A stretch of 64,000 bases of DNA. Source: Lentisphaera araneosa HTCC2155 (GTDB taxonomy: Bacteria; Verrucomicrobiota; Lentisphaeria; Lentisphaerales; Lentisphaeraceae). A program made the translations under genes and the position numbers. The notes under the pieces are model-generated. The model was not told the origin of the DNA, did not search any database, and was given only the letters and a program-made list of their open reading frames with translations. Of this stretch, positions 1 to 64,000 are shown piece after piece (the first letter of the stretch is position 1; each line of letters begins with the position of its first letter). Location: the NCBI RefSeq assembly GCF_000170755.1, contig NZ_ABCK01000007.1, forward strand, positions 124,001 to 188,000, read 5' to 3'.

Positions 1-1728
1 TTTATTGGTTTTTGAGAGGTCGATATTGAGTTTTTTATCGTCATACTGAATAGAGATTTTACTGGCATCAATCAGTCTATTGGAGCGCTTGATAAGCGTT
101 TTTAAAATAGTTTTTTTTATTTCATTTGAGTCTGAATTTTGAATGAAATAGAGACAGGCCATTTGCTCAAGCTGGATATAATTGAGATCCTCGATGAGCT
201 TAAAAAGATTTTTTTCATCAAGAGATTGAATGCCTTTAAATTTTTCTAAAGTTTTGAGGAAATGACTAGTGTAAACTTCCAGCCTTTCAGCTTTTATGTA
301 GTCATAGGCTTGAGCGTATTTTTGACTGATGAAATGAAGCTCAGCAATTAAGACTTTAGCGGGGGTATAATTCCGATCTCTTTTGAGGGTGAGTTGACTT
401 TGTTCATAGGCTTTTTTAAAGGCCCCGAGTCGCATCGAATTGAGCGATTTTTCGTAAAGTGCTGGGGCAGCTTCAACACTCACTGCAGAGACGACTTTTT
501 GCTCTTGTTTATAGAGCTCGAGTGCTTGAACGGCTTTGGCTTCATTTTGAATAGCCAGCAAAGCATTTGATTCAGCAAGTCCTTTTTGTTTAAGGGCATG
601 GCGTTCACTCACTTTGATTTGGTAGACAAATAAGCACGAAGCGATAATGAAAATCATACAGGCTAGGCTTAAAATTTTATGGCGCTTGATCAGTAGATGA
701 GCAAGTTGTACAAAGCTGGCGTCTTCTGCATCAGTGGCAAAGCCCTCACGCCATTTAATAATATCTGTACGCAGATCAGCGACCTTGTTATAGCGTTGGC
801 CTTTTTCTTTACTCAGCGCTTTCATTGCAACAGCCGCCAAACTTGCAGGAATCTTGAATTGGGAATTGCGAACTTCGCCAAGGTCGCGTATCTGACCATT
901 AAGGGTGAGTTGCAAACATTCATTTACATCATCGTGAGAGCAAGGTGGGCCAAAGGAAAGTAAAAAATAGAGGATGCCACCTAAGGCGTAAATATCGCTC
1001 TGATAGTCTTTATTACCAAACGCAGAATCAATTTGTTCGGGAGCTAAGTAACCAGGTGAGCCTTTAATGAAACCGTCTAAGGTAATATCGTTAATTATAT
1101 TGGGATCCAGTAACAAATCGTCCTGTGTTTCATCTTCGTCATCATCTTCAGTTACAATTTTGGCGATGCCCCAATCACAGACCAAAACTTCACCATATTT
1201 TCCCATGCGGATATTGGCAGGTTTGAGGTCAAGATGGATGATGTTTTTGGAATGAGCGTACTCAATAGCATCACAGATCTTAAGAAAAATATCGATGGCT
1301 TGCTGCAGTGAAAAATCACCGGGGCAATTTTTAATCATTTGTTCGAGGTTTTCGCCTTCCACAAGTTTCATGGTGAAGTAAGCCTGACCATCATCATTAA
1401 TACCAGCATCATATACGGGAATAATATTGGGGTGTTCTAATGAAGCGGTGAGAAAGACTTCACTAAAAAAGCGTTCTGAGCGTTCGGCTTCATCCTGATC
1501 AATGAGTTCAGCTAGAGCAATTTCACGCGAAGTCATGGCATCGTGAACTTTAATAATTTTTTTTGATCCGCCACGATCAATACTTTCTTGTTGGCTATAG
1601 CGTTCGGTACAATTTTGGATGCCATCTAAAATCGGATGTACTTGGTCGACACTTAACTTCTTATCGAGTAAGCCATCGACTTCGAGAAAGTCTTGATAAA
1701 ATTCTTCGTTACTAATCTTTTTTGGCAT
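1..1728 (-). CDS. Membrane-anchored Ser/Thr protein kinase, WNK-like lysine placement (C-terminus cut by window edge)
   Basis: Reading leftward from an ATG at 1728, the frame stays open for 576 codons to the window edge, so the C-terminus is missing. The kinase domain spans about residues 45-310: glycine loop with GGSKK (53-57), HLDLKPAN around 165, DWG in place of DFG, and SPGYLAPEQ in the activation segment. The beta3 strand reads REIALAEL, so the normal catalytic lysine is Ala73. A lysine sits at 56 in the glycine loop, 17 residues upstream, the same spacing as WNK1 Lys233 to Cys250. HRD is changed to HLD but the Asp is kept. One membrane segment lies near 349-367, followed by a charged, helical, possibly TPR-like C-terminal region. 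This predicts a cytoplasmic kinase domain and an exported sensor region. It is a paralogue of the kinase at 8803-10815. Confidence 0.88.
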   Translation of the reverse strand, partial: MPKKISNEEFYQDFLEVDGLLDKKLSVDQVHPILDGIQNCTERYSQQESIDRGGSKKIIKVHDAMTSREIALAELIDQDEAERSERFFSEVFLTASLEHPNIIPVYDAGINDDGQAYFTMKLVEGENLEQMIKNCPGDFSLQQAIDIFLKICDAIEYAHSKNIIHLDLKPANIRMGKYGEVLVCDWGIAKIVTEDDDEDETQDDLLLDPNIINDITLDGFIKGSPGYLAPEQIDSAFGNKDYQSDIYALGGILYFLLSFGPPCSHDDVNECLQLTLNGQIRDLGEVRNSQFKIPASLAAVAMKALSKEKGQRYNKVADLRTDIIKWREGFATDAEDASFVQLAHLLIKRHKILSLACMIFIIASCLFVYQIKVSERHALKQKGLAESNALLAIQNEAKAVQALELYKQEQKVVSAVSVEAAPALYEKSLNSMRLGAFKKAYEQSQLTLKRDRNYTPAKVLIAELHFISQKYAQAYDYIKAERLEVYTSHFLKTLEKFKGIQSLDEKNLFKLIEDLNYIQLEQMACLYFIQNSDSNEIKKTILKTLIKRSNRLIDASKISIQYDDKKLNIDLSKTNK

Positions 1729-1846
1729 GAAATAGAGCGGACTTAAAATTTAAATGAATGACGCTTGCTATTATTTTAAGTTCTTAAAGTCATCAAGAGA
1801 AGGGGTATACAACAAATACTGAGTCTTTTGATAATTTTAGAGTAAA

Positions 1847-3214
1847 TCAACGATTTCGGTTAGAGGGACCACCCCACCACTTGTTATCGGGGAGTTTGCT
1901 ATCCCATTGGTCGAATTTGGCTTGTAACTTTTGAGCGATTTCAGGATGTTTATGAATGAGGTTGTTTTTTTCATTGGGATCATCTTTTAAATTGAATAGC
2001 ATGGGGGTACGAGGGCCATTGTAATCATTCCAGGTCAATTTCCAATCCTTGTCACGAATGGCGTAATCATCATCGCGTCGCCAGTACAAAGTTTTGTGAG
2101 GCCTGCTAGTTTTTTCTCCTGTAATATAGGGCATTAAGTTGACGCCGCTTAGCTCTTTTTTTGCAGGGGCTGCTTGGCTTATGTGAATCAGCGTGGGAAC
2201 AATATCTAAGCCACTGACGGGGTGTTGATAAGTCGATTGTTTGGGAATGACTTGAGGCCAGCTCATGATATATGGCACTCGAATGCCTCCTTCGTAAGTG
2301 TCGCCTTTACGGCCTCTAAGGCTGCCGTTACTTGCTAAGTAATCACCGGCTCGTTCAGCTTCATGTAAATTATTGGGTGCACCATTATCGCTCATGAATA
2401 TGACGAGAGTATTTTCGTAGATACCTTCATCTTTAAGAGTTTGGATAAGACGGCCCACGCCATCGTCCATAGAAATCAACATGGCGCTATAAATACGGCG
2501 CCATTTCTTTTTGATGTGATCTGAGCGCTGGAGATCTTTGGGCTGAGCTTCCCAAGGGCCATGGACAGAATTGTATGACATGTAGAGGAAGAAAGGCTTA
2601 TCTTTGTTGCGTTTGATAAAATTAACGCCTTCGTCATTGAAGACCTCTGTGGTATAGCCAGAAAAGGGGACGGGCTCATTATTACGAAAAATTGGCCAGG
2701 TCATTGGAGCGCCTTTCATATCCATTTTAGCTTCACGGTAGGAGTGGGCACCATTGAGAAAACCATAATAATAATCGACCGAGCGTTGAGTCGGGCGTTG
2801 TTCGTGACTTAAGCCCATGTGCCATTTACCGATAACTCCGGTGGTGTAAGCAGCGGGTTTGAGTAAATCAAAAATCATTTGCTCGTCTAGGGGAATGCCT
2901 GCATCTGGAAAGCGTTTACTGAGTTCGCCGGTTTCGGGAGGGTTTTCACCCGAACCGAAAAGCTGTTGATAACGCCCCGTTAAAAGTCCGGCACGGGAGG
3001 GACCACAGACAGAAGCCGATTGATAGCCTTGGGTGAAATTCATTCCCGAGCGAGCCAAAGCATCTATGTGAGGTGTTTTTATATCCGGTGCACCCAAGAA
3101 GCCTAAGTCTTCATAACCTAAATCATCGGCGAGAATGAGAATGATATTTGGTTTTTGCGCAGCAAGAGCCAGAGTTGAGTAAGTAAAGAATATAAGTGAA
3201 AAAATAAGTTTCAT
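1847..3214 (-). CDS. Secreted sulfatase (arylsulfatase / N-acetylgalactosamine-6-sulfatase type)
   Basis: This 455-residue protein has a signal peptide (about 1-19, ending ALA-A). Sulfatase signature one is CGPSR with Cys70, the residue converted to formylglycine in this family, followed by AGLLTGR. Asp30/Asp31 (LADDLGY) and the later SDNG are the expected metal-binding positions. Family knowledge predicts hydrolysis of sulfate esters, most likely on algal or animal polysaccharides outside the cytoplasm; the substrate cannot be read from the sequence. It lies 38 bp downstream of a pseudopilin gene on the same strand and is probably co-transcribed with it. No sulfatase-maturing enzyme gene is in the window. 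Confidence 0.93.
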   Translation of the reverse strand: MKLIFSLIFFTYSTLALAAQKPNIILILADDLGYEDLGFLGAPDIKTPHIDALARSGMNFTQGYQSASVCGPSRAGLLTGRYQQLFGSGENPPETGELSKRFPDAGIPLDEQMIFDLLKPAAYTTGVIGKWHMGLSHEQRPTQRSVDYYYGFLNGAHSYREAKMDMKGAPMTWPIFRNNEPVPFSGYTTEVFNDEGVNFIKRNKDKPFFLYMSYNSVHGPWEAQPKDLQRSDHIKKKWRRIYSAMLISMDDGVGRLIQTLKDEGIYENTLVIFMSDNGAPNNLHEAERAGDYLASNGSLRGRKGDTYEGGIRVPYIMSWPQVIPKQSTYQHPVSGLDIVPTLIHISQAAPAKKELSGVNLMPYITGEKTSRPHKTLYWRRDDDYAIRDKDWKLTWNDYNGPRTPMLFNLKDDPNEKNNLIHKHPEIAQKLQAKFDQWDSKLPDNKWWGGPSNRNR

Positions 3215-3252
3215 AATGTCTTAAAATAGTGTGTGTTTAAAATTAATTAAGC

Positions 3253-3939
3253 TTAGATATTATCTTGTTTTTCAGATGCGCCCAAGTAATTAAGGAATTC
3301 GACGTGACCATCAACAAAAGAGAAGTTATAACTAAAACTATTATGGTGAAAGGCTTCGGCTCGTGTTCCATGCATTGTTAAGTTTCCAGGGACAGAATAC
3401 GAAGGTGAACCCATAGCGTTTCCTGCAATGGGTTGCTCAGTTTTAAAAATCATATTTGCGGGCGAAGAAATGTCATTAATTCTTGAAGAGTCACCGTGTT
3501 CACTACCGACACCCCCCCAAAGAGCGTTACTGGTGTTCACCCACCAATTTGAGCCTGAATTGAGTGAGTAGCTTCTTGGAAGGGCATTATTCCATCTAGT
3601 AATATCATCATCGGGGCATTGGTAGATGGCAAAGTTATTGCCCGTAAGGTCCGCCTCTTCTAAGTAAGCTTTTGACATGAGGGGGGCGCTTAAATAACTC
3701 TCGTTGAGCTTGTCATCCCAAGTGACATTGGCCCCATTGTGAGCATAGGTGAAATAGCTATTGTTATCATCCGTATACATATACCCCATCACGCTGATTT
3801 GCTTAAGGTTATTCATACATACCGCTTTACGTGATGTTTTTCTAGCTTTACCAAGCACGGGTAAAAGTAAACTCGCGAGTATGCCAATAATCGCAATGAC
3901 TACAAGAAGCTCGATAAGTGTGAAACGCTGCTTTTTCAT
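3253..3939 (-). CDS. Pseudopilin-like protein, prepilin N-terminus with C-terminal DG-motif domain
   Basis: The protein has 228 residues from the chosen ATG at 3939. An upstream in-frame ATG at 3948 has GAGG immediately against it, whereas the 3939 start has that GAGG at normal spacing. The N-terminus is MKKQR followed by [17 protein letters not shown], the class III (type IV pilin/pseudopilin) signature. The residue before the Phe is Arg, not the Gly normally required by prepilin peptidase. The rest is an exported Ser/Asn/Tyr-rich domain ending in VDGHVEFL, the DG motif typical of PVC pseudopilin-like proteins. No secretion ATPase or platform genes are nearby. It probably functions at the cell surface. 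It precedes a sulfatase gene and has its own predicted promoter. Confidence 0.88.
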
Positions 3940-3976
3940 AAAAGTCATCCTCAGTTAAGTTGCTAATTATGGAGGG

Positions 3977-4005
3977 TACGTCAGTGAGAAAACAATTTTT
4001 GACAA
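3977..4005 (-). promoter_or_regulatory. Predicted promoter, TTGTCA-N19-CGTA, for the pseudopilin at 3253-3939
   Basis: On the minus strand TTGTCA (4005-4000) is followed after 19 nt by CGTA (3980-3977), then CCCTCC. The CGTA box lies 37 nt before the ATG. The hexamer is half of an inverted repeat TGACA-TT-TGTCA (4011-4000). The same boxes and spacing occur upstream of five other genes in this window. Confidence 0.5.
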
Positions 4006-4049
4006 ATGTCAGATAAAAAGTTTTCTCACGGGCCATATCTAGTTCAATT

Positions 4050-6992
4050 TCACAATTGAATTTTCACTGAGTAGACTTTTTCACTAGCTAAATCAATAGA
4101 AAAGCTCTTTCCAGAGGGCTTTTGTTTTTTGCCATTAATTTCAAGAGATTTAATATTTTTCGGCAAAACGACAGTGAGCTTCTGAGCGTGCTTAGTTTGT
4201 AAGTCGGCGCTGACAATTGTGCCATTTTTAGACCAGCTCATTTTCCGGATGTTAACCGCTCCGCGTCCTTGCATACCGAGGATTTCTCCCTCAGGCCATT
4301 CCCTTGGTAAGGCGGGGAGAAGTTTGAGAACTCCAGGGCGTGAAGTGAAAATCATTTCCTGAACTGCCGAGACCCAGCCCATGTTAGATTCGATTTGAAA
4401 AATAGGCGCCTGATTCATGGTGAAACCACTTTCTCGCCAGTCATTATGCGTTGTTAGCAAGTTTTCTAAGACTGAACTCGCGGCTAACCATTTGAGTGTT
4501 TGGTAAGCTTTTTGAGCTTCGCCACCTCGCGCTAAAATATTGGTATTGTGAAGTAATGACCAAGCCGATTGGAACTCAAGACCAGCATTTAAACGATTGT
4601 GAGATGTTTGCACAAAGGCATTAAAGAGTTTGGGGTCAGATTCTTCCATATTAATCTCATAGCCAGGCATAATAGGGTACATGTGAGTTAAGTGACGGTG
4701 GGCAGGGTTATCGTAAAAGCCATCGACTAACCATTCGCGGACACCACCCTCGGCATTAATTTCATAGGGACGTAATTTTGCAATAACTTCCTTCCAATCG
4801 GCAATTTTCGATTGATTGATAGCAAGGGTATTGGAAGCTTCAATTAAGTTGGTGAACATTTCGCGAATAGCCGCGTATTCCCATGTGGCATTTATGTGAG
4901 TATCGATGTGACGATTGGGTATGAGGCGATGACCTTCGGCGTTTAGCGGGGAGTTTTCTGGTGAGTTAGAAGGCGTGATATCGTAGAAGCCATCTTCGTT
5001 TTCGATGAGAAAGCCTTCGTAAAAAGTCGCGGCTTCTTCCATGAGTGGGACAGCGCGTTCAGCTAAGAATTTTTTGTCTAAAGTAAAGGTGTAGTAATCC
5101 CAGTAATGCTGAGCAACCCAAGCATTATTACCCATCATGTGGATGAGGTGCGGAGAAATGACTTTTAAGAGGCCATCTTCATTATTTCCCAATAGAGGAT
5201 TGATGTAAATGCCATCAAGGCCGTAGAGTTTACGGGCATTCTCTCGTGAAGCGGGAAGTTGACGATCGAACATATCAAAGAAAGGCAGCATGAGTTCCGA
5301 CAGGTTGCCATCCATGAGGTGCCAGTGAATCATTGGCATATTGATATTCATGAGGTGAATCGCCCAGGTAGGATTGTAATCACCATTCCAAAGGCCCGTC
5401 AAATGAACGGGGTGTCCACCTTTTCTTGAGCCCACAATCGACAAGTAGCGACCCATAGCCCAGAGACGTTCGACGAAGGCGTTTTCAAGATCGAGCTTTC
5501 TTGCTTTCGCAATGAGTTCTTCATTACTGAGGGCACGATCATCTTTTGAAGCTTTAAGATCAACGGAAGCAGCGTTGAAGAGTCCCTGATGGGCTTTTAC
5601 ATGTGGATTTAAGTAAGTCTGATAAGTGCCTTTTAACTTATACAATTCTCTCGTTATGCGATCAATGGCTTCATCGGCATCGGCAGAGTTAAAGGTTTTG
5701 ACCGCAATTAAAATTTGGCTTGCGCCTTTAATTTTGACGTGATCGATTTCTTCCTTTAACTCGCCATCATGAGAAATGACGCGAGCCACTGCGCCAAAAT
5801 CTTTGAGTGCCGATGTGGTATTAGGGTTAAGAGCTTTATACTGGATGTGGCCGGCAAAGTCGACATTTACCGATGGACGAAAGGCTTTTGGTCGACTACC
5901 GCGAGCTTTGTCGGGATTGTGTAAGCCAAGGTGCACGGAGATATCTAAGGCTTTTGCTTGCTTAGCATTTAGCTGAACAAATAAGACATCTTTACTATCA
6001 CCAATGCGTGAGATGAAGGCCTTGCGTGTGTAGTCAACACCCTCATTTGACCAAGCCGTATGAGTTTCTGATTTTTTCAAATCGAGTGTGCGCTGATATT
6101 GGCTAATGTTTTTAGCGTTGGAGCGAATGACTAAATCGCCAATCGAGAGCGGTGAGCCGATGTTAGCCCGATAGTTTTTACCCTTGAATGCGTTACGATA
6201 GAGCACATTTGCATCGGCATATTTCCCCTGTTTCTGAAGGTCGCGGACTTGCTGTAGCAAACCAGATAGGTCGGGCATAGTGCTTGAGCTAGCATGGTTG
6301 AACCAATGGCGCGCATCCTGAAGCATGAATCGTGCTTCATTGACATCGCCATAAACCATCCCGCCTAAACGGCCACTACCAATGGGGTAGGCATCCCGCC
6401 AATGATCTTTTAATTCCTCTTTCTTAAAAGGGCCCCAAGTCCAGTTTGCCGGCTTTGAACTTCTTAAAATATAATCGGGACTGTGATTCGAAGAAATTGT
6501 TTCTCTTGACGTTTCAATAGGGAGATTAGCAATTTTTTTCACTTGGAGCGCACGAATATTCAAGGCTTGCCATTGATCCCTATGAGGATTCAAGGTGAGT
6601 GAATTGCGCCCCTTTTTGAGTGCGATCGTTGCAAATTTTTTATTTATATACTTGTCGTAGGAGCCCGTTCCTTTTACATCAACTTTAACTTTTTCATCGT
6701 TATAATTTAAAAAGAAACCTGAATGGGGCGCTGTCGAAGAAACTTCTGACCAAACTTCATAGAGTCCCGCTTCTGGAGCGACAAAAGTCCAGCTTGCCCA
6801 AGAATCTTCACTGGTCCAATAGGCGAGGTTGGGGTTGGTATCTTTACTACCAACACCTAAAGAACCTTTGCCAACATTGACGATTTGACTATCTTCGGGT
6901 TTGAGTTGGATGGCTTCACTGGCACTTATAGTGAAAAATGAGCTGAGGGCAATTCCGTGCACAAGACGGGGGAGGAGGCGATTTAGTTTCAT
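4050..6992 (-). CDS. Secreted glycoside hydrolase family 95-like enzyme (alpha-L-fucosidase/galactosidase family)
   Basis: This 980-residue protein has a signal peptide (about 1-26). An N-terminal beta-sandwich-like module (about 28-155) resembles carbohydrate-binding or DUF-type sugar-binding domains. The GH95 N-terminal domain follows (from about 190; AYPIGSGRLGGMVYGDV matches the family opening PIGNGRLGAMVFG). The (alpha/alpha)6 barrel contains LMNINMPMIHW, equivalent to the family ININTEMNYW segment with its two catalytic-site Asn residues, and WVAQHYWDYYTFT, where many GH95 enzymes have QHLWEHY. The C-terminal beta domain includes LLPALPREWPEGEI. GH95 enzymes cleave alpha-1,2-fucosides or related L-galactosides from polysaccharides. 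With two sulfatases in the window this fits use of sulfated fucose-containing glycans, but the substrate is inferred. It starts 53 bp after the pseudopilin at 7046-7717 and is probably in its operon. Confidence 0.85.
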   Translation of the reverse strand: MKLNRLLPRLVHGIALSSFFTISASEAIQLKPEDSQIVNVGKGSLGVGSKDTNPNLAYWTSEDSWASWTFVAPEAGLYEVWSEVSSTAPHSGFFLNYNDEKVKVDVKGTGSYDKYINKKFATIALKKGRNSLTLNPHRDQWQALNIRALQVKKIANLPIETSRETISSNHSPDYILRSSKPANWTWGPFKKEELKDHWRDAYPIGSGRLGGMVYGDVNEARFMLQDARHWFNHASSSTMPDLSGLLQQVRDLQKQGKYADANVLYRNAFKGKNYRANIGSPLSIGDLVIRSNAKNISQYQRTLDLKKSETHTAWSNEGVDYTRKAFISRIGDSKDVLFVQLNAKQAKALDISVHLGLHNPDKARGSRPKAFRPSVNVDFAGHIQYKALNPNTTSALKDFGAVARVISHDGELKEEIDHVKIKGASQILIAVKTFNSADADEAIDRITRELYKLKGTYQTYLNPHVKAHQGLFNAASVDLKASKDDRALSNEELIAKARKLDLENAFVERLWAMGRYLSIVGSRKGGHPVHLTGLWNGDYNPTWAIHLMNINMPMIHWHLMDGNLSELMLPFFDMFDRQLPASRENARKLYGLDGIYINPLLGNNEDGLLKVISPHLIHMMGNNAWVAQHYWDYYTFTLDKKFLAERAVPLMEEAATFYEGFLIENEDGFYDITPSNSPENSPLNAEGHRLIPNRHIDTHINATWEYAAIREMFTNLIEASNTLAINQSKIADWKEVIAKLRPYEINAEGGVREWLVDGFYDNPAHRHLTHMYPIMPGYEINMEESDPKLFNAFVQTSHNRLNAGLEFQSAWSLLHNTNILARGGEAQKAYQTLKWLAASSVLENLLTTHNDWRESGFTMNQAPIFQIESNMGWVSAVQEMIFTSRPGVLKLLPALPREWPEGEILGMQGRGAVNIRKMSWSKNGTIVSADLQTKHAQKLTVVLPKNIKSLEINGKKQKPSGKSFSIDLASEKVYSVKIQL

Positions 6993-7045
6993 TTAAATTC
7001 CTTAAAATTGTAATGTATTGAGTGAGGGAAGTTGTTGAGCTTGAT

Positions 7046-7717
7046 CTAACGATCGAAAATGGGCCAGCCATTAATTTCGACATTTGTCCATTGATAATGG
7101 TTTGGTAAAGAATTTTGAGAAACAGTGTTTGTTCGAAAGCTAACTGAACCGTCTAGATAGAGAACGTTGTATCGGAAGTTTTTATGATTGTAAGGGCCAC
7201 TCCAAGGAGGAGTGAAATGATCCGCAACGATACTTAAACCACCGTCGTCAGTGACACTTGGTGGGCCCGCGTTGTTACCTTTAGTAGGGTAATTATAGCC
7301 TCTTCTATAATAATAAGACATATCAATCCAGCCATTTTGCATATTAAATCCCCTAGTTGCATCTGCATTCAGTTCACTAGAATCTTCCGTTGGACAATAA
7401 TAGATTTCTCCAGTTGAAATGTACGAATCCTCATAGAGACGACCTAAACCATACCAAGAAGCAGCTCCAGTCCAAATTGAACCATTACCTTGAGTGAAGC
7501 CCCCTGCACCTGGTTCAGAATTTTGAGGGAGTTCATTTTCTTGGTTATCAGCAAAGTTCATGATCGCAATGCCGGTCATTTTGAGGTTGTTGGTGCAGAC
7601 CGATTCTTTGGCGCGTATTCTTGCTTTGGATAAAGAGGGCAAAAGTAAAGAGGCAAGAATGCCAATAATGGCAATCACAACGAGGAGCTCGATTAGTGTA
7701 AAACGCAGCTTTTTCAT
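7046..7717 (-). CDS. Pseudopilin-like protein
   Basis: The protein has 223 residues beginning MKKLR then [17 protein letters not shown]. As in the other three copies, a basic residue (Arg) precedes the Phe instead of Gly. The predicted periplasmic part is rich in Asn, Tyr and Gly and contains [10 protein letters not shown], the counterpart of the C-terminal DG motif. The ATG is preceded by a GAGGAAA ribosome-binding site. It is the first gene of a likely minus-strand unit whose next gene is the GH95 enzyme. The N-terminal class is certain; the role could be a minor pseudopilin, an adhesin or a surface scaffold. Confidence 0.87.
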
Positions 7718-7755
7718 CTTAGTATTTCCTCATAATTAAAGTTTGTATCCGGAGG

Positions 7756-7784
7756 TACGCACTTAAATATATACTTTTTGACAA
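7756..7784 (-). promoter_or_regulatory. Predicted promoter, TTGTCA-N19-CGTA, for the pseudopilin/GH95 unit
   Basis: On the minus strand TTGTCA (7784-7779) is followed after 19 nt by CGTA (7759-7756), then CCTCC. The CGTA box is 38 nt before the ATG at 7717. Apart from one extra C in the other copy, CGTACCTCC equals the CGTACCCTCC of the promoter at 3977-4005, although the genes differ. Confidence 0.5.
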
Positions 7785-7871
7785 GCTAAGTATATTTTTT
7801 TTGATTTTCTGTTGAGTTTCACCTTTTTGCCTGTAGTAAGTTTCTTAAAATAGAAAAATAAGGAATGAATT

Positions 7872-8738
7872 TTGAAGTACGTACTATTATTAATTGTCTC
7901 ATTTTTAGTGGGATGCTCAAGCATCTCGCAGCCCCCAAAAGTTCTCTATGTAACGACTGAACCAGGCAAGCATCATGATTACACGGCGCAACGCAAGATC
8001 TTTGAAGGTGTCGCCAAAGAAGCCGGCTGGAATTACACGGTGCATAGCAACGAACATTATGAGCAATTGAAGCAGCTGGTCGACTCAAATTTAACTGAGG
8101 GTTACGACGCTGTGGTGTATAATTTTTGTTTTGCTCATTCAAAAGATTTATTAGCTGCGGAAAATATGATCAATCAGACCCGTGTGAAAGGGACGCCAGC
8201 CATGGTGATTCATTGTTCAATGCATAGTTTTTGGCCGACTTTCAAAGACGGTGAAAGCGCTGAAGTTTTAGGCAGTACTTATCAAGGTTCTGCAACACCT
8301 GATCCAGCAGAAGTGAAGAAATGGCGTGCAAAATACCCGAATCGTCCCTTCCCTGTGTGGGGTGACTTTACGGGGATTGCTTCCACGAAGCACGGCCCAA
8401 AAATCCCTATGAAAGTGAGCAAATGCTGTGAGCACGATGCGACGAAATCTTTGTCTGACGAAGGGTACACAACGGTGAATGCAGAGCTCTATAATAATCA
8501 CTATATGGTGGATGGCGTAAAGCCACTTTTGCGAGGAACGCAAAAGGGAGTTGGCTATAAAGGGAAAGGCAAAAATCGCAAAGAAGTTTTAGTCGATGAT
8601 GAAGCGATCATCATGTGGCAAGTTCCCCAAGGTAAGTCAGAAGTCGTGGGTTTAACGACGGGGCATTCAACCGAAGAATGGCAGCAAAAAGAATTTCAAT
8701 TACTCATTAAAGATGCGGTGGACTACCTCACGCGATAA
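7872..8738 (+). CDS. ThuA-like domain lipoprotein
   Basis: This 288-residue protein starts at TTG. No ATG is in frame nearby, and AAGGA lies 8 nt upstream of the TTG. The N-terminus is a lipoprotein signal with lipobox LVGC (Cys15). The mature part (about 22-285) has the ThuA fold pattern seen in many PVC proteins: VLYVTTEPGKHHDY at the start, EGYDAVVYNF, TPAMVIHCSMHSFW and a closing VVGLTTGHS. ThuA domains resemble class I glutamine amidotransferases and are linked to sugar metabolism, but the reaction is generally unknown. It is a single gene divergent from the pseudopilin at 7717 and ends in a strong terminator. Confidence 0.8.
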   Translation: MKYVLLLIVSFLVGCSSISQPPKVLYVTTEPGKHHDYTAQRKIFEGVAKEAGWNYTVHSNEHYEQLKQLVDSNLTEGYDAVVYNFCFAHSKDLLAAENMINQTRVKGTPAMVIHCSMHSFWPTFKDGESAEVLGSTYQGSATPDPAEVKKWRAKYPNRPFPVWGDFTGIASTKHGPKIPMKVSKCCEHDATKSLSDEGYTTVNAELYNNHYMVDGVKPLLRGTQKGVGYKGKGKNRKEVLVDDEAIIMWQVPQGKSEVVGLTTGHSTEEWQQKEFQLLIKDAVDYLTR

Positions 8739-8759
8739 ATTATAGCCTCCTATCAATTG

Positions 8760-8790
8760 AGCCTCAGCATCTTCATGCGGGGGCTTTTTT
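8760..8790 (+). terminator. Rho-independent terminator after the ThuA-like gene
   Basis: AGCCTC-A-GCA pairs with TGC-G-GGGGCT around a TCTTCA loop and is followed by TTTTT. It lies 22 bp after the stop at 8738. The reverse strand lacks a comparable U tract, so it acts on the plus-strand gene. Confidence 0.85.
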
Positions 8791-8802
8791 ATGTGGCAGC
8801 GT

Positions 8803-10815
8803 TCATTTGATGGTTATTTGTAGGGGAGAATTTGGAAACTTTTTCGTCCAGATTTTATACTGGTTTTTATTGAGTATAAGCTTTTCGAGATGAGGAAAGT
8901 GGTTCAGAGGATCGAGTGATTGAACTGAACTTTGGCTAATATCGAGGGTGTGAAAATTCAGGCCATGAATTTGAGTGAGATCTAGCTTGGAGCTTTGGAT
9001 AAAAGTTAGTTTGTTTATCGGTAGAAGGCGCAGGATAGTCAGCGTTGAATGACGGTAGAGTATGGGAGATTTTAAATTTATCAGTTCCTTAGAAACAATA
9101 CTTAAATGATGCTGTGCTTTGTTGTAGTTTAAACCCTTTTGGTCCCATTGCGGATTCCATAATTTTAGAATCGCTGAGATTACTGGAAGGAGATCGTAAT
9201 TATTAGGGGAAGCCTGATAATAGGCGAGCATTTTTTCAGCTAAATTAAAACGTTCCTTAACGGTGAAATTACCTACTAATTCTGCAAAATCTGAGGGCTT
9301 TAATAAAGCGTTTTTTTCTAGTCTTGGCGCATATTTTTCACTGAGTCTCACAAGGTCTGAGACGAGTTCTGGACGATAATTTAAGGCCTTTATTTCATTA
9401 AACTTTTGGCATATAAAGAAATTGTATACCAGTTGAGTATTTATGTAAGCATCGTCGGGTTTTACTTTTTTAATTTCCTGGAGTTGGGAGAGAGCATATG
9501 CCATTGAGCTTTTTGGGTTTTTGTAAACAAAGTGATCTGAATAATTTCTAATGCTTTGCCAATAAAGTTTTCCAATTTGTTGAGAATTCTTTTTTAATTC
9601 ACTTAAACGAGATTCAGCCAAGGCTTCGGCGCGGCGGGCCTGGTGAGCATTGTCGATAGCCTGATCTTTATTTTCTTCTGACAGGGAGTGAAGAGTTTTT
9701 ATCTGGTCAATTTTTCCCTGCAGTCTGCCAATGAAAAACAAAGTTAGCGCAGTAACTAAAACAATGGCAATGGCAATAATGATTGAACTCGCTTTATTGC
9801 GTTTAATAAAGAGCTTGGTTTCCTGGATGAGGCCAGCATTTTCGGCCAAGGTAGCGTAGCCATTGATGTACTTTTTCAACTCATTTTGAAGTTCTATAAC
9901 TGAGTCGTAGCGATCTTCAGGATTCAGAGCCATCGATTTGTTGATAACTGCTTTTAAAGGCAGCGGACATTTTTTGAGGGTAGGAATATTACCTTTTACA
10001 GTGATCTTGAGAATTTCATCAAGATCAAAGCCTTCAAGAGGAGCTTTCAAGGACATTATTGCATAGAGTAGGCAACCCAAGGAGTAGATGTCAGATTGAG
10101 GACTTTTAGGATGCTTGCTGTCGATTTGTTCCGGGGACATATAGCCCGGGGTACCTTTGATTTTGTTGTGCTGAGTTAGGTTATTGAGCAGGTCGGGATT
10201 AAACAGCGCTTCATCCAGGCTGTCGTAATCCGCTTCACCGACAATTTTACTTAAACCCCAGTCACAGATGAGGACTTCACCATAGTCACCTATCTGTATA
10301 TTTTCCGGCTTGATATCTAGATGGATAACATTTTTTTGGTGTGCGTAGGCAATGGCATCGCACACCTTTATAAAAATGTTGATAAGCTCCGCAGTGTTGT
10401 AAGTTGCCCTATAATTTTGATCTTTATCAAGCAGTTTTGCGATGATATCTCCAAGTGAATCACCACTCTTTAAATCCATGGTGAAATAAGGCTGATCCTT
10501 TTCGTTCAATCCCAGGTCGTGAATGGGCATGATGTTGGGGTGATCCAGTCGGGCAGTGAGTTTGGCTTCCCTTAAAAAAACCTCGTAAAGGCTTTCATCG
10601 ATATCTCTCTTGGGGGTGGCGTAGGCAATGGTGCGCTCACATTTTTTATCGAGAGCTCGATAAATATTTTTCATGCCACCTGAAGCAATAATTTCCTCGA
10701 GCTGATAGCGTTCTGATTCGGCAGAATAGTGTACTCCTGTTTCGCTTTTTTCACTTAGCTCTTCCTTGTAGAGCGCAGAAAATTCATGACCAAAGTCCAA
10801 ATCGTCCATGTTCAT
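8803..10815 (-). CDS. Membrane-anchored Ser/Thr protein kinase with LRR-like tail, WNK-like lysine placement
   Basis: This 670-residue protein has its kinase domain at about 37-315. The glycine loop reads GGMKNIY with Lys49; beta3 reads RTIAYATP, so the usual lysine is Ala66. The spacing Lys49-Ala66 is 17, as in WNK kinases. The alpha-C Glu is present in FLREAKLTARLDHPNI. The catalytic loop is HLDIKPEN near 165 (Arg of HRD is Leu), the metal motif is DWG, and the activation segment has TPGYMSPEQ. A membrane segment lies near 342-362, followed by a coiled-coil stretch and helical repeats. The last 80 residues have leucine-rich-repeat-like spacing (LDISQSSVQSLDPL). It starts 1 nt after the stop of an ECF sigma gene, so the two are translationally coupled. 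It may phosphorylate the sigma factor or another regulator; catalysis itself is unproven. Confidence 0.9.
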   Translation of the reverse strand: MNMDDLDFGHEFSALYKEELSEKSETGVHYSAESERYQLEEIIASGGMKNIYRALDKKCERTIAYATPKRDIDESLYEVFLREAKLTARLDHPNIMPIHDLGLNEKDQPYFTMDLKSGDSLGDIIAKLLDKDQNYRATYNTAELINIFIKVCDAIAYAHQKNVIHLDIKPENIQIGDYGEVLICDWGLSKIVGEADYDSLDEALFNPDLLNNLTQHNKIKGTPGYMSPEQIDSKHPKSPQSDIYSLGCLLYAIMSLKAPLEGFDLDEILKITVKGNIPTLKKCPLPLKAVINKSMALNPEDRYDSVIELQNELKKYINGYATLAENAGLIQETKLFIKRNKASSIIIAIAIVLVTALTLFFIGRLQGKIDQIKTLHSLSEENKDQAIDNAHQARRAEALAESRLSELKKNSQQIGKLYWQSIRNYSDHFVYKNPKSSMAYALSQLQEIKKVKPDDAYINTQLVYNFFICQKFNEIKALNYRPELVSDLVRLSEKYAPRLEKNALLKPSDFAELVGNFTVKERFNLAEKMLAYYQASPNNYDLLPVISAILKLWNPQWDQKGLNYNKAQHHLSIVSKELINLKSPILYRHSTLTILRLLPINKLTFIQSSKLDLTQIHGLNFHTLDISQSSVQSLDPLNHFPHLEKLILNKNQYKIWTKKFPNSPLQITIK

Positions 10816-10816
10816 A

Positions 10817-11419
10817 TTAGAATAACTCGCGTTCAGATTTTAGGAGCTGAATTTCTTTGACTAGGCGGTTTTTTACACGATTTTTGAGCTGGATGACAGT
10901 GTTGGCTTTGAGATCAAAATTCTCAGCAATGACTTTAGTCTCGGTATTTTTCATGGCCATTTTGAAGACATCGATGGCCTTGCCGGAAAACATGGCACTG
11001 ATATTCTCCAGTGCTAGGTTGACGATATGGGCTTCCCATTCTTTTTGAAAGACTTTTTCAACTTCCGGTTCAGTGAAAGAAGTTAATTCACTTGGATCAT
11101 TTTTGATGAGGGCCTCTTTTTTGTCGGATTGGCATTTTTTCCGGTAAAAGTCCATGGTTCGGCGATAAATAATCTGGCTGAACCAGGTGCGAAATTTAGC
11201 GCGTTTTTCGTCGGGCTTAAAGTTTTTTAAGGATTTCCAAAGTGAGAGTAGGATTTCCTGTACAAGGTCCTCTTTATCGCTTTGGTTGAGTTTGAATTTA
11301 GAAAGGACGATGAGGATGAAGGAGTTGTAATAGGTTTGAAAGTCTTCCCAGGCTTTCTGGTCATTGTCGTTTTTTAAACGATCCAAAAGTGTGTAGCGGG
11401 TATTCCATTGGGAAGTCAT
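10817..11419 (-). CDS. ECF-type RNA polymerase sigma factor
   Basis: This 200-residue protein has sigma region 2 at about 30-95 (KEDLVQEILLSLWKSLKNF, then RAKFRTWFSQIIYRRTMDFYRKK) and region 4 at about 135-190 (VFKMAMKNTETKVIAENFDLKANTVIQLKNRVKNRL). These match ECF sigma factors, which bind core RNA polymerase and read alternative promoters. No anti-sigma gene is adjacent; instead the next gene is the transmembrane kinase, an arrangement seen in PVC bacteria and suggesting kinase-controlled sigma activity. It is divergent from the pseudopilin at 11517. Confidence 0.88.
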   Translation of the reverse strand: MTSQWNTRYTLLDRLKNDNDQKAWEDFQTYYNSFILIVLSKFKLNQSDKEDLVQEILLSLWKSLKNFKPDEKRAKFRTWFSQIIYRRTMDFYRKKCQSDKKEALIKNDPSELTSFTEPEVEKVFQKEWEAHIVNLALENISAMFSGKAIDVFKMAMKNTETKVIAENFDLKANTVIQLKNRVKNRLVKEIQLLKSERELF

Positions 11420-11453
11420 GTTTTTGACCTATATTATAAAAAAAGTTCACAGC

Positions 11454-11469
11454 TTGTCATTATTGACAA
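11454..11469. promoter_or_regulatory. Inverted repeat TTGTCA-N4-TGACAA in a divergent promoter region
   Basis: A perfect 6-bp inverted repeat with a TTAT centre sits between the divergent ECF sigma gene (11419) and the pseudopilin gene (11517). The plus-strand TTGTCA ends 57 nt before the pilin ATG, close to the 60 nt seen at related promoters, but a CGTA box at the expected place is not clear (GAGTA is nearest). Confidence 0.3.
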
Positions 11470-11516
11470 ATCTATACCGAGTATAAGAGAAATGATAGTT
11501 TACAAGGATTAAATAA

Positions 11517-12314
11517 ATGAGTAAAAATAAATTTACTTTAATTGAGCTTTTGGTGGTCGTTGCCATAATCGGCATTTTGGCTTCTTTCTTATTACCCGTT
11601 TTGGGTAAAGCTCGTTCTCAAGCTAGGCAGGCGGTATGTAAAAGTAACTTAAAGCAGTACGGAACGACTATGTTTATTTCGATGGATGACTTTAATGGTC
11701 AAGTTCCTCCGGCTATGAGTAAACATGGCTTGTGGGCTACTAATATTGAAAACTCAATTAAGATCGATGGGGCCGCAATCTCCTACACACAAAATGCAGC
11801 GATTTATAATAGTCCAGGGAACTTTGATATCTCAAATTTTGCCAATTTTGAACCTCAAACCCAAGACGAAGATAAAATGCAGGCTTTTATTTGTCCCGGT
11901 GATGATGACCCAGCGACTGTTTTTCAAAACTTTAATAATGGCGGTCGCTCTGGTCGTCCTGTTACTTCTTATGGGTCAAACCGGGGCATATTTTTAATGA
12001 TGCCAGAAAACTTTCTGCAATGGGAACCAGGGCATGTGAATGGTTTTCTCAATAGGCTTAGCAAACCATCAGAAACGGCGATGATCTTCGATTGCGATGC
12101 ACAGTCTGATGGTAGTATTGGTTTGTGGCTAAAAGGCGGAACATCAGCGACAATGTGGGATTTTGCCAAGAATGGTTTTGGCGATAAATGGGATGACAGC
12201 GTAAAGCCTGATTGGCACTTAAAAAAAATCAACATAGTCAACGCCGACGGACATGTTGAGTCACATAATTACCTCAGTCAGAGTTTAGAATCCGTTCTAT
12301 TAGGGAATCCGTAA
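11517..12314 (+). CDS. Pseudopilin-like protein
   Basis: This 265-residue protein begins MSKNK then [17 protein letters not shown]; Lys rather than Gly precedes the Phe. It has Cys residues near CKSNLKQ and FICPGDDDP, common in this family, and a C-terminal [12 protein letters not shown] that matches the DG motif. AAGGA lies 9-10 nt before the ATG. It is a single gene followed by a repeat-rich spacer. The protein is predicted to be inner-membrane anchored by its N-terminal helix, with the rest exported. Its exact role is unknown. Confidence 0.87.
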
Positions 12315-12332
12315 TTTGTTAAAAAAGTAGTC

Positions 12333-12530
12333 AGATCGCTTCGCTTGCAGATCGTTCGTAAGCGCACTGCAGATCGGCCTTCGGCCTGCAGTTTTTAAAA
12401 GGAATTCTATCCACAGATGTCCCAGATTTACACAGATTAAATAAGTATTTAACAATTTGAATATGTAGCTATTTTTCTGAATAATCCTGAGGGTTAAGAA
12501 TTCTTAATTCTCCTCCAAAAGACTTAGCGA
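12333..12530 (+). repeat. Intergenic repeat, copy 1 of a ~197-bp direct repeat
   Basis: This copy starts at AGATCGCTTCGCTT, contains a GGCC-TTC-GGCC hairpin flanked by CTGCA/TGCAG, then TATCCACAGATGTCCC with a following TTACACAGATTA, and ends at CTTAGCGA. The second copy at 12653-12848 matches over nearly its whole length with scattered substitutions and small indels. No credible reading frame lies within it. Confidence 0.85.
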
Positions 12531-12652
12531 TCTTTGTGGCTTGGCGAGAGTCTAAACCAAGTTAAAGCCTACAAAATAAAAACTCTGCGAGCACTGCGGC
12601 TCTGCGAGAAATAGTCATTCACCTCGGACCCATGGAGTTTTCAAAAGTATTT

Positions 12653-12848
12653 AGATCGCTTCGCTTTCAGATCGTTCGCAAGCTCAATGCAGATCGGCCT
12701 TCGGCCTGCTGCTCTTAAAAGGAACTCTATCCACAGATGTCCCAGATTTACACAGATTAAATAAGTATTTAACAGTTTGAATTTACAGCTATTTTTCTGA
12801 ATAATCCTGAGTGTTAAGTTCTTAATTCTGCGCTAAAAAACTTAGCGA
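12653..12848 (+). repeat. Intergenic repeat, copy 2 of a ~197-bp direct repeat
   Basis: This is the second copy of the repeat at 12333-12530. Between and after the copies are further pieces with the same flavour (CTCTGCGAGCACTGCGGCTCTGCG at about 12583-12607, given here only as location, and AATCTGCGAAATCTGTGGAT near 12884-12903). The 12315-13065 spacer therefore appears to be built from noncoding repeat fragments plus the promoter of the next gene. Confidence 0.8.
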
Positions 12849-12999
12849 GATTAAACGTCACTCTCTAGTCCTCTTCAGTGCTAATCTGCGAAATCTGTGG
12901 ATGATTTTTTATCTCTGCGTGAAAAAGCTTTGAGTAAGTACAGCATTTCCCCCTTTCTCAGAAGTTTTTTTTGTTAAAATTTCGTCAAATTTGACAATT

Positions 13000-13027
13000 T
13001 TGTCACAAAGCCATTTTCACTGGCGTA
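13000..13027 (+). promoter_or_regulatory. Predicted promoter, TTGTCA-N18-CGTA, for DUF1552 unit 1
   Basis: TTGTCA (13000-13005) and CGTA (13024-13027) are separated by 18 nt, and CGTA is 38 nt before the ATG at 13066. The hexamer is the right half of an inverted repeat TGACAA-TT-TTGTCA (12992-13005). A perfect 12-bp palindrome GTCAAATTTGAC overlaps on the left (12984-12995). Confidence 0.5.
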
Positions 13028-13065
13028 TTACTCCAAGACCCTAACTATGCCTTGGAGATCGTATA

Positions 13066-14274
13066 ATGAAAAGAAGAGATTTTTTAAAGTTAAGTGCCCT
13101 TGGAGCTGCGGCTCCGATGAATTCATTTGCCGCAAAAAAAGAAGATGAATTCCGCGTAAAATTAAAGAAAAACGTCGTCCTCGTGAATTTGGACTTGGGG
13201 CTTTATGCGCCGCACTTTCGCGATAATGGTGCGGACTGTAAATACATGACCGAGATCTTTTTTGAGTTTAAAGGTAAGATGACCTATTTAGATGGCATTT
13301 CTGAGCCAGGCATGGGTGGTGGACACGAATGTCAGCCGGCAAGTTTTACAGCTTTGCGCTATGACCATCGCGATCTTTATACAACACGAAAAATGATGTC
13401 CCTCGACCAGAAACTGGCAGATGGTTCAGTCCAGGAAACTCGCCACAAATTTTTGTATCATCAAGTCAATCGAGGTAGTAGCATGAGTTGGAATCGCTTC
13501 GAGCAACCGATTCCAGCCATCTCAGGGGCAAATGAACTTTATGAACAACTCTTTGCGAGAACTGACAAAGATTTGGATAAGGCACGAATTCGTCGTGAGC
13601 GTGATATTTTGGCTGCCTTATCTCGAAATATTCGTCGTCAATGGACGGGGACACCTCAAGAAACTGACATGAAAAATTCTTTGGATTACCAAGTGGATCT
13701 TTTGGATGAACGGGAAAAATGGCTCAAAGTTAAAAAACCTTACTTAAAGAAAACTTTTGGAGAGAATGAGGAACGTAATCCACTCCCTTCATGCTCAAAT
13801 AATTTTGATTTAGTTCACGAAGCTTTAATGAAGCAACAGACAAAAATAGCTTTTGTTCAATTTGGAGGAGGTAGCTTACAAAGAGGTATGGGCTTTGAAC
13901 TTGGTCATCATGCCAATGGTCACCATGCGGGGTATCCAGAAAGAATTTACGCCTGTGAGCAAATTGATACCGCGGTGCTGACTAATGTCAGAAGATTTTT
14001 ACGTAAGCTGCAAGAGAGCAATATTTTCGATGATACCATTGTGCTTTTTCATTGTGGCATGGGCAATGCAGCCGCACATGATTCTCGCCGTACGGCATCC
14101 TTCCTTTTCGGCGGTGGCTTTGCCCATAAGAAATCTATTAAATGCCTCGAAGGCAAAAAAGAGCATATTTATTCGACCTGTAACCTATTCTCTAGTGTCT
14201 TGAAGCAGAGTGGTTTCAGAGACTATTCCTTTAATAGTAGCAAGGAAGTGATTCCTGAACTTTTTAAGGCCTAG
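13066..14274 (+). CDS. Tat-exported DUF1552 family protein, unit 1
   Basis: This 402-residue protein has an N-terminal KRRDFLK twin-arginine motif and a short hydrophobic signal ending near FAA. The mature part follows the DUF1552 pattern: a beta strand NVVLVNLDLGLYAPHF, then GMGGGHECQ, MSLDQ, SMSWNRFEQP, a central helical part (ARIRRERDIL, LDYQVDLLDEREKWL), then LGHHANGHH, VLFHCGMGNAAAHD and LFGGGF. DUF1552 proteins are abundant in Planctomycetes, Verrucomicrobia and Lentisphaerota and are nearly always paired with PSCyt/PSD cytochromes; their biochemical role is not established. It is first of four paralogues here and is followed after 9 nt by its cytochrome partner. Confidence 0.88.
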   Translation: MKRRDFLKLSALGAAAPMNSFAAKKEDEFRVKLKKNVVLVNLDLGLYAPHFRDNGADCKYMTEIFFEFKGKMTYLDGISEPGMGGGHECQPASFTALRYDHRDLYTTRKMMSLDQKLADGSVQETRHKFLYHQVNRGSSMSWNRFEQPIPAISGANELYEQLFARTDKDLDKARIRRERDILAALSRNIRRQWTGTPQETDMKNSLDYQVDLLDEREKWLKVKKPYLKKTFGENEERNPLPSCSNNFDLVHEALMKQQTKIAFVQFGGGSLQRGMGFELGHHANGHHAGYPERIYACEQIDTAVLTNVRRFLRKLQESNIFDDTIVLFHCGMGNAAAHDSRRTASFLFGGGFAHKKSIKCLEGKKEHIYSTCNLFSSVLKQSGFRDYSFNSSKEVIPELFKA

Positions 14275-14283
14275 GGAGAGCAT

Positions 14284-17200
14284 ATGTCAGAGCAAGAAAA
14301 TTTACCCGCAATGACCGCGGAACAAAAAGAAAAACTGCGTTTGAAAATTGCAGAATTAGAGAGTCTTGAGCAAGAAATTGCCGAAGGAAAAATTCAGGGT
14401 GATGAAGCCGAAAAACTCCTCGATCAATCGATGTTGGAAATCGAAGCTGTCTTAGCAGAAGCCAAAGAACTTGAAGCGCAACTCCCGTCAAGTGTTGATT
14501 CAAATACTGAAACTTCAGTGGCGAGTGAAGAGTCCATAAATCCTGCGGGAAGCGCAAAAGAAACGCCTCTTGCAGAGAGCGCAAAAGAGCAGGCTTTAGA
14601 AGACCTTCCTGTTTTAAAAGCGAGCGGGGGTTCATTAGCCAAGCAAGTATTTGACGAGAAGCAAGCGGAACAAAAGAAAGCACCAAATCAACTCGATCAA
14701 TCTTTGGATAAATTTGATGAGTCTTTAAAATCCGAGGTGAAGCAGCCAAACTTTGAGGATAAGCCGAAGCCTTTACAAACCAAGTCAGGGAAACGCAAAA
14801 AGGGAACGACTAAAAAGAAACTTAAAGCTCCGAGCAAACCCGTGATTCGCGAAAAGAAGAAAGCTTTCCCATGGGGTAAAGTCGTGGCCTTATTAGTGAT
14901 TGCGGGGATCGCATTATCTTATAAAGATATCATGGCTTTTGTTAAACAGCAGCAGGCTGAGCTCGCGGAAAAGAATAAGCCTAAAGCCGTGAAGAAAAAA
15001 GAAGAGGTAACACCCAAGCCTAAACCCAAGCCCGTTGTTGTTGAAAAGCCTGTAGAAACAGAGCCCGAAGAGGAGCCTCAGAATTTCTTTCAGCCGCAAG
15101 AAAGCGATGTGTTTACGGGTGAACTCGTTCACTACAGTTTTAATCAGGTGCTGAAAGATAAATGTGTGACTTGCCATGGCGCGGAAGGAAAAGAAGTCGA
15201 AGGTGATTTTAATATTGCCTTACTGATTAAGTCGCGGGCTTCTAATTCTAAAGCTTGGGCAAAAGTTTATCGCAGTATTGATAAGGGAGAGATGCCTCCA
15301 CCGAAAGAGGACTACGAAGATTCTGTAGAATTGAAAGGGGAAGAAAAAGAACTGTTGCTCGCTTCAATCAAAGATATGTTTGAAGAACTGAAAGAAGGTG
15401 TGGCGACTCGAGTCTTGACTCCCTACGAGTTAGAGAACACGATGAACGATCTTTTTGACATTGATGTGAGTATGTATAATCCTTTTAAGTCGATGCATCA
15501 GACCTATTCAAAAGAATCCTATTACACTCACCAGCGCAAGGTTTTGAGTCCTTATTACATAAGTCAGTATTACAATATCCTCTATGATGTCTTACAGAGC
15601 TTTATCGGTTTGCGCCCCCAAGTGGATAAGATGGATGTGAAAACGACTTTGCCTGGTTCAGTTTACGCTGCCAAAGCGTTTAAAAATGAAACTCATATTC
15701 GTTGGCCACAGAGCAAACCTAAGCTTCACACCGGCTTTAATTTTGAGGATAAAACCGAGCGCAAAGCGACCAAGCAAGACCGCTATTTAGATGGCAATGA
15801 AAATGAACTCGTCAATAGCGTACTCGCGAAACGGACTTTACCTCCAGGGACCTATAAACTGACTTTTAAAGCTAGTACTGAAAACATGTCAATGAGCAAG
15901 ATTACAGAGAAGAAGTATGGTGAAGAAGTGGTGCGCATTTTTGATGAATACTTTGATCAAAATCCCAATCTCGCCATGCCGCTACATTTTCACTTAGAGC
16001 CACCAGATTTTGCGGATCCTTTTGCTCGAGGTAAATTTCTCGAGACCATTGAGGTTTCTTCTGAGGGTGAATACGGTATTGAATTCACTTTGCGTCGTCG
16101 CTCGGCCTTGGCCTGTAACACGACGGCAAAACTGCCTGCTCAACGTCAATTAGCCAATTTGATTTCTTATCACAAACATGGTGACAAGCACGAAAATAAA
16201 ACCATGCAGATCGAGATGAAAAACCTTTCTCAAAAAAGGTATGATTTCCCCATGATCAAGATCTCGAATTTAAAGATTGAGGGGCCGTATAATGTTCAGT
16301 TAAACCCCCTCTCTTTCAAAGAAGAGCAAAGGCTCAATAGTGATACGGAAATACGTGAGAAATTCCGCTATCTACACGCTTTTAACGGCATGAAATTTAA
16401 TGTAATCTACACCTACCTCTTTCGAGACTTCCAAAAAGATAAAATGAAGTACGAAGATGCTTACCGCAATGCCATGATCATGTTCTTTATGTCGCCAAAA
16501 TTTTTGATTCTCAATAGCGAACCCAAAACAATTGAGCAGAAAGTGCGTTACCTCTCTTATGCAGCTCACAAGTCAGCGCCTTCGCATGAATTTCATAAAT
16601 CATATTCAGATTTAAAGAAGCGCAAAGATGCCCTTGGACTTGGGAAATGGTTGATTGATCACGATCGCTTCCCGCGTTTTGTGCAAGCTTTTACTTATCA
16701 ATGGCTCAAGTTGGGAATCATTGAGCAAAACCAACCCGATACGGGAAAATACAGAAACTACTACAAAGATAATTTAGCCGATGCACAGCGCCTTGAAGCT
16801 GAGTTTTATTTGATGAATATGTTTCGTGAAAATCGTCCCGTACGCGAGTTAGTGGATTCAGATTATTCCTTCTGGAATCAGGCTTTAGAAAATTTTTATA
16901 CAGGTTCTTATCAGGGGCAAGAAAGTGATGATCTAGAAAACTTCGTGAAACGCTCTTCAAAAAATCAGCAACGCGGTGGTATCCTAACGATGGGGTCCTT
17001 TTTAACTGCCACGGGCAATGGCGTAGATCCACTGCCCCTTCGTCGTGCAGCCTGGATATCTGACAACCTATTGGATTCGCCTTTGCCTTCACCGCCCGAT
17101 GTGGATGTGGTTGATTTTGAGAATGAACGCAGTGGAAAAACACTTCGTGAACGCCTCGCCGTGCACGCTGAGAATCCCGCCTGTCATTCCTGCCATAAAC

Positions 17201-17511
17201 GTTTGGATTCGCTCGCGATTCTCATGGATAAATTTGATTCGATTGGCGGCTATAATAATCATTATAATCCCGAAGTCGTGAAAGTGAATGGAGAGAATAT
17301 TAACGATATCGAGGGCTTGAAAAAGTACTTGGGTGAATATGATCAGCCCATGGCGCGAGCCTTCACTCGCAAACTGATTAGCTTCATGATGGGGCGCGAA
17401 GTTGGCGTCAAAGATGAAGCGGTACTCGACGCCATTCTCAAAGCGACGGAGGCCGATGGCTACCGCGTTGGCGACCTCTACTCCCAGATTGTTAAGTACT
17501 ACTTATTTTAA
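14284..17511 (+). CDS. Membrane-anchored diheme PSCyt/PSD protein (DUF1587/1592/1588/1585), unit 1
   Basis: This 1,075-residue protein opens with an acidic helical cytoplasmic region (1-170, two predicted coiled helices), a Lys-rich stretch, one membrane span (about 196-214) and a Lys/Pro spacer (KPKPKPKP). Heme motif one is CVTCH at 294-298 in the PSCyt1 domain. DUF1587 follows (LTPYELENTMNDLFDID), then a beta-rich sugar-binding-like part, DUF1592 (YLHAFNGMKFNVIYTY onward), DUF1588 with LPLRRAAWISDNLLDSPLPSPP and heme motif two CHSCH at 967-971, and DUF1585 (ARAFTRKLISFMMGRE). Usual family members start with a cleavable signal peptide, so the cytoplasmic extension and anchor are unusual. A periplasmic electron-transfer role with the DUF1552 partner is inferred. 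Confidence 0.88.
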   Translation: MSEQENLPAMTAEQKEKLRLKIAELESLEQEIAEGKIQGDEAEKLLDQSMLEIEAVLAEAKELEAQLPSSVDSNTETSVASEESINPAGSAKETPLAESAKEQALEDLPVLKASGGSLAKQVFDEKQAEQKKAPNQLDQSLDKFDESLKSEVKQPNFEDKPKPLQTKSGKRKKGTTKKKLKAPSKPVIREKKKAFPWGKVVALLVIAGIALSYKDIMAFVKQQQAELAEKNKPKAVKKKEEVTPKPKPKPVVVEKPVETEPEEEPQNFFQPQESDVFTGELVHYSFNQVLKDKCVTCHGAEGKEVEGDFNIALLIKSRASNSKAWAKVYRSIDKGEMPPPKEDYEDSVELKGEEKELLLASIKDMFEELKEGVATRVLTPYELENTMNDLFDIDVSMYNPFKSMHQTYSKESYYTHQRKVLSPYYISQYYNILYDVLQSFIGLRPQVDKMDVKTTLPGSVYAAKAFKNETHIRWPQSKPKLHTGFNFEDKTERKATKQDRYLDGNENELVNSVLAKRTLPPGTYKLTFKASTENMSMSKITEKKYGEEVVRIFDEYFDQNPNLAMPLHFHLEPPDFADPFARGKFLETIEVSSEGEYGIEFTLRRRSALACNTTAKLPAQRQLANLISYHKHGDKHENKTMQIEMKNLSQKRYDFPMIKISNLKIEGPYNVQLNPLSFKEEQRLNSDTEIREKFRYLHAFNGMKFNVIYTYLFRDFQKDKMKYEDAYRNAMIMFFMSPKFLILNSEPKTIEQKVRYLSYAAHKSAPSHEFHKSYSDLKKRKDALGLGKWLIDHDRFPRFVQAFTYQWLKLGIIEQNQPDTGKYRNYYKDNLADAQRLEAEFYLMNMFRENRPVRELVDSDYSFWNQALENFYTGSYQGQESDDLENFVKRSSKNQQRGGILTMGSFLTATGNGVDPLPLRRAAWISDNLLDSPLPSPPDVDVVDFENERSGKTLRERLAVHAENPACHSCHKRLDSLAILMDKFDSIGGYNNHYNPEVVKVNGENINDIEGLKKYLGEYDQPMARAFTRKLISFMMGREVGVKDEAVLDAILKATEADGYRVGDLYSQIVKYYLF

Positions 17512-17610
17512 AGCTGTAAGCCTTAGCCGCTTCAAGAATATAGAGGCGAGTTATTAGGTATAAAACTTTTCATAATTAGGTTGAATAGAGGTCATGATGC
17601 TTTGCATACG

Positions 17611-17695
17611 AGAAGGACGCTGTCCCTCTCGAGCTCTCCCTGCAAGGATTTGCCAATCCTTGACCAGGCGACTAGGGGACTTTGCCCCGCTTTTT
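17611..17695 (+). terminator. Cluster of three small hairpins, the last with a U tract, after unit 1
   Basis: Three inverted repeats lie in a row: GGAC-GCT-GTCC (17615-17625, extendable), CAAGGATT-TGCC-AATCCTTG (17643-17662, perfect) and GGGG-ACTTTG-CCCC (17675-17688) followed by GCTTTTT. The last may terminate unit 1, although it is about 165 nt past the stop. The whole block could instead be an interspersed repeat. The rest of 17512-17926 is AT-rich and I see no other feature in it. Confidence 0.5.
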
Positions 17696-17926
17696 GGGTA
17701 ATTATAAAAAATTAAATCATTCATTTAATGAAGCCTTTCTTTGTCACAGAGTGAGAAAAGAAGGCTACCGACCTAGTACTATTTGGTAATCTGATATTTT
17801 TTAACTACTTGAGTTAAGATGTGAGTCATTAGTCTGTAGTTCTTTCAAAAAATATTCAAAAACGCTTACGATTAGTTGTTTATAATTCAACGCGTACACC
17901 TGTTTTTTAAAAAATGGAGAATTGAT

Positions 17927-19144
17927 ATGATTGACCGAAGATCGTTTTTAGCTTCAGCTATTGCTGGGGGACTCATTCCTGCAAATGGCATTTATGGGGC
18001 TTCCAAAAAAATTGAACCAAGAGTGAGTCTTAAGAAAAATATTGTTCTTTTGAGTTTAGATTTGGGACTCTATGCACCTAATTTCAGGGATAATGGCGCG
18101 CGCTGTAAATACATGACCGAGATTTTTTCTGAATTTAAGGGGCAGATGACCTACTTCGATAGTATTTCCGAGCCGCATATGGGCGGTGGGCACTCATGTC
18201 AGCCAGCGACTTTTACAACGATCTCTTATAAAAATCGGCAACATTACCCTGAACGCAAAATGATCAGTTTAGATCAGATTTTGGCCGATGGATCCATTCA
18301 AGAAACACGTCACAAGTATATTTATCATACCATAAATCCTGGCTCTACTATGTCGTGGAATCGCTTTGAGCAACCCTTGCCTGCAGTTGAGGGTGCCAAT
18401 AATTTGTATGAAACGCTTTTTGCGCGCACTGATGCTCGGCTCGATAAAGCAAGAATTCGTCGTGAGCGAGATATTTTAGCGACACTAGCGCGAAATCTTC
18501 GGCGTTATTGGGTGGGCAACCCTCAGGAAGTGGATATGCGGGCTTCTCTGGATTATCAGCTTGCCATTTTGGATGAGCGTGAAAAGTGGCTCAAGGTCAA
18601 GCAACCCTACCTCAAAAAGAGCTTTGGAGAAAAAGAAGAACTTAAACCGATTCCCTCCTGCCACAATAATTTTGATCTCATTTATGATGCATTGGAGAAA
18701 CAACAGACCAAAATTGCTTTAGTTGAGTTTGGTGCTGGTCGTCTCAACCAAGGCCTGTCAGGAGTTGAACTCGGTCACCATGGCAATACCCATCACGGGG
18801 GATATCCAGAAAGAATTTACGGTCTAGAAACTATCGATAGGGGCGTCTTGAATGGAGTTAAATATTTCTTACACAAGCTTCAAGAAGGTGGACTTTATGA
18901 TGATACGATTGTTCTCTTTCACTGCGGCATGGGCTATGCGACTTACCATACAAATAAAAAGGCCCCAGCACTTTTATTTGGCGGTGGCTTTAATCACAAA
19001 GAATCAGTTCAGTGCCTCAAAGGGCCTAAGGAGCATCGTTATGGTACAGCCAATCTATTTTCATCAATTTTAAAGCACGCGGGCTTCAAAGACTGGACTT
19101 TCCAGACTCAAAATAAATTGATTGATGAACTTTTTGAGGCTTAA
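17927..19144 (+). CDS. Tat-exported DUF1552 family protein, unit 2
   Basis: The protein has 405 residues from the ATG at 17927, chosen because GGAGA lies 7 nt upstream and the protein then begins MIDRRSFLAS, a twin-arginine signal; an in-frame start 51 bp earlier would bury that signal. DUF1552 landmarks are the same as in unit 1: NIVLLSLDLGLYAPNF, HMGGGHSCQ, SMISLDQ-equivalent, TMSWNRFEQP, ELGHHGNTHHGGYPERI, VLFHCGMGYATYH and LFGGGF. Only 3 nt separate its stop from the next start. The upstream region contains ACGCGTAC but no correctly spaced TTGTCA, so it may depend on another promoter or on read-through. Confidence 0.87.
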   Translation: MIDRRSFLASAIAGGLIPANGIYGASKKIEPRVSLKKNIVLLSLDLGLYAPNFRDNGARCKYMTEIFSEFKGQMTYFDSISEPHMGGGHSCQPATFTTISYKNRQHYPERKMISLDQILADGSIQETRHKYIYHTINPGSTMSWNRFEQPLPAVEGANNLYETLFARTDARLDKARIRRERDILATLARNLRRYWVGNPQEVDMRASLDYQLAILDEREKWLKVKQPYLKKSFGEKEELKPIPSCHNNFDLIYDALEKQQTKIALVEFGAGRLNQGLSGVELGHHGNTHHGGYPERIYGLETIDRGVLNGVKYFLHKLQEGGLYDDTIVLFHCGMGYATYHTNKKAPALLFGGGFNHKESVQCLKGPKEHRYGTANLFSSILKHAGFKDWTFQTQNKLIDELFEA

Positions 19145-19147
19145 TCG

Positions 19148-22100
19148 ATGAGTACAGGAAACCTTTCGGGGGGGGATATTCCCGGCTTAACTCGCGAACA
19201 AAAAGATTTATTAAGTAAAAAATTAAGCTACCTTGAAGACTTAGAGCTCCTGTTGGCGGCAGGTGAAATGAAAGGTGATGAAGCCGATGCTGAATTAGCG
19301 AAGACTTTAGCGGAAGTTGAGGCTATCATGGAGGAGGGGCGCAAGCAGGCTGAGTTAGAAGATGAGCTTGTCAAACTCCAGAAACTCGAAGAAGAGTTAG
19401 CTGCTGGAGTAGGTGAACCCGCGGAACTCGAAAAGGCATTAAGTGCCCCAACTAGCGAAGTTTCGTCAGGTGATCAATTGGATTCAATAGCTACAGATCC
19501 CATTCAGCCTAAAACAAATTCTGACGCCAAAGAAATCATTGAACCAGACCTAGAAAGTTTGCCTCGCTTAAGTCATTCGAAAGTTCACCAAAGTAATACA
19601 AGTGCCGAAGCTAAGGCAACAAAAGTGAAAGAAGAAGCCTTGCAGAAAGTCAGTTCAAGAACGGTGGGTGAGCAGAGTGATAAATCCAATCCTGACCCCA
19701 AAAATGAGCTTAAAGAAGCGCAAAAAAATAATCCAACTAGGCTTAAAACTAAGTCGAATACTGATAAAGAAAGTGCAGCACGCAAAGTTAGCCGAGCTAA
19801 ATCCAAAGGGAAGCCTAAGCTCAAAGTGCCCACAAAAATCCCAAGAGCTCGCCAGAAAAAGAGATTTCCTCTTGCTACAATTTTGTTTCTGATTCTTTTA
19901 GGGGCAGGGGGCTTTTATCATCAGCAAATTATGGATTTTGTTAAGACAATGCAGGAGGATGTGGCCTATAAGCCAGCGCCTGAAAAACCTCGTAAAAAGC
20001 CTGTTGTTCAAGTCAAGCCAGAACCCAAGCCAGAAGCTAAACCCGAGCCAGCGCCTGAGCCCATTAAGGAAAAGGAAGCAGAAGAAGCGCAGAATTTTTT
20101 TCAGCCAAACGAGGAAAATATCTTTACTGGCGAACTTAAGCATTATAGCTTTAATGAAGTTCTCGCGAACAAATGTGTGACTTGTCACGGTGCCGAAGGC
20201 AAGGAAGTGGGCGGTGATTTTAATATCCTTAGACTGATGAAATCTAGTGCGGTTAACGCAAAATCTTGGGCAAAAATTTATCGTGCGATTGATAAAGGCG
20301 AAATGCCACCGCGCATTAAGGATGAACCGGAGTCCGTGCCACTCGAAGTGGAAGAGAAGGAACTGGTGCTCGCCTCGATTAAGACGATGTACCAAGACTT
20401 GAAAGAAGGTATGACGACTCGCGTGCTCACGCCCTATGAAATCCAGAATACGCTAGGGGATTTATTTGAGATTGATTACGAGCAGTACAATCCATTGGCC
20501 AGTATGCATCAATCGTATTCAGAAAAGACTTTTTACACTCATCAACGCAAAATTTTGAGCCCACATTACTTGAGCAATTACTACAATCTTCTCTACGATA
20601 TTTTACAGAGTTTTATTGGACTTAGGCCCCAGGTTGACCCCCTGGATTTGGAGACCAAATTTCGTCAAGTTGGAGCGGTTCACTACAGTTTTAAAGATGA
20701 GTCGCACCTGCGTTGGCACATAGCGAGTAAACTCGTCACTCTAAATTTTAAGGACCTTGGTGAAAAGAAAGAAACAAAGCAAGATCGCTATTTAGATGGT
20801 AACGATAATCAATTAGTCAATAGTATGCTTGCCGCAAAATCTATCCCCCCCGGAACTTATACATTGCGATTTAAGGCCAGTTGTGAAAATATGTCCATGA
20901 GTAAAATCACTGAAGAAAAGTACGGCAAAAAAATTGTTGGGCATTATGAAAAGTTTTTTGAAGAAAATCTCAACCCAGTTCTGCCAGTTAAGTTTTATCT
21001 CGAACCCCCTGGTGTTGCCGATCCTTTTGCTAAACGGAAATATCTAGAAACTGTTGAAATATCATCCGAAGGCGAATATGCGATTCAATTTGTCGTGACG
21101 CGGCGCTCAGGAGTCGCTTTGCATTTAGATGAGCCAGGGATTATGGGGCAGGGCCATTTAGCTAGAAATATAGGCTACCATAGGCACGGGGAGCAATTGG
21201 AACTGAAGCAAATTGAAGGCATCAGTGCAGAACTCGGTAAAAAAGAGTTCGATTTTCCCATGGTGAAGTTTAGCGACGTTAAACTGGAAGGCCCCTTTGA
21301 GGTGAAGTTAAACCCCTTGTCATTTGATGAAAGAACCAAAATTAATGATACCGAAGTTCGTGAGAAATTTAAGTACCTCCATAGTTTCAATGGCATGAAG
21401 TTGAGTGTGATTTACACCTACATGTTTAGAGATTTGAGAAAACAAAAAATGAAAATGGAAGATGCTTATCGCAATACCTTGATCACCTACTTTATGTCTT
21501 CTAAGTTTCTTATTTTGAATTCGGCGGCGAAGAGTCTCGATGACCAGATTCGCTTCTATTCTTATGCAGCCCATAAATCACCTCCCAATGAGGATTTTCA
21601 GAAGGTATACACCTCTGCTTTAAGGGGGAAGAATCATATGAGTTTGGGAAAATGGCTCATAGATCACGAACGCTTTCGCCGCTTCAATAATGCCTTTACT
21701 TATCAGTGGTTAAAGCTTGGAGAAATTAGTAATAACCTACCCGATGAAGGAAAGTTTAGAGATTACTACCGCAAGAACTATGCCGACCTTCAGCAGAAAG
21801 AAGCTGAGATGTTTATGATGAACATGTTTAGAAAGAATCGGCCGATCACAGACTTAGTGAATGCAGATTACACTTTTGTGGATAAAGATTTGAAGGATTT
21901 TTACGGAATTCATTCCGAGGCAAGCTTTGGTACAGGTGAGTTTGCTCTGTTGAAAACCGGCAGTTCAGGGCGTGGTGGAGTTCTTAGTATGGGAGCTTTT
22001 CTCACTGCCACGGGCAATGGTGTGGATCCCCTTCCCCTTCGTCGTGCGGCGTGGATCTCTGAAAATATTTTGGACTCGCCTCTGCCCTCTCCTCCCGATG

Positions 22101-22510
22101 TGGATGTCACAGAATTTGAGCAAACCATGAGTGGAAAAACACTTCGTGAGCGTCTGGATGTTCATGCGCTGAATCCCGCGTGTCATTCTTGTCACAAACG
22201 TCTGGATTCCCTGGCGATTCTCATGGATAAGTTTGATTCTATTGGAGCTTACAATAATCATTATAATTCAGAGAAGGTAAAAATAAACGATAAGAGTCTG
22301 AGTGATGTGGAAGATCTTAAAAAATATCTCGGAGAATACCAAAAGCCCATGGCGCGTGCCTTCACACGCAAACTGATTAGCTTCATGATGGGGCGTGAAG
22401 TTGGCGTCAAAGATGAGGCGGTACTCGACGCGATTTTAAAGGCAACTGAAGCCGATGGCTACCGCGTGGGGGATCTCTACTCCGAGGTGATTAAGAATTA
22501 TCTTTTTTAA
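19148..22510 (+). CDS. Membrane-anchored diheme PSCyt/PSD protein, unit 2
   Basis: This 1,120-residue paralogue of the unit 1 cytochrome has a longer cytoplasmic part (about 1-237, with two similar helical blocks at LSYLEDLELLLAAGEMKGDEAD and the following LVKLQKLEEELAAG), one membrane span near 240-258 and a Pro/Lys/Glu spacer (KPEPKPEAKPEPAPEP). CVTCH is at 343-347 and CHSCH at 1012-1016. The DUF1587, DUF1592, DUF1588 and DUF1585 segments are all present. Its last 45 residues are nearly identical to those of unit 1, in DNA as well, while the central part is closer to units 3 and 4. It is predicted to be periplasmic with an inner-membrane anchor. Confidence 0.87.
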   Translation: MSTGNLSGGDIPGLTREQKDLLSKKLSYLEDLELLLAAGEMKGDEADAELAKTLAEVEAIMEEGRKQAELEDELVKLQKLEEELAAGVGEPAELEKALSAPTSEVSSGDQLDSIATDPIQPKTNSDAKEIIEPDLESLPRLSHSKVHQSNTSAEAKATKVKEEALQKVSSRTVGEQSDKSNPDPKNELKEAQKNNPTRLKTKSNTDKESAARKVSRAKSKGKPKLKVPTKIPRARQKKRFPLATILFLILLGAGGFYHQQIMDFVKTMQEDVAYKPAPEKPRKKPVVQVKPEPKPEAKPEPAPEPIKEKEAEEAQNFFQPNEENIFTGELKHYSFNEVLANKCVTCHGAEGKEVGGDFNILRLMKSSAVNAKSWAKIYRAIDKGEMPPRIKDEPESVPLEVEEKELVLASIKTMYQDLKEGMTTRVLTPYEIQNTLGDLFEIDYEQYNPLASMHQSYSEKTFYTHQRKILSPHYLSNYYNLLYDILQSFIGLRPQVDPLDLETKFRQVGAVHYSFKDESHLRWHIASKLVTLNFKDLGEKKETKQDRYLDGNDNQLVNSMLAAKSIPPGTYTLRFKASCENMSMSKITEEKYGKKIVGHYEKFFEENLNPVLPVKFYLEPPGVADPFAKRKYLETVEISSEGEYAIQFVVTRRSGVALHLDEPGIMGQGHLARNIGYHRHGEQLELKQIEGISAELGKKEFDFPMVKFSDVKLEGPFEVKLNPLSFDERTKINDTEVREKFKYLHSFNGMKLSVIYTYMFRDLRKQKMKMEDAYRNTLITYFMSSKFLILNSAAKSLDDQIRFYSYAAHKSPPNEDFQKVYTSALRGKNHMSLGKWLIDHERFRRFNNAFTYQWLKLGEISNNLPDEGKFRDYYRKNYADLQQKEAEMFMMNMFRKNRPITDLVNADYTFVDKDLKDFYGIHSEASFGTGEFALLKTGSSGRGGVLSMGAFLTATGNGVDPLPLRRAAWISENILDSPLPSPPDVDVTEFEQTMSGKTLRERLDVHALNPACHSCHKRLDSLAILMDKFDSIGAYNNHYNSEKVKINDKSLSDVEDLKKYLGEYQKPMARAFTRKLISFMMGREVGVKDEAVLDAILKATEADGYRVGDLYSEVIKNYLF

Positions 22511-22523
22511 TTTATCAATAATT

Positions 22524-22592
22524 GGGCTACAAGATAAGAGTTGAATAAGGCAGGGTTCATTCTGAATACCTTGCTTGTAGCTTGGCCTTATC
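22524..22592 (+). other. Possible structured RNA or nested inverted repeats between unit 2 and the HAD gene
   Basis: CTACAAG (22527-22533) pairs with CTTGTAG (22574-22580), extendable by G-U pairs. GATAAG (22533-22538) pairs with CTTATC (22587-22592) in an interleaved, pseudoknot-like order. An inner stem TTCA/TGAA with flanking GCAGGG/CCTTGC lies inside. No U tract follows. It could be a transcript-end structure or chance. Confidence 0.25.
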
Positions 22593-22633
22593 ACTATTAA
22601 ACTGAGTTTAATTAAATTAATTCAGGATGATTT

Positions 22634-23263
22634 GTGATTAAGAATATTATTTTTGATTGGGATGGGGTGATTCTCGATTCTAATTCAGTCAAAGATCGTG
22701 CGTTTGAATACGTCTTGCGTGATCACGATGCGGATAAGGTTGCTGAGCTCGTCGCTTATCATCAGGCTAATGGCGGCATTTCGAGGTTTGTGAAGTTCCG
22801 CATGTTCTATGAGGAGATGCTTGGCGAAGCGATTACAGAGGATGAAGTTGCAGGCTTATCCCGAAAATTTTCAGAATTTGCCCTTAAGGAATTAGTCGAC
22901 CCAGCCCTACAGATTGCTGAATCGATTCAGTGGGTCAGAGAAAATCACAAACAGTATAACTTTCACGTGGCTTCTGGGTCCGAAGAGAGCGAATTAAAAC
23001 GCGTCGCCGAAGCTCAAGAACTCGCTTGCTATTTTAAAAGCTTTCATGGTTCGCCGACGCCAAAGCCGGAGCTCGTAAAGAATATTTTGGAGTCCAATAA
23101 CTACCTAGCCAGTGAAACAATTCTCATTGGCGATTCCATCAATGATTTCCGTGCTGCTGATGCCAATGGCATCGCTTTTTGCGGCTATAATCGCCTTTCT
23201 TTGCAGGATTTAGGCCTGGCTTATCTTAGTGAGTTTACTGAGCTCAATAATTATTTAAAATAG
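22634..23263 (+). CDS. HAD superfamily hydrolase (phosphoglycolate phosphatase-like)
   Basis: This 209-residue protein starts at GTG, with AGGA 6 nt upstream. HAD motif I is FDWDGVILDS (Asp8 nucleophile, Asp10), motif II the VASGS segment, and motif IV LIGDSINDFRAA. A helical cap lies between motifs I and II. Family members remove phosphate from small metabolites such as phosphoglycolate or sugar phosphates; the substrate is not determined. It is the only unrelated gene inside the four-unit DUF1552/cytochrome array, so it may have been carried along or may serve the same pathway. 23264-23667 after it holds no gene, only the promoter of unit 3. Confidence 0.85.
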   Translation: MIKNIIFDWDGVILDSNSVKDRAFEYVLRDHDADKVAELVAYHQANGGISRFVKFRMFYEEMLGEAITEDEVAGLSRKFSEFALKELVDPALQIAESIQWVRENHKQYNFHVASGSEESELKRVAEAQELACYFKSFHGSPTPKPELVKNILESNNYLASETILIGDSINDFRAADANGIAFCGYNRLSLQDLGLAYLSEFTELNNYLK

Positions 23264-23601
23264 TGCTCCACTTACACGAACAATGATTAAATTTTTTTGA
23301 AAAAATCAATTTCTTTGTCTAAGTCTTTTAGGTTGAACCGTCTTTGATAGCAAGAGTTGAATAAAATCATTGATTTAATTCTTCTTTTAGCCGAAAGAGA
23401 AATAAGATCTGCAGATTCAGTACAATAAGTATAGGGAACTTATTTACTTGGTACGAAGTCATTTTTAGTTCGAATGTGAGTATCTAGTTGGTAGTTCATA
23501 TGAAAAATATAATAAAAAGTAATTTATTTTTGTGATGATTTGTAACTTTAGTGATTTTTTCTGGTTAAGGTTTATAAAGAATGTTATAAAATATGACAAA
23601 T

Positions 23602-23630
23602 TTGTCAAATAATTACTTTAAATATACGTT
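23602..23630 (+). promoter_or_regulatory. Predicted promoter, TTGTCA-N19-CGTT, for DUF1552 unit 3
   Basis: TTGTCA (23602-23607) and CGTT (23627-23630) are 19 nt apart and the second box is 37 nt before the ATG at 23668. The hexamer is the right half of a perfect 14-bp palindrome TGACAAATTTGTCA (23594-23607). The palindrome ends 60 nt before the ATG, exactly as the inverted repeat of unit 1 does. Confidence 0.5.
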
Positions 23631-23667
23631 TATAGGTAAGCATAGAATTATTTTTGGAGATTGTAAG

Positions 23668-24882
23668 ATGATGAACCGTAGAGGCTTTTTAGCTTCAAGC
23701 GCCGCAGGATTAACGATTCCAGCGAGCCAGTTGTCGGCAGCGAGTAAGAAAGTTGAGCCAAGAGTTAACTTAAAGAAAAATGTTGTTTTAGTGAGTTTAG
23801 ACCTCGGTCTTTATGCCCCCAATTTCCAAGAAAATGGTGCCAATTGTAAGTATATGACCGAAATTTTCTCGGAATTCAAAGGTCAAATGACTTATTTTGA
23901 TGGCTTGTCAGAAAAGGGCATGTCGGGCAGCCACGAATGCCAACCTGCAACTTTTACCACTATCCCCTACGAAGATCGCGAACATTATCCGCAAAAGAAA
24001 ATGATCAGTCTTGATCAGATTTTAGCGGATGGTTCCATACAAGAAACTCGCCATAAATTTCTTTACCATCGCATCAATCGTGGTTCGGCCATGTCTTGGA
24101 ACAAGTTTGAGCAGCCCTTGCCAGCTATTGAAGGAGCTAATGAGCTCTACGAAACACTTTTTTCTCGTACTGATACTAAGTTGGAGAAAGCGAGAATCCG
24201 TCGAGAACGCGATATCCTTTCAACTCTAGCGCGAAACCTTCGTCGTTACTGGCGTGGAAATATTCAAGAAGAAGATATGAAGGCCTCACTGGACTATCAG
24301 TTGGCCGTTTTAGACGAACGAGAAAAGTGGCTCAAAGTCAGTAAGCCTTATTTGAAAAAAGCTTTTGGCGAAAGAGATGAGAGACAGCCCATTCCATCTT
24401 GTGATAATAACTTTCAATTGGTTTATGATGCTTTAGAGAAAAAGCAGACTAAAATTGCCTTAGTAGAATTTGGCGCAGGGGGCTTAAATGCAGGACTTTC
24501 TGGTGTTGAACTTGGTCACCACGGCAACACTCACCACGGCGGCTACGCTGAACGTATTTACGCTTTAGAAACAATTGATACAGGTGTATTAACAGGCGTT
24601 AAAAACTTCCTTCACAAGTTGAAAGAAGGTGGTTTGTATGATGATACGATTGTCCTCTTCCACAGTGGCTTTGCCGATGCTTCTAAGCATACCAATAAAA
24701 AAGCTCCAGCCTTTTTGTTTGGTGGCGGTTTTAATCACAAAGAATCCATTGCCTGCTTAAATGGGAAAGAACACATTTATTCTACAAGTGATCTATTCAC
24801 AAGTATCCTCAAACAGAGCGGTTTTAATAATAAAACTTTTAGCAATAGTAAACAGGCCATCCCTGAGCTGTTTAAAGTTTAG
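23668..24882 (+). CDS. Tat-exported DUF1552 family protein, unit 3
   Basis: The protein has 404 residues from the ATG at 23668, preceded by GGAGA at 7 nt; translation then begins MMNRRGFLASS, a twin-arginine signal. The core follows its paralogues (NVVLVSLDLGLYAPNF, GSHECQ, AMSWNKFEQP, ELGHHGNTHHGGYAERI). It differs at two otherwise conserved spots: SEKGMSGSHECQ instead of GMGGGHECQ, and VLFHSGFADASKH where the other three have HCGM. A changed active or binding site is possible. The cytochrome partner follows after 8 nt. Confidence 0.87.
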   Translation: MMNRRGFLASSAAGLTIPASQLSAASKKVEPRVNLKKNVVLVSLDLGLYAPNFQENGANCKYMTEIFSEFKGQMTYFDGLSEKGMSGSHECQPATFTTIPYEDREHYPQKKMISLDQILADGSIQETRHKFLYHRINRGSAMSWNKFEQPLPAIEGANELYETLFSRTDTKLEKARIRRERDILSTLARNLRRYWRGNIQEEDMKASLDYQLAVLDEREKWLKVSKPYLKKAFGERDERQPIPSCDNNFQLVYDALEKKQTKIALVEFGAGGLNAGLSGVELGHHGNTHHGGYAERIYALETIDTGVLTGVKNFLHKLKEGGLYDDTIVLFHSGFADASKHTNKKAPAFLFGGGFNHKESIACLNGKEHIYSTSDLFTSILKQSGFNNKTFSNSKQAIPELFKV

Positions 24883-24890
24883 GTTTTAAG

Positions 24891-27800
24891 ATGAGTGATA
24901 ATCAAGCTACGCCCGAAGAGGGTGGTTCTGTACCTATGATGAGTCCGGAGCTTAAACAAATGCTCCGCGATAAACTCGCCGAACTCGAGGCCTTAGAGAC
25001 ACTAATTGCCAAGGGTGAGGTTCCGAAAGAGAAGGCCGATCATTTGTTGAGTCAAGGCATGGCTGAAGTTGAAGCCATACTTGAAGTGGGACGTGAACTC
25101 GAACGCGAATTTAAAGCCAATCAAGAAGTTGCAGAACCAGCTCTAGCTGAGGTGCAAAGTCCTACTCCAGAGGCAGCTCAAGTGAGTACAGATTTAGAAG
25201 ATCTACCAAAGTTGGGTGCCTCTCCACGAGAAGTACAGTCGACTCATGAACCCAAGTCTGTTTCTGCAGAAGAAAAATTTGCCGCAGCTAAAAATAAAGT
25301 CAAAGCTTCTGCAAGTAGTGAGAAAGCTCAGAAACCTAATTTCGATGCTAGAAAACAAACTTCGTCTGAAGCCTCTCCCCACAAAAAAAGCAAATCTAAA
25401 CTTACTTCAAAGAAAAAGCTTAAAGTCCCGACAAAAGTTCCTCGTAGGACTAAGAAAAAATCTTTCCCAATTGGTACGGTACTCCTACTTTTGATTATCG
25501 GTGCGGGTGCATTTTTCTATAAAGATATCATTGGCTTTATTAAGCAACAACAAGATGAACTTGCGGAAAAGAATAAGCCCAAACCCGTTGTCAAAAAAGA
25601 AAAACCGAAGCCTAAGGCCAAGCCCAAACCGAAGCCCATAGTTGTAGAGAAACCTGTAGAAAAAGAGCCCGAAGCAGAACCACAGAATTTTTTCCAACCC
25701 AATGACGAGAATGTTTTTACGGGCGAGTTAACTCATTTGAGTTTCAATGAAGTCCTCAAAAATAAATGTGTGACTTGTCACGGAGCTGAAGGCAAAGAAG
25801 TTGAGGGTGATTTTAATATTGATCGTTTGATCGCATCCAAGTCATTGAATTCCAGAACTTGGGCCAAAGTTTACCGTAGCATTGACAAGGGGGAAATGCC
25901 TCCTCCTGTGGAAGACGAACCCGATTCAATACCTCTTGAAAACGAAGAGCAAGAATTACTTCTAACATCAATCAAAGTCATGTTTGAAGACCTCAAAGAA
26001 GGGGTGACGACACGCGTGATGACTCCCTACGAGATTCAGAACACCTTGGGAGACTTATTTGACATTGACTACTCGCAGTATAACCCTGTAGCTGATGTAC
26101 ATAACTCTTATTCAGAAAAGAGTTTTTATACGCATCAACGCAAGATTTTGAGTCCGCATTACCTCAGTCGTTATTACAATATCCTTTACGATATGTTGCA
26201 GAGTTTTATTGGCTTACGTCCGCAACTTGATCCTCTCAATCAATCCGTTAAATTTCCGAGCACGCCTTTTCATGTAAGGAACTTTGGAGCCGTAACTCAT
26301 GTGCGCTGGCCACAGTATAATCCAGCGTGGTATTGCTCATTAAATTTCAAGGATCTCTCAGAGAAAAAAGAAACTAAGCAGGATCGCTATTTAGACAATA
26401 ATAATAACGAAATTGTGAATAAAATGCTAGCTGCCCGCTCGCTACCACCAGGGAAGTATCGTCTCACTTTCACAGCGAGTTGCGAAAATATGTCTTCGAG
26501 TAAGATCACTAAAGAAAAGTATGGGGAAGCCATTGCCTCTCATTATGAGCAGTTGTTTGAAGAAAACCCCAACCCCACTATGCCGGTGCGTTTTTATTTA
26601 GAACCCCCGGGAACCGCCGATCCATTTGCTAGACTTAAGTATTTGGAAACGATAGAGATTTCTTCCGAAGGTGAGTATGGCATTGAATTTGAAATTAAAC
26701 GTCGTTCGGGCGTCTCCTTTGCTCTTGACTGGAAAAATCTAATTGGCCGTAATCGTTTGGGCAATATGCTTGCGTATCATAGGCATGGAGAAGATGCCGG
26801 AGAAAAAGAACGTGAAGAAGCACGAGCTTTCATGGACAGAAAAGAATATGACTTTCCTATGATTAAAATCACTAATCAAAAAATCGAAGGCCCCTTTGAT
26901 GTGAAGTTGAACCCCTTGTCATTTGATGAAAGAACTAAAATTAACGACATGGAAGTACGCGAGAAATTTAAGTATCTCCATTCCTTTAACGGAATGAAGC
27001 TAAGCGTCATTTACACTTATATGTTTGGCGATTTACGCAAACAAAAAATGAAGATGGAAGATGCTTATCGCAATACGATGATCACCTTCTTTATGTCTCC
27101 TCGTTTCCTTATTTTGGATTCGATGGCTAAAACGATCGAAGATAAAATCCGTTATACTTCTTATATGACTCACAAGTCACCACCATCTGCGGAGTTCGCA
27201 GCCATGTATAAGTCAGCCACAAAGAAAAAAGATTATAAGACTCTAGGGAATTGGCTGATTCAACATAAGAATTTTAGACGCTTTTCTAATGCTTTTACTT
27301 ACCAATGGCTCAAACTAGGTGAGATTAACAATAATTTACCTGACGAGGGGAAATTCAGAAGCTATTATCAGAATGAAATGGAGCGACGTCAGCGTCAAGA
27401 AGCGGAGTTGTTCTTACTGAATATGTTCCGTGAAAATCGTCCCATCTTGGAATTGGTCCAAGCCGATTACAGTTTCATGGATAAGGGTTTGATGGATTTT
27501 TATGGTCTCTATACGGGCAATATGTCAGATGATGGCTTGTTCTCGAAGGTTGATGCCAAAAAGGCTGGTCGTGGGGGTGTTTTAAGTATGGCAGCCTTTT
27601 TAACAGCCACTGGCAATGGCGTGGACCCTCTCCCCATTAAACGTGCAGCTTGGATTTCTGAGAATATTCTCGATTCACCCTTGCCTTCACCTCCAGATGT
27701 GGATGTGAATGATTTTGAAGATACTTCAACGGGAAGAACTCTCCGTGAACGTTTAGACGTTCATGCTCAAAACCCCGCATGTCATTCCTGCCACAAGCGT

Positions 27801-28109
27801 TTGGATTCATTAGCTATCCTCATGGATAAATACGACTCCATTGGTGGACTCAATAATCATTACGTTGCAGATCCAGTCAAAATTAATGACCAAAAGGTCT
27901 CTGATGTGACTCAATTGAAGGCCTACCTCGAGAACTACTCAAAACCCATGGCTCGAGCTTTCTCCAAGAAACTCATTAGTTATATGAGCGGCCGTGAACC
28001 AGGTGTTCAAGATGAAGCTAAACTTGACATGATCTTAGCTGAGACTAAAGAAAATTCCTATCGAGTTGGTGAGCTCTACGCAGCTATATTGAAGTATTAC
28101 GTCCTGTAG
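24891..28109 (+). CDS. Membrane-anchored diheme PSCyt/PSD protein, unit 3
   Basis: This 1,072-residue protein has an acidic helical cytoplasmic domain (1-185), one membrane span near 196-214 (IGTVLLLLIIGAGAFFY) and a long Lys/Pro spacer (KPKPKAKPKPKP). CVTCH is at 293-297 and CHSCH at 964-968. The DUF1587, DUF1592, DUF1588 and DUF1585 segments occur in the family order. The C-terminal segment reads SGREPGVQDEAKLDMIL, like unit 4 and unlike units 1 and 2. A terminator follows, so this pair is a self-contained transcription unit. Confidence 0.88.
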   Translation: MSDNQATPEEGGSVPMMSPELKQMLRDKLAELEALETLIAKGEVPKEKADHLLSQGMAEVEAILEVGRELEREFKANQEVAEPALAEVQSPTPEAAQVSTDLEDLPKLGASPREVQSTHEPKSVSAEEKFAAAKNKVKASASSEKAQKPNFDARKQTSSEASPHKKSKSKLTSKKKLKVPTKVPRRTKKKSFPIGTVLLLLIIGAGAFFYKDIIGFIKQQQDELAEKNKPKPVVKKEKPKPKAKPKPKPIVVEKPVEKEPEAEPQNFFQPNDENVFTGELTHLSFNEVLKNKCVTCHGAEGKEVEGDFNIDRLIASKSLNSRTWAKVYRSIDKGEMPPPVEDEPDSIPLENEEQELLLTSIKVMFEDLKEGVTTRVMTPYEIQNTLGDLFDIDYSQYNPVADVHNSYSEKSFYTHQRKILSPHYLSRYYNILYDMLQSFIGLRPQLDPLNQSVKFPSTPFHVRNFGAVTHVRWPQYNPAWYCSLNFKDLSEKKETKQDRYLDNNNNEIVNKMLAARSLPPGKYRLTFTASCENMSSSKITKEKYGEAIASHYEQLFEENPNPTMPVRFYLEPPGTADPFARLKYLETIEISSEGEYGIEFEIKRRSGVSFALDWKNLIGRNRLGNMLAYHRHGEDAGEKEREEARAFMDRKEYDFPMIKITNQKIEGPFDVKLNPLSFDERTKINDMEVREKFKYLHSFNGMKLSVIYTYMFGDLRKQKMKMEDAYRNTMITFFMSPRFLILDSMAKTIEDKIRYTSYMTHKSPPSAEFAAMYKSATKKKDYKTLGNWLIQHKNFRRFSNAFTYQWLKLGEINNNLPDEGKFRSYYQNEMERRQRQEAELFLLNMFRENRPILELVQADYSFMDKGLMDFYGLYTGNMSDDGLFSKVDAKKAGRGGVLSMAAFLTATGNGVDPLPIKRAAWISENILDSPLPSPPDVDVNDFEDTSTGRTLRERLDVHAQNPACHSCHKRLDSLAILMDKYDSIGGLNNHYVADPVKINDQKVSDVTQLKAYLENYSKPMARAFSKKLISYMSGREPGVQDEAKLDMILAETKENSYRVGELYAAILKYYVL

Positions 28110-28137
28110 TAAGTTTTGAATTAGAGGGCTTTGGAAT

Positions 28138-28179
28138 AAATCGACAGATCCGTCTTAGGGCTGTCGATTTTTCTTTTTT
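28138..28179 (+). terminator. Rho-independent terminator after unit 3
   Basis: AAATCGACAG pairs with CTGTCGATTT around a 13-nt loop, followed by TTTTCTTTTTT. It begins 29 bp after the stop of the unit 3 cytochrome gene. Confidence 0.85.
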
Positions 28180-28321
28180 AACTTATCCTGACACGAATAT
28201 TTTTTATCCAATCACGACAATCACTTATTTTTTATAGTCTACCTTGTTAGGTGTTCATCTTTTTCACGATCATATTTTTATTAATAGCAAAATTGATAAA
28301 ATATAATTCTGGAGATTTGAG

Positions 28322-29533
28322 ATGCTCAACCGTCGATCATTTTTAAGTTCTGTTGCAGCCGGAGGGCTTTTACAATCGGCCAATACTTTCGCCGCAAGTA
28401 AAAAACCTGAGTATAGAGTCAATCTTAAGAAGAATGTAGTTCTCATAAATCTTGATCTCGGACTCTACGGGCCCAATTTCCGTGAGGGCGGTGCGTCCAG
28501 TAAGTATATGACCGAACACTTTTCTGAGTTTAAAGGACAAATGACTTATTTTGATGGCATTTCTCAGCCGGGGATGGGAGGAGGACATGAATGCCAGCAT
28601 GCGACTTTTACGGCCTTGAAATATGAGCATAGGGAGAACTACCCCGAAAAAGTGATGATGAGCTTGGATCAAGTTATTGCAGATGGATCAATTCAAGAAA
28701 CTCGCCACAAGTTCCTCTATCACAAGTTAAATAAGAGCGGCAATCACATGTCGTGGAATCGTTTTGAGCAACCAATGATTTCCATTGATGGGGCCAATAG
28801 CCTATATGAAACACTCTTTTCTCGATCTGACACACGTTTAGATAAAGCCCGCATTAGAAGAGAGCGTGATATCTTATCGACTTTAGCACGTAATTTACGT
28901 CGTTTTTGGCGCGGTAACCCGCAAGAGGAGACGATGAAAGCTTCGCTTGATTATCAGTTGGCAGTTTTAGATGAACGTGAAAAATGGCTCAAGGTTTCGA
29001 AACCTTACCAAAAGAAAGCCTTTGCCGAAAATGAAGAGAACCAGCCAATCCCATCATGCGATAATAATTTTCAATTAATCTATGATGCTTTGGAAAGAGA
29101 GCAGACAAAAATTGCTATTGTACAGTTTGGCAATGGCAGGTTACAGGAAGGCTTAGCTGGCGTTGAATTGGGGCACCATGGCAATACACACCACGGGAAT
29201 TATCCTGAGCGCATACGTGGCTTAGAGATCATTGACGCGGGCGTCTTAACGGGAGTTAAAAACTTTCTGCATAAACTTCAAGAGGGTGGTCTTTACGATG
29301 ATACTATTGTGTTATTTCACTGTGGCATGGCCAATGCCTGTCATCACGATAATAAACGTGCACCGGCCTTCCTTTTCGGTGGTGGTTTCCAGCATAAAGA
29401 ATCAATTGCCTGCTTAGATGGTAAAGAACATATATATACCACATCAAATATGTTTAATTCTGTCTTAAAACAACTTGGCTTTTCGAACCCCAGTTTTCAA
29501 AATGATTCAAAAATTGTTGAAGAACTTTTTTAG
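28322..29533 (+). CDS. Tat-exported DUF1552 family protein, unit 4
   Basis: This 403-residue protein starts at an ATG with GGAGA upstream and begins MLNRRSFLSS, a twin-arginine signal. It has DUF1552 landmarks as in units 1-3: NVVLINLDLGLYGPNF, GMGGGHECQ, HMSWNRFEQP, ELGHHGNTHHGNYPERI, VLFHCGMANACHH and LFGGGF. A weak promoter-like pair TTGTTA (28244) and CGAT (28267) lies upstream with 17-nt spacing, less convincing than those of units 1 and 3. The stop is 12 nt before the cytochrome start. Confidence 0.87.
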   Translation: MLNRRSFLSSVAAGGLLQSANTFAASKKPEYRVNLKKNVVLINLDLGLYGPNFREGGASSKYMTEHFSEFKGQMTYFDGISQPGMGGGHECQHATFTALKYEHRENYPEKVMMSLDQVIADGSIQETRHKFLYHKLNKSGNHMSWNRFEQPMISIDGANSLYETLFSRSDTRLDKARIRRERDILSTLARNLRRFWRGNPQEETMKASLDYQLAVLDEREKWLKVSKPYQKKAFAENEENQPIPSCDNNFQLIYDALEREQTKIAIVQFGNGRLQEGLAGVELGHHGNTHHGNYPERIRGLEIIDAGVLTGVKNFLHKLQEGGLYDDTIVLFHCGMANACHHDNKRAPAFLFGGGFQHKESIACLDGKEHIYTTSNMFNSVLKQLGFSNPSFQNDSKIVEELF

Positions 29534-29545
29534 GCTTAAGATTAG

Positions 29546-32500
29546 ATGAATATCGATGATAATAATGAGGGGACTAATGCTCCAGAAGGTGGACTCCGCT
29601 TAACTCGTGAGCAGAAGGATACACTCAAGGCCAAGCTCGACTACCTCGAACAACTCGAAGGCGATTTGGCTGCAGGAAAATTAGAGGGTGGCGAGACTGA
29701 AAAGCTTTTAGAGCAAACCTTATTTGAAATCGATGAGATCATGAAAGAGGGCGAGGCACAAACAGCGAATGCTCAGGACTTGTCAGTTGAAGCAGCGCCC
29801 ATTCAAGAAATTCCACCAGCGCCAGTTACAGGCAGTAAAGAGTTTGTCGCCCAAAATCCTTTATCATCAAGTACGAATTCGAGCCGAAAATCAGATCTAA
29901 AAATCCAATTGAATGAAGATCTGGCTAGTATAGATCAAGACAATTCCTTAAATGCACAGAAAGAGAATGCTCAACAGCAAGCTTTACAAGAGGCTCGTGT
30001 TTTGTCTTCTCAATACGGGGATGATAAAGCTAGTGTCGAAAATTTAAATGGGGATGAACTCAATAATTTAAAGCGCGTAAAACCTCAAGCAAATGATGCG
30101 AAAGCTCAGCTTCTCGCTAAAGCTTCAGAAGTAAAAAGAACTCAAGAGAACGCGTTGGCAGAAGTAAATAAACAGAAAGCAGTCACAAAGACGAAGAAAA
30201 AAACGAACAAGGGAAAAATCAAAGCTAAGCAAAAAATGCGCGTTCCCACCAATCGTCCTAAAGTCAAAAAGAAGAAAAAATTTCCAATCGGCACTCTCCT
30301 GTGTTTGATCGTACTTGCGGCTCTAGGCGTCTATCATCAAGAGATTATTGATTATGTAAAACAACAGCAGGCCGAGCTCGCAGAGAAAAATAAGCCCAAG
30401 CCAGTAAAGAAAAAAGAAGTAAAACCCAAGCCTAAAGTCATTATCAAAAAAGTTGAGCCCGTAAAGAAAGCAGAACCTGAAATTGATGAGAAGAGCATCA
30501 ATTTATTTCAACCTGAAGAAAGCGATGTATTTAAAGGCGAATTGAGCCATTTTAGTTTTAACGAAACACTCAAGAATAAGTGTGTGAACTGCCACGGTGC
30601 GGAAGGCAAAGAAGTTGAAGGGGATTTTAACATCGCTCGTTTGATGGCCTCTAAAGCGGTAAATTCAAAAGCTTGGGCAAAGGTCTATCGCAGTATCAAT
30701 AAAGGCGAGATGCCACCGCCAGTAGAAGATGAACCCGATTCAATTCCCTTAGAGAAAGAAGAACAAGAACTCGTTTTAGCTTCCATTAAATTGATGTTTG
30801 ATGACCTCAAAGAAGGCATGACCACACGAGTTTTAACCCCGTATGAAATTCAAAATACCATGGGCGATTTATTCGATATTGATTACGAGCAATACAACCC
30901 TTTGAAAACTTTGTATCAATCTTATTCGGACACCAAATATTATTCTCATCAGCGCAATATTTTGAGTCCGCATTACATCAGCCGTTATTACAATATTCTC
31001 TACGATGTCTTGCAGAGTTTCATTGGTTTGCGCCCGCAAGTTGATCCTCTCGATATGATTGTGAAATTCCCGTCTCAGGGTTTCAGTTGTGTCGAGTTTA
31101 AAAAATTAGGGGAAACTCATTTGCGATGGTCGCAATATAAGCCCCGCCTTTATAGTTCGATTTACTTCGAAGATATCACCGAGCGCAAGGAAACTAAGCA
31201 AGATCGCTACCTCGATGCGAATGAAAATGAACTCGTCAATAAAGAGCTAGCCGAACGTGTCTTGCCCCCAGGTACTTATACTCTAAGGTTTAAGGCGAGT
31301 AATGAAAATATGAATATGAGCAAAATTACCGAGAGTAAGTACGGCAAAGAATTGGTTTCGCTCTACGAAAAGTTTTTTGAAGAAAACGATACATTGGTTA
31401 TGCCCGTACGTTTCTATCTCGAACCCCCCGGAGTATCCGACCCCTTTGCCAAGCTGAGGTATTTAGAGACAATCGAGATTTCCTCTGAAGGTGAATACGC
31501 TATTGAATTCACGATTAAACGTCAATCGGCCTTGGCCTATAGTCTCGATTGGAAGAGTCTCCCCAGTTTGAGAAGAATCGGCTACCTCAGTGCTTTGAAT
31601 AAGCATGGAGATAAATTAGAACTCAAACATATCGAAGCAGAGACCCCGCTCTTCACAAAAGAAAAATATGATTTTCCCATGGTGAAGTTCAGCGAAATGA
31701 GTCTTGAGGGGCCTTACGATGTTGTGCTTAATCCCATGTCTTTTGACGAAAGGACGAAAATCAATGATATGGAAGTTCGAGAAAAGTTTAAGTACTTACA
31801 TGCTTTTAATGGCATGAACTTTAATGTAATTTACACCTACATGTTCAGAGATTTGCGCAAGCAAAAGATGAAGATGGAAGATGCCTACCGCAATACGATG
31901 ATCAGCTTCTTTTTGTCGCCGCGTTTTTTGATTATTGATTCCGCCGCCAAAACCCTTCAAGACAAATTGCGCTATGCTTCTTATGTGACTCATAAATCTG
32001 CTCCCAATGCGGAGTTCGCAGAAAACTATACGGCAGCCATAAAGAAAAAAGATCACAAAAGCTTTGGGGATTGGTTGATCAAGAATGATCGTTTCCGTCG
32101 TTTCTCCAATGCCTTTACCTATCAGTGGTTAACTCTAGGCCAAATAGACAATAATCTGCCAGATGAAGGTAAGTTCAAAAATTACTATAGGGATAACATG
32201 CAATCCTATCAGCAGCAAGAAGTGGAAATGTTTATGATGAACATGTTTCGCAATAATCGCCCCGTCACTGATTTGGTGAACTCAGATTATGCCTTCTTGA
32301 ACAAAGAGCTGATGAAATTTTATCGATTGAATACTAAAAATGCGCCTGATTCTGGTGTGTTTATGCAAGTCGATACCTCAAAATCTGAGCGTGGTGGCAT
32401 ACTGACTTCTGGTGCCTTTCTAACTGCGACGAGCAATGGTGTCGATCCTCTTCCCATCCGTCGCGCGGCATGGATATCGGAAAATATACTCGACTCGCCC

Positions 32501-32929
32501 TTGCCCTCGCCACCAGATGTGGATGTCAATGACTTTGAAAATGAAGTGGGTGGAAAAACCTTGCGGGAACGTCTTGAAGTACACGCCAAAAATCCTGCCT
32601 GTCATTCCTGCCACAAACGTTTGGATTCTTTTGCGATTCTTATGGATAAATATGATTCAATTGGCCATTACAATGACAAGTTCTCCCCGGCGCCAGTGCA
32701 AATTAACGATAAAAAAATCACCGATATCAGCGCGCTCAAGGAGTATTTAAGTACTCATTCAAAACCCATGGCACGAGCCTTTACCAAAAAGCTGCTGAGC
32801 TTTATGCTGGGTCGTGAACCGGGTGTCCAAGATGAAGCCAAGTTAGATATTATCTTATCTGAATGTGAACCAGAAGATTATCGCGTTGGCGACATCTACA
32901 CCGCGATTTTAAAACAGTATTTTTTATAA
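29546..32929 (+). CDS. Membrane-anchored diheme PSCyt/PSD protein, unit 4
   Basis: This 1,127-residue protein is the longest of the four because its cytoplasmic part (1-250) is extended with Gln/Asn/Ala-rich helices. The membrane span is near 252-270 and is followed by a Lys/Pro/Val spacer. Heme motif one is CVNCH (346-350) instead of CVTCH; the second is CHSCH (1019-1023). DUF1587 (LTPYEIQNTMGDLFDID), DUF1592, DUF1588 (LPIRRAAWISENILDSPLPS) and DUF1585 (ARAFTKKLLSFMLGREPGV) are present. It is the last member of the tandem array; a sigZ-type sigma gene begins 73 bp downstream on the same strand. Confidence 0.87.
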   Translation: MNIDDNNEGTNAPEGGLRLTREQKDTLKAKLDYLEQLEGDLAAGKLEGGETEKLLEQTLFEIDEIMKEGEAQTANAQDLSVEAAPIQEIPPAPVTGSKEFVAQNPLSSSTNSSRKSDLKIQLNEDLASIDQDNSLNAQKENAQQQALQEARVLSSQYGDDKASVENLNGDELNNLKRVKPQANDAKAQLLAKASEVKRTQENALAEVNKQKAVTKTKKKTNKGKIKAKQKMRVPTNRPKVKKKKKFPIGTLLCLIVLAALGVYHQEIIDYVKQQQAELAEKNKPKPVKKKEVKPKPKVIIKKVEPVKKAEPEIDEKSINLFQPEESDVFKGELSHFSFNETLKNKCVNCHGAEGKEVEGDFNIARLMASKAVNSKAWAKVYRSINKGEMPPPVEDEPDSIPLEKEEQELVLASIKLMFDDLKEGMTTRVLTPYEIQNTMGDLFDIDYEQYNPLKTLYQSYSDTKYYSHQRNILSPHYISRYYNILYDVLQSFIGLRPQVDPLDMIVKFPSQGFSCVEFKKLGETHLRWSQYKPRLYSSIYFEDITERKETKQDRYLDANENELVNKELAERVLPPGTYTLRFKASNENMNMSKITESKYGKELVSLYEKFFEENDTLVMPVRFYLEPPGVSDPFAKLRYLETIEISSEGEYAIEFTIKRQSALAYSLDWKSLPSLRRIGYLSALNKHGDKLELKHIEAETPLFTKEKYDFPMVKFSEMSLEGPYDVVLNPMSFDERTKINDMEVREKFKYLHAFNGMNFNVIYTYMFRDLRKQKMKMEDAYRNTMISFFLSPRFLIIDSAAKTLQDKLRYASYVTHKSAPNAEFAENYTAAIKKKDHKSFGDWLIKNDRFRRFSNAFTYQWLTLGQIDNNLPDEGKFKNYYRDNMQSYQQQEVEMFMMNMFRNNRPVTDLVNSDYAFLNKELMKFYRLNTKNAPDSGVFMQVDTSKSERGGILTSGAFLTATSNGVDPLPIRRAAWISENILDSPLPSPPDVDVNDFENEVGGKTLRERLEVHAKNPACHSCHKRLDSFAILMDKYDSIGHYNDKFSPAPVQINDKKITDISALKEYLSTHSKPMARAFTKKLLSFMLGREPGVQDEAKLDIILSECEPEDYRVGDIYTAILKQYFL

Positions 32930-33002
32930 ATTTTCCAAATAGCTTCGTCTTTTTTAATTGACTTACGTCTTATAGTTAAACAATGAATTATAAGGTGTAA
33001 AA

Positions 33003-33560
33003 ATGACGGCAATCAAATTAGATTTGGTTTGGAACGATTATCGCATGGGGATAAAAAACTTTCTTCATTCGAAAGTCTCCAATCCTGCAGATGTGGACGA
33101 TTTACTGCAGGAGATTATGCTCAAAACTCATAAGAGTTTAGACTCTTTGCGATCAGCGCAAAGTATCAAAGCGTGGCTCTTTCAGTTGGCTCAAAGGAGC
33201 ATTATTGACTTTTATCGTAAAAAGGGAAAAAACCAGAGCCTAGAATTTCAAGATTTACTCAGCGAAGGTGAATCTGAACACAATCTCGCGGAAAGTGAAT
33301 TGGCAAATTGTGTCCTGCCCTTTATTCAAAATCTAGCAGATGAATACAGCGATTTATTGATTGCGATAGACATCGAAGGTCAGTCACAAAAAGACTATGC
33401 GAAAGAGCAGGGCTTGGCTTATTCTACTTTAAAATCTCGCGTTAAAAAAGCACGAACTGAGTTGCGTAAAAGCTTTGAATCCTGTTGTGAATTCGCCTTT
33501 GATGCCCATGGCAAAATTATTGACTACACGACAAAAGAAAATTCAGGTAAAACCTGTTAA
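33003..33560 (+). CDS. ECF sigma factor, SigZ-like
   Basis: This 185-residue protein has region 2 at about 10-80 ([20 protein letters not shown], then [18 protein letters not shown]) and region 4 at about 105-160 ([28 protein letters not shown]). After region 4 it carries a short tail [18 protein letters not shown], which is characteristic of the SigZ family, including its adjacent cysteines. The next gene is arsH, 25 bp downstream. The Cys pair could sense thiol-reactive metals or oxidants, and the sigma factor could control arsH; both ideas are inference. No anti-sigma gene is adjacent. Confidence 0.85.
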
Positions 33561-33585
33561 GACATTTTTAAAAAGGACTCCAATT

Positions 33586-34269
33586 ATGGCACAGTCAGAT
33601 TACCTCAAGCAAGAAACATTTCATCTCATCAATGACACACTCAAAATTAAACATTCACCACGCATCCTCATTTTATACGGTTCACTACGCGAGCGCTCTT
33701 ATTCAAAACTCTTGGCCGAAGAAGCTGCACGAATTTTAGAATACATGGGTGCGGAAGTGAAGTTATTCGATCCCACCGGTCTACCCGTTTATGATTCAGA
33801 GAATCAAGTCGAGCATCCCAAAGTACAAGAACTGCGCGAACTGAGTTTGTGGTCCGAAGGGCAAGTGTGGTCTTCACCTGAATTACACGGCAATATGTCC
33901 GGACTCATGAAAACGCAAATTGATTGGGTTCCCCTCAGCATCGGCGCTGTGCGACCTACGCAAGGCAAGACCTTAGCCCTCATGCAAGTCAGTGGTGGTT
34001 CCCAGAGCTTCAATACGCTCAATAATATGCGTGTCTTGGGGCGTTGGATGAGAATGTTCACAATTTCCAATCAATCCTCTGTGGCCAAGGCTTACCAAGA
34101 ATTCGAGGAAGATGGCAGCATGAAGGACTCATCCTATCGCGATCGCGTCGTCGATGTTATGGAAGAACTGATGCGTTTGACTTACCTCTTGCGCGAGAAC
34201 TCAGAATTCCTCGTCGATCGCTATAGCGAACGCAAAGAACAGATAAAACTGGACTCATCGATAAGTTAA
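33586..34269 (+). CDS. arsH: ArsH-type NADPH-dependent FMN reductase
   Basis: The protein has 227 residues from the ATG at 33586, chosen because AAGGA lies upstream and the product then has normal ArsH length; the frame is open further upstream but overlaps sigZ. The flavodoxin-like fold starts [16 protein letters not shown] (FMN phosphate loop). [19 protein letters not shown] and [17 protein letters not shown] are typical ArsH segments. ArsH reduces FMN and quinones and oxidises trivalent organoarsenicals such as methylarsenite, giving arsenical and oxidative stress resistance. No arsR, arsB or arsC is present, which is unusual for arsenic loci. Confidence 0.9.
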
Positions 34270-34363
34270 TCGACTAAGTCTTGCCAAAATGCAAGGGCAC
34301 AGATCATTCTTTGCGAGGTTCGCAAAAGTCGCGAGCTTAGGTAATTATTTGTGTGATGTAAAT

Positions 34364-35062
34364 TTACTGGCCTGAGAAACCGAAACTTGAACTACAACTT
34401 TCTTGGGTCGATTCATAGGGTCTCAACCATTGGGCATTATTATTTAAAGCCGTGAAGGGTAAGACAGAGACATGCCCATCGGTAAAACTATGGACGAGTT
34501 TATAATTATCTCCATGACGTACAGAGATCGACCATTCCCAGCCAAAATTGAAAAGTCCCCATGCCTGCCCTGAGACAGTTTGTATGGTTTCTGAGGTTTT
34601 ATGAATAGAGGTGATGGAATAACCTTCATCGGTAAAGTTCATGGGGTTATTCAGTTGATTATCTCTAGTGAGATGAGCATTAAAGCCATAGTTATGTTTC
34701 ATGGCATTGGTGCTGTCGTATACGCTTGATTCTGGGCATTGAAACGAATCCTCAGAAAATCCATACTGACTCGCTAAAAGAGCGTTCAAATTTGCGTGTG
34801 CTTGAGAAGTCGCATTATTAGCTGTACCAGAATCAAAGTAGGTGCGGTTAATTAATTGTGTGATGGCAGGATACTTTTGATCATTATCATCAAGAAAAAA
34901 TAAAGTTCCTTTATTAATGCTCGATTGATTGTTGACACAGATACTTGTGCGGGCTTTGGATCTCGCTTTTCCTAAAGTGGGGAGGATGAGTGAGGCCAGT
35001 ATGCCGATAATGGCGATCACCACCAGCAGTTCAATAAGAGTAAATTTAAGATTTTGTTTCAT
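34364..35062 (-). CDS. Pseudopilin-like protein
   Basis: The protein has 232 residues from the ATG at 35062, chosen because it then begins MKQNLK followed by [17 protein letters not shown]; an earlier in-frame start would add 44 unlikely residues. Lys precedes the Phe in place of Gly. The exported part contains a Cys-containing CPESSVYD segment and ends with [12 protein letters not shown], the DG motif. It is a single gene with its own promoter, divergent from the secreted protein gene at 35209. The function beyond a pilin-like surface or periplasmic protein is unknown. Confidence 0.87.
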
Positions 35063-35090
35063 AAAGTCATTTCCGTTACATTTACTATCG

Positions 35091-35119
35091 TACGTGTGAG
35101 ACCCTAGCAAAAGTGACAA
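35091..35119 (-). promoter_or_regulatory. Predicted promoter, TTGTCA-N19-CGTA, for the pseudopilin at 34364-35062
   Basis: On the minus strand TTGTCA (35119-35114) is followed after 19 nt by CGTA (35094-35091). The CGTA box is 28 nt before the ATG, 10 nt nearer than in the other members. No dyad surrounds this hexamer. Confidence 0.45.
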
Positions 35120-35208
35120 GATGAAAAAAAATCTTAAATTTATTATTTTGATGTAACCTTTTTCTTTTTTCGTGAGTACCTGCAGTACCAACAAAAAAGG
35201 AGATAGAT

Positions 35209-36087
35209 ATGAAAAAATTACTGAGTACTTTATTATTATTAGCTGGTGGGCTTCAAGCCGAAGAAATTCACCGTTCTTTTAGCCCCGAAACAAAGCTCAT
35301 CTTGAAAGCCGATATGGAATCTGTGAGAGCTGTACCCGAATTAAATAAACTCGTCAATAATCGCCACGCCGAAAAATTTAGGGGGATGATTTCCAATTTT
35401 ATTGGTGTCGAGCTCCAAAAAACTCAAATCTTATGGATTGGCGCTTTGGAAAAAGACCAAGCCGTCATTGTTTTGGAGGGTGATTACGATGTGAAACAAA
35501 TTCAAAAGGCTTGTGAAACACACGGTTTTTTTGAAAAAGTTGATCAGGCAGATGCAATTTTTACTGTGAATATTCCCGATAAGAAAAAGCCTGGCAAGAT
35601 CAATCAATTAGCCGTTATTGATGATCATATGTTGGTCTTTGGACCACCCGAATATATTCAGTCTTACCTTAAAGCCTATTTTGAAGATCAAGACCTCATG
35701 ACTGAAACTAAGTTGAAAAAAACAGATAGCCTCGCGTACGATTCGGGCTTAATGCATGCCGTAGTACTCGAACACGATAAGAAATGCGAGAATAACCCTT
35801 TACTTAAGCAACTCATCGCTATGGAATTTAAAGTGGCTTATGAGCAAGATTTTAAATTATCGATGATGATGAAAAGTGATAATAAAGAATTATTGACGCC
35901 CTTAAAGCAAATGATAGAAGGTTTAATCGGTCTCGGCCAGCAAATGACTTTGCCTAAAGTTCCGCCCATGATGAAAGATGAACTTCTCGGCCAAGCCAAA
36001 GTATCAGTAAATGATGATCAAATAAATATTAATACTCAATTGAGCGCCCAAATCATTCAGAATTTGTTGAATGTCCTTGTATACTAA
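35209..36087 (+). CDS. Secreted protein of unknown function
   Basis: This 292-residue protein has a signal peptide ([17 protein letters not shown], about 1-17) and a strong AAGGAG ribosome-binding site. The mature part is alpha/beta with alternating hydrophobic strands ([43 protein letters not shown]), which suggests two repeats of a ferredoxin-like or DUF-type fold. I do not recognise the family. It is 6 bp upstream of an ECF sigma gene and heads a four-gene operon, so it may be an envelope sensor or a target of that regulatory module. Confidence 0.7.
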
Positions 36088-36093
36088 GAGTCT

Positions 36094-36648
36094 ATGAATG
36101 AACAAAGCGACAGTCAGCTGATCAAAGCAGCCCTTAAGGGTTCTCAGGAATCCTTTAGGCGGATCGTTTTGTCTTATCAGCAAATTGTCTATGCGGCATG
36201 TTATGGCATCACTAAAAATAGCACTGATGCCCAAGATGCAGCGCAGGAAACTTTTATTCGCTTTCACAAAAATATGCAGCAGTTCGACACGTCCCGCCCG
36301 CTCAAACCTTGGTTGCTCACGATTGCCATGAACTGTAGTCGTAGTTTAGTGAAAAAAGCATTGATTAATAACAAACTAAGAGAAAGTGCCGAGCTAGAAG
36401 AAGCCTGTGCCAAAGAAATGCCCGGGAAGGAATTGAGCCGTCAGGAAAAGCATCAGGCAATACGGGAAATGGTGACTCAGCTCCCAGATTCTTTAAGAGA
36501 AATTTGTTCGCTCTTCTATTTGGCGCAATGCACCTGTAAAGAAATTGCGGGAATCTTGAATACCAGTGAAAATAGTGTAAAGGTTGGCTTGCACCGCGCA
36601 CGTAAAAAACTTTTGGAAAATGGCATAGGCCAATGGAGGTCTGTATGA
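36094..36648 (+). CDS. ECF sigma factor
   Basis: This 184-residue protein has region 2 at about 12-85 (DAQDAAQETFIRFHKNMQQF, KPWLLTIAMNCSRSLVKK) and region 4 at about 120-175 (YLAQCTCKEIAGILNTSENSVKVGLHRARKKL). Its stop overlaps the start of the next gene as ATGA, giving translational coupling. That next gene encodes a two-span membrane protein, the standard arrangement of an ECF sigma factor with its membrane anti-sigma factor. Confidence 0.9.
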   Translation: MNEQSDSQLIKAALKGSQESFRRIVLSYQQIVYAACYGITKNSTDAQDAAQETFIRFHKNMQQFDTSRPLKPWLLTIAMNCSRSLVKKALINNKLRESAELEEACAKEMPGKELSRQEKHQAIREMVTQLPDSLREICSLFYLAQCTCKEIAGILNTSENSVKVGLHRARKKLLENGIGQWRSV

Positions 36649-37127
36649 AAGAGAAATATCACAAAGACTTGATCTATGAATATGATTCAGTCGATGAGCA
36701 GGTCCTCGATGAACTTATCAAAGAAGAAGCGAATGCCGAACAATGGCAGGATTTGCAGGAGATGGAAAATCTCCTCAAGACTTGTGCTCCAGAATTGAGC
36801 GAGGATTTTGCGGCAGGGATTATGGATCAGATTGAAGTCTCCGAAAAGCCCAAATCCAACAAGGCTTTTTACGTATTGGCTAGCCTCATTTTATTACAGG
36901 CCATTTTTCTCATTTTTCACGTCGAGATCATGAGTTTTGATTGGGATATTAGTGCTGTGACAGAGCGATTCGATAGCGTCTCACTGCCTTCTTTACTCAG
37001 TGATGAGCATTCTGCATGGGGCTATATTTTCAGTGAATCATTATCTTATGGGTTCGAGATTTTAATTATTTTTATTTGTATGGCCGCACTAGCCTACAAA
37101 ACTTTAAGTGAGGAAAAACATGTTTGA
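36645..37127 (+). CDS. Probable membrane anti-sigma factor
   Basis: The protein has 160 residues from the ATG at 36645, chosen for the GGAGG 5 nt upstream and the ATGA overlap with the sigma gene. Residues 1-70 are acidic, helical and soluble (QVLDELIKEEANAEQWQDL), suited to binding the sigma factor. One membrane span is near 76-96 (AFYVLASLILLQAIFLIFH) and another near 134-152. There is no zinc-binding HxxxCxxC motif, so it is not a ZAS-type anti-sigma factor. The role is inferred from position and topology. Confidence 0.65.
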   Translation: MKEKYHKDLIYEYDSVDEQVLDELIKEEANAEQWQDLQEMENLLKTCAPELSEDFAAGIMDQIEVSEKPKSNKAFYVLASLILLQAIFLIFHVEIMSFDWDISAVTERFDSVSLPSLLSDEHSAWGYIFSESLSYGFEILIIFICMAALAYKTLSEEKHV

Positions 37128-37662
37128 TTTATCAAGGCCATTATTGCTTAACATAACGAAAGCAGAAAAAAGCTTTTATGAGGTCGGCGCGCTAGGTATT
37201 TTCATTTTTTGTTGCTTGATGTTGATCATTGCCCTAAGTGCTTGCTTTGGAGTGTACACAGTTCTAAGAACCCAAAGTGTCTTGCGGGGGAGCCGCGACC
37301 TCAATCAATTAACAGGGCGTTTGTTTCTCCAGGGGATCATGACTTATGTGGTTTTTATATTGGCCATTTTTATGAGCAAAAAACTGCCCATGGATAAGTG
37401 TTTGCTGTGCTTGCCAATCCTTATTTTTTATATTTACCTTTTGCTTCATGGCTTCACTAGTCTTTGTCATTGCATAGGAGAAAAAATCCTCAGCAATATC
37501 AATAGCCCGCGACTGGGCTCGGCATTTTACGCAGTCATCTATGCGAGTGTAGCACTTTTGCTTATTGGCTGCATCCCCTTTTTAGGTTGGGGGCTCATGG
37601 CGGTGATGACCATCCCAGCTTTGGGCGTTTCTGTTCAGAAACTCTTTATTAAAGCTGATTGA
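37120..37662 (+). CDS. Four-span membrane protein in a sigma-factor operon
   Basis: The protein has 180 residues from the ATG at 37120, which overlaps the end of the preceding gene and has GAGG 6 nt upstream; a GTG 12 bp earlier is less well placed. Membrane spans are expected at about 24-48, 69-85, 92-112 and 138-165. The final segment GLMAVMTIPALGVSVQKLF is also hydrophobic. I do not recognise the family. As the last gene of the operon it may help the anti-sigma protein sense the membrane. Its end is only 2 bp from the convergent sulfatase gene. Confidence 0.65.
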   Translation: MFDLSRPLLLNITKAEKSFYEVGALGIFIFCCLMLIIALSACFGVYTVLRTQSVLRGSRDLNQLTGRLFLQGIMTYVVFILAIFMSKKLPMDKCLLCLPILIFYIYLLLHGFTSLCHCIGEKILSNINSPRLGSAFYAVIYASVALLLIGCIPFLGWGLMAVMTIPALGVSVQKLFIKAD

Positions 37663-37664
37663 AC

Positions 37665-40091
37665 CTAAAAAGACGGGCGTTTTTGAACGCTTAGTGCGTT
37701 AATTCTCACTGGACTCGAAGCGCTGTTGCGCAGACGAAGTTTGAGCACAGGAGTCTCAGAACTAGAGATTTTTGCGAAGGCCGCATATTTTTTGTCAGCT
37801 TGTAAGACGTCGCGGTAGTCGTGATTATTGATGACTTGCCACTTGCCGTCTTTATAGCTTTCGAGAAGTAATTGACTCGCGCTTTTGTCACTGATGAAAT
37901 TATAGCTGAGTTCTACTTCGCTATAATCACTTAAATCAGTGATCAAATCAAGGCTTTCACCAGCTTTGAGTACTTGTCTTGCTGGGGCTGAGATGGACTC
38001 CCAATTCACATCTGCGGCGAGGCGCATGCCGTCTAAGTAGAGAATCCCTGAGTTTGAAGACTTTATACTGATGGCAAATTTTGTGGCTTTGGAGAAGCCA
38101 GCGTTTGGTGCAGGGAATTGCAGCTTTTGTTCATTGAGGAATTTATTGAGATTGCCCTTAGTAAAGCTATGCCATTGCGTGCCATCATGGTATTCAATAC
38201 TGACAGAGCCCTGCGGCATGGGGTTTTGTTTTCTTCTTTCATTGCGAGCTGCGAGCTTATCTTTAGTATTCTTTTTCCCTTTCGCCTTTTTCGCTTTGGG
38301 TGCTTGCGGTGGTGTGAGGGTAAAGGCGAATTCAATACTTTTGAAGGTCGTGGCATCGAAGCTTTGTTTAGTTTCAAAGCGCAGAGACTGACCTTCTTGT
38401 CCACTAAACTTAATGGCTCCAGGACCGAGTTCTTTACTACCCCCAGTCTTGCTAAGAGAAAGGCCAGGCGCGGAGCTATTCCATATGCCGCTCTCTCCTT
38501 CAAAGAGGGTGTTATCCAAAACGAGTTTGCCATCGAGGGGATCATAATGAGCTCGGCGCGCGTAGTTGGGATCGGACATGCGAGAGGCCTTGGAAGCATC
38601 GATTGCTTTGACAGTTTCGGTACGGGCTTCAGCCGACTCGGGGTTTCTAAGTGCCGCTAGAGCAATATCATCACCACTGATGGAGGCTTCTTGAATCATG
38701 GTTTTGCGAATCTCGCTAAGCTTGTCTTTGTAAGCAGGATCATTGACGAGGTTTTTGAAGCAAGATGGATCGTTTTTGATATCGTAGAGCTCATGGGGAG
38801 TACGGAATTCTAACTTGTTGATCCACGCCGTCGCTAAGGGGTCGTTTTCAGGGCTTTGTTGGGCAGCTTTAAAGAGGCTCCATGAAAGAGTTCCAGTTGA
38901 GACAGAACCAAATTTCGTTTCGCCATCATGCCAAGCATTGATGATGTAGAGGAAGCCATCCTTCGTTTGAATTGCACGAGCCTTATTGCGGTCATTTTGC
39001 TGAATGTAAACAAAGGGGCGCCAGCTGGGGATCTGCTGACCAAGAATCATGGGCAGAAAACTTCGGCCATCGAGTTCAGCGGGTATAGGTAAATTGAGCA
39101 TATCGTAAAATGTGGGGAGTAAGTCGATGGAGCCAATGACTTCGGAATCGTGAATCGAGCCGGCTTTTGTGACTCCGGGCCAAGAGACAAAGAGCGGGGA
39201 ATGAGTGCCTTCATTATAGAGTGTGGTTTTGCCTCCAGGCAGTTCGGCACCGTGGTCAGAGATCAAAACAAAAACAGTCTTATCAGTAATTCCGGCTTCA
39301 TCAAAGGCACGCAACATTTGCCCAATGGAATCGTCGGCACGTTTCACGGTATTGTAGTAAGCGGTGACTTCTTCCATGAGGTGAATATCTTTGGTGCCCC
39401 GTTTAGTTCTGCCCGTTTTTGCATTCTCCGCAAGTGGTGGAAACCAAGAGGGATAGGGGATCTCGTCGGGAGTAAAAATGCGACTGGGGTGATTTTCAGT
39501 TTCTTTATGTGTACCACTAATACGAGACCAGCCGTACCAACCCACATGAGGGTCATAGATATTGAGGTTAAAAAAGAGCGGCTGTTTTAGTTTTGCGGAG
39601 TTCGCAATCGCTGCCTTTGTTTTCTCGTAGACTTTATCTGGGTATTTCGTTGAGCCATAGCCCTCGTATTCCATATCAAAGCCTGTGTAGGGGTCGAAGG
39701 GATTGTGATGAGAGTTTTTTCCCATGATACCCGTGTGATAACCCGCATCGCGAAAGGCAGTGGGAATGGTGTTGCGAATGACTTGATTGCCGGCCCCCGC
39801 TTTACCGAGGGAGAAAATTTTATTGTGCTGTTGGTAAAGCCCAGTCATCATCAGCGCGCGAGAAGGGATGCAGTTACTCGCCTGGACGTGGAAGCCCTCG
39901 AAGCGCATGCCACTTTTGGCAATGCGATCCATGTGCGGGGAGATTTCTGGAACTTTACAGCCATTCACGCCTAAGCTCTCGTAACTGAGATCATCGAGGG
40001 TGATGAACACCACATTGAGTTTTGTTTTGTCGAGGGTGTCGCCGTAAACTAGGCAAGCTGAAAATATTAGGGCTAAGCGTAAGTAAGTCAT
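37665..40091 (-). CDS. Large secreted sulfatase with C-terminal accessory domain
   Basis: The protein has 808 residues from the ATG at 40091; this start gives a clean signal peptide (MTYLRLALIF onward) and the same 38-nt distance from the CGTA promoter box as in other genes, although an ATG 12 bp upstream is possible. The sulfatase domain spans about 24-470, with LDDLSYESLG metal ligands and NCIPSR (Cys74, formylglycine site). The domain is heparan N-sulfatase-like in its overall spacing (SDHGAELPGGKTTLYNEG). The C-terminal 330 residues are beta-rich, probably sugar binding, with an unusual Lys/Ala-rich insert (PKAKKAKGKKNTKDK). It probably desulfates polysaccharides outside the cytoplasm. 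Confidence 0.88.
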   Translation of the reverse strand: MTYLRLALIFSACLVYGDTLDKTKLNVVFITLDDLSYESLGVNGCKVPEISPHMDRIAKSGMRFEGFHVQASNCIPSRALMMTGLYQQHNKIFSLGKAGAGNQVIRNTIPTAFRDAGYHTGIMGKNSHHNPFDPYTGFDMEYEGYGSTKYPDKVYEKTKAAIANSAKLKQPLFFNLNIYDPHVGWYGWSRISGTHKETENHPSRIFTPDEIPYPSWFPPLAENAKTGRTKRGTKDIHLMEEVTAYYNTVKRADDSIGQMLRAFDEAGITDKTVFVLISDHGAELPGGKTTLYNEGTHSPLFVSWPGVTKAGSIHDSEVIGSIDLLPTFYDMLNLPIPAELDGRSFLPMILGQQIPSWRPFVYIQQNDRNKARAIQTKDGFLYIINAWHDGETKFGSVSTGTLSWSLFKAAQQSPENDPLATAWINKLEFRTPHELYDIKNDPSCFKNLVNDPAYKDKLSEIRKTMIQEASISGDDIALAALRNPESAEARTETVKAIDASKASRMSDPNYARRAHYDPLDGKLVLDNTLFEGESGIWNSSAPGLSLSKTGGSKELGPGAIKFSGQEGQSLRFETKQSFDATTFKSIEFAFTLTPPQAPKAKKAKGKKNTKDKLAARNERRKQNPMPQGSVSIEYHDGTQWHSFTKGNLNKFLNEQKLQFPAPNAGFSKATKFAISIKSSNSGILYLDGMRLAADVNWESISAPARQVLKAGESLDLITDLSDYSEVELSYNFISDKSASQLLLESYKDGKWQVINNHDYRDVLQADKKYAAFAKISSSETPVLKLRLRNSASSPVRINALSVQKRPSF

Positions 40092-40129
40092 GAGGTTTTC
40101 CATATAAATTTACTAATTATAACAATCAC

Positions 40130-40157
40130 TACGTTACTACATTAGCTGATCTAACAA
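40130..40157 (-). promoter_or_regulatory. Predicted promoter, TTGTTA-N18-CGTA, for the large sulfatase
   Basis: On the minus strand TTGTTA (40157-40152) is followed after 18 nt by CGTA (40133-40130), 38 nt before the ATG at 40091. It matches the TTGTCA-type promoters apart from one base, but it overlaps the preceding terminator stem on one side. Confidence 0.4.
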
Positions 40158-40189
40158 AAAAGCTCCGAAATCTTTTTCGGAGCTTTTGT
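40154..40189 (-). terminator. Strong bidirectional-looking terminator between the Spo0M-like gene and the sulfatase
   Basis: CAAAAAGCTCCGAAA and TTTCGGAGCTTTTTG-like arms form an almost perfect stem with a very short loop and A/T runs on both sides. It lies 21 bp downstream of the stop of the minus-strand gene at 40210. Confidence 0.85.
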
Positions 40190-40209
40190 AGATGTTCTAA
40201 GACTATTTA

Positions 40210-40680
40210 TTAAAAGGGGATGTTTATCCAGCCAGTATCGGGATCGTTGCCGAAGGCGTCGAGGCCAACAAAAACTTCGTAGGAATGCGTGCAGTAGCGT
40301 CCACGGTAAGGGCTTTGCAGGTGTTCAGGGAGCTGAAGTTCAGTGGTCCATTCGTACTCTTGGCCATCTTCTAATTCTTGTGCACCGGAGATGACTTGCT
40401 CCATCTCAAAAGTTTCGTGCTGCTTGCGAACTGTTTCATGTGTGCGTTCTTTATCGCCATCACCATCGCGATCTTGGTAGTCCACATCGTCGACAGTGAT
40501 TTCTTCGACGCCTCGCAGTTTTAAATACAATTTCTCAATCTTGAGATCTGACTTGGCTAGGGCACGTACGTGCAAGTTGATTGGCTCACCAAATTTGACT
40601 TCTCCAAACGAAACATTGACTTCGGCGGCTCCGCCAGTGACGACATTGACTGCCGATTTGATTTTATCGAAAAACCCCAT
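40210..40680 (-). CDS. Spo0M-like (arrestin-fold) protein
   Basis: The protein has 156 residues from the ATG at 40680; GGAGG lies 5-6 nt upstream, favouring this over an in-frame ATG 12 bp earlier. The start MGFFDKIKSAVNVVTGGAAEVNV, followed by GEPINLHVRALAKSDLKIEKLYLKL, resembles the sporulation-control protein Spo0M family, whose members have an arrestin-like beta-sandwich and are widespread in non-sporulating bacteria. A short acidic segment (DRDGDGDKERTH) interrupts the sandwich. The cellular role in this group is unknown. It is a single gene with its own terminator. 40693-40834 shows nothing notable. Confidence 0.65.
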   Translation of the reverse strand: MGFFDKIKSAVNVVTGGAAEVNVSFGEVKFGEPINLHVRALAKSDLKIEKLYLKLRGVEEITVDDVDYQDRDGDGDKERTHETVRKQHETFEMEQVISGAQELEDGQEYEWTTELQLPEHLQSPYRGRYCTHSYEVFVGLDAFGNDPDTGWINIPF

Positions 40681-40834
40681 GTTTTCCTCCATGTTAATTT
40701 TTATATGTAATTGAGCTTAAAGCTCGAGTTTTAAATTATTCTCATGGCTGAAATCAGGCAAGGGCGGAGAGTTTTATTGATAAATGATTTCACAAAAAAC
40801 TAACACTTATTAAATGATTTCAGAGGCGAGTGCT

Positions 40835-41890
40835 TTACTTGGGGTCAGAATTATCTTGTTCTTTGGCTTCATCGAGGCGGTCGCGGTACTTATCTTTGGC
40901 AAGGGCCTGCATATCTTCAACGGTGTCGCGTTCATCGAGGATCTCAATGCCAAGCAGAGTTTCGATGGCGTCCTCCAGACTGACCACCCCAGCGGTTTGG
41001 CCAAATTCATCCTCGACTAAAAAGAGATGTGATTTTCGCTTGGTAAACATGTCGAGTAATTTATGGACGGAGAGTTTTTCGGAAACGCGAAAAATGGGTT
41101 TGGCGAATTTGGTAATTGGCAAGTCACCTTGGCCTTTGCGTTCGGCTTCAAAGAGATCGGCGCGGATGATTTTTCCCGTGACATTATCTGAGCTATCAGT
41201 GTAAAGCGGAATACGGCTAAAGTTAGCCGTTTGTGGATCGTTGAGGGCCTCGCTTACTGTACGGGATTCTTCGAGCATGTGCACCACTGTGCGAGGCGTG
41301 AGGATTTGTTCTGTAGTTTTGTCTCGCAAACTAAGCAGGTTGGAGATGTAGGCGTTTTCTTGAGAAAAGAGAGCTCCGCCTTTGTGGCTGAGGGAAGCGA
41401 GGGCAATAATTTCTTCGCGGGTGATTTCATGCTTCTTTTTTCCGCTAAAGAGCTTGGTGATGCAGGTAGAAACCCAAACTAAAGGGTAGACGATTTTGAC
41501 CAAGTTAGAAATCATAAAAGCGGATGGCACAGCAAGCTGTCTCCAAAAAGTGGCGCCCAAAGTTTTTGGGATGATTTCAGAGAGATAGAGGATTGCCAAG
41601 GTTAAGAGAACGGCAATGAGGCTCTCCCATTTCTTGCCGAAGATTTGCACCGCTTGGGAGCCGACACCCGCAGCCCCAATGGTGTGGGCAAAAGTATTGA
41701 GAATGAGGATACTCGAGAGCGAGGCATCCATTTTTTCTTTGACTTTCACCAGCTGTTTAGCAGCATTTGGACGTTCGGATTGAAGTTTCTCCACATAGCT
41801 AGGAGTCACAGAGAGTAAGACAGCTTCAAGGATTGAGCAAAGGAAAGACACACCAATGGCGACAGTCAAGTAAATAAATAATAAGGTCAT
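40835..41890 (-). CDS. CNNM-domain (DUF21) and CBS-pair membrane protein, ion transporter-like
   Basis: This 351-residue protein has an N-terminal CNNM/DUF21 membrane domain (about 1-170) with several spans and the family segment LYLSEIIPKTLGA. A tandem CBS pair follows (about 195-320), including ILTPRTVVHMLEESRTV, FSRIPLYTDSSDNVTGKI and HLFLVEDEFGQTAGVVSLEDAIE. The CorC/HlyC C-terminal domain found in many relatives is absent. Related proteins export Mg2+ or other divalent ions, with CBS domains sensing nucleotides. It is transcribed alone. Confidence 0.87.
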   Translation of the reverse strand: MTLLFIYLTVAIGVSFLCSILEAVLLSVTPSYVEKLQSERPNAAKQLVKVKEKMDASLSSILILNTFAHTIGAAGVGSQAVQIFGKKWESLIAVLLTLAILYLSEIIPKTLGATFWRQLAVPSAFMISNLVKIVYPLVWVSTCITKLFSGKKKHEITREEIIALASLSHKGGALFSQENAYISNLLSLRDKTTEQILTPRTVVHMLEESRTVSEALNDPQTANFSRIPLYTDSSDNVTGKIIRADLFEAERKGQGDLPITKFAKPIFRVSEKLSVHKLLDMFTKRKSHLFLVEDEFGQTAGVVSLEDAIETLLGIEILDERDTVEDMQALAKDKYRDRLDEAKEQDNSDPK

Positions 41891-42004
41891 GAGTTACTTT
41901 GGATAAGTTTTTAATATTCCCATAAAATAGCGGAGTCTTAAAAATCTTCACCGCTAGTCCCTCAGAGATCAGCTAAATAGTCTAGAATAACTATCCATTA
42001 GACG

Positions 42005-42036
42005 CACCTGCCACTCTCGTACCTCGAGTACAGGTG
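42005..42036. repeat. Hairpin-forming inverted repeat upstream of vapBC-like genes
   Basis: CACCTG (42005) pairs with CAGGTG (ending 42036), and ACTC/GAGT pair inside, giving a two-part stem. It lies in the 250-bp spacer between the CNNM gene and the toxin-antitoxin pair. There is no U tract, so it may be an attachment-type or regulatory structure rather than a terminator. Confidence 0.4.
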
Positions 42037-42077
42037 ATCTAGGACCTTAGGATACAAATTAAACTTTTACGTGTCAA

Positions 42078-42106
42078 TTGAAAAAACATACGTACGACTG
42101 TATATT
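42078..42106 (+). promoter_or_regulatory. Sigma-70-type promoter for the toxin-antitoxin pair
   Basis: TTGAAA (42078-42083) and TATATT (42101-42106) are separated by 17 nt. The spacer holds a partial inverted repeat ATAC-N7-TGTAT, a possible operator for the antitoxin. Transcription would start about 30 nt before the ATG at 42142. Confidence 0.6.
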
Positions 42107-42141
42107 AAAGAACATAGACATTAAGCTAACGGGTTATAATC

Positions 42142-42366
42142 ATGAATAAAAAATTAACTTTATCTCTTGACGATCAAGTCATTCGAAAAGCAAAAGCATA
42201 TGCAAAAATAAATAACGTATCTATTTCTCAACTAGTAGAAACATATTTAGGTGAAGTCATCAATGATGATGAACCTAAACTAACAGGTGTAGTAGCTGAA
42301 TTAGCAGGCATTATACCAGACCAAGAGTATGATAAAATGGAATATTTACAGAATAAATTCTCATGA
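42142..42366 (+). CDS. Antitoxin of a VapBC-like pair (DUF6364-type)
   Basis: This 74-residue protein has an N-terminal ribbon-helix-helix-like segment (KKLTLSLDDQVIRKAKAYAK, then VSISQLVETYLGEV) for DNA binding, and a C-terminal acidic tail (VVAELAGIIPDQEYDKMEYL) that would wrap the toxin. Its last bases overlap the toxin start as ATGA. Composition is more AT-rich than the neighbours, which suggests acquisition by transfer. The antitoxin should neutralise the nuclease and repress the shared promoter. Confidence 0.85.
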   Translation: MNKKLTLSLDDQVIRKAKAYAKINNVSISQLVETYLGEVINDDEPKLTGVVAELAGIIPDQEYDKMEYLQNKFS

Positions 42367-42776
42367 TTCACGCATTTATAGATTGTGATGTAATCATTGA
42401 TTTATTAACTCGTAGAGAACCACACTTCAAAGAATCAGCTCTATTATTCCAATCAGCTTTAGATAAACAAATCAAACTATTCACCAGTCCCTTAGCAATC
42501 GCTAACGTACATTATATGGTTAAAAAAAGTAAAGATGAACAACAAACACGTAATGCGATTAGTAAGCTATTGACAATAATTGAAATAGCTGACATGACAA
42601 AAAGTACTGTTATTAAAGCTTTGAATTCAGATATGAAAGATTTCGAAGATGCGCTACAAAGTTATACTGCAGAACCTCTAGCATGTGATTATATTATCAC
42701 GAGAAACACAAAAGATTACAAAAAAGCTCTATTAGAAGCTAAAACACCAACTGAAATCAATCAAATAATTCAATAG
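42363..42776 (+). CDS. PIN-domain toxin, VapC-like
   Basis: This 137-residue protein opens FIDCDVIIDLLTRREP (first acidic residues of the PIN active site), with a helical middle and DFEDALQSYTAEPLACDYIITRNTKDY, supplying the later acidic cluster and the typical PIN ending. VapC toxins are Mg2+-dependent ribonucleases that cut tRNA or rRNA. It is translationally coupled to the antitoxin. The conserved acidic residues appear intact, so the toxin is probably active. Confidence 0.87.
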   Translation: MIHAFIDCDVIIDLLTRREPHFKESALLFQSALDKQIKLFTSPLAIANVHYMVKKSKDEQQTRNAISKLLTIIEIADMTKSTVIKALNSDMKDFEDALQSYTAEPLACDYIITRNTKDYKKALLEAKTPTEINQIIQ

Positions 42777-42804
42777 ATCAGAATCCTAATAAGTAGATAG
42801 ATAT

Positions 42805-43422
42805 ATGACGAAAGAAGCTTGGGATGAGCTCATGGGAGCGTTTGGGATTGGCGAAGCTGATCAGATGTATGAGCAGTTTATTCGAGCCTATTCTGAAGAG
42901 CATCGGTTTTATCATACTTTGGAGCATATTGAGTTTATGCTCAAAGTGCTTCATAGAAATCGCCATTCGGCACTTTATCCCAAAGAAGTTGAGTTAGCGA
43001 TCATTTTTCATGACATAATTTATGATGTGAATTCAAAGACAAATGAGCTTCAAAGTGCGGAACTCGCAAAAGAATTTCTCTCCAGCAAAGATGTCGATGA
43101 AGAAGTTGTGAGTAGAGTTTTTGAATTGATTGTATCGACTCAACACGATTCACATCTGCTTGATAAAGATCAACAATTACTGAGTGATAGTGATTTAGCG
43201 ATATTAGGGGAGAGCCCTGAGAAATTTGATCAATATGAAGCTGCCATTAGGCAAGAGTATAGTCATGTACCTGATGATCAGTATAGGGTGGGAAGGCTGA
43301 AAGTCTTAAATAGTTTTTTGCGCAAGCCGCAGATTTATCATCATCAGTATTTTAGGGAAGTATACGAAGAAAAGGCGCGAGAAAATCTACGCAGATCTAT
43401 TGAGGGTTTAGATAAGATATAG
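42805..43422 (+). CDS. HD-domain metal-dependent phosphohydrolase-like protein
   Basis: This 205-residue protein has RFYHTLEHI near 34, AIIFHDIIYD (HD motif) near 70 and LLSDSDLAILGE near 130, the order seen in the predicted HD-superfamily hydrolases of the COG4339 type. Metal-binding His and Asp residues are intact. The substrate is unknown; relatives are uncharacterised. It is transcribed alone, 28 bp after the toxin gene, and is followed immediately by the 243-bp repeat array. Confidence 0.8.
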   Translation: MTKEAWDELMGAFGIGEADQMYEQFIRAYSEEHRFYHTLEHIEFMLKVLHRNRHSALYPKEVELAIIFHDIIYDVNSKTNELQSAELAKEFLSSKDVDEEVVSRVFELIVSTQHDSHLLDKDQQLLSDSDLAILGESPEKFDQYEAAIRQEYSHVPDDQYRVGRLKVLNSFLRKPQIYHHQYFREVYEEKARENLRRSIEGLDKI

Positions 43423-43862
43423 GTACGGGCTCTATTCCATACCTTCGGCATTCCTAAAACTGGACTCTCTCTTTTCCCAAGGCTGCCGCCGTTGGGCTAG
43501 TTTATGGCATGCCTTCGGCATTCAGTATAAAAAGTTCGATATCGGGATTAATACTATAAATAATTTTGCGAGAAGTATTAAGTGCCAAAGGTACGGTATA
43601 TAACAGCCTAGTACGTAAGTGCTAGTTGTGATTAGATCAAAATAAATCGAGTGCCAAAAGTACGGTATAAGGCTCTATGCCATACCTTCGGCATTCCTAA
43701 AACTGGATCCCTTCTTTTCCCAAGGCTGCCGCCGTTGGGCTAGTATATGGCATGCCTTCGGCATTCAATACAAAAAGATCGTTATCGGGATTAATACTAT
43801 AAATAATATTGCGAGAAGTATTAAGTGGCAAAGGCACGGTATATAACAGCCTAGTACGTAAG

Positions 43863-45546
43863 AGACTGTGTGAAAAAGGTTTGCCTTTGTATCAAACTAA
43901 AATAATTAGCGAGTTTACCTGATTCTTTTGTCTGATGAGCATTTTTATTGCCTTTGTGTTGATGTAAGAGCTCATTAATAGGTGGTTTTGAACATGTTTT
44001 TGCCAAAAGCTCTTCCTACCTTTGAGAAATGACATGATCTCAGAGAAATTCACAATATTAAGAACCCTATTCAAATTATAAGTGAGTTGTGCCAAGGAAG
44101 TTTCTGCCTGTGCCGACTCTATTCCAATCATATTGTATCCACCAGTAAGAATGTGTCTTTTAATCGTTCCAAAAGGATGTTCTACAATGGCAGACCTTCG
44201 CTTCATGATATTTGGTTTGGCTTTCATTCTTTCCCGAACATTCTCCAAAACGTGTTCGTGTTCCCAGCGTTGAATACTTCTGCTTTTAGAGTTTGTGCAT
44301 TTGTCTTTCCGAGAGCAATTTACACAAGCTTCTGGACTTTTATATATCCAATAAGTTTTACAATCTTTTTTCTTGTTTTGATATTTTTGGAGGATTTGTC
44401 CCGCAGGACATGTGTAGGTGTTATTATATTCGTTGTAAATAAACTCAGGTTTCCCATAGAAACCTTTACCTTCCATGGGACATCCTTTTTCAGGTATATA
44501 GCTTTGGTAACCATCATCTTCACAAGCTTTTATATCTTCATTACTGAAATAACCTTTATCTGCGAGAAGATTGGCACCTTTTACTTCCTTAATAACATCA
44601 CTAGCTGCCTTTATTGTTGGATAAAGCGAGCCTAGATCGCAAGATTCTGATGTAACTTCAGCTGCAATAATCAAATAATTTTTATCATCTACTGCGTGTT
44701 GAACATTATAGCCTACCGTACTTTTTCTCCCTTTTTTAAGAGGGCGGCTTTCTGGATCGTTGTAACAAATACTGTTTTTATCAGTAGTGTCCAACTTTTG
44801 TTTTAGTTTCTTTAATTCTTGTGATTTTTCTTGATTTTTCACTAGTGAGCTTTTTAGCTTGTTTTGTTTTTCTTCTCTATTTGGAGAAGGAGCTTCATCT
44901 AGTTCCTCTAATTGTCCTAGGTACTTTTCTACCTCTTTTTCATACTTCTTAAGTGCTGAGTTTAATTTATTTTTAGTCCAGCTTTTACTAATATTGTTAA
45001 CGGCTTTAATACTCGTGCCATCAACAGCTATAAAATCCCCCGAAATCAACTTAAGCTTGTTACACAACAGGGTGAATTGAGCGCTAGCCTTTTTAAACGC
45101 ATTGCGGTTTATTCTCCTAAAGTCACAGATAGTTTTAAAATCTGGTTTTAATTTACCCATGAGCCAAATCACTTCGAGGTTCACTTTACAAGCTCTTTCT
45201 AGTTTGCGGCCACTACGAATTCCATAAGAATAACCATAGATGAACAACTTCAATAAATCGGCCGGATCATAAGCAGGTCGACCCCGCCCATCTAACCTTT
45301 CTTTGGGGTAAGTAAAACCGCATTCGCTCAAGTCTAAACCATTAACAAATTCATCTATAAAGCGCACTTTATTATTTTCATCGACATAATCATCAAGACA
45401 ATCTGGCAGTAATAAAACCTGATCGCGTGATACTCTTTTTATAAAGCTCATAAACTTCCCACATGAATTATCAACAATATCTTATATACTATAATATATA
45501 AGCTTATTTAAATATGTATATTTGGATATTGTTTTTCACACAGCCT
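43863..45546 (-). mobile_element. IS1182-like insertion sequence, complete
   Basis: The element is 1,684 bp with terminal inverted repeats AGACTGTGTGAAAAA (left) and the complement of TTTTTCACACAGCCT (right), matching at 14 of 15 positions. It is flanked by the direct repeat CGTAAG (43857-43862 and 45547-45552), a 6-bp target duplication. Insertion was into unit 2 of the 243-bp repeat. The single transposase gene is intact, which suggests recent arrival. Confidence 0.92.
43892..45451 (-). CDS. IS1182-like transposase, DDE type
   Basis: This 519-residue protein has an N-terminal DUF772-type domain (about 15-120; DGRGRPAYDPADLLKLFIYG) and a C-terminal DDE_Tnp_1 domain. Catalytic acidic residues are expected at Asp144 (FIAVDGTSIKA), the Asp of LLADKGYFSN and the Glu of IVEHPFGTIKR. 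A Cys-rich zinc-binding-like part (CPAGQ, CVNCSRKDKC) lies between, as usual in this family. There is no frameshift or premature stop. GGAAG precedes the ATG at 45451. The enzyme moves the element by a cut-and-paste DDE reaction. Confidence 0.93.
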   Translation of the reverse strand: MSFIKRVSRDQVLLLPDCLDDYVDENNKVRFIDEFVNGLDLSECGFTYPKERLDGRGRPAYDPADLLKLFIYGYSYGIRSGRKLERACKVNLEVIWLMGKLKPDFKTICDFRRINRNAFKKASAQFTLLCNKLKLISGDFIAVDGTSIKAVNNISKSWTKNKLNSALKKYEKEVEKYLGQLEELDEAPSPNREEKQNKLKSSLVKNQEKSQELKKLKQKLDTTDKNSICYNDPESRPLKKGRKSTVGYNVQHAVDDKNYLIIAAEVTSESCDLGSLYPTIKAASDVIKEVKGANLLADKGYFSNEDIKACEDDGYQSYIPEKGCPMEGKGFYGKPEFIYNEYNNTYTCPAGQILQKYQNKKKDCKTYWIYKSPEACVNCSRKDKCTNSKSRSIQRWEHEHVLENVRERMKAKPNIMKRRSAIVEHPFGTIKRHILTGGYNMIGIESAQAETSLAQLTYNLNRVLNIVNFSEIMSFLKGRKSFWQKHVQNHLLMSSYINTKAIKMLIRQKNQVNSLIILV

Positions 45547-45775
45547 CGTAAGTGCTAGTTGTGATTAGATCAAAATAAATCGAGTGCCAAAAGTACGGTA
45601 TAAGGCTCTATGCCATACCTTCGGCATTCCTAAAACTGGAAATCCTCTTTTCCCAAGGCTACCGCCGTTGGGCTAGTATATGGCATGCCTTCGGTATTCA
45701 ATCTGTTGCCAAAATACTGCCGTCTTGGGCTAGTATATGGCATGCCTTTGGTATTCAAGTGGTGAATAGAAACAT

Positions 45776-45815
45776 AAAAAAAGGCTAAAGTCGATTATGA
45801 CTTTAGCCTTTTTTG
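45776..45815 (-). terminator. Rho-independent terminator after the dehydrogenase-like gene
   Basis: AAAAGGCTAAAGTC and GACTTTAGCCTTTT form a 14-bp perfect stem with a short loop and A/T runs at both ends. It sits 17 bp past the stop of the minus-strand gene at 45832. Confidence 0.88.
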
Positions 45816-45831
45816 TTGAAGTGATTTTAGC

Positions 45832-47313
45832 TTATTTCTTTTTTGCTTTCTCTGGATTTTGGGGAGGAACGATGTGAACTTCGCCAAGGACTTCGTTCAC
45901 GGTGTAGTAGGGCTTGCTATGAAGCAGGCTTTTGCCATCGGCGGATTTGAGAGCGGAGAAATCGAAGTTGTGATTGTGGCCTTTATAGATCTTATCAAGT
46001 GTGATATGAGCCGACATGCCATCAGTGGCGACTTTAACGTCAGTGATTTTTAAATCGACTTGGTCGACTTCGGGACTCCCATAGCCACTTTGGTAGATCC
46101 ATGCGTTGGCATCGGCCTTGATTGTTTCTGGACTTAAAGATGAGGGGTCAATTTTCTGAGTGAATTTAAGATTAAAGCCAGTTTTTGTGATGTTCATGCT
46201 ATGGATCTCAAAGGGTACTTTACCAGTCCAATTAACGCGTTCAAGAGCGCCGGGTTTTTTACCTTTACTATTCCATCCGCGATTTGTGCCACCGATAAAA
46301 AGTGAGCCATCTGCTGACATTACAGCAGGCACATTACCGGATCCAAAACCTTTGCGGAAGAGGATAGACATGCCTTGATAAACGCCATTTACTTCTTCGA
46401 GAGCGAGTCGAGAGATGAGTGATGAGTGCTGGTCATTGGCAAAAAGTTGATTAGGGAAGGGTCCAAATTTGCCCTTGGTATTATCGAGGGCAATGCCACT
46501 CGTGGAGTTGCCCAATTTACCATGAGGTAAATTAGCTGCGGGGGGAACAAATTCTTTGATTTTTTCTCTTTCTAAGACAATACGTGAGCCAGATTTTGGT
46601 TCCGTAACTTTGGGGCCGATAGCATCGGTCAAAGCATAGTATTTATTACCGGTGGGGTTTCCTTGGAAAGAGCCGATTTTGAGGTGTTTAACACAGCTTG
46701 TCCCAGTCCAAAGACCTTGGTTATCGGAATAGAAAACATCACCTTTGTGATTGATACCCATGCCACCCGGCGAACGAATGCCCGAAGTTGTGGGGATCAT
46801 TTTACCATCTTCCGTGATGCGCACGCACCAGCCACGGTAGTCTGAGCTCGCACCACCAGAACCCGTTAAGCAAAGGACTACCCAGATGTTGCCATCTTTG
46901 TCATGTTTAGTGCCAAAGGCATATTCGTGATAGTTACCATCAATGCCCCAGTCATCGCTGATGCATTCATAGATGTCGGCAAAGCCATCACCATCAGTAT
47001 CTTTCATACGCGTCACTTCGGGACGCTGAGTGCACCAGAGCCAGCCTTTGTAGTAAGAGAGCCCGAGGGGCTCGTGAATGCCCGTGGCAAAGAGAGTCCA
47101 TTTATCGTTCTTGGGGTCATTATCATAGGCATTGTCGACTATGTAGATGTCGCCACGGCGTGAGCCCACAGCAATTTTATTGTCGGGGAGAACATCGATA
47201 CAGCTGACTTCAAAACCTTCTGGAACGGGAATATCGGTTATGGTGTAGTAATCGCTTTCGCTTTCTGCGAAGAGCGCAAAAGGAAGAAAAAAGAAAAGTA
47301 ATTTTTTAAGCAT
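45832..47313 (-). CDS. Secreted beta-propeller protein, PVC membrane-bound dehydrogenase/sorbosone dehydrogenase-like
   Basis: This 493-residue protein has a signal peptide (about 1-17). Residues 28-370 have repeated strands typical of the soluble glucose/sorbosone dehydrogenase propeller in PVC putative membrane-bound dehydrogenases: VPEGFEVSCIDVLPDNKIAVGSRRGDIYIV, TDGDGFADIYECI (calcium-like loop), EYAFGTKHDKDGNIWV and MSADGSLFIGGTNRGWNS; the longer stretches run from about residue 30. The C-terminal 120 residues are a beta-sandwich (FNLKFTQKIDPSSL) ending in a Lys-rich tail. It probably oxidises a sugar or alcohol and passes electrons to the diheme partner encoded 11 bp upstream; this is inferred. 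Confidence 0.78.
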   Translation of the reverse strand: MLKKLLFFFLPFALFAESESDYYTITDIPVPEGFEVSCIDVLPDNKIAVGSRRGDIYIVDNAYDNDPKNDKWTLFATGIHEPLGLSYYKGWLWCTQRPEVTRMKDTDGDGFADIYECISDDWGIDGNYHEYAFGTKHDKDGNIWVVLCLTGSGGASSDYRGWCVRITEDGKMIPTTSGIRSPGGMGINHKGDVFYSDNQGLWTGTSCVKHLKIGSFQGNPTGNKYYALTDAIGPKVTEPKSGSRIVLEREKIKEFVPPAANLPHGKLGNSTSGIALDNTKGKFGPFPNQLFANDQHSSLISRLALEEVNGVYQGMSILFRKGFGSGNVPAVMSADGSLFIGGTNRGWNSKGKKPGALERVNWTGKVPFEIHSMNITKTGFNLKFTQKIDPSSLSPETIKADANAWIYQSGYGSPEVDQVDLKITDVKVATDGMSAHITLDKIYKGHNHNFDFSALKSADGKSLLHSKPYYTVNEVLGEVHIVPPQNPEKAKKK

Positions 47314-47324
47314 TTGGGATCTCC

Positions 47325-49070
47325 TTAGAAAGAATATTGGATTTGGATTTGAGCTTCACCGCTAGAAAGTTTAACGGGGACCATGAGTTCCTGGACATTG
47401 CCAAAGGGGCGAAGCTCAGCGTTTTCGATTGTCATGGTGCAATTAGCTAGCGTGTAGCTATCGTCTTTTTTACTGATTTCATCCGTGGCGGCTCTAAAGT
47501 AGAGTTTGTCGGATTGACCTTTGATTTTGATTGTTCTCTTGATGCCGGCTTGCTCGGGAAGTGGGTCAAAGCGATCTTCAAATGCGATGTCACCGAGTGT
47601 ATACATGAAGGTTGGGTAACGGTTTTTATCGAGTTTATAACCTCTAAAACGCAGGGAGTGAGTTCGTGTTTGATTTGAATTTCGGTTGAGCTCAATAGGC
47701 CATTTGGCCTCTGGGTTTGCGAGTTCAGCAAACTGAAGATCGAGTGGGAGTGGAACTATGTCGGAACTAATTGGAGCAATATCACGAACGCCTCGGCCAT
47801 GCCACATGGGTGCGACATCGACAAAGTCACCTGACCAAAATGAGGCGAGTGCCATATTGGAGGCATCGAAAATGAGGTTCATATTTCCAGGGAACGAGAC
47901 GCCAATGGAGCGAGCATTGCCCTTGTTAATAAAGTTACGGAAGACAAGTGCTTTATCGTCTTTCGAACCTAAAATAATGGGCTTTAGATTGGGGCCTTTT
48001 TGTTTGCCACCGACAACTTCAGCAGAGATGGCGCGTTTCTTGAAGTTGTTTTGGCGACTCCAAGTAAGGCTAAGCTTAGTTTGCCCTGCGAGGTCGAAGT
48101 AATCGACAATGAGCTTAGTTTTTCCTGCGGGCAGCTCAAGCCATGCGCTATTTTTTTCATTGGCGGCATGAATACCGTCATTATCGACGATCGCTTTACT
48201 GCGGTCATTTAAATAGAGTTTAGCACCATCATCGGAAGCCAAATGGAATTGATACTTGCCTTTGGCCGGAACATTGAGTTCGCCTTCGAAGACCATGCCA
48301 TAAGCATTTTTTTGTTCGGCGACTCGAATGTCGAGAAGTCCATTGGCAATCGAACCGTCTTTAATGGGCTTTAGTTTTGAGAAGTCAGGAAGTTTTTTCC
48401 ATTCGCCTTTGTAGACCTTATATTTGAGGTTTTGCAGGGGAGTGGGACTCGTGTCGAGTGTGGAAATATAGGCGACGAGATCCTGAAGGTCTTGGTCTTT
48501 TAATGGTTTGAGGACTGCCATCATTTGCTGAGAACCCGCACTACCGTCGTTTCTCACACCAGCTTTGAAGTTCTTGAGCTGTAGATAGAGGTAGGCATTG
48601 GATTGTCCCGTTAGGCGTGGAGCAGGAAGTCCGGCGTTTTGGTAACCCATACCAGTGGTGCCGTGGCAGTGTATGCACTGATTGTAGATTTTTTTACCGC
48701 GTTTAGCATTGCCCATTTCCTCGTGAGGTGATGGCGCTGCAGGAAGTTTGAGTACGTAATTGAGTGCCGCGTCCATTTCAGTACGTTTGATTTTCATCGC
48801 ATTGAGCAGTCCTGCCATCGTCTGGCTACCTGTTCCACCGCGTTTGCCATCCATGATCGCATGCATTTGTTGCTGGGCATATTTTTTCTTGAGAATCGTG
48901 AGGTTTGGACCACCTGCTGCACCAGGAATACCACCACCATTGGGAGCGTGGCAGGCTGCGCATGACTTTGTGTAGATCTCTTTGCCTTTATTAGGGGCCG
49001 CTACAAGGGGGAGAGAAAGTAGAAAACCGAAGGCAAGTGCCGTCCGTTTAGTAAATGGTTTAAATAGCAT
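47325..49070 (-). CDS. Diheme cytochrome c with PA14 domain
   Basis: The protein has 581 residues from the ATG at 49070, chosen for the AAGGAGT upstream and the resulting signal peptide (about 1-24). Cytochrome c domain one has CAACH near 38 and domain two CIHCH near 133, each with downstream Met candidates (MAGLLNAM, MMAVLKPL). A PA14 domain follows at about 225-345 (FEGELNVPAKGKYQFHLASDDGAKLYLN as region, with SDDG), then a beta-rich part of unknown family. PA14 domains bind sugars. It is first in a two-gene operon with the propeller dehydrogenase-like protein, suggesting coupled periplasmic oxidation of a carbohydrate. Confidence 0.85.
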   Translation of the reverse strand: MLFKPFTKRTALAFGFLLSLPLVAAPNKGKEIYTKSCAACHAPNGGGIPGAAGGPNLTILKKKYAQQQMHAIMDGKRGGTGSQTMAGLLNAMKIKRTEMDAALNYVLKLPAAPSPHEEMGNAKRGKKIYNQCIHCHGTTGMGYQNAGLPAPRLTGQSNAYLYLQLKNFKAGVRNDGSAGSQQMMAVLKPLKDQDLQDLVAYISTLDTSPTPLQNLKYKVYKGEWKKLPDFSKLKPIKDGSIANGLLDIRVAEQKNAYGMVFEGELNVPAKGKYQFHLASDDGAKLYLNDRSKAIVDNDGIHAANEKNSAWLELPAGKTKLIVDYFDLAGQTKLSLTWSRQNNFKKRAISAEVVGGKQKGPNLKPIILGSKDDKALVFRNFINKGNARSIGVSFPGNMNLIFDASNMALASFWSGDFVDVAPMWHGRGVRDIAPISSDIVPLPLDLQFAELANPEAKWPIELNRNSNQTRTHSLRFRGYKLDKNRYPTFMYTLGDIAFEDRFDPLPEQAGIKRTIKIKGQSDKLYFRAATDEISKKDDSYTLANCTMTIENAELRPFGNVQELMVPVKLSSGEAQIQIQYSF

Positions 49071-49281
49071 AGGTACTCCTTGATTGTTGCAGTTAAAATA
49101 ACGCCATAACTTCAACTGTGTTAGAAATTGTGTTATATTATACTACGCCAGTGAATGGCTAAGTATTGCATCAAAACGACAAAAATACGTAATTTATTGA
49201 CCTTATTTGCTCAAAAACATCAACTGATGCAGTTCAGTATCCATATATAAGTTACTGAACTGTATGTGCTTTGGTCGGAGC

Positions 49282-52200
49282 TTAAAGACAGATAGGATCG
49301 GCGCCTAAAGTCCCCATGTATTTATTAATTTGATCTTTTTTCTTGGGCTTAACTTCGAGTGCTTTTAGTCGAGCTTCAACGCTTAAACGAATATCTTCGC
49401 GCACGTTTGGTTTTTGCAATTTCTTTTTGAGGTAAGCAATGCTTTGAAGACGAGTTTTTTCGTCTTTCGCGACTTTGGCTTCGATGCGAGCCTGGTACCA
49501 ATCACTTGCAATAACTTTTTCGCGAGAGAAGAGCTCGCGGAATTCTGTGTCGCTAACTTTCATACCTTCATATTCGCCAAAAGCCATGATATGAACGAGG
49601 GCTTTCAGTGGAGGGATTGCGGTTTCCGCAGAACCTTCGTTTATGAAGCGCTTGGCAATGAGGGTTTGGTTTTCGACAATATTATTGATGCCATCGACAA
49701 AGTCCTCAGCAGATTGGAGCTCGGGGCGTAACATATCGGCTGGGAAAATTGTGTGGGGATTATCGAAAATTTTGCCCATGAATCGCGTGGTAAATTCCTT
49801 GGTAATTCTGTAACCGAGACGGCTCGCTTGAACGAGTTCACCTTTGTGCTCGAAATCATCAATTTTTTCCAAGTAGGAATTTTTGATGAGGTATTCGGCG
49901 CTACGCTCCTTGGGAGTGAGGCGTGACCAGATTTCTGGGACAATGAGGCTGATATCGTGATCGAGTTTATAGCGCGTTCCTATATAACCTGCCGCAGAAG
50001 AAAAGCCTTGGTAGCCCGTGAGGATATAGGAGAGTAAGGCATTATTGAGGTCAGCGGTAGCAGGCAAGCAGTTGAAAGGACCTTTGGTTAGAGCACCTTC
50101 TGAACCCGCACCCGTAGTGGATGGAGATTTACCCGTTAAGCTACAGATGAAGTCCATAAAGAGCTCAGGGAGTTCCTGGTAATGAAGTGGGCTATAAACG
50201 GCGAGGGGGCGAATGCCCGGCTCTGCTGGGTTATTACGACGGCCAGGAAGTACGGCATTGACTGGATTGTATAAGGCTTGCTCGGGTTTGAGTTGGCGGG
50301 CAATACGAGCGGCCACTTCGGCGAGGTAATGAGGCTCCTGACAATAAAGATCACCACGAGTTTGTAAGTAGCGAGGATTCTTCGAGGGAGCGCCATTGAC
50401 GATGCGTGGTGCATCGGAAGCAACAAAGTAATTGTCACCTTCGGCAGCTTCACGAATATTGTTCTTCATTTCATCAGTATACTCGGAGAGGTGGATGCTG
50501 TGCTCGAGCATTTCTTTTGCGGTTTCCGCAGCAAGTGGCTCAAAGTTACAGACAAATAAGTTGTCACTGGCGAGGTCTGCTTCGGCTTCGTGATCAAAGC
50601 CGCGAATGATCGCGTCATCAGGCCGTTGGAAAAAGCGGTACTCGCAGTTTTCGGCAATTTTAATACTTGGATTGTTGTAGTCAGGGTTGAGTCCTTCGAG
50701 GGCATCGCTGGGAATAATGGCTGAGGCTGAGATATCGTCTTCCCATTGGATTTTATAACTTGGGAGGAAGTCTTGGCGAAGTTTAAAGGTACGCCAGCTA
50801 CCATCATTATTTTGCGCGACACGCAAATAGATTCCCGTAAGTTTGCGATTGTCGCATTTAAGTTCGTGGCCATTTTCTCCATTGACTTGGTCGACAGAGT
50901 AATGCGGTTGCCAGTCTTGCCCCCATTCTTCGCGATAAAAGCGTTTCACCATAAAGACAATGGCTTTGATGTAGCCGGGGACGGAACGCAACCAGGTATT
51001 GTAGGATTCACTATACTTTGAGAGGGGCGTAAGCAGTTTGATAACGGAACCGAGGCTACGTTCAGGACTGAGGATGGGGCGACTCATGGGGTCGCTTGGT
51101 CCTGAGTCCTTAAAGCGACCACGATAATTACGCTCAATGATTTCATTGACGAGTTTCATGTCTTCATCGAAGTCATTGACGAAAACGGGACCTGCGAAAG
51201 TCGCATTGGAGAGAGACTTGGAAATTTCTGATTTACCCCCGCCTGAAACCGTACAGGGCTTATGGCAAAGCGTGCCTTCTGCTTCGGTTCCAACTAAGCG
51301 CCAAGAATCGGTGTAGGGGTGTTGCTCCAAGGAAACTTTGTAACCATTGGGTAAGACATAGTGAGCATTTTCGGCAATAGGAATGCTTAATTGATCACCC
51401 CAAGTCACAGTTTGTGAGGAGAGGTCAAAATAAGCATCGTTAGGCAAATAATGAATGTTAGGGAAGTTTTTATCGATGGCATAGCCAAGCTTTTTATGCT
51501 CAGCGTTGTCGCCGAGGGCTTCCATCATTTTCTCAAAAGTTGCCTCGGGATCTTTATTTAAAACACTAGCCGAAATTTGACTCGCTAGGTGATAGCGCGG
51601 TAAAGAAAGGGCGCCACCAGCATGCTCTTCTTCGGCTAAGCCAAAGAGGTTAGCGGAATAAGAGATTTGAGTTTTAACTTCTTTTTTACAGTAGCCGAAG
51701 TAGTTATCCGTAATAATAGTGATGACTTGGCCTTCTTTATTGCGCGAACAAATTTTGAAGGGTTGGCCATCGTTGTAGAGTTCATCTTCTTTTTCCCAGC
51801 ACATCCCATCGCGTTTCTGGCGCTCAGTGGCGTCGGCAGCTTTTGGGAGTCCGAGTTCTTTTTTAGTGAGAGTGAGTAATTGCGGTGCTAAAATCACGCA
51901 GCCTGTGTGACCCGTCCAAGTGTCGGGATCAAGGGCGGCGTCATTTTCTGCTTGGTAGGGGTCGCCACCATTGCCGAAAATAGATTCCACAAAGTCGAGA
52001 CTAGAGACGAGACCAGCAGGTGCAAAGAAACGGATTTCGAGTGATTTTGCCGAAGTAAAGCCCGGAACGTCGGGGACGACTAAGGGGCGCAGGAGAAGTG
52101 AAGTGAAGGCATGAGCCGGTTTTTCGAGATCACTGGTGAAAGGGATGCGCATGAGCTCATTGGGAACATCATTGAATGAGTGATAGAGCATTTTTTCGAA

Positions 52201-52686
52201 AATAGGAAGCGGGACTTCTTTTTTATCAAAGGGTACGGGGATGTCGCCTTCGACAATATGGAAAACACCCTTGGTCGTACGGCGGTCATTTTTTGGATTG
52301 TGCAAAACGCCTTGTTTAATGCGAACGGAGTTCACATAAGGGGTTTTGTAGTCTTTGGCATCAGGAGGGAGCGAGAGTTCACGAGCCATGCCATAGATAT
52401 CTAATGAATAAGTCGCGGCAGGTAGGGAGACTTTGTCTGCGCCGACGAGCGCGTTGATGTAGTTTTGGATACGCGTATCGACAGGTGAGAGTTCTGTTTT
52501 TGAGAAACGTTTGCGCGCTTGAATGTTATTGATAATATTGTGGGCAATGCCCATGTCTTCACGATCTAAAGTGGTGGGTTCCCCAAGCAGTGATAAGCGT
52601 AAGTTGAGGTATTTTACGAGTTGATCGCGGTCACGAAACGTCGGGCGTGTTCCCGTTTGTAAGCGGGCCTGGTCGAGGTCTTTCAT
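49282..52686 (-). CDS. Very large cytoplasmic enzyme, candidate PPi-dependent phosphoenolpyruvate carboxykinase
   Basis: The protein has 1,134 residues from the ATG at 52686; GGAGA lies 5 nt upstream, and a TTG 12 bp earlier is a poorer start. There is no signal or membrane segment. It has a P-loop-like CTVSGGGKSEISKS near 475-489, a VFVNDFDEDM segment, a Gly-rich LTGKSPSTTGAGSEGALTKG near 848-867 and a Lys-rich end. Length (about 1,130) and these motifs fit, from memory, the PPi-type PEP carboxykinases described from Propionibacterium and Entamoeba, which form PEP and phosphate-linked products from oxaloacetate and pyrophosphate. Without alignment this remains tentative. It is a single gene. 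A malic enzyme gene lies 6 kb away. Confidence 0.55.
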   Translation of the reverse strand: MKDLDQARLQTGTRPTFRDRDQLVKYLNLRLSLLGEPTTLDREDMGIAHNIINNIQARKRFSKTELSPVDTRIQNYINALVGADKVSLPAATYSLDIYGMARELSLPPDAKDYKTPYVNSVRIKQGVLHNPKNDRRTTKGVFHIVEGDIPVPFDKKEVPLPIFEKMLYHSFNDVPNELMRIPFTSDLEKPAHAFTSLLLRPLVVPDVPGFTSAKSLEIRFFAPAGLVSSLDFVESIFGNGGDPYQAENDAALDPDTWTGHTGCVILAPQLLTLTKKELGLPKAADATERQKRDGMCWEKEDELYNDGQPFKICSRNKEGQVITIITDNYFGYCKKEVKTQISYSANLFGLAEEEHAGGALSLPRYHLASQISASVLNKDPEATFEKMMEALGDNAEHKKLGYAIDKNFPNIHYLPNDAYFDLSSQTVTWGDQLSIPIAENAHYVLPNGYKVSLEQHPYTDSWRLVGTEAEGTLCHKPCTVSGGGKSEISKSLSNATFAGPVFVNDFDEDMKLVNEIIERNYRGRFKDSGPSDPMSRPILSPERSLGSVIKLLTPLSKYSESYNTWLRSVPGYIKAIVFMVKRFYREEWGQDWQPHYSVDQVNGENGHELKCDNRKLTGIYLRVAQNNDGSWRTFKLRQDFLPSYKIQWEDDISASAIIPSDALEGLNPDYNNPSIKIAENCEYRFFQRPDDAIIRGFDHEAEADLASDNLFVCNFEPLAAETAKEMLEHSIHLSEYTDEMKNNIREAAEGDNYFVASDAPRIVNGAPSKNPRYLQTRGDLYCQEPHYLAEVAARIARQLKPEQALYNPVNAVLPGRRNNPAEPGIRPLAVYSPLHYQELPELFMDFICSLTGKSPSTTGAGSEGALTKGPFNCLPATADLNNALLSYILTGYQGFSSAAGYIGTRYKLDHDISLIVPEIWSRLTPKERSAEYLIKNSYLEKIDDFEHKGELVQASRLGYRITKEFTTRFMGKIFDNPHTIFPADMLRPELQSAEDFVDGINNIVENQTLIAKRFINEGSAETAIPPLKALVHIMAFGEYEGMKVSDTEFRELFSREKVIASDWYQARIEAKVAKDEKTRLQSIAYLKKKLQKPNVREDIRLSVEARLKALEVKPKKKDQINKYMGTLGADPICL

Positions 52687-52797
52687 AATGGTCTCCAAAA
52701 ATTGACTGTCGGGTAAAATATGCCTCTAGTCAGAGGAAACCAAAGTTGCTTCAGTTAATATGACGTAAAATTTTTCTTAAGAAAATTTCTGTCTATT

Positions 52798-53280
52798 TTA
52801 GCCGTAAGCCTTTATGATTTTATCGATCATCAAAGTGGTAGAAAATCCCGCCTTGAATTTAAGGATCTGAATTTCAATATCACGAGCTTCCAGAGCACGG
52901 CGTTCATTTTGATTGATAGTATCAATCGTGTAATCGCCACCTTTCACGTAGATGTGAGGCTGGATTTCCAAAAGTGTATTGAGGGCTTCGAGGTCTTCGA
53001 AAATGAAAACTTTACTAACACAATCAAGCGAGGCGAGCATGTAAGCGCGGTCATCTTCGTTGATAATGGGACGTCGGGGATCTTTAAGTGCTTTAACCGA
53101 GGCGTCGCTATTGAGGGCAATGACGAGGGCATCACCAAGTTCAGAGGCTTCTTCTAAGTATTCCATGTGACCAGGGTGAAGAAGGTCAAAAACGCCATTA
53201 GTTGCAACGATTTTTCCAGTGAATTCAGCTTTCCATTGAGTCAATTCGCTGAGACTTATAATTTTATCTGTATTAGCCAT
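52798..53280 (-). CDS. rfaE2: D-glycero-beta-D-manno-heptose 1-phosphate adenylyltransferase (RfaE2/HldE C-terminal type)
   Basis: The protein has 160 residues from the ATG at 53280, with AAGGA upstream. The nucleotidyltransferase core contains VATNGVFDLLHPGHMEYLEEA (HxGH nucleotide-binding motif), ALNSDASVKALKDPRRPI and YVKGGDYT, all typical of the adenylyltransferase domain of HldE. It joins heptose 1-phosphate with ATP to make ADP-heptose for lipopolysaccharide inner core. The kinase domain is absent, so a separate HldA-type kinase is expected elsewhere. The presence of this step supports a Gram-negative envelope. Confidence 0.9.
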   Translation of the reverse strand: MANTDKIISLSELTQWKAEFTGKIVATNGVFDLLHPGHMEYLEEASELGDALVIALNSDASVKALKDPRRPIINEDDRAYMLASLDCVSKVFIFEDLEALNTLLEIQPHIYVKGGDYTIDTINQNERRALEARDIEIQILKFKAGFSTTLMIDKIIKAYG

Positions 53281-53304
53281 AATATAAAGATCCTTGAATT
53301 TGTG

Positions 53305-53336
53305 CAAAAAAAAAGCGCCGAACGAATCGGCGCCTG
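53305..53336 (-). terminator. Rho-independent terminator after rpmB
   Basis: On the minus strand GCGCCGA pairs with TCGGCGC around a short loop and is followed by a run of nine U. It lies 19 bp past the rpmB stop, just upstream of the rfaE2 start. Confidence 0.9.
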
Positions 53337-53354
53337 AAAATCAATCTCGGTGGT

Positions 53355-53579
53355 TTATTTTACCACAAGACCAGTACGGATACACGCTGTGCAAGCATTT
53401 ACAGTGCAAGCAGTGCCGTTGATTTTGGCCTTAACTTTCTGGATGTTTGGCTTAAATACACGCTTGTTAGTTTTAACAAGCTTTAAACCGATACCACCAG
53501 CTTTCTTCGAAATACCACGGTGAACAATTGTTCCACCAACATGTGGTTTTTTTCCGCAAAAGTGACATTCTTTAGCCAT
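53355..53579 (-). CDS. rpmB: 50S ribosomal protein L28
   Basis: This 74-residue protein begins MAKECHFCGKKPHVGG and contains GLKLVKTNKRVFKPNIQKVK, the L28 signature. Two cysteine pairs (CHFC near the start and CTAC near the end) make this the zinc-binding (C+) form. It is part of the large ribosomal subunit. It is a single gene with its own terminator, next to tRNA-Lys on the same strand. Confidence 0.97.
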   Translation of the reverse strand: MAKECHFCGKKPHVGGTIVHRGISKKAGGIGLKLVKTNKRVFKPNIQKVKAKINGTACTVNACTACIRTGLVVK

Positions 53580-53620
53580 CGTTATTCTCTCAATCTAATC
53601 ATTATAAAACAAGAGGAAAA

Positions 53621-53693
53621 TGAGTTGTCTGGGGCTCGAACCCAGGACCCACGCCTTAAAAGGGCGTTGCTCTACCAACTGAGCTAACAACTC
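53621..53693 (-). tRNA. tRNA-Lys (anticodon UUU)
   Basis: The 73-nt minus-strand RNA folds as a full cloverleaf: acceptor GAGTTGT/ACAACTC with discriminator A, D arm GCTC/GAGC, anticodon stem ACGCC/GGCGT with loop CTTTTAA (anticodon TTT) and T arm CTGGG-TTCGAGC-CCCAG. CCA is not encoded. Confidence 0.97.
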
Positions 53694-53846
53694 GAGTTCC
53701 TGAAAAATTGTGTGCTAACAATACGCAAAAGTCAGATATATGCAAATCGTATTTTTTAGAAAAAGTAAAAAAAAGCAAATAAGCTATCCAAGGCTTTTGA
53801 TCTATGCATGTTTAAGGCGTATAAAGTATAAAAATTTGGAATTCCT

Positions 53847-55871
53847 ATGAGTGTATTATTAGACCGTTTAAATGATGAACAGCGTCAAGCAGTTACGACG
53901 ACTGAGAAGCCTTTGTTGATCTTGGCGGGAGCGGGCACGGGCAAGACAATGGTGGTAACGAGTCGCATTGCTTTTATTGTTCAGAGTGGGCGAGCTGAGC
54001 CAGGAGAGATCCTTGCAGTTACATTTACCAATAAGGCGGCGAACGAAATGAAAGAGCGTGCCGGTAGGTTAATTGGCCAGAAGGCAGTGAAGGACCTTTG
54101 GGTTAGTACCTTTCACTCATTTGGTATGAAGATCCTAAGGAAATACGCTTATCAGGCAGGTTATGCCCCCGATTTTACTTTAGCTGAATACGGTGATCAG
54201 GTGGGCTTGATCAAGCAGGGGCTCAATGAATTAGGTTTGGTAGAGGATGGTATGAGCCAAGATCCTAAAGCGATTCTCTCTCTTATAAGTATGGCCAAGG
54301 CTAAAAACCAGGTTCCAGAGGATCTAGAAGAATCTAGTGATCCATGGGAGCAGCGCATTGGGGGCATCTATCGTTATTACCAAGAGTATTTGCATGCTTT
54401 AAATATTCTGGACTTTGATGATCTGCTTATGCTAACGGTGAGACTCTTACAAAAAGATGAAAAAGTCAGGCAGCTGCTTCAAGATAAATTCAAATATGTT
54501 ATGGTCGACGAGTTTCAGGATACTAATCACATTCAAATGGAGCTACTTCACGCTTTGTTACCGAAACATGAGCCGAATATTTGTGTGGTGGGTGACGATG
54601 ATCAGTCAATCTATAGTTGGCGTGGTGCGGAAGTCGCAAATATTCTTGCCTTTCCACAAATTTTCCCTGGAGGGAAACTGATTAAACTGGAGCAGAATTA
54701 CCGTTCTAATAATGTGATTCTCAATGCAGCGAATAAAGTCATTAGTATTAATTCACAACGTCACGTCAAAAATTTATGGTCAGCCCAAGAAGGTGGCGAA
54801 AAATTAAAAGTGGTCGCTTGCGGCAGTGAAGAGCGCGAAGCCAAAGCCATTGCCGATACAATTTTGAACAAGGTTAATGGACGTCAGAACACTTATGGTG
54901 ATTGCGCAATTCTTTATCGCTCCAATCATCAGAGTCGTGCCCTTGAAGATGCCATGAGACGAGGGCGGATTCCTTATAAAATCATTGGTGACACCTCATT
55001 TTATGAGCGTAAAGAAGTTCGCGATGCCCTCGCCTTCTTGAAAATCATCCACAATCCTCGTGACGACTTTTCTTTTTTACGGGTCTTGGATGTGCCGCCT
55101 CGTGGTATCGGGCCGCGAACAATAAAAACTTTGCGTGAGAAAGCCGTAGAGAATAAAACTTCGGTGTACGACCTTTTGCGCAATCCGCAATTTATGGAGA
55201 ACTTTGGACGTTCGAGTGATGCCCTCATGAAGTTTAATAATCGCGTCGAAGAATTTCGTCAAAAGTTCCAAGAGAAAGTACCACTTGCGGGCTTAGTGGA
55301 GCAATACTTTGAGGGTGTTGGCTATATTGAGGGATTAGGTCGCATGTATAAACCACGCGAAGATGCTGAAAAGCGTTATCAGAATGTTCTCGAAATTATT
55401 CATACAATTGAAGGACGAGAGAAAGAGGATAAACGCTGTATTCCTTTACAAGAGTATTTAGAGTCGGTCAGTTTGATGGAAGAGTATCGTCGCCGTCAAG
55501 AAAAAGATGAAGATCCCAATGCGGTGATGTTGCTCACGGTTCATGCTTCTAAGGGTTTGGAATTTCCTAGTGTATTTGTGACTGGTATGGAGAAAAATTT
55601 ATTCCCGCACGAAAAATCAGCAGGGCTCAAAGCCTTGGCAGAAGAACGTCGCCTCTTTTATGTAGCATTGACACGGGCCAAGAGTGATCTGATCCTTACT
55701 TGGTCGAAGATGCGTAAAGCTGGTCGTCGAATGAGTCAGCGTATGCCATCGCAATTTTTAGGAGAATTGCCCAAGGACTTAGTGGATCATTGCCTACCTC
55801 AAGACCTACTGAAAAAATTGTCACGAGAAGAGTTTTTGGAGCAGATGAAAAACTGGAAAATCGACAACTAA
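53847..55871 (+). CDS. UvrD/PcrA/Rep-family superfamily 1A DNA helicase
   Basis: This 674-residue protein has helicase motifs in order: Q motif LNDEQRQAV, Walker A GAGTGKT (about 28-34), Ia AVTFTNKAANEM, II DEFQDTN, III GDDDQSIYSWRGA, IV NYRSN, V LLTVHASKGLEFPSVFV and VI RRLFYVALTRAK. These are ATP-driven 3'-5' DNA translocases in repair and replication restart. The length is closest to Rep, but the naming among UvrD, PcrA and Rep cannot be settled from motifs. It is a single gene whose start is 7 nt after a weak GGAAT. Confidence 0.95.
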   Translation: MSVLLDRLNDEQRQAVTTTEKPLLILAGAGTGKTMVVTSRIAFIVQSGRAEPGEILAVTFTNKAANEMKERAGRLIGQKAVKDLWVSTFHSFGMKILRKYAYQAGYAPDFTLAEYGDQVGLIKQGLNELGLVEDGMSQDPKAILSLISMAKAKNQVPEDLEESSDPWEQRIGGIYRYYQEYLHALNILDFDDLLMLTVRLLQKDEKVRQLLQDKFKYVMVDEFQDTNHIQMELLHALLPKHEPNICVVGDDDQSIYSWRGAEVANILAFPQIFPGGKLIKLEQNYRSNNVILNAANKVISINSQRHVKNLWSAQEGGEKLKVVACGSEEREAKAIADTILNKVNGRQNTYGDCAILYRSNHQSRALEDAMRRGRIPYKIIGDTSFYERKEVRDALAFLKIIHNPRDDFSFLRVLDVPPRGIGPRTIKTLREKAVENKTSVYDLLRNPQFMENFGRSSDALMKFNNRVEEFRQKFQEKVPLAGLVEQYFEGVGYIEGLGRMYKPREDAEKRYQNVLEIIHTIEGREKEDKRCIPLQEYLESVSLMEEYRRRQEKDEDPNAVMLLTVHASKGLEFPSVFVTGMEKNLFPHEKSAGLKALAEERRLFYVALTRAKSDLILTWSKMRKAGRRMSQRMPSQFLGELPKDLVDHCLPQDLLKKLSREEFLEQMKNWKIDN

Positions 55872-55977
55872 AATATCTGATTTTGAAAAAAAGATTAAAG
55901 AACTTATATTTATCATGCAATATTTCCTTAGTTCTCTACGTATATAGAATTAAGAAAATGAAATCTTTAGGAAAATT

Positions 55978-56514
55978 ATGCTAAGTGATAATCAGTTAAT
56001 TAAGAAATACTTAAAGGGTGATGATCGAGCTTTTGATGAGCTCTATGGTCGTTATCGTTTACAATTATATTCTTATTTAAATCGTTTAGCCCCCGGCAAG
56101 AGTCAGCTCGTCGATGATCTTTTTCAAAAGACGTGGATGAAAGTTGTGGCCAACTTAAGCCGCTACCAAGATCGCCAAACATTTTTGGCTTGGAGTATGC
56201 GAATTGCGCATAATCTCTTAATTGATCATTACCGCAAAGAAAATCGCCGTTATATGGATGAGCTACCCGACGAAATTTCTTGTTCGGGAAGTGTTCCTGG
56301 TGAAAGTTTAGTCTTCGGCGAATTATCAGCAGCTTTAAAAAGAGCGATTTCTACTTTGCCTAGTGAGCAGCGTGACGTGGTGAATTTACGTCAAGAGAAT
56401 GTTTCCTTTAAAGAGATTGCGACGATTCAGGGGGTGAGTTTAAATACCGCTCTAGGGCGTATGCATTACGCTGTGAAACGACTGCGCAGTTTATTAAAAT
56501 CTTGGGAAGCTTAG
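55978..56514 (+). CDS. ECF sigma factor
   Basis: This 178-residue protein has region 2 at about 12-90 (FDELYGRYRLQLYSYLNRL, VDDLFQKTWMKVVANLSRY, AWSMRIAHNLLIDHYRKENR) and region 4 at about 115-175 (LPSEQRDVVNLRQENVSFKEIATIQGVSLNTALGRMHYAVKRL). A 46-codon membrane-protein gene starts 4 nt after its stop, in the place of an anti-sigma factor. Target promoters are unknown. Confidence 0.92.
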   Translation: MLSDNQLIKKYLKGDDRAFDELYGRYRLQLYSYLNRLAPGKSQLVDDLFQKTWMKVVANLSRYQDRQTFLAWSMRIAHNLLIDHYRKENRRYMDELPDEISCSGSVPGESLVFGELSAALKRAISTLPSEQRDVVNLRQENVSFKEIATIQGVSLNTALGRMHYAVKRLRSLLKSWEA

Positions 56515-56518
56515 AACG

Positions 56519-56659
56519 ATGGACAATCAACCCCCATTGGAAACAGACCGTTTGATCAAAGCTTATGCTCGTGAGCATCGACCCAAGAAACTATGGAAGA
56601 AAATTTTGCCTTGGTTTTGTGCTTTTCTTATCGCTTGTGGAGCAATCTACGCACTGTAA
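56519..56659 (+). CDS. Small 46-residue single-span membrane protein, possible mini anti-sigma factor
   Basis: The reading frame from the ATG at 56519 to TAA at 56659 encodes MDNQPPLETDRLIKAYAREH, a Lys-rich stretch (RPKKLWKKI) and one hydrophobic span (PWFCAFLIACGAIYAL) at the C-terminus. It starts 4 nt after the ECF sigma stop, so coupled translation is likely, and it overlaps the 3' end of the convergent response-regulator gene by 13 bp. The N-in topology with a short charged cytoplasmic segment fits a very small sigma regulator. Its function is not known. Confidence 0.65.
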   Translation: MDNQPPLETDRLIKAYAREHRPKKLWKKILPWFCAFLIACGAIYAL

Positions 56660-57768
56660 TATTTGACCTTGTAGTCAAAGCCTTTGATCTCGGCTTCTTC
56701 CACAAAACTCACTCCATCCTTACTCGCAATTTGATTGCAAACATTATGTGAAATCAAGATTTCATTGGGCCCAGCTTTTGCACAGAGTCGTGCCGCCATA
56801 TTAGTTACTGGTCCAATGGCTGCATAATCGAGGCGACCTTCAAAACCAATCGTGCCCGTGGTGGCTTCTCCAGTGGCAATGCCCATGGACATGTCTAAAG
56901 GCAGAAGATCGCCATTTTCCGACTTTTCTGTTTCATAGACGTCACGAATTTCTCTCGCCATATCCAATGCCACGGTGGAGTGATCGGGAATGTCGTTGGG
57001 AGCTCCAATGATACACATGAGGCCATCGCCCGTGAAGCGTTCAATTGTCGCTTGGTGTTTAAAGATGACGGGGCCAATAGTTTTGTGGAAATGTTGCAGG
57101 CCAGTCATGAGACTATCAGGAGAAGCTGAATTGGCGTAGGCAGTGAAGCCACGTAGATCAAGGAAAAGCACCGTGAGTTTGCGACGTTCGCTAATGCTCA
57201 GCAAATCTTTTGATTCAGTCATGAAAGAATCGATGACTTGGGGTGCCATGAAACGTTTGAAGCGGTTGGATTTTTCAATCTCTTCAACTTGGGATTTTAC
57301 CGTGCCTTCTAAATCGCGGTTAATACTATCGAGTTGATCATTGACGTCTCTTAGCTGCGCGTAAGTATCGCGAAGTTTTAGGGTAGCTTGCATACGAGCG
57401 AGCATTTCTAGATGGTGGTAAGGCTTTTTGATAAAATCATCAGCGCCCAACATAAAGCCGTTGATCAGCGCATCGCTCGAACTTGTAGCCGTTAAAATAA
57501 TGATCCCTGTATTAATGAGGCTGGGCTCTTGGCGGATTTCTTGGAGGACTTCGACGCCATTAATATCAGGAAGTGAAAGGTCGAGTAAAACTAGGTCGGG
57601 CTTATGCTCAAAACAGAGCTCTAAAGCCATTCTGCCAGTGTATGCACCAAGGACCTTATAATTTTGCGAAACTAATAAAGATTTGAGGATGAATACATTG
57701 TCTTCCAAATCGTCCACAATTAAAACGGTATGTTGGCCGTTGTCTTTTAAAGAGTCTTTTAGTTGCAT
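56647..57768 (-). CDS. Response regulator with class III adenylate/guanylate cyclase domain
   Basis: This 373-residue protein has a receiver domain at about 14-130, with phospho-acceptor Asp in LVLLDLSLPDINGVEVL, then a coiled-coil linker (about 135-175) and a class III cyclase domain at about 195-370. The metal Asp residues are in LTVLFLDLRGFT and FTGDGLM; the transition-state Asn and Arg are in VTNMAARLC. The substrate-specifying position usually occupied by Asp or Thr in IGDTVN is Pro here (AAIGPVTN), and Arg stands before FTGDG where Lys is common. It could make cAMP or be a divergent cyclase. It is a single gene; the cognate histidine kinase is not nearby. Confidence 0.9.
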   Translation of the reverse strand: MQLKDSLKDNGQHTVLIVDDLEDNVFILKSLLVSQNYKVLGAYTGRMALELCFEHKPDLVLLDLSLPDINGVEVLQEIRQEPSLINTGIIILTATSSSDALINGFMLGADDFIKKPYHHLEMLARMQATLKLRDTYAQLRDVNDQLDSINRDLEGTVKSQVEEIEKSNRFKRFMAPQVIDSFMTESKDLLSISERRKLTVLFLDLRGFTAYANSASPDSLMTGLQHFHKTIGPVIFKHQATIERFTGDGLMCIIGAPNDIPDHSTVALDMAREIRDVYETEKSENGDLLPLDMSMGIATGEATTGTIGFEGRLDYAAIGPVTNMAARLCAKAGPNEILISHNVCNQIASKDGVSFVEEAEIKGFDYKVKYYSA

Positions 57769-57891
57769 TTAAATATGACTTTATCCTTAATATTACAAAA
57801 ATGTAGTGTTTTTTGATAGACACGAGTGTAATGTAACCTTATTTTTGTAGGCCACCAAGCTTAATTAAATTAATATATGGAGAAATAGCTC

Positions 57892-58611
57892 ATGAATAGG
57901 AGAGGCGCTAGAGAAGAAGAAGGGCGTATGAGTCCTGATGCGGCTCGCTTAATGATGGCCATGGGCTTTTTACAGATGTTCAACCCCAAAGATGGAGTGG
58001 ACGAAGTCATGGAGAGGGCATTGAGTGTCTACATGGAAATGACGGGTCTCGAACGCGGCTTTGCTTTCATCAATGCAGGGGCAAACGGTGAAGAAGATTT
58101 GCGAGAATGTGCACGTGTTCAGTTAACGCCTGGAGATTCCTCCTATAGCTTAAGTCGAAGTTTCATTAAGAAGGCTATAGAGAACAAAAAAATTATTATA
58201 GAGGACGCACTGGATCAGTCGGTGAATAAAACTCAAACAGTTGTAGATTTCAAGATCTGTTCGGCAGTCGTGGTTCCCGTGTTTATAGAAGAGGAGTTAA
58301 AAGCAGTTTTCTACATGGATAAACAGCTTGCTTCTAAAAAGCTTCCGACACATTTAAGTTATTCCACTCGCCTACTTAGAGATTTGATTGCTCGTGCATT
58401 ACAGCGTGAACTCAGTGGCGGTGGCAAAGTTGACCTAGATCAATACAGTGACTTTCTACGTCAGGTACTTGGTGAAATGGAAATAGTCGTAGATAACTTA
58501 GGTGTTATTGCCGAGGGCTTCACTGAATATGAATTGAGCGATATCAAAGAAGGTATCGATAGTCAAGTAGAAAAACTTGACGAAGTGCTACAAGCACTCG
58601 CCCAAGTTTAA
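57892..58611 (+). CDS. GAF-domain protein
   Basis: This 239-residue protein has a GAF-like domain at about 30-180: MERALSVYMEMTGLERGFAFI, SRSFIKKAIENKKIIIEDAL, SAVVVPVFIEEELKAVFYMD and LLRDLIARALQREL. A C-terminal helical part (about 185-239) may dimerise. GAF domains bind small ligands such as cyclic nucleotides. There is no output domain, so it may act through a partner; the divergent neighbour makes a cyclic nucleotide, so a link is conceivable but unproven. GGAGA lies upstream of the ATG. Confidence 0.7.
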   Translation: MNRRGAREEEGRMSPDAARLMMAMGFLQMFNPKDGVDEVMERALSVYMEMTGLERGFAFINAGANGEEDLRECARVQLTPGDSSYSLSRSFIKKAIENKKIIIEDALDQSVNKTQTVVDFKICSAVVVPVFIEEELKAVFYMDKQLASKKLPTHLSYSTRLLRDLIARALQRELSGGGKVDLDQYSDFLRQVLGEMEIVVDNLGVIAEGFTEYELSDIKEGIDSQVEKLDEVLQALAQV

Positions 58612-58625
58612 GATTTCCGAAAGCC

Positions 58626-60005
58626 TTATCTGTAAGCTTTTTTAACGGCTTTGGCCACATTTCGTGCCACATCTTTATTAAAGACACCGGGAATAATGTA
58701 ATCTGCACAGATCTCATTTTCTTTCACTGTTTCCGCGATTGCGTAGGCGGCAGCTAATTTCATTTTTTCAGTAATAGATTGAGCACGACATTTGAGTGCA
58801 CCTTTAAAAATCCCTGGGAAGCAAAGTACGTTATTGAGTTGGTTGGGGTAATCACTTCGACCTGTTGCCATGACCGCAACATGGGGCAATGCTACTTCTG
58901 GCATGATCTCTGGAGTTGGGTTCGACATGGCAAAGACAATAGGGTCTTTGGCCATGGTTTTGAGTTGCTCGAGCGAGAGTACGCCTGGCCCCGATAAACC
59001 CACAAATAAATCGGCGTCTTTAATAGCTTCATCCATGCCGCCTTTTATCTTGTGCGGATTGGTGATTTCGGCATAGGCCACTTTTGAATCATTCATTTTG
59101 TCGCGACCACTATAAAGGGTACCTGTGCGGTCGAGGCCGATAATGTTCTTGATTCCTAAGTCGAGCATCATTTTTGTGCAGGCAGTTCCCGCGGCCCCCA
59201 CACCCGCAACGACAGCTTTTATATCTTTGGCGTCTTTATTGACGACTTTGAGGGCGTTGATCAAGCCAGCAATCATGACAATCGCGGTGCCGTGTTGGTC
59301 ATCGTGGAAAATGGGGATATTGAGTTCTTCTTGCAGGCGACGTTCGATTTCGAAGCAGCGTGGTGCGGCAATATCTTCTAAGTTGACGCCACCAAAACCG
59401 GGAGCAATTGCTTTGACAGTGCGGATAATTTCTTCAGTATCCCTTGTGTCGAGGCAAATGGGGAAGGCATCGACGCCACCAAATTCTTTGAAGAGCATTG
59501 CTTTGCCTTCCATGACGGGCATGGCTGCTTCGGGACCGATATCGCCGAGGCCGAGGACCGCCGTGCCATCTGAAACGATTGCCACCGTATTTTTCTTGAT
59601 GGTCAAGTTGTGGGCGAGTTGAGGATCTTTATGGATTGCTTCGCAAATGCGTGCTACGCCGGGTGTGTAGGCCATGGAGAGTTCATCGCGTGATTGGAGT
59701 GGGAAACGGCTATTGACTTCAATTTTCCCGCCCAAGTGCATGAGGAAAACGCGATCGGAAATATGAAGGATTTTCATACCATCAATTTGGTTGAGTTCTT
59801 CAGTAATTTGTTCTTTGTGTTCATCGCTACTGGTGTCGACTGTGACGTCGCGAGTGATTTTGCCTTTGGTAATTTTAACAATATCAATGGCTCCGATATT
59901 CCCACCTAAGCGGCCAATGATTTCTGCGGCTTTCGCAAATAGACCTGGCTGATGGTCCATTTGTAAACGAATGGTGATAGAATGACTGGCGCCTGTATTT
60001 GGCAT
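58626..60005 (-). CDS. NAD-dependent malic enzyme with N-terminal ACT domain
   Basis: This 459-residue protein has an ACT domain at about 8-80 (ITIRLQMDHQPGLFAKAAEI) that would bind an amino-acid or similar regulator. The malic enzyme N-terminal domain has AYTPGVARICEAI (catalytic Tyr), AIVSDGTAVLGLGDIG and MEGKAMLFKEFGGVDAFP (catalytic Lys), then FHDDQHGTAIV with metal ligands and the NAD-binding domain with VVAGVGAAGTACTKMM. It decarboxylates malate to pyruvate with NAD(P)+. It is a single gene convergent with the GAF gene. Confidence 0.93.
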   Translation of the reverse strand: MPNTGASHSITIRLQMDHQPGLFAKAAEIIGRLGGNIGAIDIVKITKGKITRDVTVDTSSDEHKEQITEELNQIDGMKILHISDRVFLMHLGGKIEVNSRFPLQSRDELSMAYTPGVARICEAIHKDPQLAHNLTIKKNTVAIVSDGTAVLGLGDIGPEAAMPVMEGKAMLFKEFGGVDAFPICLDTRDTEEIIRTVKAIAPGFGGVNLEDIAAPRCFEIERRLQEELNIPIFHDDQHGTAIVMIAGLINALKVVNKDAKDIKAVVAGVGAAGTACTKMMLDLGIKNIIGLDRTGTLYSGRDKMNDSKVAYAEITNPHKIKGGMDEAIKDADLFVGLSGPGVLSLEQLKTMAKDPIVFAMSNPTPEIMPEVALPHVAVMATGRSDYPNQLNNVLCFPGIFKGALKCRAQSITEKMKLAAAYAIAETVKENEICADYIIPGVFNKDVARNVAKAVKKAYR

Positions 60006-60082
60006 GATGAACTCCCGTAGCGTTGATGAACTAATTGATAATTGATGAAAAACTTAAGATGACTTGCACTATCCTGAGTGAA

Positions 60083-61735
60083 TTAAACGATGTTTTCTGC
60101 ACATAATTCCATGGAGCCCTCTTTTTTAGGTAAGGCGGTGAGGGATTCGATGGCAAAGCCAGCGCCGGCAGAAATATAAAAGTTAAAAATATAATCGACA
60201 CCATTTTCTTTGAGAGTGGCTTCGTCCTCTTTGTATTTAACAGTGGCAAAAACTTTACCTTCAAATTTATTGGCGCGTAATTGTTGAGCAGCAAAGAGGT
60301 TGTTTGAAGTTTCGGGCATACTGAGCAAGACCATTTGAATAGAAGGATGATTGACACAAAAACGGTGCCAAAAATCGGGGTCTACAGAGTTGGCGAGTAT
60401 GGAGTGGCGGCCTTCATTTAAATGGCGTTTCACGACCGAGGGGTCGTTATCAAAACCTACAATCTTATCGACATCTTGATGAAGGAATTCATCGTAAGCA
60501 CCCGTTCCCAAGCGACCCATGCCGATAATGATGATATTGACATCGCCGGGATCAATATTGATTTCTTCTGGGAGACGGTGTTTTGACTCAAAACGTTTGG
60601 CTTTATCAATAAAAAACTCAATCAATTTTTGCGTGTTAGCAGAGAGGGGCGAAGCATAAAGGAAACTGATGGCGAGAGCGAGGGCAATAATCGTGAGCCA
60701 CTTGGGGCTCAGTACTTGAGTATCGACCCCCACCTTAGCAACAATCAAACCAAACTCAGAATAATTGAAAAGGATGGCGGAGGAGAGAATAGCGGTGCGA
60801 CTCGTGACTCGAAACTTCGTGAGAAAAAGGAAGAAAAGTAGAGCTTTGAGCGGGAGGATTAAGGAGATAAGAATGGCGGTCAAAATAATGTCGGAATCGG
60901 GGAGACCACTTAAGCCAATGCTGAGAAAAAAACCAACGAGGAAGAGATCCTTGAAGTTGAATAATTCTTTTGCGAGGTTGGTAGCATACTTATGTTTGGA
61001 AAGCATAATACCCAAAAGCAGTGCTCCGAGATCTCCTTTTATACCAAAAGATTCAAAGAGGATGGCACCGCCCAGAGCAATAAAGAGGCCGAACAATAAC
61101 AGTAATTCACCCTTATGAATGAAATTGAGAAACTTCTTCATGAGACGATGAAGAGGGTAGAGTCCAATGAGCAGTGCGAGAGCCCAAGGGGAAGGGATTT
61201 TACCTGTTGATGCAGCCAGGTAGATAACGGCAGCAATATCTTGTATGATCAAAATCCCAATGGCGAGAGTTCCGTAAAATGAGTTCATGGCCGCTTTTTC
61301 TTCGAGAACTTTGACCACAAAAACTGTACTAGAAAAACTTAAGGCAAAACCGATGAGTGCAATCGCTTTGAAGTCGAGACCACTAAAAGGGCCCCAGCCA
61401 GTCGATGAAAGAAGAAAGAGTAGTCCAGACATGGCAATCGTAATGATTGCCATATGGCCAAAGCCAGTGCCCCAAATGGGTACGCGGAGTAAGTTTTTGA
61501 CTTTGAGTTTTAGGCCAATAGTGAACAGTAATAGCGTGACACCCAGATCAGCGAATTGATTGAGAGCTTCGCGATCATCAATGCCATTAGTTGATAAGTC
61601 GAGTTCTGTTGTTAGCTGACCAATTGTGGGGAGTAAAAATCCGGCTGATAAATAGCCAATGAGTGGGGGCAGTCGAATGAGTTTGGCAATGGTGCCAAAT
61701 AAAAAGGCAATTCCAATCCAAATGATTGCGCTCAT
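60083..61735 (-). CDS. Kef/YbaL-type cation:proton antiporter (CPA2) with TrkA-N domain
   Basis: This 550-residue protein has about 12 hydrophobic spans (1-375), beginning with the CPA2 segment LIRLPPLIGYLSAGFLLP and containing FADLGVTLLLFTIGLKLK. A RCK/TrkA-N nucleotide-binding domain follows (about 398-520), with IIIIGMGRLGTGAYDEF and VGFDNDPSVVKRHL. It lacks a C-terminal TrkA-C domain. It probably exchanges K+ for H+ under NAD(H) control. Its start overlaps the stop of the K+ channel gene by 1 nt (TAATG), so the two are co-translated. Confidence 0.9.
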   Translation of the reverse strand: MSAIIWIGIAFLFGTIAKLIRLPPLIGYLSAGFLLPTIGQLTTELDLSTNGIDDREALNQFADLGVTLLLFTIGLKLKVKNLLRVPIWGTGFGHMAIITIAMSGLLFLLSSTGWGPFSGLDFKAIALIGFALSFSSTVFVVKVLEEKAAMNSFYGTLAIGILIIQDIAAVIYLAASTGKIPSPWALALLIGLYPLHRLMKKFLNFIHKGELLLLFGLFIALGGAILFESFGIKGDLGALLLGIMLSKHKYATNLAKELFNFKDLFLVGFFLSIGLSGLPDSDIILTAILISLILPLKALLFFLFLTKFRVTSRTAILSSAILFNYSEFGLIVAKVGVDTQVLSPKWLTIIALALAISFLYASPLSANTQKLIEFFIDKAKRFESKHRLPEEINIDPGDVNIIIIGMGRLGTGAYDEFLHQDVDKIVGFDNDPSVVKRHLNEGRHSILANSVDPDFWHRFCVNHPSIQMVLLSMPETSNNLFAAQQLRANKFEGKVFATVKYKEDEATLKENGVDYIFNFYISAGAGFAIESLTALPKKEGSMELCAENIV

Positions 61736-62430
61736 TACTGATGCGCCTTGGGGTGTAACTCATTGTCTTTAGCGGAGCTCACAATCCCCGCTACAATAAC
61801 AACTAGATAGATTTGTCCTATAAGTGCCTCGGTTATACAAAGCATCCTACTTAGGTTGCTACGAGGCTGGATGTCACCATATCCCAAGGTCGAAAGTGTA
61901 ACAAAGCTATGGTACAAAAGGTCGAACATGTTTGGAAGGCCTTGTTCACGATTGACAGGTAGTGATGAGATTGTTTCTGGAAATAGAAAGGAATTCGGGT
62001 TTTTGAGCTCAATCAAAGTGTAGAGGTATGTGAATGTAATTCCAATCATTAAATAATTACATAAACTTGCAGCAAGTTTGTTATAAATTGAGCTTTCAAA
62101 TTTAAATATTTCACGAGTTATTATAAAAATATAAAAGGTATAAAATAGAGATCCAGATATAAGAAGAATTTCAGGAGAATAATAAACATGGTTAGAGTGT
62201 GCCCAATAAGATATGACTGCTGGGAAACTGAGGACAAGCGAAATCAGTAAGTAGTGTTTGTCTTTTCTACAAGTATAAATGGCAGTGCCAAGAATACATG
62301 AGAAAGCTACACTAGATAAAAATTCACATCCAGGTATATCCGCCGCTTTAAATGGGGTCAATAAGAGGAAGATGGCTAAACTCGATAATAACCAAATATA
62401 TTTGTTTTCTGTGTATATTTTTTTATCCAT
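61735..62430 (-). CDS. Potassium channel family protein
   Basis: This 231-residue protein has about six hydrophobic segments, with a pore helix and selectivity filter in SFVTLSTLGYGDIQP (TxGYGD) near 190, followed by a last span (LIGQIYLVVIVAGIVSS). It has no large cytoplasmic regulatory domain. It should conduct K+; the coupled antiporter gene indicates a joint role in K+ homeostasis. Confidence 0.88.
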   Translation of the reverse strand: MDKKIYTENKYIWLLSSLAIFLLLTPFKAADIPGCEFLSSVAFSCILGTAIYTCRKDKHYLLISLVLSFPAVISYWAHSNHVYYSPEILLISGSLFYTFYIFIITREIFKFESSIYNKLAASLCNYLMIGITFTYLYTLIELKNPNSFLFPETISSLPVNREQGLPNMFDLLYHSFVTLSTLGYGDIQPRSNLSRMLCITEALIGQIYLVVIVAGIVSSAKDNELHPKAHQ

Positions 62431-62567
62431 GATTCGAATTTATCTTTGTATTGTTAAGCCTCAAGCACGACGCTGTAAAATTTTGAAGAAACTTAGTAAT
62501 TAATTTCGAGAGGAAAAAAGGCTCAAAGGGCATAGATTCGTGAGATTGGTTAATTGAAGGATAATAA

Positions 62568-64000
62568 ATGAGCACTGATGAAAACTCGTGGAGCTTTACT
62601 GAAGATGGTACTCTCTATTCTAAAAAGTTTGAAGATACCTATTTCATGGAGGGTTGTGGTTTAGAGGAAAGTCGCGAGATCTTCGTACAAGGCAATCGCA
62701 TTGCGGGACGTCTCGAGCAAGAAAATCAGCTCGTAATTGGCGAGACGGGCTTTGGTACAGGACTCAATTTCTTGGCGGCTTGGGATACGTGGAGAAAATC
62801 TTCGCAGACTTGCCGACTCATTTTTTTTACTTGTGAACTTTATCCTCTCGAGCAAGAACTTCAGCGTCAGGCCTTGGGGCCTTATGATGAACTTGCTGAG
62901 CTCGCCAAAACTCTTTTAGAACGCTTGCCAAAAGCCAAGCAAGGATTTCATCTCATTGACTTTGAAGAAGGGCAAGTTCAGCTCTTACTCATGTTTGGTG
63001 ATGTGAAAGAAACTTTCTCTGAGTGCTCTCTCCGAGCGGATGCTTGGTTCTTAGATGGTTTTGCCCCTTCGGGCAATCCCGAAATGTGGAACGATGATGT
63101 CTTTCGACTCTTGGCAAATCATTCTCGAGAGGGAACCACACTGGCGACTTTTACGGCGGCGGGTTTTGTGCGCCGAGGACTCATGCAAGCAGGTTTTGCC
63201 ATGGAGAAAGTCCCTGGTTTCGCTGGTAAGCGTCATCGTTTGAACGGGAAGTTTGAGCCCGGAACGCGACGCTTCGCCAAATTGGAGCTGCCTTGGTATG
63301 TACTTAAGCAGCAGGTACCCCAACTGGAACCCTTGATTATTGGTGCGGGAATTGCGGGTACAAGCTTAGCGAGAGAGTTTTCAAAAAAGGGGATTGCCAG
63401 TCAAATTCTCGATCTTTCTAGCCAAGTGGCTCAGGGGGCTTCGGGGAATCGTCGAGGCATGATTATGCCACTTTTTACTCAGCATGGCAATCATCAGGAA
63501 ATGCTCACGGTATGTGGCGCGGAATATAGCTTAAGGCTTTTACAAGATCTTGGAATTGAATCAGAGCCTCACGTTTACGAATTGGATGACAAGTGCGAAA
63601 ATAGCCAGCTTTACGAGAATGCCGAAAAGCGTCATGGAAGTGCTTATGTACATGGAGAGGAAAAATTTCCCTTTGCCAAGCAAGCCCTTTATATGCAGCA
63701 GTCAGCGGTCATCAATCCAGTAGAAGTTTGTGAGGCTTTTTTGCGTGATTCGCAAGCACAGCTTATTCAAGCAGATGTGGTCGATATACAAAGAGAAGGT
63801 GAAGTTTGGCAAGTTGAGCTCGCCGATGGGCAGAACTTATCCACCGATACGCTCATTATTGCTGCAGGTACAAAGACGAGAGCTTTAATAGAAAAAATTT
63901 ATGGCGAATCAATCCTCAATCTTTCCAGCCTTCGAGGCCAAGTCGCCCATATTAAGGGGGAGGAATTATCGGCTTTTACGGATCTACCCAATATGTATGG
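62568..64000 (+). CDS. mnmC: MnmC bifunctional tRNA modification enzyme (3' end beyond window)
   Basis: The frame from ATG at 62568 (GAAGG upstream) is open for 477 codons to the window edge. The N-terminal methyltransferase part (about 1-245) contains ETGFGTGLNFLAAWD and WFLDGFAPSGNPEMWNDDVF. The FAD-dependent oxidoreductase part starts near 255 with LIIGAGIAGTSLAREF and has QGASGNRRGMIMPLFTQHG, both typical of MnmC. MnmC turns cmnm5(s2)U at tRNA position 34 into nm5 and then mnm5(s2)U. tRNA-Lys(UUU) in this window is a likely substrate. About a quarter of the protein is missing here. Confidence 0.93.
   Translation, partial: MSTDENSWSFTEDGTLYSKKFEDTYFMEGCGLEESREIFVQGNRIAGRLEQENQLVIGETGFGTGLNFLAAWDTWRKSSQTCRLIFFTCELYPLEQELQRQALGPYDELAELAKTLLERLPKAKQGFHLIDFEEGQVQLLLMFGDVKETFSECSLRADAWFLDGFAPSGNPEMWNDDVFRLLANHSREGTTLATFTAAGFVRRGLMQAGFAMEKVPGFAGKRHRLNGKFEPGTRRFAKLELPWYVLKQQVPQLEPLIIGAGIAGTSLAREFSKKGIASQILDLSSQVAQGASGNRRGMIMPLFTQHGNHQEMLTVCGAEYSLRLLQDLGIESEPHVYELDDKCENSQLYENAEKRHGSAYVHGEEKFPFAKQALYMQQSAVINPVEVCEAFLRDSQAQLIQADVVDIQREGEVWQVELADGQNLSTDTLIIAAGTKTRALIEKIYGESILNLSSLRGQVAHIKGEELSAFTDLPNMY

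What the first reader, a model, noticed from the sequence alone, without database searches (positions are those of the whole stretch)
1470..1728. Bacterial kinases with WNK-like catalytic lysine placement
In both kinases (Ala73/Lys56 here; Ala66/Lys49 in 8803-10815) the beta3 lysine is replaced and a lysine occupies the glycine loop exactly 17 residues earlier, as WNK1 Lys233 and Cys250. Asp of the catalytic loop, the DWG Asp and the alpha-C Glu are kept. This could be an independent bacterial solution to the WNK arrangement and would mean that they are active rather than pseudokinases.
Basis: partly seen in the sequence, partly recalled or inferred. Interest (0 to 1): 0.7.

Follow-up and report, generated by a model that had tools for sequence, protein, structure and literature searches.

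The report
Bacterial kinases with WNK-type lysine swap
Both kinases really have the catalytic lysine moved to the glycine loop as in human WNK kinases, and they belong to a large, apparently unrecognised bacterial family (about 60 copies in this one genome, most beside a sigma-factor gene) that evolved the trick independently, so many apparent bacterial 'dead kinases' are probably live enzymes.

Summary
Both window kinases have Lys at the third glycine of the glycine loop (PKA position 55), Ala at the beta3-lysine position (PKA 72) 17 residues later, and the alpha-C Glu, HxD Asp, Asn and DWG Asp. In this genome 61 of 95 alignable kinases have the swap and the other 34 are conventional. The exchange is perfectly reciprocal: none of the 95 has both lysines or neither. 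Thirty orthologues from Victivallis-type genomes, fetched without asking for the motif, are all K55/A72, with both Lys codons used equally. The same swap occurs in a second, separately rooted group (Chloroflexota, Deltaproteobacteria, Actinobacteria). A common origin of the two groups (AU p=0.0016), or with WNK1 (p=7e-5), is rejected. Fold and sequence are PknB-like, not WNK. In the genome, 52 of 61 swapped kinases sit beside an ECF sigma-factor gene, against 5 of 34 conventional ones; many lie near sulfatase genes. The same pairing occurs in Kiritimatiellota, Verrucomicrobiota and Planctomycetota. Most likely they are active membrane receptor kinases that switch on a partner sigma factor for polysaccharide-use genes. 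Catalytic activity is inferred, not shown.

The parts
1..1728 (-). Kinase K1: cytosolic kinase domain (about residues 40-320), one TM segment, C-terminal region; the 3' end lies outside the window
   Evidence: ORF list; PF00069 6e-34; AF2 pLDDT 87, best PDB match PknB 1o6y
1561..1563 (-). K1 Lys56, relocated lysine (PKA position 55, WNK1 K233 equivalent)
   Evidence: codon AAA; alignments
1510..1512 (-). K1 Ala73 at the beta3-lysine position (PKA 72)
   Evidence: codon GCT; PknB alignment
1459..1461 (-). K1 Glu90, alpha-C glutamate
   Evidence: invariant 133/133 in the class
1228..1230 (-). K1 Asp167, catalytic-loop Asp (HLD)
1213..1215 (-). K1 Asn172, catalytic-loop Asn
1174..1176 (-). K1 Asp185 of DWG
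619..693 (-). K1 transmembrane segment
   Evidence: hydropathy; 59 of 61 swapped kinases have one
8803..10815 (-). Kinase K2: kinase domain, TM, helical region, short C-terminal leucine-rich stretch shared with K1 and a planctomycete homologue
   Evidence: PF00069 4e-37; full-length alignment; AF2 pLDDT 88
10669..10671 (-). K2 Lys49, relocated lysine
   Evidence: codon AAA
10618..10620 (-). K2 Ala66 at the beta3-lysine position
   Evidence: codon GCC
10567..10569 (-). K2 Glu83, alpha-C glutamate
10315..10317 (-). K2 Asp167, catalytic-loop Asp
10300..10302 (-). K2 Asn172, catalytic-loop Asn
10261..10263 (-). K2 Asp185 of DWG
9730..9789 (-). K2 transmembrane segment
   Evidence: hydropathy; coordinates
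10817..11419 (-). ECF sigma factor, directly upstream of K2 on the same strand (1-base gap); proposed partner
   Evidence: PF04542 6e-12; pairing statistics
1847..3214 (-). Sulfatase gene upstream of K1, likely part of the regulated degradation locus
   Evidence: PF00884 6e-61
4050..6992 (-). GH95 glycoside hydrolase (alpha-fucosidase-type family) in the same run of genes
   Evidence: PF22124 5e-91

Best explanation
K1 and K2 are catalytically active, membrane-anchored Ser/Thr kinases of the PknB type in which the ATP-phosphate-binding lysine has moved from beta3 (now Ala) to the third glycine of the glycine loop, the same swap as in WNK kinases but evolved separately. They belong to a PVC-superphylum family of kinase-TM-sensor receptors whose members are usually encoded beside an ECF sigma factor. 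On sensing a signal through the C-terminal region, the kinase phosphorylates, or otherwise activates, its partner sigma factor, which turns on nearby polysaccharide-degradation genes (here a sulfatase and a GH95 enzyme). Shown here: the swap, its strict reciprocity, conservation of the remaining active site, separate origins, a predicted TM segment, the ECF pairing and the sulfatase proximity. Inferred: ATP binding through the moved Lys, kinase activity, the sigma factor as substrate, and the glycan signal.
For: Reciprocal swap 61/61 against 0/34 in one genome, with no intermediates. In 133 swapped kinases E91 is kept in 133/133 and D166, N171, D184 and D220 in 132/132 aligned. Motif-blind homologue test: 30/30 Victivallis-type orthologues are K55/A72 with codons AAA 15 and AAG 15, while Lentisphaeria relatives outside the family are K72 with G/A/S/N55 and Chloroflexota relatives are A55/K72 in 28 and K55/A72 in 2. 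Lys55 is the only invariant N-lobe Lys in a 36-sequence alignment of both groups. Two bacterial origins plus WNK (AU tests). ECF adjacent in 52/61 against 5/34 and in further PVC loci. TM in 59/61. Sulfatase within 10 kb in 32/61 against 3/34. Precedents: WNK1 and POMK, where the beta2 Lys is essential (PMC10211241), and PknT-EcfP and PknS-EcfK, where a kinase activates an ECF sigma factor (PMC8999054; PMC13147305).
Against: No activity, ATP-binding or structural data were found for any member. AF2 coordinates could not be inspected, so the reach of Lys56/Lys49 to the phosphates is not measured. Most PVC members also lose the HRD Arg (HLD/HFD), which a pseudokinase could do. Nine of 61 swapped kinases have no ECF gene within 2.5 kb, and the Chloroflexota-type loci examined showed none. 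The partner ECFs keep a DAED-like motif, so the PknT-EcfP charge-supply mechanism does not transfer directly. The sulfatase list was truncated.
Confidence: 0.78

Rival explanations
1. They are pseudokinases: K72 was lost, Lys55 is a structural or non-catalytic residue, and the domain binds nucleotide or the sigma factor without phosphotransfer, for example as an anti-sigma-like scaffold.
For: Loss of the beta3 Lys and, in most PVC members, of the HRD Arg. By usual motif rules they would be scored as pseudokinases (definition in PMC10211241). Physical linkage to ECFs fits a binding role.
Against: Complete retention of E91, D166, N171, D184 and D220 across more than 130 divergent members, residues that decay in many pseudokinase families. 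Lys55 is gained every time K72 is lost, in separately rooted groups.
Confidence: 0.15
2. Active kinases with the moved Lys, but the swap serves a special regulatory purpose, such as anion or ionic-strength sensing at the vacated beta3 site as chloride does in WNKs, and the ECF is not the direct substrate.
For: Same vacated pocket and a conserved DWG[LI] beside it; many carriers are marine or sulfated-glycan degraders. ECF linkage does not prove phosphorylation.
Against: Nothing here tests anion binding. The WNK chloride-site residues were not mapped, DLG is DWG here, and the Chloroflexota-type and gut Victivallis members share the swap without an obvious salt link.
Confidence: 0.07

Closest known systems
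WNK kinases (WNK1 K233/C250)
   Same: Lys at PKA-55, small residue at PKA-72, spacing 17, alpha-C Glu and all other catalytic residues kept (WNK1 sequence verified against PDB 5w7t)
   Different: Ala instead of Cys; PknB-type fold and sequence; DWG and mostly HLD; kinase-TM-sensor architecture with an ECF partner; a clade with WNK1 is rejected
PknB/Hanks-type bacterial Ser/Thr kinases
   Same: Best sequence and fold match (PknB 1o6y TMt 0.91, rmsd 2.0); TM receptor layout
   Different: Catalytic Lys relocated; HRD Arg lost in most PVC members
STPK-ECF sigma pairs (PknT-EcfP and PknS-EcfK of ECF43; planctomycete ECF59/61/62/217 predicted)
   Same: Kinase gene beside an ECF gene; a Rhodopirellula sallentina locus has an ECF directly upstream of a swapped kinase; ECF62's listed example is from the same species
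   Different: ECFs keep a DAED-like motif; the swapped lysine of the kinases did not come up in the passages read
POMK and CAK-chloro kinases (basic residue moved to the glycine loop)
   Same: Moved basic residue compensates for the lost beta3 Lys (PMC10211241; PMC1821047)
   Different: Other substrates and families; CAK-chloro uses Arg and loses the alpha-C Glu

Membership tests
Hanks-type (PF00069) protein kinases | Kinase fold with alpha-C Glu, HxDxKxxN, DxG, APE, subdomain IX Asp | tested here: met
   Pfam 6e-34 and 4e-37, AF2 and Foldseek, residue table
Hanks-type (PF00069) protein kinases | beta3 Lys (K72) | tested here: not met
   Ala at this position; no Lys in beta3 of either model. 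Same exception as WNK, which is accepted in the superfamily.
WNK family | Lys at glycine-loop position 55 with beta3 Lys lost | tested here: met
WNK family | Common descent with WNK1 | tested here: not met
   AU p=7e-5 for a clade with WNK1; top structural matches are PknB/PknA/Stk1, no WNK in the top 50. It works like, but is not, a WNK.
WNK family | Chloride-regulated activity | not testable with these tools
   needs biochemistry
STPK-ECF regulatory pair | Kinase gene adjacent to an ECF sigma gene | tested here: met
   52/61 swapped against 5/34 conventional kinases; K2 with ECF 10817-11419; K1 with a convergent ECF just outside the window (G000:C7:123206-123406)
STPK-ECF regulatory pair (ECF43) | ECF lacks the DAED motif | tested here: not met
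   D/E-x-E/D-D kept in most partner ECFs; window ECF has DKED
Active protein kinase | Phosphotransfer dependent on the moved Lys | not testable with these tools
   no assay data

The most novel reading that the evidence does not exclude
Bacteria have invented the WNK arrangement at least twice. In the PVC superphylum it founds a major receptor-kinase/ECF signalling class that is catalytically active but would be counted as 'pseudokinases' by motif rules, and the vacated beta3 pocket may be used, as in WNKs, to sense an ion or other small ligand.
Probability: 0.2. Interest if true: 0.85.

Novelty: new variant of a known kind. Interest (0 to 1): 0.72.

Why it matters
WNK has been described as the only functional protein-kinase family lacking K72 (PMC1821047, 2007), with POMK added later. 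A bacterial family with dozens of copies per genome and at least two origins would make the lysine relocation a recurrent evolutionary route, would show that motif-based counts mislabel many bacterial kinases as dead, and supplies dozens of natural swapped and unswapped paralogues in one genome for testing how a catalytic lysine can move. It also ties the swap to an ECF sigma-factor signalling module near sulfated-polysaccharide genes.

Tried and rejected
(1) The phylum-wide DNA-pattern tally (112 of 388 genomes) is inflated by a non-kinase protein of about 376 aa, 'GAMK[CG]V.ST.DLD..SLVAKA', recognised; I do not use that count. (2) One common origin of all K55/A72 bacterial kinases: rejected, although a first two-tree test against an imperfect free tree gave only p=0.077. 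(3) A compensating Lys elsewhere in the N-lobe: none is invariant. (4) The ECF43 mechanism (sigma lacks its acidic motif): not met. (5) Searching ECFs only upstream on the same strand undercounted pairs; both orientations were then counted. (6) Literature searches for bacterial WNK-like or Lentisphaerae kinases found no prior report in the open-access library. The 2025 bacterial pseudokinase review mentions WNK only for comparison and has no hits for Lentisphaer-, Planctomyc-, Verrucomicrob- or Chlorofle-. A 2019 pseudokinase survey is not held (one search failed) and the original 42-family bacterial kinase study cited by that review did not turn up, so prior recognition there cannot be excluded.

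Full report
CHECKING THE OBSERVATION. The window is G000:C7:124001-188000 of a 6.0 Mb genome that carries 105 Pfam kinase matches. K1 is the ORF that starts at 1728 on the minus strand; it runs off the window and is 664 codons stop-to-stop in the genome. K2 is 8803-10815. Alignments to PknB and to PknB plus WNK1 (WNK1 sequence checked against PDB 5w7t) put Lys56/Lys49 on PKA-55 (WNK1 K233) and Ala73/Ala66 on PKA-72 (WNK1 C250). The AF2 models (pLDDT 87 and 88) have beta2 starting at the lysine and beta3 around the alanine, with no other lysine in beta3.

SCALE. Aligning 106 kinase domains of the genome and reclassifying them with outside sequences (counted by class) gives 61 kinases with K55/A72, 34 with K72, and 11 divergent or truncated ones. 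All 61 with A72 carry K55; none of the 34 with K72 does. In 133 swapped domains (own genome plus outside) E91 is kept in 133, and D166, N171, D184 and D220 in all 132 that align. The HRD arginine is replaced by Leu in 81 (HLD) and kept in 51, the latter mainly the Chloroflexota-type group.

TEST WITHOUT ASCERTAINMENT. The outside set was first found with a motif pattern, so I fetched homologues by protein similarity alone. Thirty orthologues of a Victivallis kinase, one per genome, are 30/30 K55/A72 with Lys codons AAA 15 and AAG 15. Kinases from 14 Lentisphaeria genomes lacking the DNA pattern are K72 with G, A, S or N at 55, apart from one divergent second ORF in a locus that also lacks the catalytic Asp of DxG. 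The best homologues of a Chloroflexota member are 28 A55/K72 and 2 K55/A72. No sequence with both lysines, or with neither and an otherwise intact active site, was seen.

DISTRIBUTION. Pattern counts per genome are about 30-60 in five of six Lentisphaera-family genomes (5 in the sixth), 14 in one genome of another family, and typically one in two large families of the class. Named carriers include Kiritimatiellales, Pontiella, Victivallis, Lentisphaera araneosa, Akkermansiaceae, Verrucomicrobiia and Rhodopirellula. A second type, 'LGEGGKKKVYLAHDTLLDRDVAFALIKTE' with HRD and DFG, often fused to AAA ATPase, TPR and sometimes cyclase domains, occurs in Chloroflexota, Deltaproteobacteria, Solirubrobacter, Mycobacterium and Acidimicrobiales. 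The phylum tally includes a non-kinase false positive and is not used.

ORIGINS. With columns 55 and 72 removed, a 99-row tree joins the PVC swapped kinases with conventional HRD..DWG paralogues from the same genome (a starred set) and places the Chloroflexota-type group elsewhere as its own clade. Holding PVC swapped kinases together improves the likelihood. Among constrained trees, one clade of all bacterial swapped kinases is rejected (AU p=0.0016), and so is one that includes WNK1 too (p=7e-5). These are short searches under LG+F+G4 with long branches, so the exact p-values are soft, but WNK descent is also contradicted by the fold search (PknB first, WNK absent from the top 50).

CONTEXT AND FUNCTION. 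Fifty-nine of 61 swapped kinases have a predicted TM segment about 37 residues after the domain. A Sigma70_r2 gene lies within 2.5 kb of 52 of 61 swapped kinases (35 directly upstream on the same strand, 12 convergent downstream) against 5 of 34 conventional ones, Fisher 1e-11. K2's partner is 10817-11419. K1's lies convergently just beyond the window (C7:123206-123406). ECFs also adjoin swapped kinases in Kiritimatiellales, Pontiella, Verrucomicrobiia, Akkermansiaceae and Rhodopirellula sallentina (read from the ORF sequence), and the full-length architecture including a short C-terminal leucine-rich stretch is shared across these phyla. Sulfatase genes lie within 10 kb of 32/61 against 3/34. 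K1 is preceded by a sulfatase, two pilin-like genes and a GH95 enzyme. Kinase-to-ECF activation is established for PknT-EcfP and PknS-EcfK and predicted for planctomycete ECF groups. The partner ECFs here keep an acidic DAED-like motif, so the activating phosphosite, if any, must differ.

VERDICT. The swap, its strict reciprocity, its conservation, its separate origins and the ECF pairing are shown by sequence. Catalysis through the moved lysine, ECF phosphorylation and glycan sensing are inferred. I found no earlier description in the open-access library, but key subscription papers could not be read.

Noticed in passing
L147:1682-6302 and L248-L277: In Victivallis-type genomes the single swapped kinase lies directly downstream of clpX (tig-clpP-clpX-kinase in L147). 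The ClpX motif and kinase are co-oriented in 27 of 34 loci checked, and two more have ClpX with a kinase motif the search missed, hinting at a link to Clp proteolysis.
   Followed up: partly
G000:C7:243434-245602 (L062:935-3103): One swapped kinase is split by an internal TAA, apparently a pseudogene or sequencing error, beside an intact ECF gene.
   Followed up: no
window 13066-32929: Four tandem pairs of a DUF1552 (HXXSHH)-type gene followed by a large gene of about 1070-1130 aa with a CVTCHGAEGKEV haem-like motif; each pair is clearly paralogous (only the first DUF1552 gene was run through Pfam).
   Followed up: no
G000, genome-wide: At least 150 sulfatase genes (340 candidates) and 90 Sigma70_r2 matches in a 6 Mb genome; 58 of the 90 sigma genes lie beside a kinase.
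   Followed up: partly
L101, L171, L173 and similar: A conserved protein of about 376 aa with 'GAMK[CG]V.ST.DLD..SLVAKA' mimics the kinase DNA pattern but has no kinase motifs; identity not determined.
   Followed up: no
L240 (Chloroflexota): A K55 kinase with Ser instead of Ala at position 72, showing that other small residues are tolerated.
   Followed up: no
L028 and L029 kinases in G000: Two K72 kinases that fall inside the swapped clade in the free tree and also have an adjacent ECF; possible reversions or basal members.
   Followed up: no

Follow-up and report, generated by a model that had tools for sequence, protein, structure and literature searches.

A head-to-tail array of four two-gene units in the genome of Lentisphaera araneosa HTCC2155 belongs to a large family of obligate gene pairs, of which it forms a diversified branch that is tethered to the membrane. 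Each pair codes for a DUF1552 protein with a predicted sulfatase-type fold and a diheme PSCyt/PSD protein; the array is real and is partly explained. It lies in the window analyzed in this study, a stretch of 64,000 nucleotides of contig NZ_ABCK01000007.1, and its features are listed below in window coordinates.

Organization of the array

13066..14274 (+): unit 1 DUF1552 protein, 402 aa; PF07586, E = 1.8e-21; Tat signal; HANGHH motif
14284..17511 (+): unit 1 membrane-anchored diheme PSCyt/PSD protein, 1075 aa; PSCyt3 (E = 1.9e-22), PSD4, PSD2, PSCyt1
17927..19144 (+; start in the open reading frame list, 17876): unit 2 DUF1552 protein, 405 aa; PF07586, E = 1.1e-20; ATG behind GGAG; HGNTHH motif
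19148..22510 (+): unit 2 PSCyt/PSD protein, 1120 aa; Pfam matches; 3' end resembles unit 1
22634..23263 (+): HAD-family hydrolase between units 2 and 3; PF00702, E = 5e-15
23668..24882 (+): unit 3 DUF1552 protein, 403 aa from 23671; PF07586; HGNTHH motif; model with alkaline-phosphatase superfamily fold
24891..28109 (+): unit 3 PSCyt/PSD protein, 1072 aa; Pfam matches, TM prediction, structure model
28140..28178 (+): intrinsic-terminator-like hairpin 3' of unit 3; RNA fold of -20.8 kcal/mol, z = -3.7, followed by a T run
28322..29533 (+): unit 4 DUF1552 protein, 403 aa; PF07586, E = 3.1e-25; HGNTHH motif
29546..32929 (+): unit 4 PSCyt/PSD protein, 1127 aa; Pfam matches; CXXCH at residues 346 and 1019
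33003..33560 (+): SigZ-family ECF sigma factor, a neighbor gene downstream of unit 4; TIGR02959, E = 2e-58

As the sequence-only reading had described, the four units are intact and lie head to tail, with gaps of 9, 3, 8, and 12 nt between the two genes of a unit, and the tandem layout is confirmed by four-copy direct-repeat families at a spacing of 4.7 to 5.7 kb in a repeat search. All four first genes match PF07586 (Pfam E = 1e-20 to 3e-25; 75 to 90 bits) above its curated cut-off of 30 bits, and all four products carry an RR Tat motif near the start. The second genes contain PSCyt1, PSD4, PSCyt3, and PSD2 in this order, with PSCyt1 of unit 2 under the cut-off, and each product has exactly two CXXCH motifs and one transmembrane (TM) helix, which agrees with the earlier description of a membrane-anchored diheme protein. 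In unit 1, the hairpin of the PSCyt/PSD protein is encoded at approximately 14305-14490 and the TM helix at approximately 14863-14919, and the CXXCH motifs are at residues 294 and 967. The listed open reading frames of the DUF1552 genes in units 2 and 3 start too far upstream; the likely starts are 17927 and 23668/23671, each preceded by GGAG. The position of the HAD-family hydrolase is kept in L. marina (L085 13372-14001), and this gene is probably outside the two-gene unit. Since the HAD gene lies between units 2 and 3 and the terminator-like hairpin between units 3 and 4, the array is not one simple operon.

The upstream regions differ among the four units. The palindrome TGACAAATTTGTCA is found at 12992-13005 (one mismatch) and 23594-23607 (exact), 61 to 64 nt before the likely ATG codons of units 1 and 3; it was rejected as a shared operator, as units 2 and 4 lack it and its L. 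marina counterpart is degenerate. SigZ is also present downstream of unit 4 in L. marina (61%) and was rejected as the array regulator, as it was not found beside the pairs of the relative genome G001. No Rfam match for a structured RNA was obtained, and a promoter/terminator scan found no excess. Directly upstream of the array, a 176-nt intergenic repeat is present in two copies that are 91% identical (12323-12498 and 12643-12818), and its core has no other copy in the window or in the related loci compared. A search for anti-phage defense (PADLOC) gave no match among all eight array proteins, and a phage, plasmid, or viral origin was rejected, as no match was found for the unit 3 DUF1552 protein or the clade profile.

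Pairing and co-inheritance of the two genes

The surveyed genome (6.02 Mb, 81 contigs) contains 38 DUF1552 and 38 PSCyt3 genes, and all of them form adjacent same-strand pairs (38/38), in the order DUF1552-PSCyt in 21 and reversed in 17. The array accounts for four of these pairs, and 34 further pairs are located elsewhere; two-unit tandems also occur apart from the array, which is larger than the other local duplications seen. The sister family PSCyt2 has 27 further matches in the genome. PSCyt3 genes are paired in L. marina (33/33), G001 (24/24), and G003 (6/7), i.e., in 63 of 64 cases together. G003, a fragmented draft of 370 contigs, contains one unpaired DUF1552 match, and the unpaired DUF1552 matches in G001 and L. 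marina are partial sequences. Pairing of the two families is thus established.

The distances among the DUF1552 proteins and among their PSCyt partners are correlated with a mirror-tree r of 0.96 over the 38 pairs, and the best of 2000 permutations gave 0.27; with the array clade left out, r is still 0.96 and the best permutation 0.50. The genus-level trees of the two families are congruent at all well-supported nodes, and either tree requires at least four reversals of the gene order, through all of which the partners stayed together. The sequence-only reading had proposed a co-evolving two-protein unit that incongruent trees together with single-gene transcripts would refute; the congruent genus trees and the genome-wide correlation pass the tree part of this test and support the proposal. 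These results show that the partners were co-duplicated and co-inherited, which is not the same as physical contact; the latter is inferred.

Of 340 sulfatase candidates in the genome, at least 151 are matches, and protein kinases gave 105 matches. Neither the kinase genes nor the best 150 of the 340 sulfatase candidates are enriched within 5, 8, or 12 kb of the pairs relative to random placement, and within 5 kb these sulfatases are even fewer than expected. A sulfatase or kinase neighborhood was accordingly rejected as a functional clue, as these genes are not nearer to the pairs than chance.

Predicted fold and conserved site of the DUF1552 protein

The AlphaFold2 model of the unit 3 DUF1552 protein (pLDDT = 86, pTM = 0.87) supports an alkaline-phosphatase/sulfatase fold. 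The model matches carrageenan sulfatases in Foldseek (E = 2e-6) and is similar to NPP, PafA, and sulfatases (VIA Z up to 16.1, rmsd = 4.0, number of aligned residues = 245). In a profile comparison, residues 120 to 387 align with sulfatases of the same genome with an E value of 4.7e-4 and a probability of only 33%. Neither the DUF1552 nor the PSCyt/PSD protein has a significant sequence relative in the PDB.

Four residues (His88, Asp115, His284, and His288, in unit 3 numbering from 23671) are invariant in 53 of 53 DUF1552 sequences, and position 113 is always Ser or Thr. Judged from the secondary structure and the motif register, His88 appears to lie in the initial turn of the helix that usually bears the nucleophile in this superfamily, and no Ser, Thr, or Cys is conserved at this turn. 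The C/S-x-P-x-R formylglycine signature of S1 sulfatases is absent; the segment reads like GGGHECQPATFT, with no conserved Cys or Ser, and the DN motif of sulfatases is replaced. The His/Asp set is probably a metal site that replaces the sulfatase active site, and the hydroxyl group at position 113 could serve as the nucleophile. The HXXSHH signature reads HANGHH in unit 1 and HGNTHH in units 2 to 4. Its first two histidines are His284 and His288, conserved in all 53 sequences of the family, whereas the Ser and, in canonical members, the last His vary. Because the histidines are kept in the array despite the loss of the Ser, the array proteins are probably not dead copies.

Predicted topology, heme motifs, and jelly roll of the PSCyt/PSD protein

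The PSCyt/PSD model (pLDDT = 73) consists of two N-terminal helices, a low-confidence linker, a TM helix, and a folded periplasmic part. All four array proteins have their single TM helix at residue ~190-265, and none has an N-terminal signal peptide. The unit 3 protein contains, in order, the hairpin (residues 19 to 79), the TM helix (approximately 191 to 209), heme 1 (293 to 297, with Met336), the carbohydrate-binding module (CBM)-like segment (446 to 670), PSD4 (757 to 873), heme 2 (964 to 968, with His958), and PSD2 (1001 to 1067). PSD3 and PSD5 were not found at E = 0.01 in the array proteins, whereas of the 10 canonical proteins of the same genome that were scanned, nine contain PSD5 and eight contain PSD3. 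The search of the whole model gave no PDB relative for its helical part, which was not folded alone, so this result says little.

The first CXXCH (Cys293-His297) together with the MPP motif (Met336-Pro-Pro) is conserved in 37 of the 38 PSCyt proteins, and the motif suggests that heme 1 is ligated by Met336. The second CXXCH (Cys964-His968) is conserved in 38/38 and His958 in 36/38. Residues 446 to 670 form a predicted jelly roll whose best match is CBM36 (Z = 9.4, rmsd = 2.7, number of aligned residues = 111), closely followed by CBM35, CBM22, CBM6, and CBM29; the likeness is at the level of the fold only (Foldseek E = 0.012), and jelly rolls are a common fold. Orthologs share 91% identity in this segment and paralogs only 54%, and the corresponding values for PSCyt3 are 93% and 84%, respectively. 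Such a pattern is what would be expected if recognition had diverged and the redox core had been kept.

Divergence and retention of the four units

The four units and two singletons (C5:203411 and C22:71434) form one divergent clade. With an array-clade profile, members were found in 4 of 288 genomes sampled across the phylum, all of them Lentisphaeraceae; members are also present in a fifth genome of this family, G005. The syntenic array of L. marina lacks unit 2; its units 1, 3, and 4 are accompanied by the HAD, SigZ, and FMN-reductase genes that also neighbor the L. araneosa array. Units 1, 3, and 4 diverged before this species split from L. marina, and unit 2 was probably lost in L. marina, because it also branches off before the split in the tree. 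An array-clade DUF1552 protein shortened to 167 aa was observed in G001 (L090:5847-6350, +); it has no PSCyt partner and seems to stem from a unit in decay.

The DUF1552 orthologs of units 1, 3, and 4 in L. marina are 93 to 96% identical (dN/dS = 0.025 to 0.06), with unit 1 at 96% and a dN/dS of 0.025, and the PSCyt/PSD orthologs are 87 to 89% identical (dN/dS = 0.04 to 0.07); for unit 4, the identities are 93% and 89%, the latter with a dN/dS of 0.07. The paralogs within the array are only ~70% (DUF1552) and 55 to 60% (cytochrome) identical. The last 180 nt of unit 2 are 80 to 88% identical to unit 1, compared with 73 to 85% between unit 1 and its own L. marina ortholog; by this measure, the 3' end of the unit 2 PSCyt/PSD gene is a tract of localized gene conversion with unit 1.

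The sequence-only reading had offered selection either for dosage or for diversified substrates or partners. The former is not supported, given paralogs this far apart, different upstream regions, and orthologs under strong purifying selection, and the latter gains indirect support from the CBM-like segment, which differs far more between paralogs than between orthologs. Conserved orthologs with low dN/dS, diverged paralogs, and differing upstream regions argue for four separate, selected functions, i.e., for retained diversification and not for dosage.

Cytoplasmic heads and the hairpin-TM module

A long N-terminal head precedes the TM helix in 12 of the 38 PSCyt proteins and is lacking in the other 26. 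Six of the heads are hairpins (the array clade), five have paired CxxC motifs, and one is an FHA domain (E = 2.9e-14). The CxxC heads are zinc-ribbon-like by inspection, and a scan of four of them gave no zinc-ribbon Pfam match at E = 0.01. The FHA-headed PSCyt3/PSD protein (L034:2492-5743, -) is paired with a DUF1552 gene, and its TM helix was judged by eye. Homologs in a sister genus have a CxxC head, which in three of them is followed by a stretch that is kinase-like by sequence (Pkinase E = 0.003 in one).

The hairpin-TM module also occurs outside the pairs, where its matches reach only E = 8e-5 to 2e-6. In L. marina, it is found on a 607-aa protein (L117:5941-7764, -) that shares 47% identity with a GH71/99-like hydrolase over its C-terminal part and is encoded next to a sulfatase, and as a stand-alone 214-aa protein (L118:5918-6562, +) encoded between sulfatases and a PSCyt2-DUF1501 pair. 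A shortened relative is located at a contig end of the L. araneosa genome, after a sulfatase. Because the module is shared with a glycoside hydrolase and adjoins the sister pair, these findings favor a docking role of the hairpin in glycan breakdown. A broader idea is that the proteins form a modular bitopic class: a common periplasmic machine of diheme, jelly-roll, and DUF1552 parts would be joined to exchangeable heads in the cytoplasm (hairpin, FHA, zinc-ribbon-like, or kinase-like) and would either dock glycan-degrading enzymes into one inner-membrane assembly or report the glycan or redox state to the cytoplasm. Such a heme-based glycan system spanning the membrane would be undescribed, and we regard it as a doubtful proposal.

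Proposed function and alternatives

The explanation that we tentatively prefer, at somewhat less than even chances, is a membrane-tethered periplasmic redox/hydrolase complex that acts on glycans, with units specialized for different glycans. In this view, the two products of each unit are indispensable to one another as halves of a single complex held at the inner membrane. The DUF1552 protein would be exported prefolded via Tat, and its partner is predicted to be a type II membrane protein with a cytoplasmic hairpin, a basic linker, and a TM helix; in the periplasm, two heme-c domains would enclose the CBM-like jelly roll and the helical PSD domains. The jelly roll may bind a glycan or oligosaccharide on which the putative DUF1552 metal site acts, and electrons may travel via the two hemes to the respiratory chain. 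The hairpin would dock the complex at the cytoplasmic face, and the four units would be kept because each has its own ligand range. In favor of the glycan link are the CBM-like jelly roll, the hairpin-TM module on the GH71/99-like hydrolase and beside the sulfatases and the DUF1501/PSCyt2 pair, and the CBMs and epilimnion bias of PSCyt proteins in freshwater Verrucomicrobia (PMC5615132). Counting against the preferred explanation are the chance-level distances of the pairs from sulfatase and kinase genes, the fold-only CBM match, the modest E values of the hairpin outside the pairs, and the possible nucleophile at position 113.

The alkaline-phosphatase superfamily fold of DUF1552, the jelly roll in its partner, and the sulfatase matches of the genome (at least 151 of the 340 candidates) would suit a plain phospho- or sulfo-esterase that the PSCyt/PSD protein anchors and supplies with glycans, the hemes being structural or passive. 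However, DUF1552 lacks the C-x-P-x-R signature and has another sequence in place of the DN motif, and the heme motifs with their predicted axial Met and His are kept in 36 to 38 of the 38 proteins, beyond what a passive role needs; we consider such an enzyme rather unlikely. A function of the diheme proteins as peripheral respiratory electron carriers without a glycan link, e.g., in extracellular electron transfer, would account for their place at the inner membrane and for the many copies per genome, but such a carrier would not be expected to contain a CBM-like jelly roll or to have a partner with a sulfatase fold, and only two hemes are present, which makes this role very improbable.

The heads raise the alternative of a transmembrane glycan or redox receptor, in which the periplasmic pair senses and the cytoplasmic head (hairpin, FHA, zinc-ribbon-like, or degenerate kinase-like) relays the signal. 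The 12 long-headed proteins, the kinase-like remnants in the sister genus, and the 105 kinase matches in the genome are in its favor, as is the ECF factor RB10049, which was proposed as the regulator of a PSCyt2 protein in R. baltica (PMC2754498). On the other hand, most of the PSCyt proteins (26/38) have no head, kinase genes are not enriched near the pairs, SigZ was not found beside the G001 pairs, and the hairpin on the GH71/99-like enzyme points to docking, so that a receptor seems distinctly unlikely to us. That the tandem copies simply raise the amount of one activity is the reading to which we give hardly any credence: the head-to-tail order would fit it, as would the short tract of gene conversion shared by units 1 and 2, whereas the paralogs differ at 30 to 45% of residues, units 1, 3, and 4 are older than the split from L. 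marina, and their upstream regions differ.

Relation to known systems

In freshwater Verrucomicrobia, PSCyt2 and PSCyt3 genes usually adjoin genes of two unknown families, the function of which is unknown; some PSCyt proteins there carry CBMs, and PSCyt genes are more common in epilimnion genomes (PMC5615132). The DUF1552 protein RB9955 is among stress-responsive genes (PMC2754498). No functional assignment for the DUF1552 or PSCyt families was found in the literature searched. Of the earlier suggestion that the array is an undescribed system, the pairing itself is thus already published, whereas the membrane-anchored clade appears undescribed, and its cytoplasmic helical-hairpin and TM module is a new observation of this study.

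The array shares its families, their adjacency, and the two heme motifs with the canonical PVC pairs of DUF1552 (HXXSHH, PF07586) and PSCyt1/PSD3/PSD5/PSD4/PSCyt3/PSD2 proteins. It differs from them in that PSD3 and PSD5 were not detected, PSCyt1 is near the cut-off, the signal peptide is replaced by an internal TM helix with a cytoplasmic hairpin head, and HXXSHH has drifted to HXXTHH or HXXGHH. The pairs of DUF1501 and PSCyt2/PSD1 (DUF1549/DUF1553) have the same plan, with a DUF1501 protein that shows a weak phosphodiesterase-family match next to PSCyt; however, they belong to other Pfam families, and the hairpin-TM module is a separate gene in one L. marina cluster. DUF1552 shares its predicted fold with S1 sulfatases, NPP, and PafA (Z up to 16) but has no sulfatase Cys/Ser signature, has a different His/Asp set, and has a constant cytochrome partner. 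The jelly-roll fold of residues 446 to 670 is common to CBM4/6/22/29/35/36 (Z = 9.4), with no sequence match. Several PVC genomes carry dozens of copies of these families, and the present results show the pair to be inseparable, tie DUF1552 to a predicted fold, and name the segments that differ between paralogs. The four diverged paralogs and their orthologs in the strain-level relative L. marina are a ready set that could settle the function of the family.

Further features were observed in the window downstream of the array. An ECF sigma factor (36094) is tightly grouped with three proteins without a Pfam match at 35209-37662 (+). A 160-aa protein with matches to the arrestin N- and C-domains (Pfam E = 3e-6 and 2e-4, respectively), which is unusual in bacteria, is encoded at 40210-40692 (-). 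At 45832-49115 (-), a protein with two cytochrome c domains and PA14 is followed by a DUF7133 protein, possibly a further heme/glycan pair of the PVC type.
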